Assembly (NCBI RefSeq): GCF_018417635.1
Contig: NZ_CP071007.1
Span: 3,782,501 to 3,846,500, forward strand
From: Pseudomonas sp. SORT22
GTDB lineage: Bacteria > Pseudomonadota > Gammaproteobacteria > Pseudomonadales > Pseudomonadaceae
Length of the DNA stretch: 64,000 nucleotides
Reading direction: 5' to 3'
This document shows, piece by piece, positions 1-64,000 of this stretch. The notes under the pieces were generated by a model that ran no database searches, had not been told where the DNA came from, and saw nothing but the letters and a program-made list of their open reading frames with translations. Positions within the stretch are counted from its first letter, which is position 1. Each line of letters starts with the position of its first letter. A program made the translations under genes and the position numbers.

Positions 1-25
1 GGCAAATTGTTCTTGTTGTTTTCAT
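1..25 (-). CDS. 5' end of a gene running out of the window (product unknown)
   Basis: Read on the minus strand, an ATG at position 25 opens a frame (MKTTRTIC...) that continues past the window edge. A weak purine-rich ribosome site (GTGGAA) lies about 10 nt upstream. A copy of the 19-bp steroid-locus operator lies 68 bp upstream in the matching orientation with a -10-like element between them, so a regulated gene probably starts here. Only eight codons are visible, so no function can be given. Confidence 0.4.
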
Positions 26-92
26 GGCCATTCCACCACAGGTGAGGAAAAGACGTTGTGCGCTCAAGACTAGAAACTGCTGCGACAACCTG

Positions 93-111
93 CTTCGTCC
101 AAACGGACTAG
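93..111 (-). promoter_or_regulatory. Steroid-locus operator, site 1
   Basis: On the minus strand this reads CTAGTCC-GTTT-GGACGAAG, one mismatch from the consensus CTAGTCC-N4-GGACGATG. CTAGTC, a possible -10, starts 19 bp downstream. It would serve the gene starting at position 25. It lies 12 bp beyond the esterase stop codon. Confidence 0.65.
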
Positions 112-122
112 GCCGCCGCCAT

Positions 123-1049
123 TCAGCCCAGCGCCCGGCGCAGGTCGGCTGCGGCCCCGGCCAGGGCCAGAGCGGCGCCCTCGACAAACGCGCTCATGCT
201 GATAAAGCCATGCACCATGCCCTCGCAACGCTCCAGGCGGATGGCCACACCTGCCTGGTGCAAACGTTGGGCAAAGGCTTCGCCTTCGTCGCGCAATGGG
301 TCGTACTCGGCGGTGATCAGGGTGGTGGCGGGTAAACCCTCCAGTGACTCGGCGAGCAGCGGCGAGGCCAATGGCTCCTCGACCTGCTCGGGCTGTTGCA
401 GGTAGCTGCGCCAGAACCAGGCCATCATCGCCCGCGACAACAGATACCCTTCGCCATACACCTGGTACGACGGGGTGTCGCAGCGGCCATCGGTGACCGG
501 GTAGAACAGGCACTGGTAGCGAATCTGCGGGCCCTGGCGCTCTGCGGCCAGGCGGCTGACGGCGATCGCCAGGTTGGCCCCGGCGCTGTCGCCGGCCACG
601 GCCAGGCGGCTGCCGTCGACGCCCAGGCTGGCGGCATGTTCGACCAGCCAGCAGGTGGCGGCATAGCAATCGAGCGGCGCCGCCGGAAAGCGCGCCTCCG
701 GTGCCAGCCGGTAGGCCACCGACACCACCACCGCGCCAGTGGCGCTGGCCAGTGCCCGGCACAGATGGTCATGGGTATCGAGGGTGCCGATGACAAAACC
801 GCCGCCGTGGAAGAACACCAGCAGCGCCAGGTTGTCTTGCGCCAGCGGCCGGTACAGGCGGGCATCCAGCTCGCCAGCGGCGCCCGCCACGCGCAGCTCA
901 CGCACTTCGGCCATCTGCGCGCCAGGGATCGGCGGCAACAGGTGGTCGGCATATTGCCGATACTGCACGGCATCGAGCCGGTGGTAGTCGGGCTCCCCCT
1001 GGACGCTGAACTGTTCGAGCACGGCGGCGATCTGTTTATCGAGCGGCAT
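123..1049 (-). CDS. Alpha/beta hydrolase, HSL-type esterase
   Basis: This 308-residue protein belongs to the hormone-sensitive-lipase family of esterases. The oxyanion-hole motif HGGG is at residues 81-84, the nucleophile motif GDSAG puts Ser at 155, and Asp250 (EYDPLRDEG) and His280 (MVHGF) complete the triad. No signal peptide is seen, so it is probably cytoplasmic. It is the second gene of a two-gene minus-strand unit: its first 14 bases overlap the end of the upstream SDR. By context it may hydrolyse a steroid ester or a lactone formed during degradation, but the substrate is inferred and a general carboxylesterase role cannot be excluded. Confidence 0.85.
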   Translation of the reverse strand: MPLDKQIAAVLEQFSVQGEPDYHRLDAVQYRQYADHLLPPIPGAQMAEVRELRVAGAAGELDARLYRPLAQDNLALLVFFHGGGFVIGTLDTHDHLCRALASATGAVVVSVAYRLAPEARFPAAPLDCYAATCWLVEHAASLGVDGSRLAVAGDSAGANLAIAVSRLAAERQGPQIRYQCLFYPVTDGRCDTPSYQVYGEGYLLSRAMMAWFWRSYLQQPEQVEEPLASPLLAESLEGLPATTLITAEYDPLRDEGEAFAQRLHQAGVAIRLERCEGMVHGFISMSAFVEGAALALAGAAADLRRALG

Positions 1050-1872
1050 GGGCGTCTCCTTCGGCGATCATCTGGAACTGCGGGTTGGTTTCTTCAAGGA
1101 TGCTGCGCAGGCGCAGCTCCAGGGCGGGCTTGAAGTCTTTGTGCGGGAAGATCCAGAAGCGCCGCTCGGCCAGCGCGGCGAATACCTGGGCGGCCAGCTC
1201 GCGGGGCGTCATGCCCTGGCGAATGTGCTCGTCGAGCACGGCGCTGAAAGTGGCGTCGGCCTGCTCGCGGGCCTGGTTGGAGGCCATGATGTCACTGGCC
1301 ACCGGCCCCGGGCAGAGCACCGACACCGAGACCTGCGCGCCGAGCATGTCCAGCTCGTACTTGAGGGTTTCGGATAACGCCACCACCGCCTGCTTGGTGA
1401 CGTTGTAGGGCGCCATCAACGGACTGCTGAGCAAGCCGGCGAGCGACGCGGTGTTGATCACCTGGGCCGGGTGGCCCTGCTCGAGCATCAGCGGCACAAA
1501 GCTGCGGATGCCATTGATCACCCCTTGCAGGTTGATGGCGAGCATGCGCTGCCACTGCTCGTGGCTGATCTGCCAGCTGTAGCCGGTCTGCATCACCCCG
1601 GCATTGTTGAACAGCAGGTCGACCCGCTGAAAATGCGCCAGGGCGACATCGCGCAGGCGCTCGACCTGGGCCACATCGCTGACGTCGGTCAGCTGGGCAA
1701 TGGCCTGCACGCCCTGGCCTTGCAGTTGCGCGCTCAGCGCCTGCAAACCCGGGCCATCGACATCGGCCAGTACCAGCTGCATGCCCAGCCCTGCCGCATG
1801 CTCGGCCAGACCCCGGCCGATCCCGCTGGCGGCGCCGGTAATCACCGCCACCCGCCCCTGCTCATTGCTCAT
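1036..1872 (-). CDS. Short-chain dehydrogenase/reductase (SDR)
   Basis: A classical SDR of 278 residues. The nucleotide-binding glycine motif is GAASGIG at residues 13-19, NNAG is at 89-92, and the catalytic pair is Tyr156-Lys160 (YNVTK). The open frame extends far upstream, but the ATG at 1872 has a good ribosome site (AGGAGA) and an N-terminus typical of the family, so I chose it. It opens a minus-strand unit with the esterase and shares a divergent control region, with a palindromic operator, with kshA. It probably oxidises or reduces a steroid hydroxyl or keto group; the position is not predictable from sequence. Confidence 0.85.
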   Translation of the reverse strand: MSNEQGRVAVITGAASGIGRGLAEHAAGLGMQLVLADVDGPGLQALSAQLQGQGVQAIAQLTDVSDVAQVERLRDVALAHFQRVDLLFNNAGVMQTGYSWQISHEQWQRMLAINLQGVINGIRSFVPLMLEQGHPAQVINTASLAGLLSSPLMAPYNVTKQAVVALSETLKYELDMLGAQVSVSVLCPGPVASDIMASNQAREQADATFSAVLDEHIRQGMTPRELAAQVFAALAERRFWIFPHKDFKPALELRLRSILEETNPQFQMIAEGDAHAAR

Positions 1873-1929
1873 TGCGTTCTCCTGCTGCTGGCTTGATTGC
1901 GCCAGTAGAGCCGTCAGCCCACGGCCGGC

Positions 1930-1949
1930 CATCGTCCGTTCAGACGATG
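1930..1949. promoter_or_regulatory. Steroid-locus operator, site 2 (perfect palindrome)
   Basis: CATCGTC-CGTTCA-GACGATG is a perfect inverted repeat with 7-bp arms. Both strands match the GGACGATG half of the consensus. It lies 58 bp from the SDR start (minus) and 68 bp from the kshA start (plus). -10-like hexamers occur 19 bp away on each side (CTCTAC on minus, CAGAAT on plus), so one site could drive both promoters. Confidence 0.7.
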
Positions 1950-2016
1950 CCTGCTGGTACAGGGGCGGCAGAATCACTCGCACAGCACACCCCGTGATAC
2001 CCCGGAGAACAATAAG

Positions 2017-3060
2017 ATGAGCACCCTGCACCGCATTGAAGCCAAGCTGCTGGAAGACCGCTACGCCCGTGGTTGGCACTGCCTGGGCCTGGCCGCGCAC
2101 TACCGCGACGGCAAGGCCCACCGCCTGGACGTGTTTGGCACCCGCCTGGTGGCGTTCCAGGGTGAAGACGGCCAGCTGAACATTCTCGACGGCTTTTGCC
2201 CGCACATGGGCGCCGACCTGAGCACCGGCTGCATCGAAGGCAACTCGATCCGCTGCCCGTTCCACAGCTGGCGCTGGGGCGCCGATGGCGTGTGCGACGA
2301 CATTCCCTACGCCAAGCGCATTCCACCGCGGGCCAAGGTCAAGCGCTGGCCGATCATGGAAGAAAACCAGCTGCTGTTCGTCTGGAACGACCCGCAAGGC
2401 AACCCGCCGATTGCCGAGCAGGCGATCCCGCGCATCGACGCCTGCTTCAGTGACCAGTGGGCCGCCTGGGAAGTGGCCGAACTGCAGATCGACACCAACT
2501 GCCGCGAGCTGATCGACAACGTCGCCGACATGGCCCACTTCGGCACCGTGCATGGCGCGCCGGTGGCCGAGTTCAGCAACGTCTTCGCAGGCCACCTGGC
2601 CACCCAGGTCATGCGTGCGCGCAGCGAACGGCTGTCTGGCGACAGCGAGCTGAGCACGGTGGCCACCTACTTCGGCCCGGCCTACCAGATCACCGAAATG
2701 ACCGGGGCGATGAACGGCCAGCCGATCCATTCGATCCTGCTCAACTGCCATGTGCCGATCGACCTCAACAGCTTCACCCTGCGCTACGGCGTGCTGGTGA
2801 AAAAGATCCCCGGCCTGAGCGAGGAGCAGAACCAGGCCATGGCCAAGGCCTACGTGCAGCAGGCCCAGTCGGCTTTCTACGAAGACGTGGCGATCTGGCA
2901 CAGCAAGACCCGGGTCGACAACCCGCTGCTGTGCGACGGCGACGGCCCGGTGTACCAGCTGCGGCGCTGGTATGAGCAGTTCTATACCGACGTCGACCTG
3001 CTGCCTGCCGAAACCGCCGACAGCAAGCGTTTCGTGGTGCTTGACGGCGAGCGCGCCTGA
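2017..3060 (+). CDS. kshA: 3-ketosteroid 9alpha-hydroxylase, oxygenase component
   Basis: KshA is the Rieske non-haem iron oxygenase that, with reductase KshB, hydroxylates C9 of 3-ketosteroids. After delta1-dehydrogenation this causes ring B to open, giving the 9,10-secosteroid 3-HSA. The 347 residues carry a Rieske cluster (Cys61-x-His63 and Cys80-x2-His83) and a mononuclear iron site (His174, His179, Asp290 in the ring-hydroxylase arrangement DMAHFGTVH / FYEDV). The Rieske neighbourhood RCPFHSWRWG and the C-terminal RRWYEQFY are as I recall for actinobacterial KshA. It is a single-gene unit divergent from the SDR. Its partner kshB lies at 30.2 kb. Confidence 0.93.
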   Translation: MSTLHRIEAKLLEDRYARGWHCLGLAAHYRDGKAHRLDVFGTRLVAFQGEDGQLNILDGFCPHMGADLSTGCIEGNSIRCPFHSWRWGADGVCDDIPYAKRIPPRAKVKRWPIMEENQLLFVWNDPQGNPPIAEQAIPRIDACFSDQWAAWEVAELQIDTNCRELIDNVADMAHFGTVHGAPVAEFSNVFAGHLATQVMRARSERLSGDSELSTVATYFGPAYQITEMTGAMNGQPIHSILLNCHVPIDLNSFTLRYGVLVKKIPGLSEEQNQAMAKAYVQQAQSAFYEDVAIWHSKTRVDNPLLCDGDGPVYQLRRWYEQFYTDVDLLPAETADSKRFVVLDGERA

Positions 3061-3077
3061 GCCTTGCCGAGCGCTTT

Positions 3078-3102
3078 GGACAGGCGTGCGCTACGCCTGT
3101 CC
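3078..3102. repeat. Perfect inverted repeat between kshA and the LuxR-type gene
   Basis: Ten-base arms GGACAGGCGT and ACGCCTGTCC flank a 5-nt loop, 18 bp after the kshA stop codon. No T-run follows, so it is a weak intrinsic terminator at best. It could also be a regulator site for the downstream gene, which has no copy of the 19-bp operator. Confidence 0.55.
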
Positions 3103-3191
3103 GGATGCGTGTACGGAGCGTTGCGTGCACGCGTTAACGCCAACTATTCTCTGCCATCGCCAACGCTAATAATAAAAAATGGTAGTTCCCT

Positions 3192-4322
3192 ATGCAGCCG
3201 TGCCTCACCCTCGAGTCATTCAGCGACTTGCTCGGTCACCTCTATCAAGGGCCGATGGAGAACATTCCCTGGGTCACCTTCCTCAACCAGCTCAACCTGC
3301 AGCTACAGAGCAAATACGTCACCTTCATTCTACGCCCGCCCAGCGCCCACGTTGACGGCCTGATGGTTAACACCACCGGCAGTTCGAGCGAAACCACCGC
3401 CTCGTACAACAAGCACTTCTTTGCCCTCGACCCGTTCGTCGACCTGCCCAACCGCGAAGTGGTGACCCTCGCCAGCTACGTCTCCAACGACGAGCTGTTG
3501 CAATCGGAGTTCTACAAGAACTTTCTCGAGCCGGTGGACGTGTTCCATATTCTCGGGGCCGACATCAATACCGGCGACGGCGCCCAGTGCCGTATCCGCA
3601 TCAGCCGCGGGCGCGATGAGCAGGCCTTCGGCGACCAGGAAAAAACCCTGCTGGCGCGCTTCATCCCGCACCTGGAACGCTCGATCAAACTGCACATGCA
3701 GCTCAACCGCATCGAGACCGAACGCAACCTCTACGCCGGCGCCGTCGACCAGCTGGCGGTGGGCACCATCATCCTCGACGAAACCGGCAAGGTGCTGCAG
3801 ACCAACCAGGTTGCCGAGCGGCTGATCCAGGAAAAGGACGGCATCAAGCTGGTCAATGACGGCCTGCAGGTTGGCACCGCGCGCGACACCCAGGAGTTCC
3901 GCCGGCTGGTCAAGCAATCGCTGCTGTCGCAAAAAAGCAGCAACCCCTCGGTGGTCGAGGCCATGCGCGTACAACGCCCGTCCGGGCGCGCCGACCTTGG
4001 CATCATCGTGCGCTCGGTGCCGCTGTCGACCTGGAGCGAAGGCAAGCAATGCCCGACCGTGGTGATCTTCATCAGCGACCCCGAGCAGCAATCCTCGGCG
4101 CCGCAGGAGATCGTCCGGGCGCTGTTCGATTTCACCCCGGCCGAAACCCAGCTGGCGATGCTGCTGGCCAACGGCCTGACCCTGGACGAAGCCTCGGAGG
4201 AACTGGGCATCAGCCGCAACACTTCGCGGGCGCACCTGCGTTCGACCTTTTCCAAGACCGGCGTGACCCGCCAGACCATGCTCGTGCGCTTGATCTTGCG
4301 CAGCGTGGCGACCCTCGGCTGA
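3192..4322 (+). CDS. LuxR-family transcriptional regulator, TeiR/TesR-like
   Basis: A 376-residue protein with a C-terminal LuxR-type helix-turn-helix at roughly residues 310-370 (FTPAETQLAMLLANGLTLDEAS, then SRNTSRAHLRSTFSKTGV). The N-terminal 300 residues form a sensory region without an obvious receiver or autoinducer domain. Size, architecture and location match TeiR/TesR, the LuxR-type activator of testosterone degradation in Comamonas testosteroni; this is from recalled knowledge, not an alignment. It is the only regulator gene in the 40-kb locus, so it is the likely activator acting on the repeated operator. The ribosome site before ATG 3192 is weak; the next in-frame Met is at 3255. 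Confidence 0.85.
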   Translation: MQPCLTLESFSDLLGHLYQGPMENIPWVTFLNQLNLQLQSKYVTFILRPPSAHVDGLMVNTTGSSSETTASYNKHFFALDPFVDLPNREVVTLASYVSNDELLQSEFYKNFLEPVDVFHILGADINTGDGAQCRIRISRGRDEQAFGDQEKTLLARFIPHLERSIKLHMQLNRIETERNLYAGAVDQLAVGTIILDETGKVLQTNQVAERLIQEKDGIKLVNDGLQVGTARDTQEFRRLVKQSLLSQKSSNPSVVEAMRVQRPSGRADLGIIVRSVPLSTWSEGKQCPTVVIFISDPEQQSSAPQEIVRALFDFTPAETQLAMLLANGLTLDEASEELGISRNTSRAHLRSTFSKTGVTRQTMLVRLILRSVATLG

Positions 4323-4332
4323 AGCACCCGCC

Positions 4333-4351
4333 CTCGTCCGCTTGGACGATG
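4333..4351 (+). promoter_or_regulatory. Steroid-locus operator, site 3
   Basis: CTCGTCC-GCTT-GGACGATG, one mismatch from consensus, begins 10 bp after the regulator's stop codon. It ends 59 bp before the Nudix gene start. A -10-like CACAGT begins 20 bp downstream at 4372. The Nudix gene therefore appears to have its own regulated promoter. Confidence 0.7.
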
Positions 4352-4409
4352 GCGGGTTGCCGGGCACAGCGCACAGTGCAGGTATCCACCCGCCGCCAGG
4401 GGCCTGCAC

Positions 4410-4958
4410 ATGCGCAACTGTCCGACCATCCTCAAGACCGAACTGCTGGCCCAAAGCAGTCATTTCCAGATCGAAGCCCTGCACCTGCAGTTCAGCAACG
4501 GCCAGCGGCGCATCTACGAACGCTTGCGCGGCACCGGCTACCGCTCGGTGATGCTGGTGGCGATGCCCGACCCCGAGCACGTGCTGCTGGTGCGCGAGTA
4601 TGCGGTGGGCGTAGAGGGCACCATCCTCGGCCTGCCCAAGGGCGGTGCCGAGGCGCATGAAAGCTACCTGCAGGCGGCCCAGCGCGAGCTGTGCGAAGAA
4701 GTCGGCCTGAGGGCGGCGCGGCTGACCGAGCTGGGCGAACTGACCTTGGCGCCCGGGCATTTGTGTCATCGTTATCGGGTGGTGCTGGCCCAGGACCTGA
4801 GCCTCTGTGCTCTGCAAGGTGACGAGCCGGAGCCGCTGGAATGCATCAAGGTGCCGCTGGCGCAGATCCCGGCACGGGTGGCCAGTGGCGAGTTGCATGA
4901 GGCCCGGGCCATTGCCGCGTTGTTCATGGCCATGGGAGCGCTGGCTCAACCGCGATGA
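4410..4958 (+). CDS. nudE: Nudix hydrolase, NudE-like
   Basis: A 182-residue Nudix hydrolase with a complete Nudix box at residues 78-100: G-x5-E, then REL at 92-94, Glu96-Glu97 and Gly99. Length and N-terminus resemble NudE, which cleaves ADP-ribose and related adenosine dinucleotides in E. coli. In Pseudomonas a housekeeping nudE is expected elsewhere, so this looks like a second copy recruited into the steroid locus with its own operator. A role in disposing of nucleotide or CoA by-products is possible but unproven. It is followed by a pair of inverted REP elements. Confidence 0.8.
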   Translation: MRNCPTILKTELLAQSSHFQIEALHLQFSNGQRRIYERLRGTGYRSVMLVAMPDPEHVLLVREYAVGVEGTILGLPKGGAEAHESYLQAAQRELCEEVGLRAARLTELGELTLAPGHLCHRYRVVLAQDLSLCALQGDEPEPLECIKVPLAQIPARVASGELHEARAIAALFMAMGALAQPR

Positions 4959-4972
4959 GGCCGCTGCACTCG

Positions 4973-5037
4973 ATCGCGGGTCAAGCCCGCTCCCACAGAA
5001 TTGTGCGGGACCTGTGGGAGCGGGCTTGACCCGCGAT
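4973..5037. repeat. Inverted pair of P. putida-type REP elements
   Basis: Two REP copies (ATCGCGGGTCAAGCCCGCTC and its complement) face each other around a short spacer with the sequence ATTGTGCGGG. Together they can form a long hairpin between the convergent Nudix gene and hsaF. This may serve as a bidirectional transcript end. Confidence 0.8.
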
Positions 5038-5053
5038 GAAGCCAGCGCGCACC

Positions 5054-6088
5054 TCAGGTCGGCATCACCCCTCGCGCCCGCGACATTGTCAGGGCCAGGT
5101 CTTCGATCATGTCTTCCTGACCGCCCACCGTGCCGCGCCGCCCCAGCTCCACCAGCAGGTCGCGGGCAGCAATGCCGTACTTGAGCTCGGCACGCTTGGC
5201 AAACAGCAGGAACGAGCTGTACACCCCGGCATAGCCCAGGGTCAGGGCATCGCGGTCAAGGCGGATCGGTTGGTCCATCATCGGCACCACCAGGTCCTCG
5301 GCGACGTCCATGATCCGGTACAGGTCAACACCACTGCTCACACCCATGCGCTCCAGCACGGCGACGAACACTTCCAGCGGCGTGTTGCCCGCCCCCGCCC
5401 CCAACCCGGCCACCGAGCCATCGATGCGCACGGCGCCAGCCTCGATGGCCGCCAGCGAGTTGGCAATCGCCATGCCCAGGTTGTGATGGCCATGAAAACC
5501 GACTTCGGTGCCGGCGCTTAAACCTGCCCGCAATACGCCAATCTTCTCGCTGACTTCAGTCGGCAGCATGTAGCCCGCCGAATCGGTGCAGTAGATGCAA
5601 TTGGCGCCGTAGCTTTCCATCAGCCGCGCCTGTTCCAGCAGCTTTTGCGCGCTGACCCTGTGCGCCATCATCAGAAAGCCGACGGTATCCAGGCCCATCT
5701 TCGCCGCCATGCCGATGTGCTGGCCGGAAACATCCGCCTCGGTGCAGTGGGTGGCCACGCGGATGGTCGAGACGCCATGCTCATGGGCCATTTTCAGGTG
5801 ATCGAGGGTGCCGATCCCCGGCAGCAGCAAGGCCGATACCTTGGCCTGCTTGAGGGTGGGAATTACCGCGGCGAAGTATTCCTCATCGCTGTGGGCGGCA
5901 AAGCCGTAGTTCAGCGACGCGCCACCCAGGCCATCGCCATGGGTGATTTCAATCAGCGGCACGCCGGCGCCATCCAGGCCGCTGGCCACTGCGATCATCT
6001 GTTCCAGGCTGATCTGGTGACGCTTGGCGTGCATCCCGTCGCGCAGGCTCATGTCGTGCAGACGGACGCTTTTACCTTGCAGATTCAT
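5054..6088 (-). CDS. hsaF: 4-hydroxy-2-oxovalerate/hexanoate aldolase
   Basis: HsaF is a metal-dependent class II aldolase (DmpG/BphI family). It splits 4-hydroxy-2-oxoacids from steroid ring A into pyruvate and an aldehyde, which is channelled to HsaG. The 344-residue frame begins with the family signature [18 protein letters not shown] and contains EIGFHGHHN-type metal ligands (seen as [12 protein letters not shown]). I chose ATG 6088 over the longer frame because it matches the family start and lies 13 bp after the hsaG stop. It is the last gene of the hsaD-hsaE-hsaG-hsaF unit. Confidence 0.93.
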
Positions 6089-6101
6089 GGCAGTTCTCCA
6101 C

Positions 6102-7010
6102 TCAACGGACGGGCAGTTGCAGGGTGCCCTTGTGGGCTTCTTCGGCAAACATCTCGGCGGTGCGCAAACCGGCAGCGGTCATGATGTCGAGGTTGCCGGC
6201 AGACTTGGGCAGGAAGTCGCCGAGGCCTTCGACCTCGATGAAGATCGACACCTTGCGGCCATCGAAAATCGGCCCGTTGATCAGGGTGTAGCCGGGCACG
6301 TAGCGCTGCACCTCCTTGACCATGCTCAACACCGAGGCGCGAATGGCCTCGCGGTCGGGCTCTTCGTCGGTCAGGCAGTGGATGGTGTCGCGCATCATCA
6401 GCGGCGGTTCGGCCGGGTTGATGACGATGATCGCCTTGCCGCGCCGGGCACCGCCGACCTGCTCGACGGCACCGGCAGTGGTGCGGGTGAATTCGTCGAT
6501 GTTCTGCCGGGTACCCGGGCCCACAGAGCCGGACGACACCGTGGCGACGATCTCGCCATAGGCCACCGACTGGATGCGCGACACCGCCGCGACCATGGGG
6601 ATGGTCGCCTGGCCGCCGCAGGTGACCATGTTGACGTTCATCGCCAGGCTCGCCGCGTGCTGCTTGAGGTTGACCGGCGGCACGCAGAACGGGCCGATGG
6701 CCGCCGGCGTGAGGTCGACCATGATCACCCCAAACTCGTTGAGCTTGCGGCTGTTATGCGCATGCACATAGGCCGAGGTGGCATCGAAGGCGATGCGGAT
6801 ATCGTCGTCGAGGACATGTGGCAATAATCCGTCCAGGCCGTCGGCGGTGGTCTTCACCCCCAGCTCACGAGCGCGCTTGAGGCCTTCGGACTGCGGGTCG
6901 ACGCCGACCATCCACACCGGCTCGATCCACTCGGAGCGGCACATTTTCATCAGCAAGTCGGTGCCGATGTTGCCCGGCCCGATAATCGCCGCTTTCAGTT
7001 TTTTGCTCAT
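6102..7010 (-). CDS. hsaG: Acylating acetaldehyde/propionaldehyde dehydrogenase
   Basis: HsaG (BphJ/DmpF family) oxidises the aldehyde released by HsaF to acyl-CoA with NAD+. In the steroid pathway the aldehyde is propionaldehyde and the product propionyl-CoA. The 302 residues include an N-terminal Rossmann motif (GPGNIG, residues 11-16) and the catalytic Cys131 in the conserved [11 protein letters not shown] context. It lies between hsaE and hsaF with short gaps, as expected for a channelling HsaF-HsaG complex. Confidence 0.94.
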
Positions 7011-7028
7011 TCGCTTGAACCTCGCACG

Positions 7029-7820
7029 TCACGCACAGAACGACACCCGGGCGCTGCCCAGGCCGTCGATGGTCAGGGCAAACTGGTCGCCGGCCCGTGC
7101 AGGCTCCAGCGGCACCAGCGAGCCGGAAAGAATGATTTCCCCGGCCTTGAACGGGATGCCGAAGGCGCCCAGGGTGTTGGCCAGCCAGGCCACCGCGGTC
7201 AGCGGGTTGCCTTGCACCGCCGAGCCAAGGCCTTGGCTGATCAGCTCGCCGTTCTTGAACACCTGCATGCGCAGGTTCGGCAGGTCGAGCCGACGCGGAT
7301 CGACCTGGCTGTCGCCGAGCACGAACACCCCGCAGGAGGCGTTGTCGGCGACGGTGTCCTGGATGCGGATGCGCCAGTCCTGGATGCGCGAATCGACAAT
7401 CTCGAAACACGGCATCACGTACTCGGTGGCGGCCAGCACATCGGCCTCGGTGACGCCGGGGCCGACCAGGTCATGCTTGAGCTTGAAGGCGATCTCGCCT
7501 TCGGCGCGCGGCTGGATCAGGCGGTTGGCGCCAAGAGATATCTGCGCGCCATCGGCAAAGGCCATCTGCTCGGTGATAAAACCGAAATCCGGCTGGTGCA
7601 CATTAAGCATGCGCTGCACCGCCGCCGAGGTGACGCCGATCTTCTTGCCGACGATGCGGTCACCCGCCGCCACCCGCCGCTCGATGCTGTAGAGCGAGAT
7701 ATGGTAGGCATCCTCGATGCTGATGGTCTCCCAGCGCTCGCTCAAGGGGGCCAGGGTGCTGGCGCTGCACAGGGCCTGGTACAGCTCTTCGCCATACTGG
7801 CGACGCAATTGCTCGCTCAT
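7029..7820 (-). CDS. hsaE: 2-hydroxypenta-2,4-dienoate hydratase
   Basis: HsaE (MhpD/BphH family, 263 residues from ATG 7820) adds water to the 2-hydroxy-dienoate released by HsaD, giving the HsaF substrate. The family hallmarks KKIGVTSAAVQRMLNVHQPDFG near the middle and the acidic metal site EGEIAF are present. Its start codon overlaps the hsaD stop as ATGA, indicating translational coupling. The alternative upstream start at 7850 lies within hsaD and is less likely. Confidence 0.93.
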   Translation of the reverse strand: MSEQLRRQYGEELYQALCSASTLAPLSERWETISIEDAYHISLYSIERRVAAGDRIVGKKIGVTSAAVQRMLNVHQPDFGFITEQMAFADGAQISLGANRLIQPRAEGEIAFKLKHDLVGPGVTEADVLAATEYVMPCFEIVDSRIQDWRIRIQDTVADNASCGVFVLGDSQVDPRRLDLPNLRMQVFKNGELISQGLGSAVQGNPLTAVAWLANTLGAFGIPFKAGEIILSGSLVPLEPARAGDQFALTIDGLGSARVSFCA

Positions 7821-8644
7821 GCCCGTGCCTCCCCAAGGAACGCCAGGCATTCACGGTTGAACAGCTCGCGGTGCTCGACCATCACCCAGTGTCCGCATTC
7901 GCTGAGCAGCACAAAGCGGATCCGCCTGCAGGCTGCAAGCAGGGTCTGCGCGCCGGAGGCCGGGCAGAACTTGTCGTTGATACCCCAAAAACCAAGAATC
8001 GGGCATTGCAGTTCAGGCAAGCGTGAGGTCAGGTTCGGCACCTGCATGCTGGTCAGCACGCAGGCCGGTTGCTGGCCCACCACTGCCACGCGTTCGGCCA
8101 CGGTTTCATCGCTGATCAGCGCCGGGTCGAACAACTGCAGGCTGAGCAGGCGGCGCATGCCGGCGGCATCGTTGAGCTCGCCGTTGGCAAAGGCCGCGCC
8201 CATCTTCTGGATGCCTTCCATTTGCAGGTAGTACTGCTCCTTGTCCATCAGCCCACCGGGGGCCATCAGCACCAGGCGGCTGACCCGCCCAGGCTGGTCC
8301 AGCGCCAGCTTGATGGCAATGGCGCCACCCAGGGAATTGCCGACCAGCACGCAGCGCTGGATATCCAGGGCATCGAGCAGGCCGCTGAGGGCGCTGACGA
8401 AAAAGTCCAGGCTGTAGACCGTTTGCGGCTTGCTCGAAGCGCCGTAGCCGGGCAGGTCGGGGACGATCACCCGGTAGCCGGCCGCGGCGAATGCCGGGTA
8501 GTTCTGTTTGAAGTTGCTGTGCCCGCTGGCACCCGGGCCGCTGCCGTGGATGAACACCACCGCCTCGCCCGTGCCAACGTCCTGGTAATGCAGCTGCAGA
8601 CCATCGGCCAGCGTTACCACGTGCCCTTGCGCGGATGCGCCCAT
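7817..8644 (-). CDS. hsaD: Meta-cleavage product hydrolase (4,9-DSHA hydrolase)
   Basis: HsaD is the C-C bond hydrolase acting on 4,9-DSHA, the HsaC product. It splits ring A fragments (2-hydroxyhexadienoate) from the HIP skeleton. The 275-residue alpha/beta hydrolase has HGSGPGASG at 33-41 as the oxyanion region, nucleophile Ser104 in GNSLGG, Asp224 and His252 (ECGHW). It opens a minus-strand operon (hsaD-E-G-F) whose promoter region carries operator site 4, divergent from the SDR at 8799. Confidence 0.93.
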   Translation of the reverse strand: MGASAQGHVVTLADGLQLHYQDVGTGEAVVFIHGSGPGASGHSNFKQNYPAFAAAGYRVIVPDLPGYGASSKPQTVYSLDFFVSALSGLLDALDIQRCVLVGNSLGGAIAIKLALDQPGRVSRLVLMAPGGLMDKEQYYLQMEGIQKMGAAFANGELNDAAGMRRLLSLQLFDPALISDETVAERVAVVGQQPACVLTSMQVPNLTSRLPELQCPILGFWGINDKFCPASGAQTLLAACRRIRFVLLSECGHWVMVEHRELFNRECLAFLGEARA

Positions 8645-8702
8645 GAGGTGTCCTCCCGGCTTGTTGTTGTACCGGGATTATTCAGAGCGGCCAGGGCGCC
8701 AA

Positions 8703-8721
8703 CATCGTCCGTCAGGACTAC
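8703..8721 (-). promoter_or_regulatory. Steroid-locus operator, site 4
   Basis: The minus strand reads GTAGTCC-TGAC-GGACGATG, 59 bp before the hsaD start. GAATAA follows 19 bp downstream as a likely -10. It shares its outermost base (8721) with site 5, so the two sites are back to back. Confidence 0.75.
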
Positions 8722-8739
8722 TAGTCCCTTCGGACGTTG
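8721..8739 (+). promoter_or_regulatory. Steroid-locus operator, site 5
   Basis: CTAGTCC-CTTC-GGACGTTG, one mismatch from consensus, ends 60 bp before the SDR start at 8799. CTAGCA, a -10-like hexamer, begins 19 bp downstream at 8759. Confidence 0.75.
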
Positions 8740-8798
8740 GCCCCTGCCCGTGCGCTGCCTAGCATCGAGCTCATTACAGTGGCGAACACGAGGCAGGC

Positions 8799-9572
8799 AT
8801 GCACGACCCTATGGATTTTCGCGGCAAGGTGGTACTGGTGACCGGTGGTGGCAAGGGTGTGGGCCGCGGCATCAGCCGGCGCTTTCTTGAATGCGGCGCC
8901 GAGGTGGTGATCTGCGGGCGCCAGGCGCCTGCGACACTGCCGGCCAGCGGCGGGCGCGAGGCGCTGTTCCTGGCCTGCGATGTGCGTGACATCGAGCAGG
9001 CCCAGCAGATGATGACGGCTATAGTCGAGCGCTTCGGGCGCCTCGATGTACTGGTCAACAACGCCGGCGGCGCGCCCTATGCCGAAGCCGCCAGCGCCTC
9101 GCCGCGCTTCAGCGAATCGATCATCCGCCTCAACCTGCTGGCGCCGCTGAACCTCAGCCAGCTGGCCAACCGCATCATGCAGGCCCAGGCCGAGGGCGGC
9201 AGCATCATCAACATCTGCAGCGTCAGCGCCACCCGCCCTTCCCCCGGCACCGCCGCCTACGGCGCGGCCAAGGCCGGCTTGCTCAACCTGAGCCGCTCGC
9301 TGGCGGTGGAGTGGGCACCCAAGGTTCGGGTCAACGCTGTCACCGCCGGGCTGATCCTCACCGAGCAGGCGGCCCTGCACTATGGCGATGAAAGCGACCT
9401 GGCCGAGGTGGCCGCGACCATCCCCCTGCAACGCCTGGCCAGCCCCGAAGACATTGGCGACAGTTGCCTGTACCTGGCCTCATCGCTGGCCCGTTATGTC
9501 AGTGGCGCCGACATTGCCGTGCATGGCGGTGGCGAGCGCCCGGCGTTCCTCGACGCGGCAAAATCGCCGTAA
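8799..9572 (+). CDS. SDR family oxidoreductase, Rv3549c-like
   Basis: A 257-residue classical SDR: glycine motif in VTGGGKGVGRG (residues 15-24), NNAG at 87-90, catalytic Tyr154-Lys158. Its overall text (QAQAEGGSIINICSVSATRP, VEWAPKVRVNAV) closely resembles what I recall of mycobacterial Rv3549c in the cholesterol C/D-ring cluster. That suggests a beta-oxidation-type 3-hydroxyacyl dehydrogenase step on a HIP-CoA intermediate, though its reaction is not established. It is a single-gene unit with its own operator, convergent with the thiolase operon. An alternative start is at 8811. Confidence 0.87.
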   Translation: MHDPMDFRGKVVLVTGGGKGVGRGISRRFLECGAEVVICGRQAPATLPASGGREALFLACDVRDIEQAQQMMTAIVERFGRLDVLVNNAGGAPYAEAASASPRFSESIIRLNLLAPLNLSQLANRIMQAQAEGGSIINICSVSATRPSPGTAAYGAAKAGLLNLSRSLAVEWAPKVRVNAVTAGLILTEQAALHYGDESDLAEVAATIPLQRLASPEDIGDSCLYLASSLARYVSGADIAVHGGGERPAFLDAAKSP

Positions 9573-9585
9573 GCGCTCCCCCTGC

Positions 9586-9618
9586 GCAAGGCCACACCCT
9601 GGCGGGTGTGAGCCTTGC
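9586..9618. terminator. Imperfect hairpin between convergent units
   Basis: GCAAGGC-CACACCC pairs with GGGTGTG-AGCCTTGC around a 4-nt loop with one bulged base. It lies between the plus-strand SDR and the ksi remnant/thiolase unit. It has no strong T-run, so its role as terminator is only likely. Confidence 0.5.
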
Positions 9619-9625
9619 TTGCGCG

Positions 9626-9712
9626 CTATTGCGGCTCGCGCACGCTGAGGTTGACCTCGCTCCAGTAGGCTTGCATGGTCTGGATCCGGCCGTGCTCATC
9701 AAAACGGTTCAT
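9626..9712 (-). pseudogene. ksi: 3' remnant of ketosteroid delta5-isomerase (ksi)
   Basis: Immediately after the thiolase stop codon (2 bases on), the minus strand reads ATG-Asn-Arg and then 25 residues beginning FDEHGRIQTMQAYW and ending SEVNLSVREPQ-stop. From memory this equals the C-terminus of the 131-residue P. putida delta5-3-ketosteroid isomerase. The first 105 or so codons are missing, including catalytic Tyr16, Asp40 and Asp103, so it cannot be active. The upstream thiolase is complete, so the deletion joined the region behind the thiolase to the end of ksi. Whether the 28-codon ORF is still translated is unknown. Confidence 0.85.
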
Positions 9713-9714
9713 TC

Positions 9715-10923
9715 TCAAGCCACCTCGAACAATGCAGCGGCACCCATGCCGCCGCCAATACACATGCTCACCACCACGTAACGTACGCCGCGTCGCTTGC
9801 CCTCGATCAAGGCGTGGCCAACCATGCGCGCCCCCGACATGCCGAACGGGTGACCGATGGCAATCGCCCCGCCATTGACGTTCAGGCGCTGGTTGTCGAT
9901 GCCTAAGGTATCGCGGCAGTACAGGACCTGGCTGGCGAAGGCTTCGTTGAGTTCCCACAGGCCGATGTCCTCGACTTTCAGGCCGTGGCGCTTGAGCAGT
10001 TTGGGAATCGCGTAGACCGGGCCGATACCCATCTCGTCGGCATTGCAACCGGCCACCGCCAGGCCGCGATAGATGCCCAGCGGCGCCAGGCCGCGCTGCT
10101 CGGCCAGCTTGGCGTTCATCAATACCGAGGCCGAAGCGCCGTCAGACAGCTGCGAGGCGTTGCCGGCGGTAATGAAGCGCCCGGCCTCGGTCCACTGCCC
10201 GCCCTGCCACACCGGCTCCAGTGCAGCGAGGCTGGCCAGGCTGGTGTCGGCGCGATTGCATTCGTCGTGCAGCAGGGTCACGGTCTCGTAACGGGTCTCG
10301 CCGCTGGCCTTGTCGATGATCGCCTTGCGCGTGCTCAGCGGCGCCAGCTCCAGGTCGAACAGGCCCGCGGCTTGCGCCTGGGCAGTGCGCAACTGGCTTT
10401 GCAGGGCATAGGCATCCTGCTCGTGGCGCGTCACGCCATAGCGCTGGGCGACGATCTCGCCGGTTTCGATCATCGGGATATAGGCCTGCGGGTCGCGCTC
10501 AAGCACGGCGCCGGACTGGTTGCGGTAGAGGTTCTTGTGCTTGTTCTGCACCAGCGAGATCGACTCCAGGCCGCCGGCGACGGCGATGTCGATTTCGTTG
10601 CAGATAATGCCCTTGGCCGCCAGGGCAATGCTCATCAGCCCCGAGGCGCATTGGCGCTCCACGGCCATCCCGGCTACCGACGGCGGCAGGCCGCCGGCAA
10701 TCGCACACAAGCGCCCGAGGTTGTAGGCCTGGGTGCCCTGCTGGGCGGCGGCGCCGATGATCACATCGTCGACCTGCCCGGCCTCGATCCCCGCGCGCCG
10801 CACGGCCTCGCGCACCACATGGCCGCCGAGGGCCGGCGCTTCGGTGTCGTTGAAGGCACCGCGAAAGGCCTTGCCGATCGGCGTGCGCGCGGTTGAAACA
10901 ATAACGGCTTCATTCATGTTCAC
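9715..10923 (-). CDS. Thiolase (acetyl-CoA acyltransferase)
   Basis: A full-length 402-residue thiolase. The acyl-accepting Cys92 lies in ERQCASG, and the C-terminal active-site blocks [10 protein letters not shown] and CIGGGMG are intact. It is a second thiolase besides fadA6 and is the last intact gene of a unit reading fadE-fadE30-ipdF-maoC-thiolase. It probably cleaves a beta-ketoacyl-CoA formed during HIP or residual-chain beta-oxidation; which one cannot be told from sequence. Its 3' end abuts the ksi remnant. Confidence 0.88.
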
Positions 10924-10941
10924 ATGCTCCGATGCCTGGAC

Positions 10942-11400
10942 TCAGGCGGGGTAATAACGGCTGATGGTGTCGACCACACAACCCGGGCGCTGCTGGCCCT
11001 CGATCTCGACGCTGACGCGGATCAGCGCCTGCACACCGCCTTTGACCTGCTCGGCGCTGATCAGCTGGGCGTGGCCGCGCACCCGCGAACCCACCGGCAC
11101 CACGCTGGGAAACCGCACGCGCTCGCAGCCGTAGTTGACGCCCATGGCGATGCCGCGCACCTCGACGATCTGCGGCAGGAACAGGTTGACCAGCGCCAGG
11201 CTCAGGTAACCGTGGGCGATGCAGGCCCCAAACGGGCCGCTGGCGGCGCGTTGCGGGTCGACATGAATCCACTGGTGATCGCCACTGGCCTCGGCGAACA
11301 GGTCGATGCGCGCCTGGTCAATGAGCAGCCAGTCGCTGACCCCCAGGACTTCACCGACGGCGTCTTGCAGCGCGTGCGGGGTGTCGAATAGGCGCGTCAT
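10942..11400 (-). CDS. MaoC-like enoyl-CoA hydratase
   Basis: A 152-residue single hot-dog-fold protein of the MaoC/R-hydratase type. The hydratase motif is recognisable as FAEASGDHQWIHVDPQRA (catalytic Asp and His in the D-x4-H pattern), followed by GPFGACIAHGYLSLAL. Such enzymes hydrate trans-2-enoyl-CoA to (R)-3-hydroxyacyl-CoA. It lies between ipdF (2 bp gap) and the thiolase (18 bp gap), so these three look like one beta-oxidation module. Confidence 0.85.
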   Translation of the reverse strand: MTRLFDTPHALQDAVGEVLGVSDWLLIDQARIDLFAEASGDHQWIHVDPQRAASGPFGACIAHGYLSLALVNLFLPQIVEVRGIAMGVNYGCERVRFPSVVPVGSRVRGHAQLISAEQVKGGVQALIRVSVEIEGQQRPGCVVDTISRYYPA

Positions 11401-11402
11401 GC

Positions 11403-12185
11403 TCAGGCCCTCTGGCTGGAAACCGACAGCACTTCGCCGGTCATGTACGAGCTGTAGTCGCTGGCCAGGAACATCATCACGTTGGCCACCTCCCAGACTT
11501 CGGCGGCGCGGCCGAAGGCTTCGTTGGCCGCCAGTTGCTCGAGCACTGCCTGGGGCGCCGAGCGGGCGAGAAAATCATGCAGGGCAATGCTCGGGCTGAC
11601 CGCATTGATGCGGATGCCGTGACTGGCCGCCTCGACCGCCGCACAACGGGTCAGGGCCATGACCCCGGCCTTGGCTGCGGCGTAGTGCGACTGCTCCTTC
11701 TGGGCCCGCCAGCCAAGCACCGAGGCGTTGTTGACGATCACCCCGGCGCGCCGGGCCATCATCTTCGGCAGCATGGCGCGAGTCATACGCATGGTGCCGG
11801 TGAGGGTAACGTCGAGGACCCGCTGCCATTCTTCGTCGGGCATTTCCACCAGCGCCCGCGAGCCACCGAGGCCGGCGTTGTTGATCAGCACGTCGACGCC
11901 GTGCAGGTCGCGCTCGGCGCAGCTCACCAGGTGCTGCACCTGGGCTTCGTCGGTGACGTTGCAGAGCACGCCGAAGACCTCGGCAAGCCCGGTGGCCTGG
12001 CGAATCTTTGCCACGGCTTCAAACAGCCGGCCTTGGTGGATATCACTGATCATCAGGGCCCGGCAGCCCTCTTCGGCGGCGCGCAAGGCGGCGGAAAAAC
12101 CGATCCCGGAACCTGCCGCCGCAGTGATCAGCACGGACTTGCCGCGCAACAGGCCATGGCCCGCTACATAGTTGGGGGTGGACAT
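11403..12185 (-). CDS. ipdF: SDR, IpdF-like HIP-CoA dehydrogenase
   Basis: A 260-residue SDR matching what I recall of mycobacterial IpdF (Rv3559c). It shares the unusual N-terminal extension (NYVAGHGLL), the glycine motif AAAGSGIG, the stretch NNASVLGWRAQKEQSHYAAA, and the C-terminus ending SVSSQRA. Catalytic residues are Tyr168 and Lys172. IpdF oxidises the 5-hydroxyl of 5-OH-HIP-CoA-type intermediates, early in C/D-ring degradation. It is encoded just after fadE30 (16 bp gap), mirroring the neighbourhood of these genes in actinobacteria. Confidence 0.87.
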   Translation of the reverse strand: MSTPNYVAGHGLLRGKSVLITAAAGSGIGFSAALRAAEEGCRALMISDIHQGRLFEAVAKIRQATGLAEVFGVLCNVTDEAQVQHLVSCAERDLHGVDVLINNAGLGGSRALVEMPDEEWQRVLDVTLTGTMRMTRAMLPKMMARRAGVIVNNASVLGWRAQKEQSHYAAAKAGVMALTRCAAVEAASHGIRINAVSPSIALHDFLARSAPQAVLEQLAANEAFGRAAEVWEVANVMMFLASDYSSYMTGEVLSVSSQRA

Positions 12186-12201
12186 CGACTAACTCCTTGG
12201 G

Positions 12202-13389
12202 TCAGGGACGCAGGCGCGGTTCTTTGGGCATGCCCAGGGCGCGCTCGGCGATGATGTTGCGCTGGATCTCGTTGCTGCCGCCGTACAGGGTGTCGGCGCG
12301 GCTGAACAGGTACAGCGATTGCAGTCGGGTCAGCTGATAGGGCGCGGCCTCGAGCAGTTCGGCGTCGGGGCCGAGCACGTCCATGGCCAGCTTGCCGAGG
12401 TTGGCGTGCCAGCTGGACCAGAACAGCTTGTAGATGGTCGCCTCCTTGCGCAGCGCGCCGTCCTGGGCGCCGGAGAGCATGCGCAGCGAGTTGAAGCGCA
12501 TGATCCGCAAGCCGCACCAGGCTTCGGCCAGGCGCTGGCGCAGCAGCGGGTCGCGGGCTGCGCCGTTGGCCTTGGCGATGGCGATGATCTCGTTCAGTTC
12601 GTTGGCAAACTGCATCTGCTGGCCGAGGGTCGAAACCCCGCGCTCAAAACCGAGCAAGGCCATGGCGATCTTCCAGCCGTCGCCAGGCGACCCGATGAGG
12701 TTGGCGGCGTCGGTGCGGGCGTTGTCGAAGAACACTTCGTTGAATTCCGAAGTGCCGGTCATCTGCTCGATCGGCCGCACGCTGATGCCGGCCTGGGCCA
12801 TCGGCACCAGCAGGAACGACAGGCCGCGATGGCCGACGCTGCCAGGCTCGGTACGGGCGATCACAAAGCACCAGTCCGACTCATGGGCCAGCGAAGTCCA
12901 GACCTTCTGGCCGTTGATCACCCAGCTGCCGCCCTCAAGGCTGGCGCGGGTCTTGACGTTGGCAAGGTCAGAGCCTGCGCCCGGTTCCGAGTAGCCCTGG
13001 CACCAGAACTGCGTGCCGCTGACGATAGCGGGCAGCAGGCGGCGCTTTTGCTCGTCGTTGCCGAAGGCGGCGATGGTCGGCCCGGCCAGGCCTTCGCCGA
13101 TATGGCCCATGCGCCCGGGGCCGCCAGCACGGGCGTATTCTTCGTGGAAGATCACCTGCTGGCTGATCGACAGGCCCCGGCCACCATGCTCCGGCGCCCA
13201 GCCGACGCAAGTCCAGCGGCCCTCGGCCAGCTTGCGCTCCCAGGCTTTGCGCTGCTGCGGGAACATGTGCTCATCACCCGGGCCGCCGCGAAAACGCAGG
13301 GGCTCGAACTCGCCGCAGAGGTTGGCGGCCAGCCAGCCGGCGACCTCCTGGCGAAACTGCTCGTCCTGTTCACTGAAACTGAGCTTCAT
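12202..13389 (-). CDS. fadE30: Acyl-CoA dehydrogenase, FadE30-like
   Basis: A 395-residue acyl-CoA dehydrogenase. Features include the FAD-region WCQGYSEPGAGSDLA, VINGQKVWTSLAH, FERGVSTLGQQ and the C-terminal YGGSNEIQRNIIAERALG. The pattern closely resembles FadE30, which dehydrogenates the propionyl side chain of HIP-CoA in mycobacteria. I chose ATG 13389, which overlaps the upstream dehydrogenase stop as ATGA; the open frame extends further without a good start. The tight coupling to a second, less conserved FadE suggests a heteromeric enzyme. Confidence 0.88.
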   Translation of the reverse strand: MKLSFSEQDEQFRQEVAGWLAANLCGEFEPLRFRGGPGDEHMFPQQRKAWERKLAEGRWTCVGWAPEHGGRGLSISQQVIFHEEYARAGGPGRMGHIGEGLAGPTIAAFGNDEQKRRLLPAIVSGTQFWCQGYSEPGAGSDLANVKTRASLEGGSWVINGQKVWTSLAHESDWCFVIARTEPGSVGHRGLSFLLVPMAQAGISVRPIEQMTGTSEFNEVFFDNARTDAANLIGSPGDGWKIAMALLGFERGVSTLGQQMQFANELNEIIAIAKANGAARDPLLRQRLAEAWCGLRIMRFNSLRMLSGAQDGALRKEATIYKLFWSSWHANLGKLAMDVLGPDAELLEAAPYQLTRLQSLYLFSRADTLYGGSNEIQRNIIAERALGMPKEPRLRP

Positions 13390-14558
13390 GGTTGCTCTCC
13401 GATGATCAGCGTGGCGATCTGCTGCAGATGCCAGGCCGGCGCGCCGAGGTAGCTCTCGCTGGCGCGGGCACGCTTGAAATACAGGTGCGGGTCGTATTCC
13501 CAGGTAAAGCCGACGCCGCCATGCAGCTGGATCGACTCCGCCGCACAGTGAAAATAGCTGTGCGAGCACTGCGCCTTGGCCAGGGCGGCGGCCAGCGGCA
13601 GCTCGGCGGCCACCTGCGGGTCGCCGTCGGGGTCGAGCACTTCCTGGGCGACACAGGCGGCGTAGTAACTGGCCGAGCGCGCGCATTCGACCTGCAGCAT
13701 CATGTCGGCGGCGCGGTGCTTTAGCGCCTGGAAGCTGGCGATCGGGCGGCCGAACTGCTGGCGCTCCTGCATGTAGGCAACGCTCAGGTCGAGCACCTGC
13801 TGGGCGCCGCCGACCTGCTCGGCGGCAAGCCCGATGCAGGCCAGTTGCAGCACCTTATGCAAGGTCGGCCAGGCGTTGCCGACCTCGCCCAGCAGCGCCT
13901 CGGGGCCCAGGTACACGCGGTTGAACTCAAGACGCGCCAAGCGTCGGGTCTGGTCCATGGTCGGCAGCCACTGGCGCTCGATACCGTCACGGTCGGCCTC
14001 GACGGCGAACAGGCTGATGCCAGATTCACCGCTGCTGCCGGGCGTGCGCGCGGCGACGATCAACAGCCCGGCGCTGTCGCCATCGATCACCTGGCCGAAC
14101 AGGCCATCGACGACAAAACCCTGGCCTTCGGCGCTGGCGCTGGCCTGGATATCCTCCGCGGCCCAGCCGCTGCCGCGGGTGAAGGCCAGGGTGGCGGTAA
14201 GACGGCCCTCGGCGATAGGCGCAAGCCAGGTGCTTTTCTGCGCCTGGTTGCCGGCCAGCAGCAAAGCGGGTGTGGCCAGGCAGGCGGTGGCGAAAAACGG
14301 CGAACAGAACAGCCGCCGGCCCATCTGTTCGAGCAGGATGTTCAGCTCGACAAAGCCCAGGCCCAGGCCGCCGTAGGCTTCGGGGATGTGGATCGCCGGC
14401 CAGTACATCTCGGTGCACAGGCGCTGCCAGAGTGCCGGGTCATAGCCTTTGTCGCTGGCCATGGCCGCGCGCACGGCGGCGCAATGGGAGACATCGGCGA
14501 GAAAGCCCTCGGCCGAAGTACGGATCATTTCCTGCTCGTCGCTGAATGCAAATTCCAT
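13386..14558 (-). CDS. Acyl-CoA dehydrogenase (probable partner subunit)
   Basis: A 390-residue acyl-CoA dehydrogenase beginning MEFAFSDEQEMIRTSAEGF. It has the C-terminal helix region SIQLHGGVGFTWEYDPHLYFKR typical of the divergent subunits (FadE29/FadE33-like) that pair with a second ACAD in steroid pathways. It is the first gene of the unit and is coupled to fadE30 by a 4-base overlap. The exact substrate is inferred only. Operator site 6 lies 79 bp upstream of the start, but in reverse orientation. Confidence 0.86.
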   Translation of the reverse strand: MEFAFSDEQEMIRTSAEGFLADVSHCAAVRAAMASDKGYDPALWQRLCTEMYWPAIHIPEAYGGLGLGFVELNILLEQMGRRLFCSPFFATACLATPALLLAGNQAQKSTWLAPIAEGRLTATLAFTRGSGWAAEDIQASASAEGQGFVVDGLFGQVIDGDSAGLLIVAARTPGSSGESGISLFAVEADRDGIERQWLPTMDQTRRLARLEFNRVYLGPEALLGEVGNAWPTLHKVLQLACIGLAAEQVGGAQQVLDLSVAYMQERQQFGRPIASFQALKHRAADMMLQVECARSASYYAACVAQEVLDPDGDPQVAAELPLAAALAKAQCSHSYFHCAAESIQLHGGVGFTWEYDPHLYFKRARASESYLGAPAWHLQQIATLIIGEQP

Positions 14559-14636
14559 CGCGGCGCCTTTTACTCGTCTGGCGGAAGTACCGGCGAGTGT
14601 GGCCAGATGCGCGGGCGGCAGAATCGTTTGCCTCGC

Positions 14637-14655
14637 CTAGTCCGGATGGCCGATG
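14637..14655 (+). promoter_or_regulatory. Steroid-locus operator, site 6 (reversed)
   Basis: CTAGTCC-GGAT-GGCCGATG lies 79 bp upstream of the minus-strand fadE unit, but the GATG end points away from that gene. No AT-rich -10 element is seen at the usual 19-20 bp on either side. It may still bind the regulator because the core GTCC-N4-GGMC is nearly symmetric. Confidence 0.5.
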
Positions 14656-14672
14656 CGCCTGGGGTGCGGCCG

Positions 14673-14713
14673 ATCGCGGGTCAAGTCGGGTCGCCGTACC
14701 GCCGCTCCCACAG
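14673..14713. repeat. Degenerate REP element
   Basis: The two halves of the local REP consensus (ATCGCGGGTCAAG and CGCTCCCACAG) are present but separated by about 17 bases of unrelated sequence. It looks like a decayed or interrupted copy. Confidence 0.55.
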
Positions 14714-14743
14714 GATTGGCAGTGCCTTCAAGACGGGTAACGC

Positions 14744-14777
14744 AAAAAAGCCGCGCCACCCTCACGGATGGCGCGGC
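14744..14777 (-). terminator. Rho-independent terminator of the hsaC-ipd-fad operon
   Basis: On the minus strand, 9-bp arms GCCGCGCCA / TGGCGCGGC around a 10-nt loop are followed by six T residues. It lies 25 bp after the SDR stop at 14803 and closes the long minus-strand operon that begins at hsaC. Confidence 0.85.
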
Positions 14778-14802
14778 CCGCCTAAGCGGCGCACAACCTC
14801 AA

Positions 14803-15678
14803 TCAACTGCCATAGACTTTCTGCGCCGGCAGCGCCTCGGCCAGCAGTTGCTGCACCGCCGCACCCACCTCAGCCAGCGCCCAGCGGCCCTGGTTGTCCA
14901 CCTGGGGCCCGCGCCGCCAGCCATCGGCAATCGACAGCTTGCCACCCTCGACTTCGAACATCTGCCCGGTCACCGCCTGGGACGCCGCCGACCCCAACCA
15001 CACCACCAGCGGCGCGACGTTCTCCGGAGCAAAGTAGTCAAAGCCCTGCTCCGGGCGCTTCATCACCTCGGCAAACACCGCTTCGGTCATGCCGGTACGC
15101 GCCGCCGGGGCCAGGGCGTTGGCGGTAATGCCGTAGCGCCCAAGCTCCGCCGCCTGCACCAGGGTCAGCGAGGCGATCCCGCCCTTGGCCGCGGCATAGT
15201 TGGCCTGGCCAATCGAGCCCTGCAAACCGGCGCCGGAGCTGGTGTTGATGATCCGCGCAGTGAGCCTGGCGCCGCCCTTGGCCTGCTCGCGCCAATAGCG
15301 CACGGCATGGCTGGCCAGGCAGAAGTGGCCCTTGAGGTGCACGGCCATCACCGCATCCCAGTCGGCCTCGGTGAGGCTGGCGAACATGCGGTCGCGGCAG
15401 ATGCCGGCGTTGTTGACCAGCACATCCAGGCCGCCAAAAGTCTCGATGGCCTGGCGCACGATCAGCCCGGCGTCGTCATAGCGGGTGATGTCGTCGCTGT
15501 TGGCCACGGCCACGCCGCCTGCCGCCTGGATCTGTTCGACCACGGCCTGGGCCGCATCGCGGTTGATGTCGTTGACCAGCACTTTCGCGCCTTCGCTGGC
15601 AAAGGCCTGGGCATAGGCGCGGCCGAGCCCGCCGCCGGCGCCGGTGATGATCACTACGCGGTTCTCGCAGCTGTGCAT
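14803..15678 (-). CDS. SDR family oxidoreductase, Rv3548c-like
   Basis: A 291-residue SDR of the 17beta-HSD type 4/FabG-like group. The glycine motif is GAGGGLG (13-19), NNAG is at 89-92 and the catalytic pair is Tyr161-Lys165. The stretch RIINTSSGAGLQGSIGQ and the long C-terminal tail resemble mycobacterial Rv3548c from the C/D-ring cluster. It probably oxidises a 3-hydroxyacyl-CoA formed from HIP, but the step is not fixed by sequence. It is the last gene of the hsaC-led operon. Confidence 0.86.
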   Translation of the reverse strand: MHSCENRVVIITGAGGGLGRAYAQAFASEGAKVLVNDINRDAAQAVVEQIQAAGGVAVANSDDITRYDDAGLIVRQAIETFGGLDVLVNNAGICRDRMFASLTEADWDAVMAVHLKGHFCLASHAVRYWREQAKGGARLTARIINTSSGAGLQGSIGQANYAAAKGGIASLTLVQAAELGRYGITANALAPAARTGMTEAVFAEVMKRPEQGFDYFAPENVAPLVVWLGSAASQAVTGQMFEVEGGKLSIADGWRRGPQVDNQGRWALAEVGAAVQQLLAEALPAQKVYGS

Positions 15679-15708
15679 TGTCGCTCTCCCCTGTGTGGTT
15701 GCTGGCGC

Positions 15709-16857
15709 CTAGAGGCGCTCGATAATGGTTACGTTGGCCTGGCCGCCGCCTTCGCACATGGTCTGCAGGCCATAGCGCCCGCCACTGCGCTCCAGCTCAT
15801 GGAGCAGGCTGCACATCAGCCGCGTGCCGGTGGCGCCCAGCGGGTGGCCAAGGGCGATGGCGCCGCCGTTGACGTTGGTCTGCGCATGGGGGTAGCCGGT
15901 CTCCTTGAGCCAGGCCATGGCCACCGAAGCAAAGGCTTCGTTGATTTCCACCCGGTCGATGTCAGCCAGGGTCATGCCGGCACGCTTGAGCGCATGGGCA
16001 GTGGCCGGGATCGGTGCGGTGAGCATCCATACCGGGTCGTCGCCGCGCACGCTGAGGTGATGGATGCGCGCCCGCGGCGTCAGGCCGTAGCGCTTCAAGG
16101 CCGCCTCCGAGACGATCAGCAGCGCACTGGCGGCGTCGCAGGTCTGGCTCGACACCGCCGCCGTGACCCGCTCGCAGCCAAACAGGTATTCCAGCTCGGC
16201 CATTTTCGCCAGGCTGGTGTGGCGCGGGGTTTCGTCGTGCTCGACCCCTGCCAGCGGCACGATCTCGCGCTCGAAGTACCCCTGTTCGATGGCATGCAGG
16301 GCCCGCCGATGGGACTCCAGCGCATAGGCTTCCAGCTCGGCGCGGCTCAGCCGCCAGTGTTCGGCAATCATCTGCGCCGCGCGAAACTGGGTCGGTGGCT
16401 GCGCGCCGTAGCGCCGCACCCAGCCTGTCGAGCCGCTGAACGGGTCGCTAAAGCCCAGGGGTTCGGCGACGGTCATGGCCGAGGAAATCGGGATCTGGGT
16501 CATGGTTTGCACGCCACCGGCGATCACCACGTCCTGGGTGCCGCTCATCACCGCCTGCGCGGCAAAGTGCACGGCCTGCTGGGACGAGCCGCACTGGCGG
16601 TCGATGGTGGTGCCGGGCACCACTTGCGAAAGGCCCGCCGCCAGCCAGCTGGTACGGGCGATGTCGCCGGCCAGCGGGCCGATGGTGTCGACGCAGCCGA
16701 AGATCACGTCGTCGTAGTCGTCTTCGGGAATGCCGTTGCGCTCGACCAGCGCGCGCAGCACATGGGCGCCCAGGTCGGCGGCGTGGATCTGGCTCAGGCC
16801 GCCCTTGCGCCGCCCGGTGGGGGTGCGCAGGGCGTCGACGATATAGGCTTCAGGCAT
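15709..16857 (-). CDS. fadA6: Thiolase, FadA6-like
   Basis: A 382-residue thiolase with nucleophile Cys89 in [10 protein letters not shown], the block [16 protein letters not shown], and the C-terminus [15 protein letters not shown]. These closely match what I recall of mycobacterial FadA6 (Rv3556c), a thiolase of the HIP regulon that acts on ring-opened C/D intermediates. It lies between the FadE32-like gene and the Rv3548c-like SDR in the same operon. Confidence 0.9.
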
Positions 16858-16881
16858 GCTCTACCTCAACAGGAAACAGGA

Positions 16882-17928
16882 TCAGAAGGTGCTGCCGGCG
16901 CCAATCGCCAGGCCGCTTTCGAACAGCGCGGTACGCACCCGCGCCTTGTGCAGGCCGCGGTCGCCCCAGCATTTGTCCAGGGCCCAGGCACGCTTCATGA
17001 ACAGCTGCAGGTCGACCTCCCAGGTGTAACCCATGGCGCCATGCACCTGAATGGCGTTCTTCGCCGCCAGCGCCGCTGCTTCGGCGCAGGCAAGCTTGGC
17101 GTGCGACACTTGCACGGCCTGGCCCGGCAGGTTGTGGGCGACGGCATGGGCGGCGCGGTACAGCGGGCCCTTGGCGAATTCGATGTGCACCGCGACGTTG
17201 GCCATCAGGTGCTTGACCGCCTGGAACGAGCCCACCGGCTTGCCGAACTGCTTGCGCTCGAAGCTGTAGTCCACCGCCAGGTCGACCATGCGCTTGGCCA
17301 GCCCCAGCAGTTGCGCAGCATTGCCCAGGGCGCCGCGGTTGAAGGCATCAGCCCACAGCTGCCGCCCTTGCTCAGCGCTGGCAACACAAGTAGACGCACT
17401 CGGCGTCCACTGCACCTGGAACAACTGGCGGCTGGGGTCGACCGACACATTGCGGGTCAGGCTGACTGCGCTGCGCTCCACGGCATGCACCTCGTCGCCA
17501 TGGGCCAGCAACAGCAGCCCGGCCACATGCGCATCGCTGACCAGCGAGTTGCCCGGCTCGGCCACCGCCAGGCGCGCCTGGCCCTCGGCAACCTGCGCCA
17601 GCCAATGCTGGCGGCGCGGCGCGTCGACACCCGCGAGCAGCGGCACGCCCACCAGCATGGTCTCGACCAGCGGTTCGGGCAGCCCGGCGTAACCGCACTC
17701 CTGGGCCAGGAGGATGAAATCCAGCGCGTTCATGCCCATGCCACCGCAGGTTTGCGGCACGGTGATGGCGCTCAGGCCCAGGTCTACCAGTTGCCCCCAC
17801 AGCGCATCACAGCGCCCGCTGTCGCTTTGGCACAGTTCACGCAGGCGTTCCGGGGGCACTTCGTTGAGCAGAAAACTGCGCACGTTGTCCTGGAACAGCA
17901 ATTGATCGCTGTTGAAACTAAAGTCCAT
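16882..17928 (-). CDS. fadE32: Acyl-CoA dehydrogenase, FadE32-like subunit
   Basis: A 348-residue, shorter than usual acyl-CoA dehydrogenase starting MDFSFNSDQLLFQDNVRSF. ATG 17928 was chosen because it lies 10 bp after the upstream gene and gives the family N-terminus. It keeps the C-terminal signature IQVHGAMGYTWEVDLQLFMKR but has a reduced central beta domain, as in the small subunits that pair with FadE31. The pair acts in the later C/D-ring steps in actinobacteria; assignment here rests on size, pairing and neighbours. Confidence 0.82.
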   Translation of the reverse strand: MDFSFNSDQLLFQDNVRSFLLNEVPPERLRELCQSDSGRCDALWGQLVDLGLSAITVPQTCGGMGMNALDFILLAQECGYAGLPEPLVETMLVGVPLLAGVDAPRRQHWLAQVAEGQARLAVAEPGNSLVSDAHVAGLLLLAHGDEVHAVERSAVSLTRNVSVDPSRQLFQVQWTPSASTCVASAEQGRQLWADAFNRGALGNAAQLLGLAKRMVDLAVDYSFERKQFGKPVGSFQAVKHLMANVAVHIEFAKGPLYRAAHAVAHNLPGQAVQVSHAKLACAEAAALAAKNAIQVHGAMGYTWEVDLQLFMKRAWALDKCWGDRGLHKARVRTALFESGLAIGAGSTF

Positions 17929-17938
17929 GGTCTGCTCC

Positions 17939-19105
17939 TCAGGCGCGAGGCATGCCGAGCATGCGCTCGGCGATGATGTTGCGCTGGATCTCGTTGGTGC
18001 CGGCATAGATCGGCCCGGCCTGGGCAAACAGGAAGCCATCCAGCCACTGGCCGACATCGCCGGCGGCGGGTGCCTCGGGCAGCAGTTCGGCGCGCAGGCC
18101 AAGGATGCTCAGGGCGGTTTCGTGCATGCGCTGGTCGAGCTCCGACCAGAAGATCTTGTTGGTCGAGGATTCCGGGCCGATCTTGCCGCCCTTGCCCAGT
18201 TTCGAGGCGCTCATGTAGGTCGCCAGGGTGTAGGCCTCGGCGTCCAGCCAGGCGCGCATCACCGCCTCGGCAATCGCCGGGTCGCGGTCGGCAGCTTCAC
18301 GGTTGTCCAGGTACAACTGCACCAGGCGCCGGGCGGTTTCCTGGAAGCGCGCGGGCGAGCGCAGCATCAATCCGCGCTCGAAACCTGCGGTGGACATCGC
18401 CACGTGCCAGCCCATGCCCTCGCCGCCCAGGGCGTTCTCTACCGGCACCTTGACGTCGTCGAAGAAGATCTCGGCAAAGCCCGGCAAGCCATTGAGCTGT
18501 GCAATTGGCCGTACGCTGATGCCGGGGCTGTCGAGCGGCAACAGGATGAAGGTCAGGCCGTGGTGGCGCTGGGAATCGGGGTCGGTGCGAAAGATGCCGA
18601 ACAGCCAGTCGGCCCAGACCGCGCGGGTCGACCAGGTTTTCTGGCCGTTGATCACATAGTGGTCGCCAACCCGCTCGGCGCGGGAGCGGATCGCCGCCAT
18701 GTCGGAACCTGCGCCCGGCTCCGACCAGCCCTGGGCCCAGATGTCCTGGCCGGTGGCCATGCGCGGCAGAAAGCGCGCTTTCTGCGCTTCGCTGCCGTAT
18801 TCCATCAGGGTCGGGCCGAGCAGAAAGATGCCGTTCTGGTTGACCCGTGCCGGCGCCCCGGCGCGGTAGTACTCTTCTTCGAAAATCAGCCATTCGATCA
18901 GGTCGCAACCGCGCCCGCCGAGTTCGGTCGGCCAGGTGACCATGCCCCAGCGGCCTTCATTGAGGCGGGCCTCCCAGGCCCGGTGCTGGGCAAAACCGAG
19001 CTCGGTGTCGAACGATTGCAACGCTTGCGCCGGTACGTTGGCCGCGAGCCAGGCCCGGGCCTCGGCACGCAAGGCCTGTTGCGCCGGTGTGTAAGTCAGG
19101 TCCAT
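17939..19105 (-). CDS. fadE31: Acyl-CoA dehydrogenase, FadE31-like subunit
   Basis: A 388-residue acyl-CoA dehydrogenase. It shows QGWSEPGAGSDMA, VINGQKTWSTRAVWAD, FERGLMLRSPARF and GPIYAGTNEIQRNIIAERMLG, the last two being close to mycobacterial FadE31 as I recall it. It probably forms a heteromer with the FadE32-like product encoded 10 bp downstream. ATG 19105 gives the proper family start (MDLTYTPAQQ), 10 bp after the echA20 stop. Confidence 0.86.
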   Translation of the reverse strand: MDLTYTPAQQALRAEARAWLAANVPAQALQSFDTELGFAQHRAWEARLNEGRWGMVTWPTELGGRGCDLIEWLIFEEEYYRAGAPARVNQNGIFLLGPTLMEYGSEAQKARFLPRMATGQDIWAQGWSEPGAGSDMAAIRSRAERVGDHYVINGQKTWSTRAVWADWLFGIFRTDPDSQRHHGLTFILLPLDSPGISVRPIAQLNGLPGFAEIFFDDVKVPVENALGGEGMGWHVAMSTAGFERGLMLRSPARFQETARRLVQLYLDNREAADRDPAIAEAVMRAWLDAEAYTLATYMSASKLGKGGKIGPESSTNKIFWSELDQRMHETALSILGLRAELLPEAPAAGDVGQWLDGFLFAQAGPIYAGTNEIQRNIIAERMLGMPRA

Positions 19106-19115
19106 CGCAGTACCT

Positions 19116-19871
19116 TCAGCCGTTGAAGTGGGCATCGCGCTTCTCGACGAACGAGTCACGCGCTTCCTGGGAATCCTGGGTGCGGTAGGCTTCGAGGGTG
19201 AAGCCCTGCTCCCAGCGGTATTTGTCTTCGAGATTGCCGTCCTCGATGCCGTTAAGCGCCTCCTTGGCCAGGGCGATCATCGCCGGGCTCTTGGCGGCAA
19301 TGCTGCGGGCGATCTGTAGCGCGGTGTCGCGCAACGCCTCACGCTTGACCACCCGCTCGACGGCGCCCAGGCGGTAGGCTTCGGCGGCGTCGATCATCTC
19401 GCCGGTGAAGTACATGTGACGGACCTTCTGCACCGGGAACAGGCGCTGCAGGTGGGCACCGCCGCCCATGGCGCCACGGTCCACCTCGGGCACGCCAAAG
19501 CGTGCGCAGTCGGCGGCGACGACGATGTCGGCGGCGCCGCAGATACCGATGCCGCCACCAAGGACAAAGCCGTGCACGGCAACGATCACCGGTTTCGGGT
19601 TGCGGTGGATGGCCTTGAAGCTGTCGTAGTTGCCCTTGTTGACCGCGACGATCAGGTTGCCGTCGGCGGCCAGTTCCTTGATATCGACCCCGGCGCAAAA
19701 ACCACGGCCTTCGGCGCGGATGACGATCACCCGCACCTGTGCATCGCTGCCCAGCGCTTCAATGGCGCTGGCGATTGCCGCCCAGCCCTTGCAGTCGAAA
19801 GCATTCACCGGTGGCCGGTCGAAGACCAGCTCGGCAATGCCGTTGTCAATACTGACGCTAAATGTGCTCAT
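19116..19871 (-). CDS. echA20: Steroid D-ring-opening enoyl-CoA hydratase/isomerase family hydrolase
   Basis: A crotonase-fold protein of 251 residues from ATG 19871, preceded by the strong ribosome site GGGGAAGGG; a start 15 nt upstream is possible. It resembles EchA20 (Rv3550), which hydrolytically opens the last ring in the HIP pathway. Shared blocks include RAEGRGFCAGVDIKE, GFVLGGGIG, FGVPEVDRGAMGG with HLQRLFP, and YRWEQGFTLE. It is not an ordinary hydratase by this likeness. It lies next to ipdC and close to ipdA/ipdB, as in actinobacteria. Confidence 0.88.
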   Translation of the reverse strand: MSTFSVSIDNGIAELVFDRPPVNAFDCKGWAAIASAIEALGSDAQVRVIVIRAEGRGFCAGVDIKELAADGNLIVAVNKGNYDSFKAIHRNPKPVIVAVHGFVLGGGIGICGAADIVVAADCARFGVPEVDRGAMGGGAHLQRLFPVQKVRHMYFTGEMIDAAEAYRLGAVERVVKREALRDTALQIARSIAAKSPAMIALAKEALNGIEDGNLEDKYRWEQGFTLEAYRTQDSQEARDSFVEKRDAHFNG

Positions 19872-19882
19872 GCCCTTCCCCT

Positions 19883-20950
19883 TCATGAAATACGGCGGCT
19901 CAGTTCGCCCAGGCGCGCTTCGGCGTCACCGACGATCTGCGCGATCAGTTCGGCGCAGCTGGGCAGGCTGTGAATGTTCGCTGCCACTTGCCCGGCCGGC
20001 AGTACACCCTCGGCGGGCAGGCCGTCGACCATGGCCTTCTGGATCACCATCGGCGCGTTGGCGGCCATCAGTGCCTGCGCCGCGCTCAGCTCGCCGCTGC
20101 CGCGCATCTTCAGCGCGCTGGCGAGCAACTGCGCCAGGCTGGTGCCGCTGTGGCGGCGGTAGGCCAGGCCACTTTTGAGCGCCAGTAACCAGCGCTTGAG
20201 GCCGCCGCTGGCTTCCAGCGCATCGAGCAGTTCGTTGCGGATCATCCGTTGCGGCATGCCGTCGATGGCGCGGCTGACGATCACTGCCGCCGGGTCGTTG
20301 ACTGCCAGGTAGCGGGCCAGGGTCGCACTCGGCACCGGGCTTTCGGCGCTCATCAAAAAGCGTGTGCCCATGGCAATGCCGGCGGCGCCATAGGCCAGGG
20401 CGGCGACCAGGCCCTGACCGTCCTTGAAGCCGCCAGCGGCGACCACCGGCACCTTGAGCGCCTCGACCACCTGGCCGAGCAGCAGCGAAGTCGGCACCGC
20501 GCCGGTATGGCCGCCGCCCTCGCCGCCCTGGATGGTCACCGCGTCGGCGCCCATTTCCACCGCCTTTTGCGCATGCTTGAGGGCGCCAACGGTGGGGATG
20601 CAGACCACGCCGGCATCTTTCAGCCGGGCGATCATCTGCTTGCCCGGCGAACGGCTGTAGCTGACCGCCTTGACCTTGTGCCGAAGCACCAGCTCGACGA
20701 TGTCGGCGGCATTGGCCTGGTACATGTGAAAATTGACCCCGAACGGCTGGTCGCTAAGGCGCCGGGTCTCGACGATCGCCGCTTCCATGCGTGCCGGCTC
20801 GATGGTCGCGCCGGCAAGAAAACCGAAGCCGCCGGCGTTACCGGTGGCCGCCACCAGGAGCGGTTCGGCGACCCAGCCCATGGCGGTCTGGATGATCGGG
20901 TAGCGACAGCCCAACAGTTCGGTGAGCGGCGTTTGCAAGCAGACCGTCAT
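19883..20950 (-). CDS. ipdC: Flavin-dependent reductase IpdC (nitronate monooxygenase fold)
   Basis: A 355-residue FMN TIM-barrel protein of the nitronate monooxygenase/2-nitropropane dioxygenase family. It has PIIQTAMGWVAEP near the N-terminus, the flavin-phosphate loops GGEGGGHTG and VVAAGGFKDGQGL, and GAAGIAMGTRFL. In steroid clusters this family member is IpdC, which reduces or isomerises a double bond before ring C opening. It has no hint of nitroalkane metabolism nearby. It is encoded 2 bp after the enoyl-CoA hydratase at 20953. Confidence 0.87.
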   Translation of the reverse strand: MTVCLQTPLTELLGCRYPIIQTAMGWVAEPLLVAATGNAGGFGFLAGATIEPARMEAAIVETRRLSDQPFGVNFHMYQANAADIVELVLRHKVKAVSYSRSPGKQMIARLKDAGVVCIPTVGALKHAQKAVEMGADAVTIQGGEGGGHTGAVPTSLLLGQVVEALKVPVVAAGGFKDGQGLVAALAYGAAGIAMGTRFLMSAESPVPSATLARYLAVNDPAAVIVSRAIDGMPQRMIRNELLDALEASGGLKRWLLALKSGLAYRRHSGTSLAQLLASALKMRGSGELSAAQALMAANAPMVIQKAMVDGLPAEGVLPAGQVAANIHSLPSCAELIAQIVGDAEARLGELSRRIS

Positions 20951-20952
20951 GC

Positions 20953-21825
20953 TTACACCCCCTCCGGCTTGCGCTGGGCACTGGCCATGGCGCGGGCGTC
21001 ATAACCGCCCAGGCGGTCGCCGGACACCAGCTCGTTGTGGGCGTGAGCGAAGTGATGCAGGCCGAAGACCATGTCCATGGTCGCGCGCTTGCCCATCAAA
21101 TCCTCGGCGTTGTTCACCGCCTGCTTGCTCAGCTGCAGGCCCAGGCGCGGCATTTGCGCGATGCGCTCGGCGATGGCCAGGGTTTCCGGCTCCAGGGCCT
21201 CGCGCGCCACCACGCGGTTGACCATGCCCATCTGATAGGCCCGCGGCGCCGGCATCGGCGTGCCCATGAACAGGAATTCCTTGGCGATCCGCGGGTTGAG
21301 CTCATGCACGTGGGCAAAGTATTCGACCCCGGGGATGCCCATGCGCACCACCGGATCAGTGAAGTAGGCATCCTCGCTGGCGACGATCAGGTCACAGACC
21401 CAGGCCAGCATCAGGCCGCCGGCAATGCACGCGCCCTGGACCATGGCGATGGTCGGCTTGGGCATCTCGCGCCAGCGCCGGCACATGCCCAGGTACACCT
21501 CTTGCTCGCGGGCATAGAGAAACTCGCCGCCCGGTTTGTCGACGTGGTCGTACCACAGGCTGACGCGCTCGAAGCTCTGGTTGACGTCGCGCTCCGGGGT
21601 GCCGATGTCGTGACCGGCGGAAAAATGCCGGCCGGCCCCGCACAGCACGATGACCTTGACCGCGTCGTCGGCGCAGGCCCGGCGAAACGCCGCGTCCAGC
21701 GCGTAGGTCATGCGCGAGTTCTGCGCATTGTGGTACTGCGGGCGGTTCATGGTGACCATGGCCACCGCGCCACGGACCTCGTACAGCACCACCTCGGCCT
21801 GGTTGTTATTGTTCTGTTCGCTCAT
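20953..21825 (-). CDS. Enoyl-CoA hydratase/isomerase family protein
   Basis: A 290-residue crotonase-family protein. The oxyanion-hole segments are HFSAGHDIGTPE and QGACIAGGLMLAWVCD, and it has an extended C-terminal region (MDMVFGLHHFAHAHNE). It is longer than a typical 260-residue hydratase, and resembles the EchA13-type hydratases that go with steroid degradation in some actinobacteria. The exact reaction is uncertain. It is the third gene downstream of ipdA in the hsaC operon. Confidence 0.85.
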   Translation of the reverse strand: MSEQNNNNQAEVVLYEVRGAVAMVTMNRPQYHNAQNSRMTYALDAAFRRACADDAVKVIVLCGAGRHFSAGHDIGTPERDVNQSFERVSLWYDHVDKPGGEFLYAREQEVYLGMCRRWREMPKPTIAMVQGACIAGGLMLAWVCDLIVASEDAYFTDPVVRMGIPGVEYFAHVHELNPRIAKEFLFMGTPMPAPRAYQMGMVNRVVAREALEPETLAIAERIAQMPRLGLQLSKQAVNNAEDLMGKRATMDMVFGLHHFAHAHNELVSGDRLGGYDARAMASAQRKPEGV

Positions 21826-21864
21826 CGATTGCTACTCCGGCAAGGCGTACTGCCCGGGCCTGGC

Positions 21865-22668
21865 TCAACGCAGGTTGCGCAGGCCGGCGGGGTTGTCTTT
21901 CAACTGGCTGGCCCGCAGGTTGTGCGGGTCGAGGCGCCTGATCAGCTGCAACTGCGCCTCGCTGGGCGCGGCAGTAACCGGGCAATCGGCGTCCACCTGC
22001 AAGGCGAAGCCGGTGTTGTCCTGCACCTCATCGACACTCACCCCCGGGTGCAGCGAGCGGATCCGCACCTGGTGCTGCGGGCCGTGGAAATCGAGGACGC
22101 ACAGGTCGGTGACGATCAGGCGGATATCCACCTCATCCAGCGCCCAGCCTCGGGCCAGACGCGCGGGGTTGTAGCCGATCGAGGAGACCATATCGACCTC
22201 GCCTTCGACGAACACCCGGCGGTTGTGGCTGGGCACGAAGAACGAGTTGGCATGGCTGATCGAGTTGCCCGGCAGGCCGCGCACCCCGAGCATCTGCGCC
22301 TTGGGCCGGGCATAGTCGCCGATGCACGAGAGGTTGGCCTGGCCGAAGCGGTCGATCTGGATCGGGCCGACCAGGGCATGGCGCTTGCCGCCCCAGACGT
22401 TGTCGAAAATCCGTGCAAAACCCATCCAGCTGTCGCGCTTGGGTTGATAGCCGTTGCGTGCGCCGAGAGGCACAGGTTCCGCGACCATGTAGGCTTCGGA
22501 ATCGGTCATCAGCAACTGCGGGTTGCTGGTCAGCATGCTCAGGGAGGCGGCCAGGCGCGGGATCACCCCGATGCCGGTGGCCAGGACTTCACCGTCGTCG
22601 CGCCAGGCCTCGGAGGCGGCGCAGATCATCAGTTCGGCGAGGCTGTACGTCGTAGCTGGCGTGGTCAT
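21865..22668 (-). CDS. ipdB: CoA-transferase-family hydrolase, beta subunit
   Basis: The beta subunit of IpdAB, the CoA-transferase-fold enzyme that acts as a ring C-opening hydrolase (COCHEA-CoA hydrolase) rather than a transferase. The 267 residues from ATG 22668 begin MTTPATTYSLAELM and include GPIQIDRFGQANLSCIGDY and NRRVFVEGEVDMVSSIGYN. The start lies 11 bp after the ipdA stop; the longer open frame overlaps ipdA. Ordinary CoA-transferase beta subunits are shorter (about 210 residues). Confidence 0.9.
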   Translation of the reverse strand: MTTPATTYSLAELMICAASEAWRDDGEVLATGIGVIPRLAASLSMLTSNPQLLMTDSEAYMVAEPVPLGARNGYQPKRDSWMGFARIFDNVWGGKRHALVGPIQIDRFGQANLSCIGDYARPKAQMLGVRGLPGNSISHANSFFVPSHNRRVFVEGEVDMVSSIGYNPARLARGWALDEVDIRLIVTDLCVLDFHGPQHQVRIRSLHPGVSVDEVQDNTGFALQVDADCPVTAAPSEAQLQLIRRLDPHNLRASQLKDNPAGLRNLR

Positions 22669-22679
22669 AGAAAACTCGC

Positions 22680-23576
22680 TTAGAAAACCGGCAGGGGAAG
22701 CTGGCGGATGGCGCCCAGGCCACCGACCTGTTCCAGGTACTGCTCGTGGGAGCAGGCGACAAATTGCTCGACATAGGCCTGCCAGCCCTCCTCGGCCTGG
22801 GCCGAGGCGGTGTAGGCCTTGAAATGCGGCACATCGAAACCGTACAGCGGCGCGCATGACGAGGGGTGCGCACCGCCCGGCACATGGGCCACGGCGGTGG
22901 TCAGGTTGCGCTCCCAGAACACTTGGTGCGCGCGCTCCGGCGCACTGTGGAAGTAGTCGCTGTCGACCAGCTGATCGCAGGTCACGTAGCTGTGGCGGGC
23001 GGCGCGCACGAACAGATCGTCCATGTAGTGGTCGGGGCCGCTGATCTGGCAGACCCCGCGGGCATCGGCACGGTCGACGTGGATCAGCGCCGCGTCGAGG
23101 TCAAGCGCCGGCATCGCCACCCAGTCCTTGCCGTCGGCATAGGGCGAGGCCACCAGTTTGATTTGCGGGTTGTGGCGCAGCACATCGGTGCCCAGGCCGA
23201 CCGCCGTGGGAATGAACGGCACGCCCATGGCCGCCGCGCGCAGGCCAAGCAGGAGCATGCCTTCGTCGATCTCCATGACCTCGATGGCGGCGTCCTGGCG
23301 GGCCTTGCGAAAGTACGGCTCGAGCGGAATGAAATCCAGCGAGACGAAGGCGAATACCAGCTTCTTCACCTTGCCCGCGGCGCAAAGCATGCCGACATCG
23401 GCACCGCCGTAGGCGACCACGGTCAGGTCCTTGAGGTCGGAACGCAGAATCTCGCGGATCAGCGCCATGGGCTTGCGCCGAGGGCCCCAGCCCCCGATGC
23501 CGAGAGTCATGCCGTCGCGCAGCTGGCCGACCATCTGCGCCGTGGTCATTTGTTTGTCCATCATCGTTGTCCTCAT
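22680..23576 (-). CDS. ipdA: CoA-transferase-family hydrolase, alpha subunit
   Basis: The alpha subunit of IpdAB, 298 residues. It has TLGIGGWGPRRKPMALIREI at the CoA-binding N-terminus and an acidic cluster Glu102-Asp104-Glu105 where, in mycobacterial IpdA, the catalytic glutamate lies. Together with ipdB it hydrolyses the ring C diketone CoA thioester. Its start overlaps the hsaC stop as ATGA, so ring A cleavage and ring C cleavage are translationally linked. A second ATG 15 nt downstream is possible. Confidence 0.9.
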   Translation of the reverse strand: MRTTMMDKQMTTAQMVGQLRDGMTLGIGGWGPRRKPMALIREILRSDLKDLTVVAYGGADVGMLCAAGKVKKLVFAFVSLDFIPLEPYFRKARQDAAIEVMEIDEGMLLLGLRAAAMGVPFIPTAVGLGTDVLRHNPQIKLVASPYADGKDWVAMPALDLDAALIHVDRADARGVCQISGPDHYMDDLFVRAARHSYVTCDQLVDSDYFHSAPERAHQVFWERNLTTAVAHVPGGAHPSSCAPLYGFDVPHFKAYTASAQAEEGWQAYVEQFVACSHEQYLEQVGGLGAIRQLPLPVF

Positions 23577-24472
23577 GGGCGGCCGACACTGAAGTCGTGG
23601 CCCCAGTGGCTGACCACCGTGCTTTCGAAGGGGGTGTGCTGGTTCCAGTCGACCACCAGGCCGTCACAGCCGTACTCCAGGTCAAAGCCTGAAGGGGTCT
23701 TCATGTAGAACGAGACCATCTGGTCGTTGGTGTGCTGGCCAAGGGTGGCCGAGAGCTTGACGCCGTGGGCGTGCATGCGGTCCAGGGCGCGGCCGACCTC
23801 GTCGAGGCCGTCGACCTCGACCATCATGTGCACACAGCCATGGGGCACCGGGCATTCGAAGATCGCCAGGGAGTGGTGACGGCCGTTGTTGCAGTGCAGA
23901 AAATGAATGCGCTTTTCCGCCTCGGCCGGGTCAGGTGTAAAGCGCACTTTCATCAGGTCCGAGAGGCCAAAACCCATGACCCGCTGATAAAAATCGCGGC
24001 AGCGCTCAAAGGTTGGCGCCGGCAGCACCACGTGGCCCATGCCCAGCTCATGGGTGACAAAGCCCTTGACTGCCACCGGCGAGACAAAGCGGGCGAAATC
24101 CTGGCGCGGGCCCCAGAACAGTTCGTGGCGGTTGCCGTCCGGGTCGCAGAACTGCGCCACCGCCTGGACCTTGCGCAGCTCGGCCTGGGCGGCATTGCCG
24201 CGCTCGACGGCGATATCGGCCTGCTGCAGCTCGGCGATTGCCTGCTCGAAGGCGGCCTCGCCGGCCAGCTCCCAGCCACAGGCGCCGAAGCTGTCCTGGT
24301 CGCTGTGCAACACCAGGAGGCGGTACGGGCGATCGTCCATTTTCAGGTACAGCCGGGCGCTGTCAGCGCCATCGCCGGCCACCATCATGCCCAGCACCTG
24401 GGTTGCGTAATGACGCCATTGCGCCAGGTCGGTGGACAGCAGGGTGACGTAACCCAGGCCGCGGATATCCAT
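23573..24472 (-). CDS. hsaC: 3,4-DHSA extradiol (meta-cleavage) dioxygenase
   Basis: HsaC is an iron-dependent vicinal-oxygen-chelate dioxygenase that cleaves the catechol ring of 3,4-DHSA (ring A of the secosteroid). In 299 residues, likely ligands are His147 (HELGMGH), His199 or His200 (GRHHSLAIF) and Glu266 (FDLEYG). Both the N- and C-terminal domains are present, as in two-domain type I extradiol enzymes. It is the first gene of a roughly 9.7-kb operon (hsaC-ipdA-ipdB-ech-ipdC-echA20-fadE31-fadE32-fadA6-SDR) with operator site 7 upstream. Confidence 0.93.
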   Translation of the reverse strand: MDIRGLGYVTLLSTDLAQWRHYATQVLGMMVAGDGADSARLYLKMDDRPYRLLVLHSDQDSFGACGWELAGEAAFEQAIAELQQADIAVERGNAAQAELRKVQAVAQFCDPDGNRHELFWGPRQDFARFVSPVAVKGFVTHELGMGHVVLPAPTFERCRDFYQRVMGFGLSDLMKVRFTPDPAEAEKRIHFLHCNNGRHHSLAIFECPVPHGCVHMMVEVDGLDEVGRALDRMHAHGVKLSATLGQHTNDQMVSFYMKTPSGFDLEYGCDGLVVDWNQHTPFESTVVSHWGHDFSVGRP

Positions 24473-24535
24473 GCTTGTTATCCTCGCGTTGATCGACGTG
24501 TTGAGCGCTATTCAAGCCCGCTGCACAAGGCCGGG

Positions 24536-24554
24536 CATCGTCTGTTGGGACTAG
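24536..24554 (-). promoter_or_regulatory. Steroid-locus operator, site 7
   Basis: The minus strand reads CTAGTCC-CAAC-AGACGATG, 64 bp before hsaC. TTGAAT starts 20 bp downstream and is a likely -10. This one site would control the ten-gene hsaC operon. Confidence 0.75.
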
Positions 24555-24579
24555 CGCTATCGGGTGAATTTCGCGGGTC

Positions 24580-24605
24580 TGTGGGAGCAGGCTTGACCCG
24601 CGATG
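24580..24605 (+). repeat. Single REP element
   Basis: TGTGGGAGCAGGCTTGACCC followed by GCGATG matches one arm of the inverted REP pairs at 4973 and 54317. It lies between the hsaC promoter and the end of the luciferase-like gene. Confidence 0.7.
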
Positions 24606-24613
24606 CTTTCACC

Positions 24614-25735
24614 TCACTGCTTGCGAAAATGCGGAATCACCTTCTCGCCGATGTTGCGCAGGGTCTCCAGCTGCGCCCATTGCGGCACCGTGCCCATCTG
24701 GCAGATGAACAGGATCTCGTCGGCGCCGGCATCAATCAGGCGTTGCACGTAACCGATGCAGTCCTCGACCGTGCCGTAGGCATGGTTGGGGTTCATCATC
24801 GCCATGGTCGGGTCGGAGAAGTCGACGCTGACTTCCTCGGAGGCAAAGCGCGACTTGATCACTGCCTGGCCGTTGCCGTCGACGTAGGTGTCGTCTTTCC
24901 ACTTTTGCGGGTCCGGCCGCTCGCCGCCGCCGTACCAGTAGCCCAGCGACTCCATGAAGTAGCGCTGGCCACGGATGCCGATGCGCCGCGCCAGTTCGTT
25001 GTCGTCGAGGACGATGGCCGGGCACAGCGCGGCGATGTGGCGGTTGGGGCGAAAGCCGACCTGCTGCTTGGCGTCACGGTTGTCCCAGGCCTGGTGGTAC
25101 ACCTCGACCTTCTTGGCGATTTCCTCCGGGCCGCCGAAACCCAGCACCAGCGCGCCCATGCCACGCCCGCCGGCGTTCTTCAGCGATTCGGTGTTGGTGC
25201 AGGCCAGGTACATCGGCGGGTGCGGGTCCTGGTACGGCTTGGGATGGATCGGCCGCTTGGGGATCTGCACGAAGTCGCCGTGGTGCTCGATCTCGTCCTG
25301 GACGAAGATTTTCGGGATCAGGTACATGGCTTCATCGATCTGCGGCTGCAGGGTCGCCAGGTCGTAGCCGAAGGTGCCGGCCTCCTGCTGGGTACCGCCC
25401 TTGCCCACGCCGAAATGCACCCGGCCCTTGGACAGCAGGTCGAGGGTAGCGATGCGCTCGGCGACCTTGACCGGGTGGTTCATCGCCGGCGGCAGGCACA
25501 CCACGCCATGGCCGATGCCGATGCGCTCGGTCTTGCCGGCGACAAAGGCGAGCATGGTTTCTGGCGCCGACATGTGCGAGTAGTTGCTCAGGGCGGTGTG
25601 TTCCACGCACCAGAAGGTGTCGAAACCGAGCTGGTCGGCCAGTACTGCCTGCTCGACGGTGTCATCGAAGATCTTGCGGTCGCCTTCGCGGCTGGAGTCC
25701 ACCGTCTGTGCTTCGTAAATCAATGAGAATTTCAT
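24614..25735 (-). CDS. Luciferase-like (LLM class) flavin-dependent oxidoreductase
   Basis: A 373-residue member of the bacterial luciferase superfamily: N-terminal AQTVDSSREGDRKIFDDTVEQA context, DTFWCVEHTALSNYS, the flavin-barrel piece RIGIGHGVVCLPPAMNHP, and GRVHFGVGKGGTQQEAGTFG. Members use reduced FMN (from a reductase such as HsaB) or F420; Pseudomonas lacks the usual F420 enzymes, so FMN is more likely. It sits between hsaA and hsaC, which suggests a role in ring degradation, but no such step is assigned in the actinobacterial pathway. It may be a monooxygenase for a side substrate. Function is unknown. Confidence 0.85.
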   Translation of the reverse strand: MKFSLIYEAQTVDSSREGDRKIFDDTVEQAVLADQLGFDTFWCVEHTALSNYSHMSAPETMLAFVAGKTERIGIGHGVVCLPPAMNHPVKVAERIATLDLLSKGRVHFGVGKGGTQQEAGTFGYDLATLQPQIDEAMYLIPKIFVQDEIEHHGDFVQIPKRPIHPKPYQDPHPPMYLACTNTESLKNAGGRGMGALVLGFGGPEEIAKKVEVYHQAWDNRDAKQQVGFRPNRHIAALCPAIVLDDNELARRIGIRGQRYFMESLGYWYGGGERPDPQKWKDDTYVDGNGQAVIKSRFASEEVSVDFSDPTMAMMNPNHAYGTVEDCIGYVQRLIDAGADEILFICQMGTVPQWAQLETLRNIGEKVIPHFRKQ

Positions 25736-25820
25736 GCTTGATCCTTGTTCTTGTTAACCGCTCGGTCGGCGCCAGGGACCCGCGCCTTGCCACCATGCTC
25801 GGGGATCGCCGCGCCGCTCG

Positions 25821-25839
25821 AATCCCGCAAACGGACTAG
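25821..25839 (-). promoter_or_regulatory. Steroid-locus operator, site 8 (degenerate)
   Basis: The minus strand reads CTAGTCC-GTTT-GCGGGATT. The left half is perfect and the right half is poor. It lies 86 bp before the luciferase-like gene in the hsaA-downstream gap, and no clear -10 follows. It may be a weak or decayed site. Confidence 0.4.
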
Positions 25840-25861
25840 CCGGTTTCTGTGATCTGGCGCT

Positions 25862-27046
25862 TCAGAGGAAGAAGTCGCTGCTGTCCTGGCCCATGCTCAC
25901 GCCGCCCAGGTTCCAGGCGTACTTGGCCGGGTTGTTGGCAACGTGGGCGCGGCCGGTATGAATGTCGCGAAAGGCGCGGTTGATGGCGTGGCTGCGAAAG
26001 ATCGTCGAGGCGCCGCTGTTGAACATCAGCTCGGCCACCGCCTTGGCGCACTTGTCGGCGACCAGCGCCGAGTCGTAGCGCATCTTCACCCGCGTCTGCA
26101 TGGCCAGGGCGTCGCCGGCCTCGGCGGCCTTGAGCATGAAATCGAAGTTGCGCAGCAGCACCGTGCGGCACTCGTCGACGCAGACCATGGCATTGGCCAG
26201 GGCGGTTTGCGCCGCCGGGTCCTGGAGCATCTTGCGCCCGTCATTGACCCCGACCCGGCTGCGGTTGTGCTCGACGAACAGATCGATCGCGCCCTGCAGG
26301 GCGCCAATGGCCGACGACGACACCGCGCGCACGAAGATCTGCCCGAACGGCAGGCGGAACAGCGGCGCGCTGTTGACCGCGTTGCCCGGGCTGTACTGCA
26401 TGAAACCGTCAGCAGCGCGGTGGGTGCGGTACTCCGGGACGAAGGCATCGCTCACCTGGATGTCGTGGGAGCCGGTCGCCTCCAGGCCCATGACATTCCA
26501 GTTGTCGATGATCTGGTAGTCGCTGCGCGGCACCAGGAAGGTCCGGTAGTCCGGCGCCCCGCCCGCCTCTTGCGGCGGCACCAGGGCGCCAAGGAAGGCC
26601 CACTGGCAATGCTTGCTGCCCGACGAAAAGCCCCAGCGGCCGCTGAGCTTGAAGCCACCCTCGACCCGCTCGACCTTGCCCACCGGCATATAGGACGACG
26701 AAATCAGCACGCTGGAATCCTGGCCCCAGACATCCTCGGCGGCGCGGTCGTCGAACAGCGCCAGTTGCCAGTTGTGGATGGCCACCACCCCCAGCACCCA
26801 GGCCGAGGACATGCAGCCTTCGGCGAGGGTCATCTGCACCTCGAAAAAGTCCCGTGGCTGCAGCTCGTAGCCTTGCCAGCGCGCCGGCTGAAGGATGCGG
26901 AAAAACCCGGCGTCGTGGAAATCGCGCAGGGTTTCTTCCGGTAGCTGGCCACGTTGCGCGGCATGGGCGGCACGTTCACGCAGGATCGGCACCAGCTCGC
27001 GGGCGCGCTGGGCCAGACGCTGGCGTATCAGGTCGTGATTGAGCAT
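25862..27046 (-). CDS. hsaA: 3-HSA hydroxylase, oxygenase component
   Basis: HsaA is the flavin-dependent monooxygenase (acyl-CoA dehydrogenase fold, group D) that hydroxylates 3-HSA to the catechol 3,4-DHSA, using FMNH2 from HsaB. The 394 residues show the characteristic LSGRWGFSSGSKHCQWAF, NWNVMGLEATGSHDIQV and the C-terminus INRAFRDIHTGRAHVANN. This is clearly the monooxygenase branch rather than a dehydrogenase. It is divergent from hsaB across a 218-bp control region with two operators. Confidence 0.93.
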   Translation of the reverse strand: MLNHDLIRQRLAQRARELVPILRERAAHAAQRGQLPEETLRDFHDAGFFRILQPARWQGYELQPRDFFEVQMTLAEGCMSSAWVLGVVAIHNWQLALFDDRAAEDVWGQDSSVLISSSYMPVGKVERVEGGFKLSGRWGFSSGSKHCQWAFLGALVPPQEAGGAPDYRTFLVPRSDYQIIDNWNVMGLEATGSHDIQVSDAFVPEYRTHRAADGFMQYSPGNAVNSAPLFRLPFGQIFVRAVSSSAIGALQGAIDLFVEHNRSRVGVNDGRKMLQDPAAQTALANAMVCVDECRTVLLRNFDFMLKAAEAGDALAMQTRVKMRYDSALVADKCAKAVAELMFNSGASTIFRSHAINRAFRDIHTGRAHVANNPAKYAWNLGGVSMGQDSSDFFL

Positions 27047-27147
27047 GTTGTTGTTCTCCTCTGATCACCCCGTCCGCCGGGGCGCGCGTGCAGCAGAGGC
27101 GCAACCGGCCTCTGCCCCGGCATTCAAGCAAGGCGCCCGACGGCCAA

Positions 27148-27166
27148 CATCCCTCAAACGGACCAT
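27148..27166 (-). promoter_or_regulatory. Steroid-locus operator, site 9 (degenerate)
   Basis: The minus strand reads ATGGTCC-GTTT-GAGGGATG, with several mismatches. It is supported by a TTGAAT hexamer starting exactly 20 bp downstream, the same spacing and hexamer as at hsaC. It lies 102 bp before hsaA and would imply a long leader. Confidence 0.5.
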
Positions 27167-27186
27167 GCCGCGCCGGCGTGGCTCGA

Positions 27187-27205
27187 CTAGTCCCCTCGGA
27201 CGATG
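27187..27205 (+). promoter_or_regulatory. Steroid-locus operator, site 10 (consensus)
   Basis: CTAGTCC-CCTC-GGACGATG is a perfect match to the consensus. It lies 60 bp before the hsaB start, with CAAGAA as a possible -10 starting 19 bp downstream at 27225. It would control hsaB-kst4D-HSD-kshB. Confidence 0.8.
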
Positions 27206-27264
27206 TTGGGCCTTGCACCGATTGCAAGAATTCATCGCACTCCAAGCCAACCAGAGGCCGTGCG

Positions 27265-27780
27265 ATGAACAACAACACTCTCAAAGCCGACATGCTCCAG
27301 GCCATGCGCCGCCTGGCCAAGTCCGTGACCATCATCAGTACCAGCAACGGCACCCAGCGCTTCGCCATGGCCGCCACTGCGGTCGACTCGCTGAGCACCG
27401 AGCCGCCGTCGCTGCTGATCTGCGTCAACACCAGCGCCTCACCGCATGCCGCCCTGGCGGACGGCGCCGACTTCTGCGTGAACATCCTCGGCGTCGAGCA
27501 ACAAGACCTGGCGCACCTGTGCAGCGGCGCGATCAAGGGCGAGGCACGCTTCGAGCGCGGCGACTGGCAGACCAGCGAAGAAGGCATTCCGTTTCTGGCC
27601 GACGCGCAGTCATCGATTCTTTGCCGCCAGGACGGGCGCATGACCTATGGCACCCACACCATTTTCATTGGCCGCATCCTGCGCATCCGCACCAGCGCCA
27701 GCATCACCCCGCTGGTGTACCTGGACGGCAGCTACACCACCACCGCAGCGCCTGCGCGCATGATCGCGGCAGCGGGCTGA
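27265..27780 (+). CDS. hsaB: 3-HSA hydroxylase, flavin reductase component
   Basis: HsaB reduces FMN (or FAD) with NADH for HsaA. The 171-residue protein from ATG 27265 has the split-barrel flavin-reductase fold: FAMAATAVDSLSTEPPSLLI and VNTSASPHAAL form the flavin site, and FCVNILGVEQQDLA follows. The start was chosen for spacing (60 bp from operator 10) and because the upstream open frame reads poorly. It leads a plus-strand unit with three more steroid genes and is divergent from hsaA. Confidence 0.92.
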   Translation: MNNNTLKADMLQAMRRLAKSVTIISTSNGTQRFAMAATAVDSLSTEPPSLLICVNTSASPHAALADGADFCVNILGVEQQDLAHLCSGAIKGEARFERGDWQTSEEGIPFLADAQSSILCRQDGRMTYGTHTIFIGRILRIRTSASITPLVYLDGSYTTTAAPARMIAAAG

Positions 27781-27789
27781 GGCCGGGCC

Positions 27790-29469
27790 ATGAACAGCCT
27801 GAGCGCATTGGCGCCGCTGCGGGTGGAGCATGCGGGAGAGCTGCACTGGCACGCCGCGGCCGAGCTGTTGGTGGTCGGCTTTGGCGGCGCCGGGGTCTGC
27901 GCCGCCATCGAGGCCGCCAGCAGCGGCCTCAGTGTGCTGGCCCTGGACCGCTTCGCCGGTGGCGGCGCCACGGCGCTCAGCGGTGGCGTGGTCTATGCCG
28001 GTGGCGGCACGCCCTACCAGCAGCGCGCCGGCTACCCGGACAACAGCGAGGCGATGTTCAACTATTTGCGCCAGGAAGTCGGCGAGGCGGTATCGGCCGA
28101 CACCCTGCGCGACTTCTGCCAGCGCAGTGTCGAGCAACTGGCCTGGCTGGAGCGCCACGGCGTGGCCTTCGAAGCCAGCGTGCCGCCACAGAAAACCTCC
28201 TACCCCAGCGACCGTTACTACCTCTACTACTCGGGCAACGAAGCGGTGCCGGCCTACGCCGCGCAAGCCACACCCGCCCCTCGCGGGCACCGCGCCAAAG
28301 GCCCGGGCATGTCCGGTGCCAGCCTGTTTGCGCCGCTGCGCGCCAGCGCCCTGAAGCTCGGCGTGCGCCTGCGCAGCCAGTGTGAAGTGCGCCAGCTGGT
28401 GGTCGACAACCACGACCGGGTGCTCGGTGTGGTGGCCTGGCAACTGCCTGCCGATAGCCGCGCCGCCCGCCGCCATGCACGCCTGGCGCGCTGGGTCAGC
28501 GTCCTGCAGATGTACGCCCCGGCGCTGGCCGAGGTGCTGCGCAAGCGCCTGCGACAGATCGAGCAGCGCCATGCCGTGCGCACCCTGATTCGCGCCGAAA
28601 AAGGCCTGCTGCTCAGCTGTGGCGGTTTTATTTTCAACCGCGAGCTGGTGGCCCGGCACGCGCCGCAGTACCTGGCCGGCCTGCCGCTGGGTAGCAGCGC
28701 CTGCGATGGCAGCGGCTTGCTCCTGGGCCAGAGCGCAGGCGCCAGCCTGGCGCGGATGGACAAGATCAGCGCCTGGCGCTTTATCAACCCGCCGCTGGCC
28801 TGGGCCCGCGGCATGATCGTCAACGGCCTGGGCCTGCGCTACTGCAACGAAGAGGGGTACGGCGCCACCCTCGGCCACGCCATGGTTGAAGAACAGCGCG
28901 GCAAGGCCATCCTGATTCTCAACCGCGCCCTGGTGTGCCAGGCGCTCAAGCAGGTCGGCCCGGGCAAGGTGTGGAACTTCCAGCGTTTGCCGGTGCTGCT
29001 CAACCTGCTGTTCAACGCCAAACGCGGCCACAGCCTGGAACAGCTGGCCGAACGCTGCGCCTTGCCCGCCGGCAACCTGCGCCAGAGCGTGGCGCAGTAC
29101 AGCAGCGCGGCCCGAGGCGAAATCGCCGACCCGCTGGGCAAGTCGGCGGCGATGCTCTGCCCGCTGGACAGCGGCCCCTGGTATGCCCTCGACCTGTCCT
29201 ATGACAGCCGCCTGTTCCCCTGCCCGGCCCTGACCCTGGGCGGCCTGCGCGTCGACGAGCGCAGCGGCGCGGTGCTCGACCTGCACGGCGCGCCGATCGC
29301 CGGGCTGTACAGCGCCGGGCGCAATGCCGTGGGCGTGGCCTCCAACCTATATGTCTCCGGCCTGTCCCTGGCCGACTGCATTTACTCCGGGCGGCGCGCT
29401 GCGGCGCATATCGCCGCGCACGCCGCCCGCAACCCCGCACCATCAGGAGAACAACCATGCAACGTGTAG
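27790..29469 (+). CDS. 3-ketosteroid dehydrogenase, Kst4D/TesI-like flavoprotein
   Basis: A 559-residue FAD-dependent dehydrogenase of the KstD/succinate dehydrogenase superfamily. The N-terminal dinucleotide motif is VVGFGGAGVCAA and the next block GGGATALSGGVVYAGGGTPY is what I recall for the 3-keto-5alpha-steroid 4-dehydrogenase (Kst4D/TesI) group. It would introduce the delta4 double bond in 5alpha-reduced steroids, complementing the delta1 enzyme KstD at 34.8 kb. The C-terminal block YSAGRNAVGVASNLYVSGLSLADCI is intact. Delta1 activity cannot be excluded from sequence. It starts 9 bp after hsaB. Confidence 0.83.
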   Translation: MNSLSALAPLRVEHAGELHWHAAAELLVVGFGGAGVCAAIEAASSGLSVLALDRFAGGGATALSGGVVYAGGGTPYQQRAGYPDNSEAMFNYLRQEVGEAVSADTLRDFCQRSVEQLAWLERHGVAFEASVPPQKTSYPSDRYYLYYSGNEAVPAYAAQATPAPRGHRAKGPGMSGASLFAPLRASALKLGVRLRSQCEVRQLVVDNHDRVLGVVAWQLPADSRAARRHARLARWVSVLQMYAPALAEVLRKRLRQIEQRHAVRTLIRAEKGLLLSCGGFIFNRELVARHAPQYLAGLPLGSSACDGSGLLLGQSAGASLARMDKISAWRFINPPLAWARGMIVNGLGLRYCNEEGYGATLGHAMVEEQRGKAILILNRALVCQALKQVGPGKVWNFQRLPVLLNLLFNAKRGHSLEQLAERCALPAGNLRQSVAQYSSAARGEIADPLGKSAAMLCPLDSGPWYALDLSYDSRLFPCPALTLGGLRVDERSGAVLDLHGAPIAGLYSAGRNAVGVASNLYVSGLSLADCIYSGRRAAAHIAAHAARNPAPSGEQPCNV

Positions 29470-30212
29470 AAGGCAAAGTCTGCATCGTCACCGGCGCCGC
29501 CAGCGGTATCGGCCGCGAGGACGCCCTGCTGCTGGCCAGCCAGGGCGCCCGGGTGGTGCTTACCGACCTCAATGAACAGGCCGGTCGCGAAGTCGCCGCG
29601 CAGATTGGCAGCAAGGCGCTGTTCATCCGCCACGACATCGCCAGTGAAAGCGACTGGCAGCAGGTGGTCAAGACCACCCTGGAGCACTTCGGGCGCCTCG
29701 ATGTGCTGGTCAACAACGCCGCCATCCTGGTGGCCGGCACCATCGAGGACACCTCGCTGGAAACCTGGCAGAAGGTCCAGACGATCAACAGCGACGGTTA
29801 CTTTCTCGGCTGCAAATATGCCATTGAAGCCATGAAGGACAGTGGCGGCGGCTCGATCGTCAACATGTCCTCGGTGGCCGCCCTGGGCGCCATGCCGATG
29901 TTCTGCGCCTATTCGGCCTCCAAGGGCGCGGTGGCGGCAATGACCCGCTCCATCGCCCTGCACTGCAAGCAGCAGGGGTATCGCATCCGCTGCAACAGCG
30001 TGCACCCGGACGGCGTCAACACGCCGATGACCCAGGCCCTGGCCGGTGGCCAGCCGATCGACCAGGCGCTGCTCGACCAGGACCCGATGAACCGCATGTG
30101 CGCGCCGCGCGATATCGCCAACGTGGTGCTGTTTCTGGCCAGCGACGAATCGAACTTCGTCAACGGCGCCGAACTGCGGGTGGACAACGCGCAATTTATC
30201 AGCGGCATTTGA
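29457..30212 (+). CDS. 3beta/17beta-hydroxysteroid dehydrogenase-like SDR
   Basis: A 251-residue SDR whose text resembles the C. testosteroni 3beta/17beta-HSD: RHDIASESDWQQV, FLGCKYAIEAMKDSGGGSIV, IRCNSVHPDGVNTPMTQA and LFLASDESNFVNGAELRVDN. The glycine motif is at 13-19 and catalytic residues are Ser139, Tyr152 and Lys156. It would reversibly oxidise 3beta- or 17beta-hydroxyls, giving ketosteroids for KstD. The start overlaps the end of the preceding gene by 13 bases. Confidence 0.87.
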   Translation: MQRVEGKVCIVTGAASGIGREDALLLASQGARVVLTDLNEQAGREVAAQIGSKALFIRHDIASESDWQQVVKTTLEHFGRLDVLVNNAAILVAGTIEDTSLETWQKVQTINSDGYFLGCKYAIEAMKDSGGGSIVNMSSVAALGAMPMFCAYSASKGAVAAMTRSIALHCKQQGYRIRCNSVHPDGVNTPMTQALAGGQPIDQALLDQDPMNRMCAPRDIANVVLFLASDESNFVNGAELRVDNAQFISGI

Positions 30213-30219
30213 GGCGACG

Positions 30220-31317
30220 ATGAACATGGGCATGCAAGCGCTTGGGCAGGACTCGCTGGTGTCGGCCAGCGGCAGCTATCGGCTGCAGGTTTGCGCGGTG
30301 ATCGACGAAACCGCCGATGCGCGCTCGCTGGTCCTGGAGGTGCCGGCGCAGCTGCACGAGCGCTTTCGCTACAAGCCGGGGCAGTTCCTGAGCTTTCGCG
30401 TGCCCTGTGCCGGCAAACTGCTGACCCGCTGCTACTCCATGGCCAGCTCGCCGCTGTGCGATGCCCGGCCCAAGGTGACCATCAAGCGGGTTGTCGACGG
30501 GCGGGTGTCGAACTGGATGAACCAGCAGGTGCAGGTCGGCGACTGGCTCGAAGTGCTGCCACCGGCCGGGCATTTCTGCCTGGATGAACGCCTGGCCACT
30601 GACCCTTCACGGCCACTGGTGCTGTTTGCCGGTGGCTCGGGTATCACCCCGGTGATGTCGATCCTCAAGTCGGTGCTGCACAGCGGCGCTCGATCCATCA
30701 GGCTGGTGTATGCCAACCGCGACGAAGCCTCGGTGATCTTTCGCGACGAGCTGCGCCAGCTGAGCCAGGATCACCCGCAGCGCCTGCAGGTGATCCACCT
30801 GCTCGATTCACTGCAGGGCTTTTTGCGCGACGCCCAGGTCCAGCAACTGGTCAGCGAAATGCGCGGCGGCGACTACTTCATCTGCGGCCCGGGGCCGTTC
30901 ATGGACACCGTCGAGCGCAGCCTGCTGGCCCTGGGCGAAGCTGCCGAGTGCATCCATGTCGAGCGCTTCGTCTCGCCGCCCGACCCGGATCAACTCGCCG
31001 CGCAAGAGGCCGTTGCCCGCGCCGTCAGCAGCGACTCGGCCTGTGAGCTGCTGCTGGTCGAGCTCGATGGCGAGCAACACGAAATCCGTTGCCAGCCCGG
31101 CGATACCCTGTTGCAAAGCTGCCGGGCGGCGGGCCTGGACGTGCCGTCTTCGTGCGAAGAAGGCTTTTGCGGGGCCTGCATGTGTACGGTGCTCGAGGGT
31201 GAAACGCATCTTTCGCGCAACGATGTGCTCAACGCCCGCGAGCTGGAGGAAGGCTGGACCCTGGCCTGCCAGAGCCGGCCACTGGGCGCGCGGGTGCGCT
31301 TGCGCTTCCCCGGCTGA
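30220..31317 (+). CDS. kshB: 3-ketosteroid 9alpha-hydroxylase, ferredoxin reductase component
   Basis: KshB transfers electrons from NAD(P)H via FAD and a 2Fe-2S centre to KshA. The 365 residues comprise an FAD domain (RCYS at 70-73), an NAD-binding domain (FAGGSGITPVMSILKS, FICGPGPFMDTV) and a C-terminal plant-type ferredoxin domain (PSSCEEGFCGACMC, last Cys in LACQSRP). Two in-frame Met codons follow the first within six residues. It is the last gene of the hsaB unit, 27 kb from kshA but under the same class of operator. Confidence 0.92.
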   Translation: MNMGMQALGQDSLVSASGSYRLQVCAVIDETADARSLVLEVPAQLHERFRYKPGQFLSFRVPCAGKLLTRCYSMASSPLCDARPKVTIKRVVDGRVSNWMNQQVQVGDWLEVLPPAGHFCLDERLATDPSRPLVLFAGGSGITPVMSILKSVLHSGARSIRLVYANRDEASVIFRDELRQLSQDHPQRLQVIHLLDSLQGFLRDAQVQQLVSEMRGGDYFICGPGPFMDTVERSLLALGEAAECIHVERFVSPPDPDQLAAQEAVARAVSSDSACELLLVELDGEQHEIRCQPGDTLLQSCRAAGLDVPSSCEEGFCGACMCTVLEGETHLSRNDVLNARELEEGWTLACQSRPLGARVRLRFPG

Positions 31318-31330
31318 GGGCCGGTGCCCG

Positions 31331-31349
31331 CTAGTCTCATCGGACGATC
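31331..31349 (+). promoter_or_regulatory. Steroid-locus operator, site 11
   Basis: CTAGTCT-CATC-GGACGATC has two mismatches and lies 68 bp before the SDR at 31417. TTAGAC, a good -10 match, begins 19 bp downstream at 31369. The site begins 13 bp after kshB, so the following two genes have their own promoter. Confidence 0.7.
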
Positions 31350-31416
31350 ACTGCGGCCCCGACTGCGGTTAGACTCGGCGCCAGCAGCCCCACAACAATA
31401 AGACAGAGGTTCAGTT

Positions 31417-32163
31417 ATGGCTCGTTTGCACAACAAGGTCGCCGTGGTTACCGGCGGCGCATCGGGTATCGGCCTGGCGTGCGTGCGCCGCTTCATTGCC
31501 GAGGGCGCCGAGGTCGTCGGCCTGGACATTGGCGAGGCGCCGGCGGACTTCCCCGGCCTGTTCATGAGCCTGGATGTGCGCGATGAAACCCGCGTGCAGC
31601 AGGTGATGAGCGAAGTCATCAGCCGCTTCGGGCGTATTGATGTGCTGGTCAATGCCGCCGGCGTCGCCGACCAGGGCAGCGTGACCCAGACCAGCACCGC
31701 CAACTGGCAGCGGGTGCTGGACATCAACCTCACCGGCAGCATGCTCACCAGCAAGCACGTGCTGGCGCAGATGGAGGCCCAGCGCAGCGGCTCGATCATC
31801 AACATCGGTTCGATCTTCGGCCTGCAGGGCTGCGACGGCAACGTTGCCTATAACGTCTCCAAGGGCGGCATCAACCAGCTGACCCGCTCGATGGCCATCG
31901 ACTATGGCTACGCCAACATCCGCGTCAACGGCCTGTGCCCGGGCCTGATCGAAACGCCGATGACCAGCATGGTCCGCGAACAGCAGGCATTCCACGCCTT
32001 CTTCGCTTCGCAGCACATGCTCAACCGTTCCGGGCAGCCGGACGAAGTGGCCAACGTCGCGCTGTTTCTTGCCTCTGACGAAGCGTCGTTCGTCAGCGGC
32101 CAGATGATTGCCGTGGACGGCGGTTTCTCCGCTGGCCGCCGCTTCGCCCCGCCTAGCGCCTGA
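31417..32163 (+). CDS. SDR family oxidoreductase
   Basis: A 248-residue classical SDR: glycine motif GGASGIG at 13-19, NAAG at 79-82, catalytic Tyr145 and Lys149. It is encoded 66 bp upstream of fadD3 and after its own operator. It may be a hydroxysteroid dehydrogenase acting on a ring C/D hydroxyl, or a 3-hydroxyacyl-CoA dehydrogenase. The sequence does not decide. Confidence 0.86.
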   Translation: MARLHNKVAVVTGGASGIGLACVRRFIAEGAEVVGLDIGEAPADFPGLFMSLDVRDETRVQQVMSEVISRFGRIDVLVNAAGVADQGSVTQTSTANWQRVLDINLTGSMLTSKHVLAQMEAQRSGSIINIGSIFGLQGCDGNVAYNVSKGGINQLTRSMAIDYGYANIRVNGLCPGLIETPMTSMVREQQAFHAFFASQHMLNRSGQPDEVANVALFLASDEASFVSGQMIAVDGGFSAGRRFAPPSA

Positions 32164-32229
32164 CCCGCGGTGCCGGGCAGCCTGCCCGGCGCTTTCCCTG
32201 CTCATTCATCCTCAGCCTGAGGAGGCATC

Positions 32230-33801
32230 ATGCTGCCTGTCGAAAACGCTCAGACCATCGCCCAACTGTTCGCCCGCGCCGCCCGGGACTACGGCGACAG
32301 CCCGGCCATCGAAGACGGCGGGCAGCGCATCAGCTACCGCCAGCTCGAGCTGTTGCGCCAGCAGGCCGCCCGCGCCCTGCTCGCCCTGGACGTGCAAGTG
32401 GCCGACCGGGTGGCAGTGTGGGCGCCCAACCTGTGGGAATGGATCGTTGCCGCCGGCGCCCTGCAGAGCATCGGCGCCACCCTGGTGCCGTTGAACACGC
32501 GGATGAAAGGCAGCGAGGCCGGGCACATCCTGCGCGAGAGCGGCACCTGCGTGCTGTTTTGCATCAGCCGCTTTCTGGATAACGACTACCCGGCCATGCT
32601 CGCCGACCAAACCCTGCCGGCCTTGCGCCAGGTGATCAGCCTGCGCCCGGCAGAGCCGCGCCACGGCGGCCTGGCCTGGGAGGCGTTCATGGCCCTCGCC
32701 GAGCAAGTGCCGCAGGCGCTGTTGCAGGCCCGCGAGCAGCAGGTCGGGCCGCAGACCCTGTCCGACCTGTTGTTTACCTCTGGCACCTCCGGCAAGCCCA
32801 AGGGCGTGATGACCGCCCACGGCCAGAATTTGCAGGTGGTGCGCGACTGGAGCGAGATCGTCGGCCTGCGCCGGGGCGATCGCTACCTGATCGTCAATCC
32901 GTTCTTCCATTCCTTTGGCTACAAGGCCGGCTGGCTGGCGGCGTTGATGCGCGGCTGTACCATCATCCCGCAGCAGGTGTTCGAGGTGCAGGCGCTGCTC
33001 GACTGCGTGCAGCGCCAGCGCATCAACATCCTGCCCGGGCCGCCGACCCTGTATCAGTCGCTGCTGGCCCACCCGCAACGCCAGAACTACGACCTGAGCT
33101 CCTTGCGCGTCGCCGTCACTGGCGCCGCCGCGATCCCGGTGGAGATGATCGGGCGCATGCGCGAGGAGCTGGGCTTTGCCACCATCGTCACCGCCTACGG
33201 CCTGACCGAAGCCTGCGGCTTTGCCAGCATCTGCCGCCCCGGCGACAGCGCCGAGCGGGTCGCCAGCACCAGCGGCCGGGCCATGCCAGGGGTCGAGATC
33301 CGCTGCGTCAACAGCAGCGGCGCCAGGGTGCCGGCCAACGTGCCTGGCGAGGTGTTGATCCGCGGCTACAACCTGATGCACGGCTACCTCAACGACCCGC
33401 AGGCAAGCCTCGAAGCGGTGGATGCCGAGGGCTGGCTGCACACCGGCGACATTGGCGTGCTGGATGAACAGGGTTACCTGCGCATCACCGACCGGCTCAA
33501 GGACATGTTCATCACCGGTGGCTTCAACGTTTACCCGGCGGAGATCGAACAGACCTTGCTGCAGTACCCCGGGGTGGCCCAGGCGGCGGTGATTGGGATT
33601 GCCGATGAACGCCTGGGGGAAGTGGCCATGGCCTTCTTGCTGGCGGTGCCTGGACAGGTGATCGACGTGGCGCAGTTCAATACCTGGTGCCGCGAGCAGA
33701 TGGCCAACTACAAAGTGCCGCGGCGGGTGCACGTGGTCGAGGCCTTGCCGCTCAATGCCACGGGCAAGGTGGCCAAGCAGGTGTTGCGCGGCTGGGTGTG
33801 A
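32230..33801 (+). CDS. fadD3: HIP-CoA ligase (acyl-CoA synthetase)
   Basis: FadD3 activates HIP, the indanedione propionate left after removal of rings A and B, to HIP-CoA. The 523 residues form an ANL-superfamily adenylating enzyme with the P-loop LLFTSGTSGKPKG (from residue 180), TAYGLTEACGF, GWLHTGDIG and the C-terminal NATGKVAKQ with the catalytic lysine. The segments NPFFHSFGYKAGWLA and LPGPPTLYQSLLAHP match mycobacterial FadD3 as I recall it. The preceding AGGAGG is a strong ribosome site. Confidence 0.9.
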   Translation: MLPVENAQTIAQLFARAARDYGDSPAIEDGGQRISYRQLELLRQQAARALLALDVQVADRVAVWAPNLWEWIVAAGALQSIGATLVPLNTRMKGSEAGHILRESGTCVLFCISRFLDNDYPAMLADQTLPALRQVISLRPAEPRHGGLAWEAFMALAEQVPQALLQAREQQVGPQTLSDLLFTSGTSGKPKGVMTAHGQNLQVVRDWSEIVGLRRGDRYLIVNPFFHSFGYKAGWLAALMRGCTIIPQQVFEVQALLDCVQRQRINILPGPPTLYQSLLAHPQRQNYDLSSLRVAVTGAAAIPVEMIGRMREELGFATIVTAYGLTEACGFASICRPGDSAERVASTSGRAMPGVEIRCVNSSGARVPANVPGEVLIRGYNLMHGYLNDPQASLEAVDAEGWLHTGDIGVLDEQGYLRITDRLKDMFITGGFNVYPAEIEQTLLQYPGVAQAAVIGIADERLGEVAMAFLLAVPGQVIDVAQFNTWCREQMANYKVPRRVHVVEALPLNATGKVAKQVLRGWV

Positions 33802-33839
33802 GGGCTGCTGTGCAGCCCATCGCCGGCAAGGCCGGCGAT
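33802..33839. terminator. Two adjacent hairpins between convergent genes
   Basis: GGGCTGC-TGT-GCAGCCC is followed at once by ATCGCCGGC-AAG-GCCGGCGAT. Both are perfect stems located between fadD3 and the convergent SDR. No T-run follows, so they may act as weak terminators or RNA stabilisers. Confidence 0.6.
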
Positions 33840-33867
33840 CGAGCCCGAAGGGGTCGTAATCCGCCGC

Positions 33868-34746
33868 TCAGATCACCCGCGCCGGATGTTGCTGGCGCGG
33901 GTCGCCGAGCAAGCCGCGATGGGAAGGCGGCTGGCGCCCGCCCGCTTCGCTGATGCCATACCCAGCGGCTATCTCGGCAGTGATCAGGGTTTGCCCGGAA
34001 TAGCGCATCAACTGCGGGTCATTGAGCAGCGCATGAATCACCCGCCCATTGAACTGCGGGGTCTCGGCATCGGCAAGAAACGCCTTGTACTGCTCACCAT
34101 GCTGCTCGCCGGCAATCCGCGTGCGCTCGGTCAGTTGCGGGCCTAACCATAGCGACACGGCGGCGACGCCCTGGCCTTCGAAATCGATGGCCATGTCGGC
34201 GGCCAGCTTGTCGCAGCCGGCCTTCTGCGCGCCATAAGCCGGCCCATGCATGTAGCAGCCAGCGCCAAACGATGAGGTGAAGCACACCAGCCCCTGGCGG
34301 CTGCGCAGCAACAGCGGCGCGCCATGGTAGCTGGCGACATAGGCTGAACGCAGGCCGACGTCGAGGATGCCCGCCAGCGCCAGCGGTTTGCTCCAGAACG
34401 GCCCCGGTTCGATCAACTGGTCATGGATGAACGCCGCGTTGTTGACCAGCAGATCCAGGTGCCCGCATTCGCGCTCGACCCGGGCGAACAGCGCCTGCAC
34501 CTGGGCATCGTCGGCGTGATCGCAGGTCACCGCGATACCTTGCCCGCCCACCGCGCTGATGGCCTCGGCGGTGGCCTGCAGGTCGCCGTCCAGGGCATGC
34601 CCGTACAAATGTGAACCGCCCTGCCCGCGGGCCCGGCCGCTAACGTAAACGGTCATGCCGGCCGCGCCGAGGGCCAGGGCGATACCCTGGCCGACACCGC
34701 GGCTGGCGCCGGTGACCACGGCAACCTGCCTGTGTTGTGTACTCAT
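33868..34746 (-). CDS. SDR family oxidoreductase, DHRS1-like
   Basis: A 292-residue SDR with an extended loop (RARGQGGSHLYGHA) near the cofactor site and a glycine motif GASRGVGQG, as in the DHRS1-like group. The catalytic segment GPAYGAQKAG contains the Tyr-x3-Lys pair. ATG 34746 gives the natural start; the open frame goes 15 nt further. It is encoded downstream of kstD (11 bp gap), so a steroid substrate is likely but not identified. Confidence 0.84.
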   Translation of the reverse strand: MSTQHRQVAVVTGASRGVGQGIALALGAAGMTVYVSGRARGQGGSHLYGHALDGDLQATAEAISAVGGQGIAVTCDHADDAQVQALFARVERECGHLDLLVNNAAFIHDQLIEPGPFWSKPLALAGILDVGLRSAYVASYHGAPLLLRSRQGLVCFTSSFGAGCYMHGPAYGAQKAGCDKLAADMAIDFEGQGVAAVSLWLGPQLTERTRIAGEQHGEQYKAFLADAETPQFNGRVIHALLNDPQLMRYSGQTLITAEIAAGYGISEAGGRQPPSHRGLLGDPRQQHPARVI

Positions 34747-34757
34747 GGGGTGCATCC

Positions 34758-36494
34758 TCAAGAAACCAGCGCCGCCTGGGCCTGGTGATTACTGGCTAAC
34801 GCGCCGATATGGTTGGCGGCCAGGTAGCCGAAGGTCATGGCCGGGCCGAGGGTCGACCCCGCCCCCGGATAGGTACGGCCCATCATCGATGCGGCGCTGT
34901 TGCCAATGGCATACAGGCCGAGGATCGGCTGGCCGTCCTCGTGCAGCACCCGCGCATGCACATCGGTGAGCAAGCCGCCCTTGGTGCCGATATCGCCGGC
35001 ATCGACCCGCACCGCATAGAACGGTGCCTGCAGCAACGGCGCCAGGCACGGGTTGGGCTGCACACCGGGGTCGCCGTAATAGCGGTCGAACAACGACTCG
35101 CCCTTGGCAAAATCTTCGTCGCGACCCAGGCTGGCCATGGCATTGAAGCGTTGCACGGTACGCGCCAGCCCTGCGGCATCGACCCCGATGCTGGTCGCCA
35201 GGGCTTCAAGACTGTTGGCCTTGTGGAAGTAGTCGCGCAGGTGCCGGGGTAACTGCCAGTCGCGCTGGGCATAGCCCGGCAACAGCGCGCCACAGGGGTA
35301 TTTACGCCGGAAGCTGGCGTCGAAGACCATCCAGCACGGCACGCTGCTGGCGCCTTCGCGGTTGTTGGCATACATGGCGTAGACGATGTCGGTGTACGGC
35401 GCCGCTTCGTTGACGAAGCGCTGGCCCGCGGCATTGACCAGCACGCAGCCGGGCAAGGTGCGCTCGACAAACAGCGCGCGCTGCTTCTCTTCGCCCTGCA
35501 CATGGGTGGTCGGCGCCCACCAGCTGTGTTCCATCAGCGCGGTGCGCGCGCCCACGGCCTGGCCGGCGCGAATGCCGTCGCCGGTGTTGTGCGGCGGCGT
35601 CGCGCTCCAGCGCGCTTGCGAGGGCTGCGGGTGATACTGGTCGCGCATCGCCTGGTTACGCTCGAAGCCACCGGCGGCGATGATCACCCCGTGACGCGCC
35701 TTGATCCGCAGCAGCTTGCCGTCACGGCGCACCTGGGCGCCGCCGATGCGCCCGTCGACGATCAGCAGTTGCTCCAGCGTGCAGTCGAGCCACAGCGGCA
35801 CCTCACGGTCGAGCAACGAGCAGCGCAAGGCGCCGACCAGGGCGTTGCCCAGGGTCAGGAAGCGATCACGTTTCGACAGCTTGCGGCCCGTGCGGTCGCG
35901 CCAGTAGCGCCACATCACCCGCAAGGTCAGGCGCAGCCAGCCCTTGCCGCGACACAGCAGCACCTGGGCTTCTTTCATGGTCATGGCCATGCTACCCATC
36001 ATCAGCGTGCCCGGTGACGGCGCGCGCATCTTCAGGAACTCGTCGCCCAGTTGCGCCGCGTCGAACGGCAAGGGGTCCATGGAGCGGTAGCCAGGCTTGC
36101 CGCCCGGTACTTCGGGGTAGTAGTCGGCATAGTGCGGCTGCGCCTCGAAGCGCACCCGCGAGTGTTGTTCGAGGTATTCGAGCATGCGCCGGCCCTGCTC
36201 GACGAAGGTTTCGATGCGCCCGTCGTCGATCTCGCCCTGGGTGACGGCCTTGAGGTAAGCGATAGCTTCCTCGGCCGAGTCGTGCCCGCCCAGGGCGCTG
36301 ATGCGCGGGTTGTTGGGGATCCACACACCACCGCCGGACACCGCCGAGGTACCGCCGTATTCGCTACTTTTTTCGATCACCAGGGCCTTGAGCCCCAGGT
36401 CATGGGCGCGCAGGGCGGCGGTCATGCCGCCGGCCCCCGAACCGATCACCAGCACGTCGCAACAGTGGTCCCAGTCGATCCCGGCTTCGTTCAT
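34758..36494 (-). CDS. kstD: 3-ketosteroid delta1-dehydrogenase
   Basis: KstD introduces the C1-C2 double bond in 3-ketosteroids; with KshAB it triggers ring B opening. The 578-residue flavoprotein has the FAD motif VIGSGAGGMTAA, EKSSEYGGTSAVSGGGVWIP, an active-site region APFYAVRVDAGDIGTKGG, and YPGAGSTLGPAMTFGYLAAN near the C-terminus. Start 36494 follows a good ribosome site (AAGGTGAG); the open frame extends to 36635. It resembles the KstD forms active on saturated 3-ketosteroids but that is uncertain. It is divergent from the outer-membrane gene pair. Confidence 0.91.
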   Translation of the reverse strand: MNEAGIDWDHCCDVLVIGSGAGGMTAALRAHDLGLKALVIEKSSEYGGTSAVSGGGVWIPNNPRISALGGHDSAEEAIAYLKAVTQGEIDDGRIETFVEQGRRMLEYLEQHSRVRFEAQPHYADYYPEVPGGKPGYRSMDPLPFDAAQLGDEFLKMRAPSPGTLMMGSMAMTMKEAQVLLCRGKGWLRLTLRVMWRYWRDRTGRKLSKRDRFLTLGNALVGALRCSLLDREVPLWLDCTLEQLLIVDGRIGGAQVRRDGKLLRIKARHGVIIAAGGFERNQAMRDQYHPQPSQARWSATPPHNTGDGIRAGQAVGARTALMEHSWWAPTTHVQGEEKQRALFVERTLPGCVLVNAAGQRFVNEAAPYTDIVYAMYANNREGASSVPCWMVFDASFRRKYPCGALLPGYAQRDWQLPRHLRDYFHKANSLEALATSIGVDAAGLARTVQRFNAMASLGRDEDFAKGESLFDRYYGDPGVQPNPCLAPLLQAPFYAVRVDAGDIGTKGGLLTDVHARVLHEDGQPILGLYAIGNSAASMMGRTYPGAGSTLGPAMTFGYLAANHIGALASNHQAQAALVS

Positions 36495-36588
36495 GTGCTC
36501 ACCTTGTAAAGGGCAATGGACAACAGGCCGCGCCGGCGGTCGGCCGGGGGCATTGGTCATTGATTGTTCGATGCCCGGCACGGGCCAA

Positions 36589-36607
36589 CATCGTCCGATG
36601 GGACTAG
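36589..36607 (-). promoter_or_regulatory. Steroid-locus operator, site 12 (consensus)
   Basis: The minus strand reads CTAGTCC-CATC-GGACGATG, a perfect match, 95 bp before the kstD start. GAACAA lies 19 bp downstream as a possible -10. Confidence 0.8.
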
Positions 36608-36638
36608 CGCCAGCGTCCGGCGCACGTGGCGGCATCGC

Positions 36639-36657
36639 TTAGTCCGCTTGGACGATG
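36639..36657 (+). promoter_or_regulatory. Steroid-locus operator, site 13
   Basis: TTAGTCC-GCTT-GGACGATG has one mismatch and lies 95 bp before the DUF1302 gene. CATAGT begins 20 bp downstream at 36678. With site 12 it forms a symmetric divergent control region. Confidence 0.8.
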
Positions 36658-36751
36658 TTGCGCCGCCAAGGGGATTCCATAGTCGCCTCCAGCTTCACCT
36701 CCCACCTTGAATACAGCGGTCGGGCAGGTCTGACCGCGGCATGAGGACGAC

Positions 36752-38329
36752 ATGATAAAAACAACAATCGCCCCACCTTCACTCAATACCTGCGTGCGCC
36801 TGGGGATGCTGATGCTGGCCGGCGGCCTGGGCACCCCGGCCAGCGCCCTGACCTTTCAGGCCAACGATGACCTGAGCATCGACTGGGACACCACCCTCAC
36901 CTACAGCCTGGCCTGGCGTACCGAGGGCCGCGACCACAAGTTGGTGGCCAACGCCGACGGCAACGATGGCGACAACGCCTTCGACCGCGGCAGCCTGATC
37001 AACAACCGCGTTGGCTTTCTCACCGAGGCCAACCTCAAGTGGCAGGACAACTACGGCCTGTTCGTGCGCGCTGCCGGCTTCTACGACAACGTCTACGACC
37101 AGGGCAACGACAACAACAGCGGTGCCTCCAACTGCCTGGCCAGCGGCAACTGCCGGCGCGCCGACCGCTTCTCCCAGGACACCATCGACCAGCACCGCGA
37201 CGATCTGCGCCTGCTCGACGCCTATGCCTACGGCAGCTGGGACGTTAGCGGCCACAACCTCAACCTGCGGGTCGGCGATCAGGTGGTGAGCTGGGGTGAA
37301 AGCCTGTTCTACCCGGGCATCTCTGCGGCCCAGAGCCCGGTCGATGCGACCAAGGCCACCACCCCCGGGGTCGAGGTCAAGGAAGTGCTGCTGCCGGTCG
37401 GCCAGGTGTTCGGCCAGTTCAGCCTGACCGAGGCCCTGGAGCTGCAAGCCTACTACCAGTACAAGTGGGAGAAGACCGACCTGTTCGGGGTCGGCAGCTA
37501 TTTTTCCAGCACCGACCTGATCGACCGCGGCGGTTTCAGCGACGCCTCAGGCTTCGTTACCCGCCTCAAGGACGACGAGCCCAGTGACAGCGGCCAGTAC
37601 GGCGTGGCCCTGCGCTACACCGCCGAGTCGCTGAACAACACCGAGTTCGGCCTCTACTACTCGCGCTACCACGACAAGAACCCGTCGCTGGACTTCCAGA
37701 CCGACCTGGGCCACTACCGCGTGCGCTACTTCGACAACATCGACCAGTACGGCGCAAGCTTCGGTACCGTGCTCGGCGACACCAGCATCGCCGGTGAAGT
37801 CAGCTACCGCGACGGCGCGCCGGTGATGGTCGACAACGGTTTCTCAAGCCCGGTGCGGGCGCAGACCCTGCAGGCCCAGGTGTCGATGATCCACGTGGTC
37901 GGCCCGACCGCCTTTGCCGACAACACCACCCTGGTCGGCGAGCTGGTCTACAACACCGTGCTCGACAACGACGCCTCCACCCCGCTGACCCTGGCCCCCG
38001 GCCTGACCCTGCCGGGCACCGACAGCCTGGTGCTGGACCGCGACGCCTGGGGCTACACGGTACAGGCGACCTTCGACTACAACGACGTGTTCAGCGGCTG
38101 GGACATGTCGGTACCGGTCACCTACAGCAGCGCCGCCCAGCACGACAGCGCCCTGACCGGCTCGATCAATGCCGGGCAAGGCGATGAGCGCGCAAGCATC
38201 GGCACCACCTGGCGCTACCTCGGCAACTTCACCGTCGAAGCGCTCTACAACGCCTACCTGGGTAACGCCAACAACTCGCCCCTGGCCGACCGCGACAACG
38301 TCGCCCTCAACTTAAAGTACCGCTTCTGA
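36752..38329 (+). CDS. DUF1302 family outer-membrane protein
   Basis: A 525-residue protein with an N-terminal signal peptide (basic start, hydrophobic stretch, cleavage near PASALTFQAN). Long aromatic, alternating beta-strand segments and the ending LNLKYRF (terminal Phe) indicate a beta-barrel. DUF1302 proteins are commonly encoded beside DUF1329 partners in hydrophobic-compound catabolic loci of Pseudomonas and Comamonas. A role in steroid passage across the outer membrane is inferred from position and from the operator upstream. Confidence 0.88.
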   Translation: MIKTTIAPPSLNTCVRLGMLMLAGGLGTPASALTFQANDDLSIDWDTTLTYSLAWRTEGRDHKLVANADGNDGDNAFDRGSLINNRVGFLTEANLKWQDNYGLFVRAAGFYDNVYDQGNDNNSGASNCLASGNCRRADRFSQDTIDQHRDDLRLLDAYAYGSWDVSGHNLNLRVGDQVVSWGESLFYPGISAAQSPVDATKATTPGVEVKEVLLPVGQVFGQFSLTEALELQAYYQYKWEKTDLFGVGSYFSSTDLIDRGGFSDASGFVTRLKDDEPSDSGQYGVALRYTAESLNNTEFGLYYSRYHDKNPSLDFQTDLGHYRVRYFDNIDQYGASFGTVLGDTSIAGEVSYRDGAPVMVDNGFSSPVRAQTLQAQVSMIHVVGPTAFADNTTLVGELVYNTVLDNDASTPLTLAPGLTLPGTDSLVLDRDAWGYTVQATFDYNDVFSGWDMSVPVTYSSAAQHDSALTGSINAGQGDERASIGTTWRYLGNFTVEALYNAYLGNANNSPLADRDNVALNLKYRF

Positions 38330-38352
38330 AGCCCCTGATGGAGGAGCACCGC

Positions 38353-39732
38353 ATGTCCACTCTCACGCATCCCTGGTTGCGCACCACCCTGGCGGCCGCC
38401 CTGCTCGGCGCAAGCCTGGCCCACGCCAATGTCAGCAATAACGATGCCGCGCGCCTGGGCCAGGACCTGACCCCGGTCGGCGCCGAGCGCGCCGGCAACG
38501 CCGATGGCAGTATTCCGGCCTGGACCGGCAAATGGCGCGGGCTGCCGCCGCATCTGAAATTCGCCGGCCCAGGCACGCCCTACCCCGACCCATACGCCGA
38601 CGAAAAACCGCTGTTCACCATCACCGCGCAGAACGTCGAGCAATACGCCGCCAACCTCACCGACGGCCAGAAGGCGCTGTTCAAGCGCTACCCCAACTCG
38701 TTCAAGATCCCGGTCTACCCCAGCCATCGGGACTTCAGGGTCGACCAGGCCAGCGAAGATGCGCTCAAGCGCAACGCACTGAACGCCACGCTCAGCGCCG
38801 ACGGCAACGATGCCCTCAACGCCTTCGGCGCCTCGCCGTTCCCGATCCCGAAGAACGGCAACGAGCTGATCCTCAACCACAACATGCAGGCACGGGCGGT
38901 CACCGAAGAGGCCAACTACCAGCAGGTGGTGGTGTATGCCGACAACAACAAGGCCCTGGAGAAGGTCAACTACAAGATCTACTCGCTGTGGTCCGACCCC
39001 AAGCAGAGCGCGCAAAGCGTCAACGGCGTGTTCACCGACTTTTTGCTCACCACCCTTGAGCCGGTGCGCAAGAAAGGCGAGATCATCGTCGGCCACGAAT
39101 TCATCAACGCCGCCGCCCAACCGCGCCAGGCCTGGCAATACACCCCGGGCCAGCGCCGGGTACGCCGGGCGCCGACCGTGGGCTACGATTCGCCCACCGG
39201 TGCCGGCGGCTTTCGCGTCTACGATGAAGACCGCCTGTTCAACGGTGCCACCGACCGCTACGACTGGAGCATCGTCGGCAAGAAGGAAATCTACATCCCC
39301 TACAACAACTACAAGATCGACAGCCCCGAGGTGAACACCGCGCAGATCCTCTCCACCAGCGGGCACATCAACCCGGAGCTGATGCGCTATGAAAAACACC
39401 GGGTGTGGGTGCTGCAGGCAAGCCTCAAGCCATCTGCCCGGCACATCTATGCCAAGCGCCTGATCTACATCGATGAAGACAGCTGGGCGGCTACCCTGGC
39501 CGACAACTTCGACGCCCGTGGCCAGCTGTGGCGCACCAACATGCAGACCTCGGTGTATGCCTATGAGATCCAGCGCTTCCACGCGCGCCTGGGGATCTAC
39601 CACGACCTGATCGCCGGCTCCTACCTGGTCGATCGCCTGCTCGACGAGCAAAAGCCGGCCAAGCTCAACGCCAGCAACTTTGCCGCCGACGAGTTCACCC
39701 CCGGCAACCTGCGCAAGCTCGGTACCCGCTGA
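38353..39732 (+). CDS. DUF1329 family outer-membrane-associated protein
   Basis: A 459-residue protein with a signal peptide (hydrophobic LAAALLGASLAHA, cleavage before NVSNNDAA). The DUF1329 fold is LolB-like, suggesting binding of hydrophobic molecules in the periplasm. ATG 38353 follows the strong ribosome site GGAGGAG; an ATG 15 nt upstream is less likely. It is 23 bp after the DUF1302 gene and ends at a strong terminator, so the two form one unit. No RND-type transporter gene follows, although such genes often complete this set. Confidence 0.88.
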   Translation: MSTLTHPWLRTTLAAALLGASLAHANVSNNDAARLGQDLTPVGAERAGNADGSIPAWTGKWRGLPPHLKFAGPGTPYPDPYADEKPLFTITAQNVEQYAANLTDGQKALFKRYPNSFKIPVYPSHRDFRVDQASEDALKRNALNATLSADGNDALNAFGASPFPIPKNGNELILNHNMQARAVTEEANYQQVVVYADNNKALEKVNYKIYSLWSDPKQSAQSVNGVFTDFLLTTLEPVRKKGEIIVGHEFINAAAQPRQAWQYTPGQRRVRRAPTVGYDSPTGAGGFRVYDEDRLFNGATDRYDWSIVGKKEIYIPYNNYKIDSPEVNTAQILSTSGHINPELMRYEKHRVWVLQASLKPSARHIYAKRLIYIDEDSWAATLADNFDARGQLWRTNMQTSVYAYEIQRFHARLGIYHDLIAGSYLVDRLLDEQKPAKLNASNFAADEFTPGNLRKLGTR

Positions 39733-39749
39733 GCCCCAGGCACGCCGCC

Positions 39750-39785
39750 CTGCTCCCGAGCGCTGCGCTCGGGAGCAGGCGTTTT
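39750..39785 (+). terminator. Rho-independent terminator at the right edge of the steroid locus
   Basis: A 13-bp perfect stem CTGCTCCCGAGCG / CGCTCGGGAGCAG with a 3-nt loop is followed by GCGTTTT. It ends the DUF1302-DUF1329 unit. Confidence 0.85.
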
Positions 39786-39862
39786 CGCCGCTGGCGAAGT
39801 ACAATGGCCGCCGTACTGCCCGCGCATCCCCGCGCGCGGCCCCGCCTTTGAACGATCAATGG

Positions 39863-40207
39863 ATGATCCTGGTGAAACCCCTCAAGAACCGTTTTCTCGC
39901 CATCGCCATGCAGGTGGAGCTCAACCTCAGCATCTGGACCGGCGGCCTCTACATGATCTGGGTGCTGTTCGACCGTGATGCGACGCGATACTTCGAGACC
40001 TACGCAGTGTTTGCCATCGTCAGCCTCTGCCTGTTCTTCTTCACCGCGCTGTTCGTGCGCTGCCCGGAATGCAACACCTCCATGCACCACCTGTACAAGC
40101 CGGGTGAAGGGCTGTTGATGCACCGCGGCTTCCTGCCCCACGAGGTCTTCACCCAGAAGCTGATCGAGTGCCCCAAGTGCAACCAGGTGGTGAAGTTTCG
40201 CGATTAG
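39863..40207 (+). CDS. Small membrane protein with zinc-ribbon-like cysteines
   Basis: A 114-residue protein with two predicted membrane segments (LNLSIWTGGLYMIWVLF and FAIVSLCLFFFTALF) and two CPxCN motifs, CPECN and CPKCN, separated by 40 or so residues. These suggest a zinc-binding ribbon. A TTG start at 39848 in the same frame is possible. I do not recognise the family. It overlaps tail to tail with the next gene. Confidence 0.7.
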   Translation: MILVKPLKNRFLAIAMQVELNLSIWTGGLYMIWVLFDRDATRYFETYAVFAIVSLCLFFFTALFVRCPECNTSMHHLYKPGEGLLMHRGFLPHEVFTQKLIECPKCNQVVKFRD

Positions 40208-40536
40208 CGCAGGCTGATAACGATTTTGCGCGCAAGCATGCCCACCAACATACCGGCGAGGGTCAGCAGCACATCGGCGCTGAACTTTGCCGAGTAGTCA
40301 GGCGCATAAATACGGTCATGGCTGTAGAAGGTCGGGCCGGTGTTGAACAGCGCGTGGTAGCCATTGGGAAAGAACGCCACCGCGCACAGCACCACGATCA
40401 AGCCCAGGGTCCAGGCGCCGGTGCCGTCGTAGGACTGGCTGCGAAACCAGAGCAGAATCCAGGTGAGCACAGCGGCGAGCAGCGGCGTCCAGAACTGCGA
40501 AGTGAGGGCGTTGTAGAATTCCAGGGTGAAGTACAT
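40204..40536 (-). CDS. Hypothetical membrane protein
   Basis: A 110-residue protein with about three hydrophobic segments (FWTPLLAAVLTWILLWF, AWTLGLIVVLCAVAFF, SADVLLTLAGMLVGMLA). ATG 40536 is the natural start. I do not recognise it. It reads toward and overlaps the stop codon of the preceding gene by 4 bases. Confidence 0.65.
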   Translation of the reverse strand: MYFTLEFYNALTSQFWTPLLAAVLTWILLWFRSQSYDGTGAWTLGLIVVLCAVAFFPNGYHALFNTGPTFYSHDRIYAPDYSAKFSADVLLTLAGMLVGMLARKIVISLR

Positions 40537-40646
40537 GGGCTTGCTGAGTCCTTTCGGTGATGCCAGTGAAGATGGTTGGATGACCCGCGTTGAAACGCGG
40601 CGGCATGCTATCACGCCGGGCACCGCGCCGGCGCTTCTGCTGGGCT

Positions 40647-41636
40647 TCAGCCCTGCGGCGCGATATCGACCTTTTGCAGTCGGTCCAGCCCTACCCCGTA
40701 GTAGAACGAAAACGGCCGCCCGGCCTGATACGCGTAATCGCCACACATCTCGCGCAGGCCCTGGCGCCCGGCGTCGGCCATATCAAAGGGCTGGTAGGGA
40801 TGCTCGCCGAGTGATCCGAACTCAATGGTCAGCCAGGTCGAGCGAAACTTGCCGTAGGACATCTGGCTTCCCATGCTGACCTTCAGCCCTCCCGCCTCGA
40901 GGCGCTCGCGCAAGTCACGGTCGTCAAAGTACAGGCTGGCAGGCACGCGCAGGGTCATCTTGTCGTGGGTGAGAATGTCCATGCCGCCTTCCAGTTGCGC
41001 GCTATCGGCCTTGAAGCCGGTAATGACGAACGGCAAGGCGCTCTGCACGAAACTGTCGAGCTGGCAGCTCACCTCGGCCTTGACCGTGCGGCTACCGGCA
41101 AAGGCATGGCGCCGCTCGCTGTCGCTGATGCGGGTATCGAGGCTCGTTTCGTAGGGCAAGTCGAACCACAGCGGTATGACCTTGCGCCCCATCGCGACGA
41201 CGTTGGCAGGCGCCGGGCCGATTTCCCTCCCTGCTGCATTCAGGCGCTTGGCCTGACTGTAGTCCAGCCGCAATTGCACGCTGGAGACCACCGACTTGCG
41301 CGCCTTCAGGATGGTATCGAACTGGCCGGCCAGGGCCTGGCGTTGCGCGGCGCTCAGGGCAGGCTCAGGGCCGCGCAGCACAAGGGTGTCACTGTGCTGG
41401 GGATCGAGTTCGATCTGCAGCCGTTGCGTATCGATGTGCTGGGTGGCCAACAGCTGCTCGACGGCCTGGCGGTAAACCTCGTGCACTTGCCCGGCGTCAC
41501 CGCGAGGATGGGCACCGCCCTGGAACTGCAACTGCGCCAGCACCACCCTGGGCTCCTTGAACAAGGCCACAGCGAGCAGTGCACACAACCCGATACCCGC
41601 ACCCACCATCAGCTTCCCTGCCGCACTTCGACTCAT
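40647..41636 (-). CDS. Hypothetical membrane-anchored protein
   Basis: A 329-residue protein with one N-terminal membrane segment (LMVGAGIGLCALLAVALF) followed by a large soluble, probably periplasmic region. No familiar motif is seen. ATG 41636 is the likely start, but an in-frame Met at 41664 is also possible. It is a single gene divergent from gcd. Confidence 0.65.
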   Translation of the reverse strand: MSRSAAGKLMVGAGIGLCALLAVALFKEPRVVLAQLQFQGGAHPRGDAGQVHEVYRQAVEQLLATQHIDTQRLQIELDPQHSDTLVLRGPEPALSAAQRQALAGQFDTILKARKSVVSSVQLRLDYSQAKRLNAAGREIGPAPANVVAMGRKVIPLWFDLPYETSLDTRISDSERRHAFAGSRTVKAEVSCQLDSFVQSALPFVITGFKADSAQLEGGMDILTHDKMTLRVPASLYFDDRDLRERLEAGGLKVSMGSQMSYGKFRSTWLTIEFGSLGEHPYQPFDMADAGRQGLREMCGDYAYQAGRPFSFYYGVGLDRLQKVDIAPQG

Positions 41637-41944
41637 TACAAGCCTGCTCCTTGACCAAGACATCCGCAGTACACCCTGCGGGCGCGGATGATAACCGCCA
41701 TTAGCGCTTATTGCTTGTGCGGCAAACGCCATTGTTACTGTTTCACCAATAAAGCTTCTCAGCCCCGGGCGTTTATCCGCAAACACCCTCGGCCTAAACT
41801 GAAATCAGTTTCCAGGCCAAGCCCCTGCCCCGCTTCCCAGCTGACCAGCGCTGCCCATCAGGCGTTGATGCTGCCAACTTAATTCCCCCTGAGCCTTGCG
41901 CACTGCGTGCGTGCAATGCCTATGACTAACGGAACGTATAAACA
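41637..41944. other. Intergenic region upstream of gcd
   Basis: This 308-bp gap is more AT-rich than its surroundings. It contains an imperfect palindrome at 41791-41818 (GGCCT-AAACTG-AAAT-CAGTTT-CC-AGGCC). No coding signal is convincing. It probably holds the promoters of gcd and of the divergent hypothetical gene. Confidence 0.6.
41791..41818. promoter_or_regulatory. Imperfect palindrome upstream of gcd
   Basis: The inner arms AAACTG/CAGTTT are perfect and the outer arms GGCCT/AGGCC pair after a short mismatch. It lies about 125 bp before the gcd start and could be a repressor site. Confidence 0.4.
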
Positions 41945-44377
41945 ATGACGGATGCCCCTCGAACGCAAACCCGGAAGTTTGCCACGACCGCGAGCGTGCT
42001 GTTTTCCCTGCTGGTTCTAGTGATATCGCTGGCGTTGCTATATGGCGGCCTCAAGCTGGTGATACTGGGAGGATCAACTTATTACTTGATCGCCGGCCTT
42101 GCCTACTTACTGCTGGCGGCACTGTTTTTCTGGCGCAAACGCAGTGGCATTACCCTTTCCGTGGTTATCGCCCTTGCAACCTGTGCCTGGGCATTTTACG
42201 AAGTGGGTCAGTTTATTTACTGGCAACTGCTGCCGCGCCTAGTGGTTCCGGCGATTATCCTGACCCTGAGCCTGTGGGTCGGTGCTGCGTTCCCAGGTAC
42301 CTCTGCGAACACTAGGCGCCTGGCCAACGGCAGCGGTTTTGTCGTGTTTGCGGCGCTGATCGCAACCTTCGTTGCTGCGTTCTATCCGCACGGCGCGATC
42401 TCCAACCCGGTCGCTAGCAACGGTGCGCCCGCGCCCAAAGCGCCCGCCTCCGCACCCGAAAACTGGGAGTTCTTTGGCCGCAGTGCATCCGGCACGCGCT
42501 TTGCGCCGTTCAGCCAGATCACCGCAGACAACGTCAAGGACCTGCAAGTGGCGTGGATCTACCGCACCGGCCGCAGGACCACCGGCAATGGCGCCGGTGT
42601 CGACGAAAACACCCCGCTGCAGATCGGCAACGTGCTGTATTCGTGCACCCCGGAAAACCTGATCACCGCCCTCGACGGCGACAGCGGCAAGCCGATCTGG
42701 AAATTCGACCCGCACGCCAGCAGTGCAGAGCACGTCACCTGCCGCGGCGTGGGCTATTACGACATCGACAAGGACGACAGCCTGAGCGCTGAGGTCAAAG
42801 CCTCCTACAACGATCAGCAACAATGCCGTCAGCGCATTCTGGTGTCGTCTGTCGATGCGCGCTTGTTTGCCCTCGATGCGCACACCGGCAGCCTGTGCCC
42901 GAACTTTGGCGACAACGGCTTCGTCGACCTGAAAAAAGGTATGGGCCCGACCGAGAACAGCAAGCGCTATCACCCGACCTCCCTACCGGTGGTCATGGGC
43001 CACCTCACTGTGGTCGGTGGCTGGGTCCGCGACATCGTCGGCAAAGAACCTTCCGGCGCGGTGCGGGCCTTTGACGTACTCACCGGTGCGCTGGTGTGGG
43101 CCTGGGATATCGGCGCGCCTGAGGATGCGGATACCACCGCCGCCGATCACGCCTTCACGCTGGAAACCCCTAACGTCTGGACCGTTCCGACTTTCGACAA
43201 GGAACTGAACCTGGTCTACCTGCCAACCGGCAACGGCCCGCCCGACTATTGGGGTGGCGACCGCAACCAGGCCAAGGAAAAGTATGGCTCGGCCGTGGTT
43301 GCCGTCGATGCCTCGACCGGCAAAGCGAAATGGGTTTACCAGACCGTTCACCACGACGTGTGGGACTACGACCTGCCATCGCAGCCGGTGCTGTACGACA
43401 TCAAGAATGCCCAGGGCGAAAAAACCCCGGTGCTGATCCAGACCAGTAAAACCGGCAACATCTTCGTACTGGACCGCCGCACCGGCCAGCCGGTTACCGA
43501 AGTGCAGGAGCGCCCGGTGCCGACTGCACCGGCCGCAGAAGGGGAACACCTGGCGCCCACCCAACCGCACTCGGTGGGCATGCCGGTGATTGGTGCCGAG
43601 CCACTGACTGAAAAGTCCATGTGGGGCGTGAGCACCTTCGACCAACTGTACTGCCGCATCATGTTCAAGGACTCCGTCTACGTCGGCCCCTTTACCCCGC
43701 CAACCGAAAAACCCTACATCGAATGGCCGGGCCTGTTGGGCGGCATGAACTGGGGTGGTATTTCCATCGACGAAAACACCGGCATGATGTTCGTCAACGA
43801 CATGCGCGTGCCGCTGCGTATGGCCCTGGTTACCAAGGAAAACACCAAGAAGTTTAAAGTCTCGACCGATGAAGTGCCTGGCTTCATGGGCACCATTCGC
43901 CCACAAGTTGCCGGCATCTATGGCGGGGTGAAAATCGATATTCTGCAATCCCCCCTGGGCGTACCGTGCAACAGCCCGCCGTTCGGCAGCATGAGCGCCA
44001 TCGACCTGAATACCCAGAAACTGGTCTGGCAAGTGCCGCTGGGCACTGTCCAGGACACCGGCCCACTGGGGATCAAAACCCACCTGCCGATCCCGCTGGG
44101 CATGCCGACCCTTGGCGGGCCGACCTCAACGGCGTCCGGCCTGGTGTTCTTTGCCGGCACCCAGGATTACTACCTGCGCGCGCTCGACTCGGCCACCGGT
44201 AAAGAAGTGTGGAAAGCCCGCCTGCCGGTCGGTGCTGTAGCGGCGCCGTTGATCTACCAGTCGCCGGCCACCGGCCGGCAATATGTGGTGATCTCGGCGG
44301 GCGGCATGAGCCATTCGCCGGATGTGGGCGACTACATCATTGCTTATGCGTTGCCGGAGGGAACGGGGAAGCAATAA
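41945..44377 (+). CDS. gcd: Membrane-bound PQQ-dependent glucose dehydrogenase
   Basis: An 810-residue quinoprotein that oxidises glucose in the periplasm to gluconolactone and passes electrons to ubiquinone. The N-terminal 150 residues form about five membrane helices, followed by an eight-bladed propeller. The segments HVTCRGVGYYD, VVGGWVRDIVGKEPSG, the active-site HHDVWDYDLPSQP (Asp as catalytic base) and MNWGGISIDENTGMMF are typical. The related quinate/shikimate dehydrogenases share these, so substrate assignment is probable rather than certain. Confidence 0.86.
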   Translation: MTDAPRTQTRKFATTASVLFSLLVLVISLALLYGGLKLVILGGSTYYLIAGLAYLLLAALFFWRKRSGITLSVVIALATCAWAFYEVGQFIYWQLLPRLVVPAIILTLSLWVGAAFPGTSANTRRLANGSGFVVFAALIATFVAAFYPHGAISNPVASNGAPAPKAPASAPENWEFFGRSASGTRFAPFSQITADNVKDLQVAWIYRTGRRTTGNGAGVDENTPLQIGNVLYSCTPENLITALDGDSGKPIWKFDPHASSAEHVTCRGVGYYDIDKDDSLSAEVKASYNDQQQCRQRILVSSVDARLFALDAHTGSLCPNFGDNGFVDLKKGMGPTENSKRYHPTSLPVVMGHLTVVGGWVRDIVGKEPSGAVRAFDVLTGALVWAWDIGAPEDADTTAADHAFTLETPNVWTVPTFDKELNLVYLPTGNGPPDYWGGDRNQAKEKYGSAVVAVDASTGKAKWVYQTVHHDVWDYDLPSQPVLYDIKNAQGEKTPVLIQTSKTGNIFVLDRRTGQPVTEVQERPVPTAPAAEGEHLAPTQPHSVGMPVIGAEPLTEKSMWGVSTFDQLYCRIMFKDSVYVGPFTPPTEKPYIEWPGLLGGMNWGGISIDENTGMMFVNDMRVPLRMALVTKENTKKFKVSTDEVPGFMGTIRPQVAGIYGGVKIDILQSPLGVPCNSPPFGSMSAIDLNTQKLVWQVPLGTVQDTGPLGIKTHLPIPLGMPTLGGPTSTASGLVFFAGTQDYYLRALDSATGKEVWKARLPVGAVAAPLIYQSPATGRQYVVISAGGMSHSPDVGDYIIAYALPEGTGKQ

Positions 44378-44400
44378 GTTGCTTAGCGCCACTTAAAAAT

Positions 44401-44429
44401 AATCCCCGGTATTCGGGGATTGTTTTTTT
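44401..44429 (+). terminator. Rho-independent terminator of gcd
   Basis: An 8-bp stem AATCCCCG / CGGGGATT around GTATT is followed by GTTTTTTT. It lies 23 bp after the gcd stop codon. Confidence 0.9.
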
Positions 44430-44472
44430 GAGGGGTTCATTTGAGCGGCTGTTTGAACCGCCCCGCTGCAGA

Positions 44473-45192
44473 TCACGCAAACTCCCAATCCCGCTCCAGA
44501 TACTCAACCTCGGCAGGTAACAGCTCACGCAACAGCGCCAGGCACTGTTCGAACATCGCTATGTCGGGCAGGCGCAGTTCGAAGCCGATGGACAGGTTAC
44601 TGATATGCGGGACCAGGATCCGGCGCTTGCGGTCGATGGTCAGGTAGCGATATTGCTCCCACCCGGGGCCGTGTTCATGTTTCGCACAGGCTTCGGGCGA
44701 AGGCGGCACCATCTCGCGAGTGAACAGGATATAAGCGATAAACAGCGGCGTCAGCAACAGCCACCAGGTGCCGGTCGCGACCGCCAGCCAGAGCATCAAC
44801 AGCGCCTCGATTACCACAACCACGACGATGGTGGTCCTGGCGGCGCGATCGGAGCGCACGTACTTGCTGATGGTTATGCCGTCGCGGGTGAGCTGGAATG
44901 AAAGGTGGGTTCTGACCGTTAATAACAACAGCACCAGGACGTACATCACCGCGCATAACCCGTAGACCCACTTGTCGGCCCCCAGCCAACTGAGCATACC
45001 GGCCACCCCGAGCACCGCGATGGTCATCGCCAGGATGCCATTGCGCAGGTCCCTGGGCGCAATCAGGCGCGCCTTGATCGACCAGTTCATTAATGTATCG
45101 GGCGGGTTTGCTGCAGGGCGTTCAGCGGGGTCGGTCGGTTGTGGGTTTTGCACGGATATCCTTATCTTCGAATGCTGTCGCGGCTCACTCAA
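44473..45192 (-). CDS. Hypothetical membrane protein
   Basis: A 239-residue protein with about four hydrophobic segments (ILAMTIAVLGVAGMLSWLG, WVYGLCAVMYVLVLLLL, IVVVVVIEALLMLWLAV, WWLLLTPLFIAYILF) and a C-terminal soluble tail. No recognised family. Its ATG overlaps the stop of the upstream 60-codon gene, so the two are coupled. An internal Met (MNWSIKARL) is an alternative start. Confidence 0.65.
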   Translation of the reverse strand: MSEPRQHSKIRISVQNPQPTDPAERPAANPPDTLMNWSIKARLIAPRDLRNGILAMTIAVLGVAGMLSWLGADKWVYGLCAVMYVLVLLLLTVRTHLSFQLTRDGITISKYVRSDRAARTTIVVVVVIEALLMLWLAVATGTWWLLLTPLFIAYILFTREMVPPSPEACAKHEHGPGWEQYRYLTIDRKRRILVPHISNLSIGFELRLPDIAMFEQCLALLRELLPAEVEYLERDWEFA

Positions 45193-45371
45193 GCCCGTCG
45201 ACGTCTCGAATAGAATTCGATCGCAACCAGTACGATGCCGGGTATTAACAAGCCCAGACCGGTGTAAGCAAATGCAGGTTGCCCGGATAACCCCACGGCA
45301 ATGAAGCCCGAGCCCATGGCAATCAGTGGCGCGCCGGCCAGGATGAAAGGCTTTTTGCTTGGGTTGGTCAT
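45189..45371 (-). CDS. Small membrane protein
   Basis: A 60-residue protein with two hydrophobic stretches (FILAGAPLIAMGSGFIAVGL, TGLGLLIPGIVLVAIEF) and a basic C-terminus (YSRRRRA). The start follows an AGGAGG-like ribosome site (AAGGAGG in the leader). It overlaps the next gene by 4 bases. Function unknown. Confidence 0.6.
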   Translation of the reverse strand: MTNPSKKPFILAGAPLIAMGSGFIAVGLSGQPAFAYTGLGLLIPGIVLVAIEFYSRRRRA

Positions 45372-45491
45372 GTCAAACCTCCTTGTCTTGTGGCTGCATG
45401 GCAGTCAGCCATGATGCACCATCTTAAACCAGATTGCCGTTATGCTGCGCAACAGGACAATCAACACTCACGTTGAAAAGACAGGTCGTCA

Positions 45492-46148
45492 ATGAAGCAC
45501 ATCAAGCTGATTCGCCACGGCGAAAGCGCTGCCAACGCAGGCCAAGCCAGTCGCGATCATGCGAGCATTGCCCTTACTCAAAAGGGAATCGAACAAGCGC
45601 AGCGGGTGGCCCATTCGTTCACCCAGGCGCCGCAATTAATTGTTGCCTCGCCATTCTTCCGAGCCCAAGCGACCGCCAAGGCAACGGCCACCGCCTTCCC
45701 TGCCGTGCCGCTCGAAACCTGGGCTGTGCAAGAGTTCACCTACCTTGAACCTGCGCGCTGTACCGACACGACAGTGGCCCAACGTCGCAACTGGGTTGAA
45801 GCGTACTGGGCCAGATCGGACCCGGCATTCAGGGATGGTGCCGGAGCAGAGTCGTTTCTGGACTTCGTGGCTCGGGCGAAGGCATTCCTGGAACAACTTG
45901 CCGCACATCCTGCCCAGGACATTGCAGTGTTCTCCCATGGGCAGTTCATCAATGCTGTTGCCTGGTTACTTGAGTACACGCCAGATACACTGGATGGCCG
46001 GGCAATGACACAATGGCGGGCGTATGAAATTGCCAACCACGTGCCCAATTGTTATGGCTACGCGTTGTGCTGGAATTCGGACGATGCGAAGTTTCGGGCA
46101 CAGGTCTGTGCATCGACTCAAGCCAAGTTGCGGTGTTTCTATACCTGA
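45492..46148 (+). CDS. Histidine phosphatase family protein
   Basis: A 218-residue phosphoglycerate-mutase-like protein. The catalytic RHGES is near the N-terminus (residues 8-12) and the second conserved histidine lies in VFSHGQFINAVAW. Such enzymes dephosphorylate small phosphoesters or proteins. No substrate can be inferred from the neighbourhood. Confidence 0.85.
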   Translation: MKHIKLIRHGESAANAGQASRDHASIALTQKGIEQAQRVAHSFTQAPQLIVASPFFRAQATAKATATAFPAVPLETWAVQEFTYLEPARCTDTTVAQRRNWVEAYWARSDPAFRDGAGAESFLDFVARAKAFLEQLAAHPAQDIAVFSHGQFINAVAWLLEYTPDTLDGRAMTQWRAYEIANHVPNCYGYALCWNSDDAKFRAQVCASTQAKLRCFYT

Positions 46149-46183
46149 ACATACCCCAGACTACCCAGAAAAGGATTTCGCAA

Positions 46184-46438
46184 ATGCCCTTCTTACCGAA
46201 CGAACGCGCTGCATTGCTCGCCCTCAAGGGCGTCGGCCCAACTGTCATTACCCGGCTCGAACAGATGGGGATTGAATCGCTGGCAGAACTGGGCAAGGCG
46301 GATGTCAGTGACATACTGGCTCAGGCCTCAGCGGCACTGGGCTCGACCTGCTGGAAGAACAGCCCGCAAGCGCGAGCAGCGATTACTGCTGCTGTTGAGC
46401 TTGCGAAAGGGGCTGCTAGTTTCAAGCCCGCCGGCTAG
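46184..46438 (+). CDS. Small helix-hairpin-helix protein
   Basis: An 84-residue protein with ALLALKGVGPTVITRLEQMG near the N-terminus, an HhH motif as found in DNA-binding proteins and in pathogenic-like helix-hairpin-helix family members. The AAAGGA ribosome site decides ATG 46184 over an upstream extension. It lies 35 bp after the phosphatase and may be in the same transcript. Confidence 0.7.
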   Translation: MPFLPNERAALLALKGVGPTVITRLEQMGIESLAELGKADVSDILAQASAALGSTCWKNSPQARAAITAAVELAKGAASFKPAG

Positions 46439-46496
46439 ATTGGTTGGCCTGCGCGAGTGCAAACCCGCGCATCAAACATTGCGGAAAAGGCAAAGC

Positions 46497-46973
46497 ATGG
46501 ACCTGCAATTCAAGCGACTCTGTGAAATCAGCAGCGCCGACATCATTGAGCTCAACAACAACTCGCGGGTCTTGCGCCACCTGCCTTTGGGCCGCCCCGA
46601 CTTTGACGAAGCCAAATGCGCAGCGTGGGTCGCCGAGAAAGAGTCGCAGTGGCAGGTTAATGGCTATGGCCCGTGGGCTTTCTTGGTGAATCAGAAGTTT
46701 GCCGGCTGGGGTGGTCTGCAGTTAACAGAAGGTGATGCGGACCTGGCGCTGGTTTTACATCCAGATTACTGGGGCCATGGCAGAGCGATTTTTGCTGAAA
46801 TCCTTCGGCGAGCCTTTGAGGAGATTGGGCTGGAATCGGTTACCGTTTTGCTTGCGCCTAGCAGAACGCGGGTCAAGGGGATGCTTTGGTTAGGGTTTCA
46901 GCCGGATGGGGAAGTTTGTTTGGATGGCGTGCGCTTTGTTCGCTATCGGCTTCTCGCCAACGCTCGCGCTTGA
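46497..46973 (+). CDS. GNAT family N-acetyltransferase
   Basis: A 158-residue protein with the GNAT fold: FAGWGGLQLTEGDADLALVLHPDYWGHG includes the strand 4-5 region and the acetyl-CoA loop, and GMLWLGFQPDG is the C-terminal part. Closest in style to RimJ/RimL-type acetyltransferases. ATG 46497 has a GGAAAAGG-type ribosome site upstream. Substrate unknown. Confidence 0.75.
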   Translation: MDLQFKRLCEISSADIIELNNNSRVLRHLPLGRPDFDEAKCAAWVAEKESQWQVNGYGPWAFLVNQKFAGWGGLQLTEGDADLALVLHPDYWGHGRAIFAEILRRAFEEIGLESVTVLLAPSRTRVKGMLWLGFQPDGEVCLDGVRFVRYRLLANARA

Positions 46974-47002
46974 ATAGGACAAAGGTTACGGCGGACTCGC
47001 CG

Positions 47003-47527
47003 CTAATCCAACATGTCCCACAAGTACTCCTGAAAACTGGCGGCAACTACATGAGCCTGCCCATCGAGCGGATCAATCTCGACTACCTGCCAGGCGTTGT
47101 CGGTATCGAAGCCTGCGCAGTAGCCCTGCATGTCATCACCGAACAACAGAATTCCCTCCAGCGCGGTGGCACTGTCAGCATCGTAAACTTCATTCGGCGC
47201 TAGCAGACCGTCATACAGAATGAACAGCGGCTGCTCCGCACCTACTGCTCCGCTTCCGAATTCCTTCAGGAAGGCGCTGTAATCCTCGGGAAGAGACGGA
47301 TAGCATTCGATCAGGTGGGCAAGCATTGATGAGGCAACAGGCTGGAGTTTGCTTAGCATGCTCCCGTGCGGGGAATTGTTTTTTAAGTCCTGGAACATCC
47401 ACTCATCGCCTGGCAAAAATACGAATTCAGCCCATCCTAGCGAGTCCGGGGTGATGCTGCGAGGCAAATCGTTCCCTTCTAGCGATGATCGGCCAGTTGC
47501 CTTCAGTGGTAGCGTTAGGCGATTCAC
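47003..47527 (-). CDS. SMI1/KNR4 (SUKH) family protein
   Basis: A protein of up to 174 residues whose core LIECYPSLPEDYSAFLKEFGSG is the SUKH N-terminal signature. Members are frequent immunity proteins against nuclease toxins of contact-dependent or type VI systems. The 5' end is uncertain: a GTG at 47527 gives the longest frame, ATG 47398 is an alternative, and ATG 47359 has the best ribosome site (GGGAG). No toxin gene is seen beside it, so it may be an orphan. Confidence 0.7.
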   Translation of the reverse strand: MNRLTLPLKATGRSSLEGNDLPRSITPDSLGWAEFVFLPGDEWMFQDLKNNSPHGSMLSKLQPVASSMLAHLIECYPSLPEDYSAFLKEFGSGAVGAEQPLFILYDGLLAPNEVYDADSATALEGILLFGDDMQGYCAGFDTDNAWQVVEIDPLDGQAHVVAASFQEYLWDMLD

Positions 47528-47592
47528 GCCGCTTTCAAGAAAAGACTTGGAACTGTTCAGCGATCGCTCCGCCCGGACGAGACAAGCGTTGA

Positions 47593-47844
47593 ATGCTGGG
47601 TCAATTCAACTACCTCACAGGCGATAATCTTGCACAGGCCTTGCTGTTGATCAACGCAGTGTTTCAGCAGTGGCGCACACAGTATCCACAGCAGACATTG
47701 ATCGCAGTAGCGTCGACCGACGAATCGGGCGCAGCCGTTAAGTTTTACTTATCAAGAACAGAACAATCGTGGCTGGCTGGTGACATCGAAGGCTTTATTC
47801 AGCCCGTTCTGGTGACAGACTCGAGGCAGTTGCCATTCCGGTAA
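47593..47844 (+). CDS. Hypothetical small protein
   Basis: An 83-codon frame starting right after an in-frame stop and with a poor ribosome site. The composition is protein-like (YLTGDNLAQALLLINAVFQQ, VKFYLSRTEQSWLAGDIEGF), but I recognise no family. It is divergent from the SUKH gene and could be a truncated relic. Confidence 0.4.
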   Translation: MLGQFNYLTGDNLAQALLLINAVFQQWRTQYPQQTLIAVASTDESGAAVKFYLSRTEQSWLAGDIEGFIQPVLVTDSRQLPFR

Positions 47845-47899
47845 ACTCACATTCCAAGGTACCGCCAAAACCATCTGCCGGATGCCCGCCAGCGCCTTA

Positions 47900-48148
47900 T
47901 CATTTTCCGTTCGTAGCGGGCATAAAGGCACCCACGAAGAAAACGCTCGCAGGTCCGATAAGCCAACTGACGGTGGTTCCTGGACTGACAACTGGCACAG
48001 CGATAGTGACTGTAATCAGAGCTATGCCCATCCATAGCCGCCTACGCGGTGTGAGCCACTCTCGAAGCTGCTGCAGCCTTTGGCGCATGACCGCTCTCCC
48101 GCCTAGAAGGAAGCGAAGCATATTACCCACTTCAACGAAGCGCGCCAC
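47900..48148 (-). CDS. Hypothetical small membrane protein
   Basis: An 82-codon frame with two hydrophobic segments (WMGIALITVTIAVPVV and WLIGPASVFFVGAFMPA) after a basic stretch. An internal Met (MLRFLLGG) is a possible start. No family recognised. The following gap to the tRNA (48149-48340) shows nothing convincing. Confidence 0.4.
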   Translation of the reverse strand: MARFVEVGNMLRFLLGGRAVMRQRLQQLREWLTPRRRLWMGIALITVTIAVPVVSPGTTVSWLIGPASVFFVGAFMPATNGK

Positions 48149-48311
48149 CCCGGCTAGGTTGGTCTAAACGAAACGGACATGATTTCGGAGAAGGGGGCGC
48201 GCACACAGAAGGCAAAATAGTGAACGTCTTCGAAGCGATTCCAAGCCGAATTGGAAGCGATATTCCCAAGCGTGTTCCCGAGGCCCTATTTTTCGACCCT
48301 CAGAAACGCAA

Positions 48312-48335
48312 AAAGCCCTGATTAATCAGGGCTTT
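48312..48335 (-). terminator. Terminator downstream of tRNA-Ser
   Basis: AAAGCCCTG-ATTAAT-CAGGGCTTT on the minus strand is followed by TTTGCG. It lies 5 bp after the tRNA 3' end. Confidence 0.85.
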
Positions 48336-48340
48336 GGAAG

Positions 48341-48428
48341 TGGCGGAAGCGTAGAGATTCGAACTCTAGGATAGTTGCCCATCGACGGTTTTCAAGACCG
48401 TTGCCTTAAACCACTCGGCCACGCTTCC
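48341..48428 (-). tRNA. tRNA-Ser (anticodon UGA)
   Basis: The minus strand folds into a class II tRNA of 88 nt including an encoded CCA. The acceptor GGAAGCG pairs with CGCTTCC, the anticodon loop CTTGAAA gives UGA, and the T loop is GTTCGAATC. The long variable arm GATGGGCAACTATCC is typical of serine tRNA. Confidence 0.97.
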
Positions 48429-48549
48429 TCGTATTGCGGGCGCCATAATACCGAAATGAAACAAGCTGTCAAACTCTCTATGTGGCTGCTTTGCGCGGCT
48501 CTGTTATGATCTTTGCATCTGAACGTTTCAAACCCACAGGAGTGTCGCC

Positions 48550-49221
48550 ATGCGCGAACAGGATTACGCCGTCAATCACGGCCAGCAGGTCGAGCAGCAG
48601 GAGGTCAGCCGCGTCCTGCGTAACACATACGGGTTGCTGGCTATCACCCTCGCCTTCAGTGGCGTCATGGCCTATGTGGCGCAGCAGATGCGCGTTGGCT
48701 ACCCGAACATTTTCGTGGTGCTGATCGGCTTCTATGGCCTGTTCTTCCTCACCAACAAGCTGCGTGATTCGGTCTGGGGCCTGGTGTCTACCTTCGCCCT
48801 CACCGGTTTCATGGGCTTTTTGCTCGGCCCTATCCTCAACCGTTACCTGGGTATGGCCGGTGGCGCCGAGGTGGTCAGCTCGGCATTTGCCATGACCGCC
48901 CTGGTGTTCGGTGGTCTGTCGGCCTATGTGCTGATCTCCCGCAAGGACATGAGCTTCCTCAGCGGTTTCATCACCGCAGGCTTCTTCGTCCTGCTGGGCG
49001 CCGTGGTTGCCAGCTTCTTCTTCCAGATCAGCGGCCTGCAATTGGCGATCAGCGCCGGTTTCGTGCTGTTCTCGTCGGTATGCATCCTGTTCCAGACCAG
49101 CGCGATCATCCACGGTGGCGAGCGTAACTACATCATGGCGACCATCAGCCTGTATGTATCGATCTACAACCTGTTCGTCAGCCTGCTGCAGCTGTTCGGC
49201 CTGATGGGTCGCGATGACTGA
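48550..49221 (+). CDS. yccA: Bax inhibitor-1/YccA family membrane protein
   Basis: A 223-residue protein with seven predicted membrane helices. The family pattern shows in VLRNTYGLLAITLAFSGVMA, NRYLGMAGGAEVVSSAFAMTA and the C-terminal SLYVSIYNLFVSLLQLFG. In E. coli YccA interacts with the FtsH protease. AGGAG lies upstream of ATG 48550. It is a single gene with a terminator after it. Confidence 0.9.
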   Translation: MREQDYAVNHGQQVEQQEVSRVLRNTYGLLAITLAFSGVMAYVAQQMRVGYPNIFVVLIGFYGLFFLTNKLRDSVWGLVSTFALTGFMGFLLGPILNRYLGMAGGAEVVSSAFAMTALVFGGLSAYVLISRKDMSFLSGFITAGFFVLLGAVVASFFFQISGLQLAISAGFVLFSSVCILFQTSAIIHGGERNYIMATISLYVSIYNLFVSLLQLFGLMGRDD

Positions 49222-49249
49222 TTGGTTGTTGGTGTGATGTTTTAAGAGA

Positions 49250-49272
49250 AAGCCCGCTTCGGCGGGCTTTTT
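49250..49272 (+). terminator. Rho-independent terminator of the Bax-inhibitor gene
   Basis: GCCCGC-TTCG-GCGGGC followed by TTTTTTT, 29 bp after the stop codon. Confidence 0.92.
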
Positions 49273-49390
49273 TGTGGCCGGGTTTGCCAAGGCTTTGCCT
49301 TGCATCGCCGGCAAAACCAGCTCCCGCACTACCGTAAACGAGTGCGGCCCCGTAGAATGCGCTCCTTTTTTCTTCCGGGGCAGCACTCCC

Positions 49391-50770
49391 ATGAGTTCAA
49401 TCGAGCAAGGACCCGGCGCACCCGCGCAGGCCAATGAACTGGTCCTCGGCCTTGAAGACCGGCCGCGGCCGCTGATTGCGATGCTGGCGGCGTTGCAGCA
49501 TCTGCTGGCGATCATTGTGCCGATCGTCACCCCCGGCCTGCTGATCTGCCAGGCACTGGGGGTTTCGGCCCGTGATACCAACCTGATTGTGTCGATGTCG
49601 CTGGTGATCTCGGGGATCGCTACCTTCGTGCAGTGCCGCCGCTTCGGGCCGTTCGGCGCCGGGCTGTTGATTGTGCAGGGCACCAGTTTCAACTTTGTCG
49701 GGCCGTTGATCGCCGGTGGCGCGTTGATGGTCAAGCAAGGCACGCCGGTCGAAGGCGTGATGGCGGCGATTTTTGGAGTGGTGATCGCCGGTTCGTTCGT
49801 GGAGATGGGCATTTCGCGCATCCTGCCGTTCGTCAAACGCCTGATCACCCCGCTGGTGACCGGGATCGTCGTGCTGATGATCGGCCTGACCCTGATCAAG
49901 GTCGGCCTGATCAGCATGGGCGGCGGCTTTGCGGCGATGAGCAACGGTACCTTTGCCAATGGCGAGAACCTGCTGCTGTCGGGTGTGGTGCTGGCGATCA
50001 TCGTCATTCTCAACCGTATTCCGGTGGTGTGGATGCGCAGCTGCGCCATCGTTATCGCCCTGGCCGTGGGCTACGCCCTGGCCGGCTACCTGGGCCGCCT
50101 GAATTTCACCGGTATGCACGAAGCCGCGCTGTTCCAGGTGCCGGTACCGCTGCATTTCGGCCTGGGCTTCTCTTGGGCGCTGTTTATTCCGATGCTGGTG
50201 ATTTACCTGGTTACATCGCTGGAAGCCATTGGTGATGTGACCGCGACCAGCAAGGTCTCGCGCCAGCCGGTGGAAGGCCCGCTGTGGATGCAGCGGATCA
50301 AGGGCGGGGTGCTGGTCAACGGCGCCAACTCGCTGCTGGCCGGGGTGTTCAATACCTTCCCGAGCTCGATCTTTGCCCAGAATAATGGCGTGATTCAGCT
50401 GACCGGCATTGCCAGCCGTCATATCGGTGTATGGATTGCGGCGATGCTGGTGATTCTTGGCCTGTTCCCGAGCGTGGCCGGGGTGATCCAGGCGGTGCCG
50501 GAGCCGGTGCTCGGGGGGGCGGCGATGGTGATGTTCGGCGCGGTGGCGGCTTCGGGGATCAATATCCTTGCCAGCATCAGCCTGGATCGTCGCGCGCTGC
50601 TGATCATTGCCGTGTCGCTGGCGCTGGGCCTGGGCGTGGCGCAGGTGCCGGAGTTCCTCGCGCATATGCCGTCGGCACTGCGTAATGTGCTGGAGTCGGG
50701 GGTGGCCACCGGGGGGATTTGTGCCCTGGTACTGAACTGGTTCTTGCCGGAGCATAAAGACAAGGCCTGA
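49391..50770 (+). CDS. NCS2 family purine (xanthine/urate-type) permease
   Basis: A 459-residue nucleobase transporter with about 12-14 membrane helices. The family signature reads FAQNNGVIQLTG, as in xanthine/uric-acid permeases (XanQ, YgfU), whereas uracil permeases have a different motif in this place. It is often annotated as uracil permease; the motif argues for purine-base/H+ symport. ATG 49391 was chosen as the first Met giving the family start (MSSIEQGPG). Confidence 0.86.
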   Translation: MSSIEQGPGAPAQANELVLGLEDRPRPLIAMLAALQHLLAIIVPIVTPGLLICQALGVSARDTNLIVSMSLVISGIATFVQCRRFGPFGAGLLIVQGTSFNFVGPLIAGGALMVKQGTPVEGVMAAIFGVVIAGSFVEMGISRILPFVKRLITPLVTGIVVLMIGLTLIKVGLISMGGGFAAMSNGTFANGENLLLSGVVLAIIVILNRIPVVWMRSCAIVIALAVGYALAGYLGRLNFTGMHEAALFQVPVPLHFGLGFSWALFIPMLVIYLVTSLEAIGDVTATSKVSRQPVEGPLWMQRIKGGVLVNGANSLLAGVFNTFPSSIFAQNNGVIQLTGIASRHIGVWIAAMLVILGLFPSVAGVIQAVPEPVLGGAAMVMFGAVAASGINILASISLDRRALLIIAVSLALGLGVAQVPEFLAHMPSALRNVLESGVATGGICALVLNWFLPEHKDKA

Positions 50771-50797
50771 AGTTGAGGTTGCCCCCATCGCGGGTCA

Positions 50798-50826
50798 AGC
50801 CCGCTCCAACAGGAGCGGGCTTTTTG
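50798..50826 (+). terminator. Terminator after the NCS2 permease (REP-derived)
   Basis: AGCCCGCTCC-AACA-GGAGCGGGCT followed by TTTT. The left side is part of a REP sequence (ATCGCGGGTCAAGCCCGCTC begins at 50788), so a REP element appears to act as the terminator. Confidence 0.88.
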
Positions 50827-50863
50827 CTTTATCATTCCCGCAGATTTGCTGAAAGAGACTTCC

Positions 50864-51256
50864 ATGAAGTTCGCCATTGCGGTTTTTTCTCCGGCCCATG
50901 CGCCCTCCTCGCGCCGCGCCCTGCGTTTTGCCCAGGCGGCGCTCGCTGGCGGGCATGAGATTGTCCGGCTGTTTTTCTATCAGGACGGCGTGCACAGCGC
51001 CTCGGGCAATGTCGTGACGCCTCAGGATGAGCTGGACCTACCCACCGAGTGGCGCGCCTTCGTCAGCGCGCAGCAGCTCGATGCCGTGGTATGCATTGCC
51101 GCCGCTCTGCGCCGCGGCGTGCTCAATGCCGAGGAAGCCCAGCGCTACCAGCGCCCGGCGGTCAACCTGCCAGCGCCCTGGGAGCTGTCCGGGCTGGGCC
51201 AGTTGCATGAGGCGGCGCAAGTCGCCGATCGACTGATGTGCTTTGGAGGCGATTGA
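50864..51256 (+). CDS. tusD: Sulfurtransferase complex subunit TusD
   Basis: TusD takes sulfur from TusA and, in the TusBCD complex, passes it to TusE for 2-thiouridine formation at tRNA wobble positions. The 130-residue DsrE-fold protein has MKFAIAVFSPAHAPSSRRAL at the start and a conserved cysteine in VVCIAAALRRG. ATG 50864 was chosen over 50846. The next genes tusC, tusB and tusE follow without gaps. Confidence 0.9.
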   Translation: MKFAIAVFSPAHAPSSRRALRFAQAALAGGHEIVRLFFYQDGVHSASGNVVTPQDELDLPTEWRAFVSAQQLDAVVCIAAALRRGVLNAEEAQRYQRPAVNLPAPWELSGLGQLHEAAQVADRLMCFGGD

Positions 51257-51257
51257 G

Positions 51258-51617
51258 ATGGCCAAGTCCTTGCTGATTATCAGCCGCCAAGCGCCGTGGG
51301 CCGGGCCATCCGCCCGCGAGGCGCTGGATATCGCCCTGGCCGGCGGTGCCTTCGACCTGCCGCTGGGCATGCTGTTTCTCGATGACGGCGTGTTCCAGCT
51401 CGCCCCCGGCCAGCAGCCGGCCCAGCTGCAGCAGAAGAACCTCGCGGCCAACCTGCAAGCATTGCCGATGTTCGGTGTCGAGGAACTGTTCGCCGCCAGC
51501 AGCAGCCTGCAGGAGCGCGGCCTTGCTGCCGACACCCTGAGCCTGCCGGTACAGGTGCTGGATGACGCTGCGCTGGCCGCGTTGATCGACCGTTTCGACC
51601 AGGTGGTGACCCTCTGA
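51258..51617 (+). CDS. tusC: Sulfurtransferase complex subunit TusC
   Basis: A 119-residue DsrE-family protein (MAKSLLIISRQAPW, then LPLGMLFLDDGVFQL), the second TusBCD subunit. Start 51258 lies 1 bp after the tusD stop, and the end overlaps the start of tusB (TGATG). Confidence 0.88.
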   Translation: MAKSLLIISRQAPWAGPSAREALDIALAGGAFDLPLGMLFLDDGVFQLAPGQQPAQLQQKNLAANLQALPMFGVEELFAASSSLQERGLAADTLSLPVQVLDDAALAALIDRFDQVVTL

Positions 51618-51916
51618 TGAGCACCTTGCACGTGATTTGCCACTCGCCGTTTGGCGACAACCGCCTGAGCAGTTGCCTGCGCCTGCTTGGCAGCGCCGAC
51701 GGCCTGCTGCTGTGCGGCGATGCGGTGTATGCCCTGCAGCCCGGCAGCGAGCCGCTGCGCAGCCTGCAGGCCAACCAGCTGGGCGGACGCCTGTTCGCCC
51801 TGGACGAAGACCTGCAAGCCCGCGCCATCGTCCTCAGTGAGCTGGGCAAGGCCATCGACTACCCGGCCTTCGTCGAGCTGTCGCTGCACTATGACAAGGT
51901 CAACAGCTGGCTATGA
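51617..51916 (+). CDS. tusB: Sulfurtransferase complex subunit TusB
   Basis: A 99-residue DsrH-like protein (MSTLHVICHSPFGDN, LLLCGDAVYAL). It overlaps tusC by 1 base and tusE by 4 bases, indicating translational coupling of the relay subunits. Confidence 0.87.
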   Translation: MSTLHVICHSPFGDNRLSSCLRLLGSADGLLLCGDAVYALQPGSEPLRSLQANQLGGRLFALDEDLQARAIVLSELGKAIDYPAFVELSLHYDKVNSWL

Positions 51917-52248
51917 GTACCCTGACTGTCGGCGAGCGCAGCATCGCCCTGGATAAGGACGGCTACCTGGTCGAGCTCGGTGATTGGTCCGAGGAGGTCG
52001 CCAGCGCCCTCGCCGCCCATGAAGACCTGGAGCTGACCGCGGAGCACTGGGAAGTGCTGACGCTGCTGCGCGACTTCTACCAGGAGTTCGAGCTGTCGCC
52101 GGCCACCCGCCCGCTGATCAAGTACACCGCGCTCAAGCTGGGCGCGGAAAAGGGCAACAGCCTGCACCTGAACCGCCTGTTCAAGGGCACCCCCGCCAAA
52201 CTCGCCGCGAAACTTGCGGGCCTGCCGAAGCCGACCAATTGCATATGA
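51913..52248 (+). CDS. tusE: Sulfur-relay protein TusE
   Basis: A 111-residue DsrC-family protein that receives sulfur from TusBCD and hands it to MnmA. The conserved regions DGYLVELGDWSEEVA, LTAEHWEVLTLLRDFYQEF and a C-terminal tail with the penultimate cysteine (PKPTNCI) are present. The last cysteine is the persulfide carrier. Confidence 0.92.
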   Translation: MSTLTVGERSIALDKDGYLVELGDWSEEVASALAAHEDLELTAEHWEVLTLLRDFYQEFELSPATRPLIKYTALKLGAEKGNSLHLNRLFKGTPAKLAAKLAGLPKPTNCI

Positions 52249-53237
52249 CCGAACACAGCCCGTTGATCACCGAAACCCCGGCCGAACACCCGTTTGCCCA
52301 GTTCGTGCGCATTCTTGGCAAGGGCAAGCGCGGCGCCCGTGGCCTGAGCCGCGAGGAAGCCCGCGAGGCCATGGGCATGCTGCTCGATGGCAAGGTCGAG
52401 GAAACCCAGCTCGGCGCCTTCCTGATGCTGCTGCGCCACAAGGAAGAAAGCCCTGAGGAGCTGGCCGGCTTCACCGAGGCCCTGCGCCAGCGTTTGCAGG
52501 CACCGCCGATTGAGGTTGATCTCGACTGGCCAAGTTACGCCGGCAAAAAACGCCACCTGCCCTGGTACCTGCTGGCTGCCAAGTGCCTGGCGGCCAATGG
52601 CGTGCGCATCCTCCTGCACGGCGGCGGCGCGCACACCGCCGGGCGGCTGTACACCGAGCAAGTGCTGGCGCTGCTGCAGATTCCGCTGTGCCGGGACTGG
52701 AATGCAGTGTCTGAAGCGCTGGAAAGCCACATGCTGGCGTTCATCCCGCTGCAAGACTGGGCCCCGCGCCTGCAACGGATGATCGACCTGCGCAACACCC
52801 TGGGCCTGCGTTCGCCGATTCACTCCCTGGCCCGGGTGCTCAACCCGTTGAACGCCCGCTGCGGCCTGCAGAGCATCTTCCACCCCGGCTACCAGGCGGT
52901 TCACCGCGAAGCCAGCCGCCTGCTCGGCGATACGGCAATCGTGGTCAAGGGCGATGGCGGTGAGATCGAGATCAACCCGGACACCAGCAGCCACCTGTAT
53001 GGCACCGCCAATGGCATCGACTGGGATGAGGAATGGCCGGCCCTGGCCGCCCAGCGTCATGTCAAACCGGCGAGCCTGGAGCCCGAGCAGTTGCTGGCCG
53101 TGTGGCGCGGTGATGAGCAGAATAGCTATGGCGAACTGGCCGTGGTCGCAACCATGGCCCTGGCCTTGCGCGGCCTGGGTCATTGCCGCGAGGAAGCCTT
53201 CGCCCAGGCCCAACGCTATTGGGATCAGCGCAACTGA
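52245..53237 (+). CDS. ybiB: YbiB/TrpD2-like glycosyltransferase family protein
   Basis: A 330-residue member of the anthranilate phosphoribosyltransferase-like family. It resembles YbiB (TrpD2), a nucleic-acid-binding protein without tryptophan-pathway function: LGAFLMLLRHKEESPEE, the glycine loop ILLHGGGAHTAGRLYT, and NPLNARCGLQSIFHPGY. ATG 52245 overlaps the tusE stop as ATGA. It probably belongs to the tus transcript. Confidence 0.85.
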   Translation: MTEHSPLITETPAEHPFAQFVRILGKGKRGARGLSREEAREAMGMLLDGKVEETQLGAFLMLLRHKEESPEELAGFTEALRQRLQAPPIEVDLDWPSYAGKKRHLPWYLLAAKCLAANGVRILLHGGGAHTAGRLYTEQVLALLQIPLCRDWNAVSEALESHMLAFIPLQDWAPRLQRMIDLRNTLGLRSPIHSLARVLNPLNARCGLQSIFHPGYQAVHREASRLLGDTAIVVKGDGGEIEINPDTSSHLYGTANGIDWDEEWPALAAQRHVKPASLEPEQLLAVWRGDEQNSYGELAVVATMALALRGLGHCREEAFAQAQRYWDQRN

Positions 53238-53274
53238 TCGACTGAGCCGATCAAACAGGCCCGGACTTTGCGCT

Positions 53275-53322
53275 ATTCGTTCGAACCCAGCTCCGTACAC
53301 TGGGTTCTATATCAGAACGAAT
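53275..53322. promoter_or_regulatory. Nested inverted repeats upstream of the GST gene
   Basis: Two perfect 8-bp inverted repeats are nested: outer ATTCGTTC / GAACGAAT and inner GAACCCAG / CTGGGTTC, with 9 nt between the inner arms. It lies 17 bp before the GST start and overlaps the likely promoter. It looks like a repressor or redox-regulator site. Confidence 0.6.
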
Positions 53323-53338
53323 CGCCAAGGAGCTCAGC

Positions 53339-54307
53339 ATGGGCCTGTTGATCGACGGACGCTGGCACGACCAGTGGTATGAAAGCAGCAAAGACGGCGC
53401 CTTCCAGCGCGAAAGCGCGCAGCGGCGCAACGCCCTGCCCGGCGCCGAAGCCGGCCGTTATCACCTGTACGTGTCGCTGGCTTGCCCCTGGGCCCACCGC
53501 ACCCTGATCTTTCGCAAGCTCAAGGGCCTTGAGAGCCTGATCGATGTGTCGGTGGTCAGTTGGCTGATGGCCGAGCATGGCTGGACTTTCGACCAGAACA
53601 AGGGCTCGACCGGTGACAAGCTTGAGCACCTGGACTTCCTGCACCAGCGCTACACCCGCGACGACCCACACTACAGCGGCCGGGTCACGGTGCCGGTGCT
53701 GTGGGACAAACACGAGCAGCGCATCGTCAACAACGAATCGGCAGAGATCATTCGCATCTTCAACTCGGCCTTCGACGAACTGACCGGCAATCGCCTGGAC
53801 CTGTATCCCGAACCCTTGCGCGAGCAGATCGACGCACTCAACGAACGGATCTACCCAGCGGTCAACAACGGCGTGTACCGGGCGGGCTTTGCCACGTCGC
53901 AGGCGGCCTACGAGCAGGCCTTTGACGAGGTGTTTGCCGAGCTGGATCATCTGGAGCGGCTGCTGGGCACCCAGCGCTATCTGGCCGGGGAATACCTGAC
54001 CGAGGCCGACTGGCGGCTGTTCACCACGCTGATCCGCTTTGACGCGGTGTACCACGGACACTTCAAGTGCAACCTGCGGCGCATTGCCGATTACCCGAAC
54101 CTGTCGAACTGGCTACGGGAGCTGTACCAGTGGCCGGGGATCGCCGAGACGGTGAATTTCGAGCATATCCAGAAGCATTACTACATGAGCCACAAGACCA
54201 TCAATCCGAACGGGATTGTGCCCAAGGGGCCGTTGCAGGATTTTGAGCTGGGGCATGATCGGCAGCGGTTGGTGGGGCGAGGGATTTGGCGCAAGGCTGG
54301 GGAATAG
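53339..54307 (+). CDS. Glutathionyl-hydroquinone reductase-like glutathione S-transferase
   Basis: A 322-residue xi-class GST. The N-terminal active site CPWAHRTLIFRKLKG contains the catalytic Cys, and SAEIIRIFNSAFDE and EADWRLFTTLIRFDAVYHGHFKCN match the family (E. coli YqjG, PcpF). Such enzymes reduce glutathionyl-hydroquinones. AAGGAG before ATG 53339 is a good ribosome site. It is a single gene with an unusual operator-like region. Confidence 0.9.
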   Translation: MGLLIDGRWHDQWYESSKDGAFQRESAQRRNALPGAEAGRYHLYVSLACPWAHRTLIFRKLKGLESLIDVSVVSWLMAEHGWTFDQNKGSTGDKLEHLDFLHQRYTRDDPHYSGRVTVPVLWDKHEQRIVNNESAEIIRIFNSAFDELTGNRLDLYPEPLREQIDALNERIYPAVNNGVYRAGFATSQAAYEQAFDEVFAELDHLERLLGTQRYLAGEYLTEADWRLFTTLIRFDAVYHGHFKCNLRRIADYPNLSNWLRELYQWPGIAETVNFEHIQKHYYMSHKTINPNGIVPKGPLQDFELGHDRQRLVGRGIWRKAGE

Positions 54308-54316
54308 GGGTGGATT

Positions 54317-54373
54317 CATCGCGGGTCAAGCCCGCTCCCACAGGTTTTGTGGGAGCGGGCTTGACCCGCGATG
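54317..54373. repeat. Inverted pair of P. putida-type REP elements
   Basis: CATCGCGGGTCAAGCCCGCT... and its complement form 26-bp arms around a 5-nt loop (about 54343-54347). It lies between the GST gene and the convergent cysG and can act as a bidirectional terminator. Confidence 0.85.
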
Positions 54374-54376
54374 ATT

Positions 54377-55765
54377 TCAAGGCTGGGCGCCTTCGAACCA
54401 GGCCAGTTTCTCGCGCAGCTGTACGACTTCGCCGACGATCACCAGGGTCGGTGCATGCACTTCATGCTCTGCCACAAGCTTGGGCAAGTCGGCCAGGGTG
54501 CCGGTGAACACCCGCTGGTTCGGCGTGGTGCCCTGCTGCACCAGGGCCGCCGGGGTATCGGCCGCCCGCCCGTGACGAATCAGCTCGGCACAGATGGTCG
54601 GCAGGCCCACCAGGCCCATGTAGAACACCAGGGTCTGCGCCGGTGCCACCAGGTCGTGCCAGGGCAGGTCGCTGGTACCGTCCTTGAGGTGACCGGTGAC
54701 GAAACGCACCGACTGCGCATAGTCGCGGTGGGTCAGCGGGATGCCGGCATAGGCCGAGCAGCCGCTGGCCGCGGTAATCCCCGGCACCACCTGGAACGGA
54801 ATGCCCTGGGCCGCCAGCTCCTCGATCTCTTCGCCGCCACGGCCGAAGATGAACGGATCGCCGCCCTTCAGACGCAGCACCCGCTTGCCCTGACGCGCCA
54901 GGTCGACCAGTTGCTGGTTGATCTGCGCTTGCGGCACGGCGTGGTCGGCGCGGCGCTTGCCGACGTAGATACGCTCGGCATCACGGCGGCACAGCTCGAT
55001 GATCGCCGGGGCGACCAGGCGATCGTAGAGCACCACGTCGGCTTGCTGCATCAGGCGCAAGGCGCGGAAGGTCAGCAGGTCCGGGTCACCGGGGCCAGCG
55101 CCGACCAGGTACACCTCGCCCGGCGCCTGGTAAGTGGCACCGTCGATCTTGGCTTGCAGCAGGCGCTCGGCTTCAGCGCCCTGCCCGGCCAGTTGCCGCT
55201 CGGCGATCGGGCCCTGGAAGACATCTTCCCAGAAACCGCGACGCTGATTGACGTCCGGGTACAGCGCCTTGACCTTGTGCCGAAAGCGCGCGCCAAGGCC
55301 GGCCAGCTCGCCATAGGCGGCGGGAATCCAGGTTTCCAGCTTGGCCCGGATCAGCCGCGCCAGCACCGGCGCATCGCCGCCGCTGGACACCGCCACTACC
55401 AATGGCGAACGGTCGACAATAGCCGGGAAGATCACCGAACACAGCGCCGGTGCATCGACCACGTTGACCGGTACGCAGCGCTGCTGGGCATCGGCCGAGA
55501 CCTGGGCGTTGAGCGCCTGGTCGTCGGTGGCGGCAATGATCAGCTGGCAACCGTCGAGGTCGCCAGGCTGGTAACCACGGCTGAGGATTTCACCACCGCT
55601 GTGCCGGGCAAGCTCGGCCAGTTGCGCTTCGATCTCGGGCGCCACGACCCGCAGCACAGCCCCGGCGTCGGCCAGCAGACGCGATTTGCGCAGGGCAATC
55701 TCGCCTGCGCCGACGATCAGCACACGGCTGCCGCGCAGTTTGTGGAACAGCGGCAGGAATTCCAT
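54377..55765 (-). CDS. cysG: Siroheme synthase (multifunctional)
   Basis: CysG makes sirohaem from uroporphyrinogen III. The 462 residues contain an N-terminal dehydrogenase/ferrochelatase domain ([16 protein letters not shown]) and a C-terminal SAM-dependent methyltransferase ([40 protein letters not shown]). The start is directly adjacent to the serS stop, so the two share a transcript. Confidence 0.95.
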
Positions 55766-58760
<2,995 letters not shown>

Positions 58761-58778
58761 GAACGGCGGCTTGACCTC

Positions 58779-59402
58779 TTACTCTTTGATCACATCAGCG
58801 CCCTTGGGCACGTCGAACTTGAACTTGCTGGCCGGGATCTGCTCGTTGGCCTTCACCCCGGTGAACAGGATGTTGGTGCGCTGGCCGACGCTGTCGATCA
58901 GTTGCATGTCATTGACCAGGCCACGACGGAACGACAGGCGCAGCGAGTCGAACAGGGTGTCCTTGGTTTTCGGCTTGAGTACGAAATCCATGACCTCGCC
59001 CTGCTCCTTGGAGGTGATGTCGAAGCTCTGGCTGATCTTCGAGACGTCACCGGACAGCAGCAGTGCCGGGGTTTCGGTCAAACGCTGGTCAAGTTTCTTG
59101 ATGGTAGCCTGTTCCAGGTCAGGGTCCCACAATGTGACGTTCTTGCCGTCCGAGACTACCACCTGCTCCTGTGGCGCGTCGGTGTGCCAGTAGAACAGGC
59201 CCGGGCGCTGCACGGCCATCTGCCCGGTGGTTTCCTGCAGCTGGGTGCCGGTGCCATCGAGGGTCAGCTGGGAGAAATTGGCGCTAATGGTTTTGGACTT
59301 GTCCAGCAACTGGGTCAGGCGCGCCGCATCGGCCTCGGCGGCAATTGCCGAAGCGCTGGACAGGGCCATAGCGGAAACCAACAGCATGCGAATCAGGCGC
59401 AT
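58779..59402 (-). CDS. lolA: Outer-membrane lipoprotein carrier protein LolA
   Basis: A 207-residue periplasmic chaperone that moves lipoproteins from LolCDE to LolB. A signal peptide of 22 residues (cleavage after SAIAA) is visible. The segments [21 protein letters not shown] and [16 protein letters not shown] are typical of LolA. It lies 18 bp upstream of rarA. Confidence 0.93.
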
Positions 59403-59465
59403 GGAAATCCTCGTTGCAGTATGAAGGGGCCGACGGCCGTCACTGGCCGCCAGCAGGTTGGATCA

Positions 59466-61877
59466 TCAGTCGCGGGACGGCCCGGGGGCAATCACTTCGC
59501 GCGAACCGTTGGTGTTCATGGCGGTGACCACACCGGCCATCTCCATCGCCTCGATCATCCGCGCGGCGCGGTTGTAGCCGATCTTCAGCTTGCGCTGTAC
59601 GGCGGAGATGGAGGCCCGGCGGCTTTCCAGCACGAACTGCACGGCTTCATCGTACAGCGCGTCGGTTTCGGCATCGTCGCCGTCACCACCGCCACTGCCG
59701 CCGTCGAAGCCGCTGCCGGCCTCTTCGACGCCGCTGAGGATGTCGTCGTTGTAGTCCGGGGCGCCTCGCAGCTTCCAGGCCTCGACCACGCGATGCACCT
59801 CGTCATCGGAGACGAAGGCGCCATGCACACGAATCGGCAGGCTGGTGCCCGGCGGCATGTAGAGCATGTCACCGTGGCCCAGCAACTGCTCGGCGCCGCC
59901 CTGGTCGATGATGGTCCGCGAGTCGATCTTGCTCGATACCTGGAAGGCCATCCGCGTCGGGATGTTGGCCTTGATCAGGCCGGTAATCACGTCCACCGAT
60001 GGCCGCTGGGTGGCGAGAATCAGGTGGATACCGGCGGCACGGGCCTTCTGGGCGATACGCGCGATCAGCTCTTCAACCTTCTTGCCGACGATCATCATCA
60101 TGTCGGCAAACTCGTCGACCACTACAACGATGGTCGGCAGGGTTTTCAGCAGCGGCGGCACGTCGTCCATGCTTTCGCGCTTGAACATCGGGTCGTAGAT
60201 CGGCTCGCCGGCCTCTTCGGCATCCTTGACCTTGCGGTTGAAGCCGGCCAGGTTACGCACGCCCATGGCCGCCATCAGCTTGTAGCGCCGTTCCATCTCG
60301 GCGACGCTCCAGCGCAGGGCGTTGGCGGCGTCCTTCATGTCGGTGACCACCGGGCAGAGCAGGTGCGGAATGCCTTCGTAGATCGACAGCTCGAGCATTT
60401 TCGGGTCGATCATGATCAGTTTGGCGTCTTCCGGGCCCGACTTGAACAGGATCGACAGGATCATGGCGTTGACGCCCACCGACTTACCGGAACCGGTGGT
60501 ACCGGCCACCAGCAGGTGCGGCATCTTCGCAAGGTCGGTGATCACCGGCTTGCCGCCGATGTCGTGGCCCAGGGCCATGGTCACCGGCGACTTGGCTTCG
60601 TCGTATTGCGGCGACGACAGCACTTCGGAGAAGCGCACGATCTGCCGGTCTTCGTTGGGAATCTCGATACCGACGGTGGTCTTGCCAGGGATCACTTCAA
60701 CCACGCGCACGCTGGTCACGGCCAGGGAACGGGCCAGGTCCTTGGCCAGGTTGGCGATGCGGCTGACCTTGACGCCAGCGGCCGGCTGGATTTCGTACCG
60801 GGTAATCACCGGGCCTGGGTGGATCGAGTCTACCGAGACTTCGACGCCGAATTCCTTGAGCTTGATTTCCAGCAGGTGGCCAACCCCGGCCAGGGACTCT
60901 GGCGAGTAGTTGACCTGCTTCTTCTCGGCAGGATCGAGGATCGAGATCGGCGGCAAGGTGCCTTCGATGGCGCTGTCGACGAACAGCGGCGCCTGCTTTT
61001 CTTTCTGCACGCGCTTGCTCGGCTCCGGCGCCTTGGCCGGGGCCGGCATGATCACCGGCGCCGGTTGCTGCACGCGCTCGGCAACATGCTTGCTCAGGGC
61101 CTGGTCGCGCTCGAGGATGCGCTCCTTGGCCTTGGCCTGCTCGCGGCGGTCAGGGGCTACCGGGGCGACCACATCATGAACCTGGTCGTCGACCTCACGC
61201 AGCTGCGCCACCAGGCGCTTGCGCTCGTTGCGGGCTTCCCACCAGCGGTTGGCGGCGCCCTGGAACAGCTCGAACAGGTCGAGGGTGATCTTGCCGGTGA
61301 TGTCCATGACCTTGAACCACGACAGGTCGGTGAACACGGTCAGGCCGAACAGGAACAAGGCGATGAACATCAGCGTGCTGCCCTGCACGTTCAGGGCGTT
61401 CTTGGCCAGGTCGCCAAGGCTTTCGCCCAGCGCGCCACCGGCCGATGCCGGCAGGCTGGCGGCGGAATGGAAATGGATATGCGCCAGCGCCGCACCCGAA
61501 AGCACCAGGAACACCAGGCCGATCAGGCGCCAGGAGAACAGCCAGCCGCTCCACTGCCATGGCTGGTGGCGTTCGCGGAAGATCTGCCAGGTCTTGATCG
61601 CCAGCAGCAAGGGGAAGATGTAGGCGAAATAGCCCAGGACCATGAACAGGATGTCGGCGAAGTAGGCACCGGCACGGCCGGCGGCGTTCTGCACCTGCTC
61701 GACGTTGCTGGTGTGGCTGAAGCCCGGGTCGGCCTGGTCGTAGGTCAGCAAGGCCATCCACAGGTACAGGCACAGCGCGCCCACGGCGATCAGCGCACCT
61801 TCCTTGAGCCGATAGTGCAGCTGCTGGCGCCAGAGCGGCACGGGCAAGGGACTGGGTGTTGCGGTGGATTTCTTCAA
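59466..61877 (-). CDS. ftsK: DNA translocase FtsK
   Basis: An 803-residue protein: four to five N-terminal membrane helices (residues about 25-185), a linker, and a motor with Walker [17 protein letters not shown] and Walker [15 protein letters not shown]. The C-terminal winged helix (gamma domain, [18 protein letters not shown]) binds KOPS sequences. It drives chromosome dimer resolution at division. Start 61877 with [10 protein letters not shown] is the natural one. Confidence 0.96.
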
Positions 61878-62202
61878 AACGCGTCTATTCCTGCGCTCAT
61901 TGCGCGTCCAACAGTGATTGACCCAACAGAACAGTCAACAAACCACTACTTTTAACATTACTGCCCGCCTACCGCCATGGCGGCACGCCAGAACACGCGT
62001 AAACGGGGGCCAATTTCCTATACAGCAATTTGAGCACGCATTTTCTTTTGTGACAAAGGCTTATGCGGTGTTTTTGTGCAAGTGTGACAACAAACGTCCA
62101 AGCAAGTTGCCAGACGGCATCACCGCTGCAGGAGCAGGCTTGTCCCGGGAGGCTTTTTCAGGCCATGCTGGGCGCCCTCCCCTCCTCCATCATTGGACCA
62201 CG
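61878..62202. other. Intergenic region between divergent ftsK and aat
   Basis: This 325-bp gap is the control region for both genes. It contains a fairly AT-rich part (61920-62110) suitable for promoters and a REP-like piece at about 62128-62152 (GGAGCAGGCTTGTCCCGGGA). Frames extending from aat into it are not convincing. Confidence 0.6.
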
Positions 62203-62883
62203 ATGCTGACCTGGCTGAGCCGCGACACCCTGACCTTCCCGCCGCTGGACAAAGCCCTGCGCGACCCTAACGGCCTGCTCGCCGCCGGCGGCGACCTCAG
62301 CGCCGAGCGCCTGGTGCAGGCCTATCGCCATGGTTGCTTCCCCTGGTACCAGGACGGCCAGCCGATCCTCTGGTGGTCGCCCGACCCGCGTACCGTGCTG
62401 TTCCCCGACGAGCTGCACGTGTCGCGCTCGCTGCGCAAGTTCATCCGCCAGGGCCACTACCAGGTCAGCTTCGACCAGGACTTTGCCGCGGTAATCGACG
62501 CCTGCGCCGCACCGCGCGCCTACGCCGACGGCACCTGGATCACCGACAGCATGCAGGCGGCCTACCTGCAGTTGCACCGGCAGGGCTTTGCCCATTCGGT
62601 CGAGGTGCGCCGCGATGGCGAGCTGGTGGGCGGCCTGTACGGCCTGGCCATGGGCCGGCTGTTTTTCGGCGAATCGATGTTCAGCCGCGCCGACAACGCC
62701 TCCAAAGTCGGCTTCGTGGCGCTGGTCGAGCACCTGCAACAGGCAGGATTCGTCCTGATTGACTGTCAGATGCCTACCGACCACCTGCACAGCCTCGGCG
62801 CCCGCGCCATCGCCCGGGCCACGTTTGCCGACTACCTGCAGCGCTATCTCGACCAGCCCAACAGCGCCAGCTGGGTTTGCTAG
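62203..62883 (+). CDS. aat: Leucyl/phenylalanyl-tRNA-protein transferase
   Basis: A 226-residue enzyme adding Leu or Phe to N-terminal Lys or Arg of proteins, marking them for ClpAP (N-degron pathway). The signature [18 protein letters not shown] and [19 protein letters not shown] are complete. ATG 62203 starts [10 protein letters not shown]; longer frames are rejected. Confidence 0.95.
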
Positions 62884-62940
62884 GCGAGTTTTTCCAGCTG
62901 GCTTACACTTAAAACAAAAGCACCTCCCGAGGGGTTGATC

Positions 62941-63648
62941 ATGACAGAGCTGGCGCGGTTGAAGTTTTATGCCACTCAACCCCATTCCTGCAGCTACCTG
63001 CCAGACGAGCAAGCCACCACGCTGTTCCTCGACCCGAGCCAGCCGATGGATGTCAACGTCTACGCAGACCTGTCGGAAATGGGCTTCCGGCGCAGCGGCG
63101 ACCACCTGTATCGCCCGCACTGCCAGAACTGCAACGCCTGCGTGCCGGCGCGGATCCCGGCTGCGCGCTTTTTGCCCAACCGCCAGCAAAAACGCATCCT
63201 CAAGCGCAACGCCGACATCACCGTGACGCCCGCCCGTCCGGCGTTCAAGGAGGAATACTTCGAGCTGTACCGGCGCTACATCGAGCAGCGCCACGCCGAT
63301 GGCGACATGTACCCGCCAAGCCGCGACCAGTTTTCCACCTTCCTGGTCCGCGATCTGCCGTTTTCACGCTTTTACGAGTTTCGCCTGGACGGCCGCCTGC
63401 TGGCCGTGGCGGTCACCGACCTGCTGCCCAACGGCCTGTCGGCGGTGTACACCTTCTACGAGCCGGACGAAGAGCGGCGCAGCCTGGGGCGCTTTGCCAT
63501 CCTCTGGCAGATCACCGAAGCCCTGCGCCTGGGCCTGGACGCGGTCTACCTCGGTTACTGGATCAAGAACTGCAAAAAGATGAACTACAAGACCCAGTAC
63601 CGCCCCATCGAGCTGCTGATCAATCAACGTTGGGTGACGTTGAACTGA
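62941..63648 (+). CDS. bpt: Aspartate/glutamate leucyltransferase (arginyltransferase family)
   Basis: A 235-residue Bpt/Ate enzyme that leucylates N-terminal Asp or Glu. The N-terminal cysteine cluster ([24 protein letters not shown]) and the GNAT-like C-terminal part ([18 protein letters not shown]) are conserved. ATG 62941 is preferred over the TTG six bases upstream. It lies 57 bp after aat, a common pairing. Confidence 0.93.
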
Positions 63649-63752
63649 AATCATTGGCTTGAAGGCCATTTTTCGGGCACAATGCACGCCACTTTTTTTG
63701 CCTGGCGCAGCTGTGCACCGGGCCATTAACTGGACACCGAGGGCTTTACTGC

Positions 63753-63971
63753 ATGTCGAAAGAAGACAGCTTCGAAATGGAAGGCACTGTCGTCGACACC
63801 CTGCCCAACACCATGTTCCGTGTGGAGTTGGAAAATGGGCACGTCGTTACCGCGCACATCTCCGGAAAGATGCGCAAGAACTACATTCGTATTCTGACCG
63901 GTGACAAGGTCCGCGTCGAACTGACGCCTTACGACCTGAGCAAGGGGCGCATCACCTACCGCGCCCGCTAA
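63753..63971 (+). CDS. infA: Translation initiation factor IF-1
   Basis: A 72-residue S1/OB-fold protein ([20 protein letters not shown], then [20 protein letters not shown]). Full length and almost invariant in the genus. It follows bpt after a 104-bp gap that probably holds its own promoter. The last bases of the window begin its downstream region. Confidence 0.97.
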
Positions 63972-64000
63972 GCGACACCAACAAAAACGCCCGGCTAAAT

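Follow-up and report, generated by a model that had tools for sequence, protein, structure and literature searches.

LuxR/TraR-type class II activators recognise lux and tra boxes, two-fold sites of about 18-20 bp that are centred at -42.5 and replace the -35 element. In Comamonas testosteroni, the LuxR-type positive regulator TeiR/TesR is encoded in the steroid cluster and is needed for induction, according to the accessible text of PMC6678751, PMC6895838 and PMC8399759. The same texts describe TeiR as a polar membrane protein that acts through kinase activity (PMC6678751, PMC8399759), cite tesR-like genes as occurring only in C. testosteroni (PMC6895838), and list two TeiR-like genes in Pseudomonas (Stutzerimonas) stutzeri Chol1, for which a deletion phenotype is cited as unpublished and no operator or regulon is given there (PMC8399759). 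KstR and KstR2 of actinobacteria and EdcR of Caenibius resemble the present case in having palindromic operators tied to steroid genes (accessible text of PMC6678751 and PMC8700777). However, these are repressors, KstR and KstR2 being of the TetR type, and EdcR has a palindrome, TnnCnnTACnAnTnGTAnnGnnA, that overlaps the -10 element (PMC8700777), unlike the operator described here. Neither for TeiR or TesR nor for a steroid LuxR of Pseudomonas was an operator found in the literature searched, which covered few subscription papers and included the accessible text of PMC6678751, PMC12239570, PMC6895838, PMC12882949, PMC13101464, PMC8700777 and PMC8399759.

The window analysed here is a 64-kb stretch of the Pseudomonas sp. 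SORT22 genome. Like TeiR/TesR, the product of its gene at 3192-4322 is a LuxR-type regulator encoded inside a steroid-degradation cluster, as judged by the domain content of its neighbors (KshA, HsaA-HsaG-like and KstD-like proteins). It has a GAF/autoinducer-domain-like part (residues 1-178), a PAS-like part (about 190-300) and a GerE helix-turn-helix (303-376). Unlike TeiR as reported, it has only the GerE domain in Pfam (PF00196 at residues 314-367, 24.2 bits against a cut-off of 23.5), with no Pfam match to an autoinducer-binding domain and none to a kinase domain at E 1e-3. A weak NCBIfam match to the histidine kinase PnpS (18.9 bits against a cut-off of 400) aligns residues 150-254 with model positions 28-127, over the PAS-like part. 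The added PAS-like part and the lack of a Pfam autoinducer-domain match also distinguish the protein from LuxR/TraR, as do a different half-site sequence and an arm asymmetry that marks direction. No Comamonas name occurred among the matches listed in the protein searches, genome-contig scan and plasmid search (the best 120 of 1350, 80 of 168, 25 of 244 and 120 of 1947). A Stutzerimonas stutzeri K1 locus encodes a 72% relative and has seven copies of the operator; the TeiR-like regulators of Chol1 probably belong to the same family.

An earlier note on this DNA had claimed thirteen copies of the element in the window, none of them after 36.7 kb. Allowing up to three mismatches, 14 matches are present, against 1.27 expected and a maximum of 4 in 100 shuffles. 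Eleven are strong sites (all operators in Table 1 other than 25821, 27148 and the cryptic 14622), two (1931 and 4332) come from reading near-palindromic copies in reverse, and one (24998) appears to be a chance match. The copies at 25821 and 27148 have more than three mismatches and score 11.9 and below 7 with the position weight matrix (PWM), compared with at least 23.8 for the strong sites, yet they are conserved in orthologues, and the count of thirteen stands as eleven strong and two degenerate copies. A site precedes the luciferase-like monooxygenase gene in all eight upstream regions compared (five with the GTTT-spacer form of the window or near it, three with CTAGTCTGATCGGATGTAT), and the form seen in the window, or one close to it, precedes the hsaA-like gene in six of six. 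Beyond 36,657, no site scores 9 or more in a PWM scan, as the note had held. From site end to likely start codon, the distances at the thirteen sites are 57, 67, 58, 58, 59, 63, 63, 85, 101, 59, 67, 94 and 94 bases, where the first 63 refers to the cryptic site 14622-14640. The note's range, usually 58-68 or 95 bp, was nearly right, with 9 of 13 falling within 57-68.

Table 1. Operator copies and neighboring genes in the window.
Feature	Position	Strand	Remarks
Operator, CTAGTCC-N4-GGACGAAG	93..111	-	-10 TAGTCT at base 21; fronts 57-aa small protein
SDR-family dehydrogenase	1036..1872	-	PF00106; start 57 bases past site
Symmetric operator, near-perfect	1930..1949	both	between divergent SDR (-) and kshA (+)
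kshA, 3-ketosteroid 9alpha-hydroxylase oxygenase	2017..3060	+	PF19298, PF00355; start 67 bases past site
LuxR-type regulator, proposed binder	3192..4322	+	GerE HTH
Operator fronting NudE-like Nudix gene	4333..4351	+	1 mismatch; -10 CACAGT at base 21
NudE-like ADP-compound hydrolase	4410..4958	+	NF008736, 206.1 bits vs cut-off 169
Operator fronting hsaD-hsaE-hsaF-hsaG-like run	8703..8721	-	-10 AATAAT at base 21
Operator fronting SDR gene 8799-9572	8721..8739	+	-10 TAGCAT at base 21
Cryptic operator CTAGGCGAGGCAAACGATT for acyl-CoA dehydrogenase gene 13386-14558	14622..14640	-	-10 CACACT at base 21
Strong motif copy, pointing away from its gene	14637..14655	+	CTAG common to cryptic site
Operator fronting hsaC-like extradiol dioxygenase and CoA-transferase run	24536..24554	-	TTGAAT at base 21
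Degenerate operator, left arm intact, fronting luciferase-like monooxygenase 24614-25735	25821..25839	-	GAGCAT at base 21
Degenerate operator fronting hsaA-like gene 25862-27046	27148..27166	-	TTGAAT at base 21
Perfect-match operator fronting hsaB-like flavin reductase and kstD/SDR/kshB-like run	27187..27205	+	AAGAAT at base 21
Operator fronting SDR 31417-32163 and AMP-ligase	31331..31349	+	TAGACT at base 21
Perfect-match operator fronting kstD-like gene (likely start 36494)	36589..36607	-	AACAAT at base 21
Operator fronting DUF1302/DUF1329 pair	36639..36657	+	CATAGT at base 21

The small protein behind site 93 lies just left of the window and is conserved but almost unannotated. Proteins of this type are predicted to be membrane-anchored and have 51-59 residues, mostly ending in LLP or LMP. 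The start codons of the hsaB-like gene (start at 27265), the kstD-like gene and the EthD gene likely need correction.

How are the sites placed relative to their promoters? In 80 luxR loci there are 337 PWM matches, compared with 9-14 per shuffle in five Markov shuffles, and these loci supplied a promoter sample of 165 non-redundant sites. A hexamer of the form.A...T begins at base 21 after the site in 98 of the 165 and at base 22 in 25, while the remaining offsets between 1 and 54 have 0-12 each. The distant clades (27 loci, 47 site readings) give 21 readings at base 21, 15 readings at base 22 and 0-4 at each of the other offsets from 1 to 24. The -10-like hexamer claimed downstream of the sites is thus present, but it begins at base 21, after a 20-base spacer, rather than at 19-20 bp. 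No -35 consensus was found in the aligned columns of the sites. With the hexamer at exactly base 21, the centre of the palindrome falls at -42.5, so that on the predicted -10s these are two-fold operators overlapping the -35 region, in the class II position and resembling lux and tra boxes in form. The class II activator placement proposed in the earlier note is therefore upheld by the fixed offset across the 165 sites and by the lack of a -35 consensus.

The same offset distribution contradicts a reading of the copies as a dispersed REP-like repeat with no regulatory role. The element is present in many copies, partly palindromic and mostly intergenic, as a REP-like repeat would be, but the fixed distance to the -10 in most sites, the concentration in steroid loci, and the retention of sites at the same promoters while the flanks diverge reduce this reading to a negligible probability. 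The position also suggests activation, without proving it. A LuxR that binds the sites as a repressor, relieved by steroid, would have a parallel in the LuxR-type repressor of a Comamonas steroid dehydrogenase cited in the accessible text of PMC8700777. However, rigid centring at -42.5 upstream of a -10 with no -35 consensus is typical of activator dependence, and cholate degradation is said to be delayed in P. stutzeri Chol1 when a TeiR-like gene is deleted, an activator phenotype (unpublished, cited in the accessible text of PMC8399759). Repression is accordingly very unlikely, and activation remains the preferred reading.

The two arms of the site are not equivalent. Among 159 sites with a TAG-type left arm, the GATG side shows a -10-like hexamer at base 21 in 124, whereas the opposite side shows one in 2-12, whichever offset from 17 to 25 is taken. 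When the left arm is of the symmetric TCG type, the hexamer is found in 26 of 68 sites on one side and, at the mirrored base 20, in 23 of 68 on the other. By this pattern, the CTAG arm faces away from the promoter, and a symmetric copy serves the divergent SDR/kshA pair. (A start-codon test of polarity, in which ORFs of at least 90 aa opening 35-220 bases away were counted on each side, gave 62 and 58 of 68 for symmetric sites and 128 and 128 of 159 for asymmetric ones. It failed to separate them, since GC-rich DNA is full of long ORFs that arise by chance, and polarity was judged by the -10 test instead.) The symmetric copy, 1930/1931, has two GATG-type arms and scores 23.9 (-) and 21.7 (+); its symmetry is kept in orthologous loci, with CAGAAT at base 20 on the kshA side and TCTACT at base 21 on the SDR side.

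The orientation of GATG toward the gene, as first proposed, holds for most sites; 1930/1931 is bidirectional, and 14637(+) faces away from the gene, lacking an.A...T hexamer at base 21 on its GATG side. The ORF at 14653-17976(+), of 1107 aa, was rejected as its target: it has no Pfam or NCBIfam match, and the opposite strand carries SDR, thiolase and acyl-CoA dehydrogenase genes, so that 14637(+) fronts no recognisable gene. The arrangement of a cryptic site (14622) overlapping a strong one recurs in three other loci (L147, L149 and L158), while a fourth (L152) has one near-canonical copy at the acyl-CoA dehydrogenase promoter.

Which protein binds these sites? In the genus sample, 26 of 28 LuxR-positive genomes have at least four copies, and all 171 LuxR-negative genomes have three or fewer. 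All 27 kshA-positive genomes are also LuxR-positive, so that within the genus the motif could follow the steroid cluster instead. Steroid genes and luxR being inherited together, simple co-occurrence cannot distinguish LuxR from a different regulator with which it merely travels, and several regulators of Comamonas steroid genes have been named (accessible text of PMC8700777). However, the link persists outside the genus. Among 274 gammaproteobacterial genomes, the motif occurs seven times in G422, six times in the SORT22 genome and at most once in the other 272, and only these two genomes encode the regulator at E 1e-40 or better. Of the seven sites in G422, six have.A...T at base 21, and five stand in front of genes homologous to hsaA, hsaC, an SDR and, in two cases, DUF1329. 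Repeated motif and regulator thus pair one to one across the class, and the link is also seen in Vibrio, Sphingobium, Caballeronia and Cupriavidus plasmids, while a Novosphingobium locus with steroid genes but only a 29% LuxR has no site. In 66 of the 80 luxR loci, luxR has a site no more than 350 bases away. LuxR-type dimers use an 18-base two-fold site at -42.5, a usage that the form and position of the present sites appear to match. Together, these points make a different binder improbable.

Some findings count against this link. No site scoring 14 or more was found in three loci with 48-50% relatives (L132, L138 and L142), and the other Nevskiaceae-type loci (L133-L137 and L139-L141) have one or two sites each. 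In two plasmid loci, L164 (42% relative) and L167 (29% relative), no site scores above 12.7 and 9.0, respectively, and G042, with two relatives of 37-40%, has no copy at up to one mismatch and one weaker site beside luxR. The fixed distance and the co-occurrence with one regulator family make the motif very probably the docking site of that regulator. The agreement between regulator presence and motif load, within the genus and across the class, likewise favors the earlier note's choice of LuxR as the natural binder, as far as sequence can indicate.

The 5.8-Mb genome of SORT22 itself has 10 matches at up to one mismatch, of which nine belong to the cluster and the tenth is next to BaiE-like genes; frequent matches away from steroid genes, which the earlier note had considered damaging to its proposal, were not found. 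A shorter pattern of 17 bases gave seven exact matches, all in the cluster or the BaiE-like locus, and 13 more at one mismatch, six of them elsewhere, which does not exceed the reversed control (12 in all). Outside both loci, eight matches at two mismatches and the six at one mismatch of the shorter pattern were taken as background. Since such searches miss degenerate sites like 25821, 27148 and 14622, more weak sites are possible in the genome. Three further sites are located at 3.145-3.147 Mb of the contig, about 636 kb from the window's cluster, where they adjoin two homologues of the bile-acid 7-alpha-dehydratase BaiE; at the EthD gene of this locus, the site is kept in only two of four genomes that have the gene. 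The sites do concentrate at steroid genes, but the proposed steroid regulon extends past the window.

With high confidence, then, the element is proposed to be the operator of the local TeiR-like regulator, through which it would activate steroid-degradation promoters. A LuxR dimer would bind TAGTCC-N4-GGACGATG centred at -42.5, covering the -35 region, and activate sigma-70 promoters with a -10 and without a recognisable -35. The GGACGATG arm toward the promoter and the CTAGTCC arm away from it would set the direction, and the symmetric copy would drive both SDR and kshA. Predicted targets include A/B-ring and C/D-ring steroid degradation, the DUF1302/DUF1329 pair, the small membrane-anchored protein and also the BaiE-like steroid dehydratases at a distance of about 636 kb. 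Probably, kshA and luxR form one operon, which would lead to positive feedback; a scan of 1850-4450 gave no promoter or terminator on the + strand, hence none between the two genes, which fits an operon, though it proves little. The inducer is presumably a steroid or a CoA-thioester intermediate.

Why does this matter? The motif provides a testable model, with a predicted operator, start sites, a target list, a polarity rule and orthologues, and a candidate promoter element for steroid biosensors, and the regulon yields a new small protein to study. Because it singled out one of 274 genomes besides its own, the motif can also serve to search genomes, with DNA as the only input, for steroid degraders and for unlinked genes of the pathway. 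On a broader view, to which about even chances are given, TAGTCY-N4-RGACGATG at -42.5, with direction encoded in its arms, and a three-part LuxR family would define a steroid/bile-acid regulon common to Gamma-, Beta- and Alphaproteobacteria, on chromosomes and plasmids; reading this code alone would bring to light unlinked genes of the pathway and small proteins that lack annotation. TeiR, on this view, would bind DNA directly as a class II activator instead of working through a kinase relay.

Allowing up to three mismatches to CTAGTCC-N4-GGACGATG, the window (64 kb, 64.5% G+C, from a 5.8-Mb genome on one contig) holds 14 matches, against 1.27 expected by chance. The closest named relative among the fetched loci is Pseudomonas wadenswilerensis, in which LuxR, the LuxR-type regulator proposed to bind these sites, is 98% identical. 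On a weight matrix (PWM) built on 14 own-genome sites, 11 inside the window and three outside it, eleven strong window sites score at least 23.8 and the best site beyond these, 25821, scores 11.9. The earlier note had seen no copy beyond 36.7 kb, and this holds, scores of at least 9 being absent after 36,657. Two of its 13 copies, 25821 and 27148, are degenerate: the left arm is mostly kept, the spacer is GTTT and the right arm is decayed. Upstream regions of relatives were compared (matches of at least 55% identity, with sufficient upstream DNA and distinct flanks), and a site occupied the equivalent place in 8/8 for the luciferase-like monooxygenase gene behind 25821 (five in the GTTT form, three in another) and in 6/6 for the hsaA-like gene behind 27148. 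Both were rightly counted, since their positions are conserved. The hsa, kst and ksh names used here are labels assigned from domain content, and the match to the HsaD model scores below the model's cut-off.

Where do these sites sit relative to the promoter? From 168 luxR-bearing loci in public genomes, the 80 best were aligned; they contain 337 matrix matches, against 9–14 in each of five Markov shuffles. Discarding any site at least 70% identical to a retained one over the first 45 downstream bases left 165, in which bases 20–26 after the site on the GATG side read C57-T39-A72-n-A48-A41-T72 (column frequencies in percent). The -10-like pattern.A...T starts at base 21 in 98 of the 165 and at base 22 in another 25, the counts at the remaining offsets between 1 and 54 being 0–12 each; no -35 consensus was found in the aligned columns. 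By convention, a -10 hexamer spans -12 to -7, and a class II activator site has its palindrome centre at -42.5. If the hexamer is assumed to lie at -12 to -7, the palindrome would be centred at a predicted -42.5, the class II position. In the own genome, counting strong and weak sites and both readings of 1930, the strict pattern begins at base 21 in 11/17 site readings; two have it at base 20, two have TTGAAT, 1930(-) has TCTACT and 14637(+) has GCGGGT.

The two arms are not equivalent. A second redundancy filter retained 230 of the 337 sites, 159 with a TAG-type left arm, 68 with a TCG-type and 3 with neither. The CTAG arm marks the side predicted not to be transcribed, because TAG-type sites have the hexamer chiefly on the GATG side (base 21 in 124/159), with at most 12 showing.A...T at any offset from 17 to 25 on the opposite side. 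In the TCG-type sites, both arms of which are GATG-like, the hexamer lies at base 21 on one side in 26 and at the mirrored base 20 on the other in 23. Site 1930/1931, which separates the divergently oriented SDR and kshA genes, is of this symmetric type, as are its orthologues in six other loci (L147, L149, L155, L157, L158 and L160). Site 14637(+) lacks a -10 on its own GATG side and is aimed at a convergent gene's 3' end. Read in reverse, its CTAG opens an overlapping degenerate site, CTAGGCGAGGCAAACGATT, followed by exactly 20 bases and then CACACT, with an acyl-CoA dehydrogenase start 63 bases past the site. The overlapping arrangement recurs at this gene in L147, L149 and L158 (CAAACT, CAGACT and CAAACT at base 21), and L152 has a near-canonical single copy at the corresponding place, then CACACT; no site was found before the gene at the five other listed places, all of them 27–29% paralogues.

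Genome-wide, ten copies occur with at most one mismatch, nine of them in the window and the tenth at C1:3,145,440 on the same contig. The shorter TAGTCY-N4-GGACGAT has seven exact matches, five in the window and two at the 3,145,440 locus; one mismatch adds 13, six of them outside both places, and a reversed control gave 12. A main source of background matches is probably CTCGTCCTTGAGGACGATG, itself probably a conserved coding sequence. It occurs once per genome in many Pseudomonas, regulator present or not, for example LuxR-negative G079, G125 and G138 and LuxR-positive G021, G093 and G148.

The unlinked locus (L031, contig 3.145–3.147 Mb) spans positions 7953–9830, where each of two BaiE-like SnoaL_4 genes and an EthD-domain gene has its own operator copy.

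Features at the unlinked locus and around the regulator (bare coordinates are window positions)
Feature	Location	Strand	Basis or context
Site	L031:8441	-	pattern search and PWM; faces SnoaL_4 gene
Site	L031:8491	+	pattern search and PWM; faces EthD-domain gene
Site	L031:9828	-	pattern search and PWM; faces second SnoaL_4 gene
SnoaL_4 protein	L031:7953-8384		match to BaiE (bile acid 7-alpha-dehydratase) in a search of solved structures, E 3e-13
SnoaL_4 protein	L031:9291-9830		match to BaiE (bile acid 7-alpha-dehydratase) in a search of solved structures, E 1e-24
Degenerate site CTAGGCGAGGCAAACGATT	14622-14640	-	overlaps 14637(+)
57-residue ORF, hydrophobic N-terminus	L032:10354-10524, just left of window position 93	-	behind site 93(-)
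NudE-like Nudix hydrolase	4410-4958		right behind regulator, under own operator

Both SnoaL_4 proteins are BaiE-like, a likeness that would not fix the target hydroxyl, as Comamonas SteC, a C-ring dehydratase, is likewise of the SnoaL/NTF2 class (PMC13101464). This arm is partly conserved: of 13 LuxR-positive genomes examined, four have the EthD gene, the own genome counted, and among the three others a site of PWM at least 9 lies in the fetched flanks only in G193 (L146:2271).

A small ORF like that behind site 93 (51–59 residues, N-terminal hydrophobic segment, mostly an LLP/LMP end) follows a GAAG/GAGG-type site in 39/42 loci, three (L112, L119 and L140) having been excluded by hand as showing none; it starts 60–68 bases past the site in 36/39. 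Median pairwise dN/dS is 0.19, with 91% of pairs below 1 (343 non-independent pairs, dS 0.1–1.2), which suggests purifying selection. Three representatives had no Pfam or NCBIfam match, and a search of 5.8 billion proteins, of low sensitivity with such short queries, returned two entries for the window's form. The NudE-like gene was placed by tblastn in 46 cases among relatives' loci.

Does the operator follow the regulator? LuxR, called at E 1e-30, was found in 28 of 199 genomes of the genus, and 26 of these have at least four motif copies (at most one mismatch). The exceptions are G149, whose match is just 26% identical, and G042 (37–40%), with a single weaker site (PWM 22.6) beside luxR. 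All 171 LuxR-negative genomes have at most three copies (mean 0.35; Fisher p 1.4e-30, computed ignoring relatedness). Other Pseudomonas carry a second regulator branch (L046–L062; about 36–41% identical; 1–3 copies per genome), and these also have 4–9 motif copies, G042 excepted. The steroid cluster of G148 looks intact except that its kshA homologue (C42:368654-369691) contains a single in-frame TGA.

In the genus, LuxR is present in every one of the 27 kshA-positive genomes, so regulator and cluster could not be told apart there. For this reason, 274 genomes across the class were sampled, using a stricter motif pattern with zero mismatches; the regulator profile was searched afterwards. G422, from a different family, has seven copies, the own genome six, 11 others one each and 261 none, and the profile matched only G422 (two genes) and the own genome. 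Behind five of the seven G422 sites lie homologues of hsaA, hsaC, an SDR and DUF1329 (twice); within the stretches fetched, no homologue of window genes lies behind the remaining two, and 6/7 have.A...T at base 21. Sites also lie near a 35% regulator relative in Vibrio alfacsensis and, outside the class, near 46–48% relatives on Caballeronia and Cupriavidus plasmids; in Sphingobium (37%), an annotated 3-ketosteroid-9-alpha-monooxygenase gene has one 54 bases upstream. The V. alfacsensis plasmid locus (L166) is a beta-oxidation-rich cluster; of its three operator-like sites, one is symmetric and lies between two divergent genes. Across 27 distant loci (L123–L142, L162–L168),.A...T starts at base 21 in 21/47 site readings, at base 22 in 15 and elsewhere in 0–4. 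L133–L137 and L139–L141 have one or two sites each and L168 (45% relative) a single match at PWM 18.2; none reached 14 in L132, L138 or L142, or exceeded 12.7 in L164 (42%) or 9.0 in L167 (29%).

LuxR-type activators of steroid degradation, TeiR and TesR, are already known (PMC6678751, PMC6895838, PMC8399759), and one paper refers to an unpublished deletion of a TeiR-like gene in P. stutzeri Chol1 (PMC8399759). No operator for TeiR, TesR or a Pseudomonas steroid LuxR was found in the literature searched, whose coverage excluded most subscription papers. What is added here is a predicted operator and regulon; their interest is that the regulon model is complete and testable, and that conservation runs deep.
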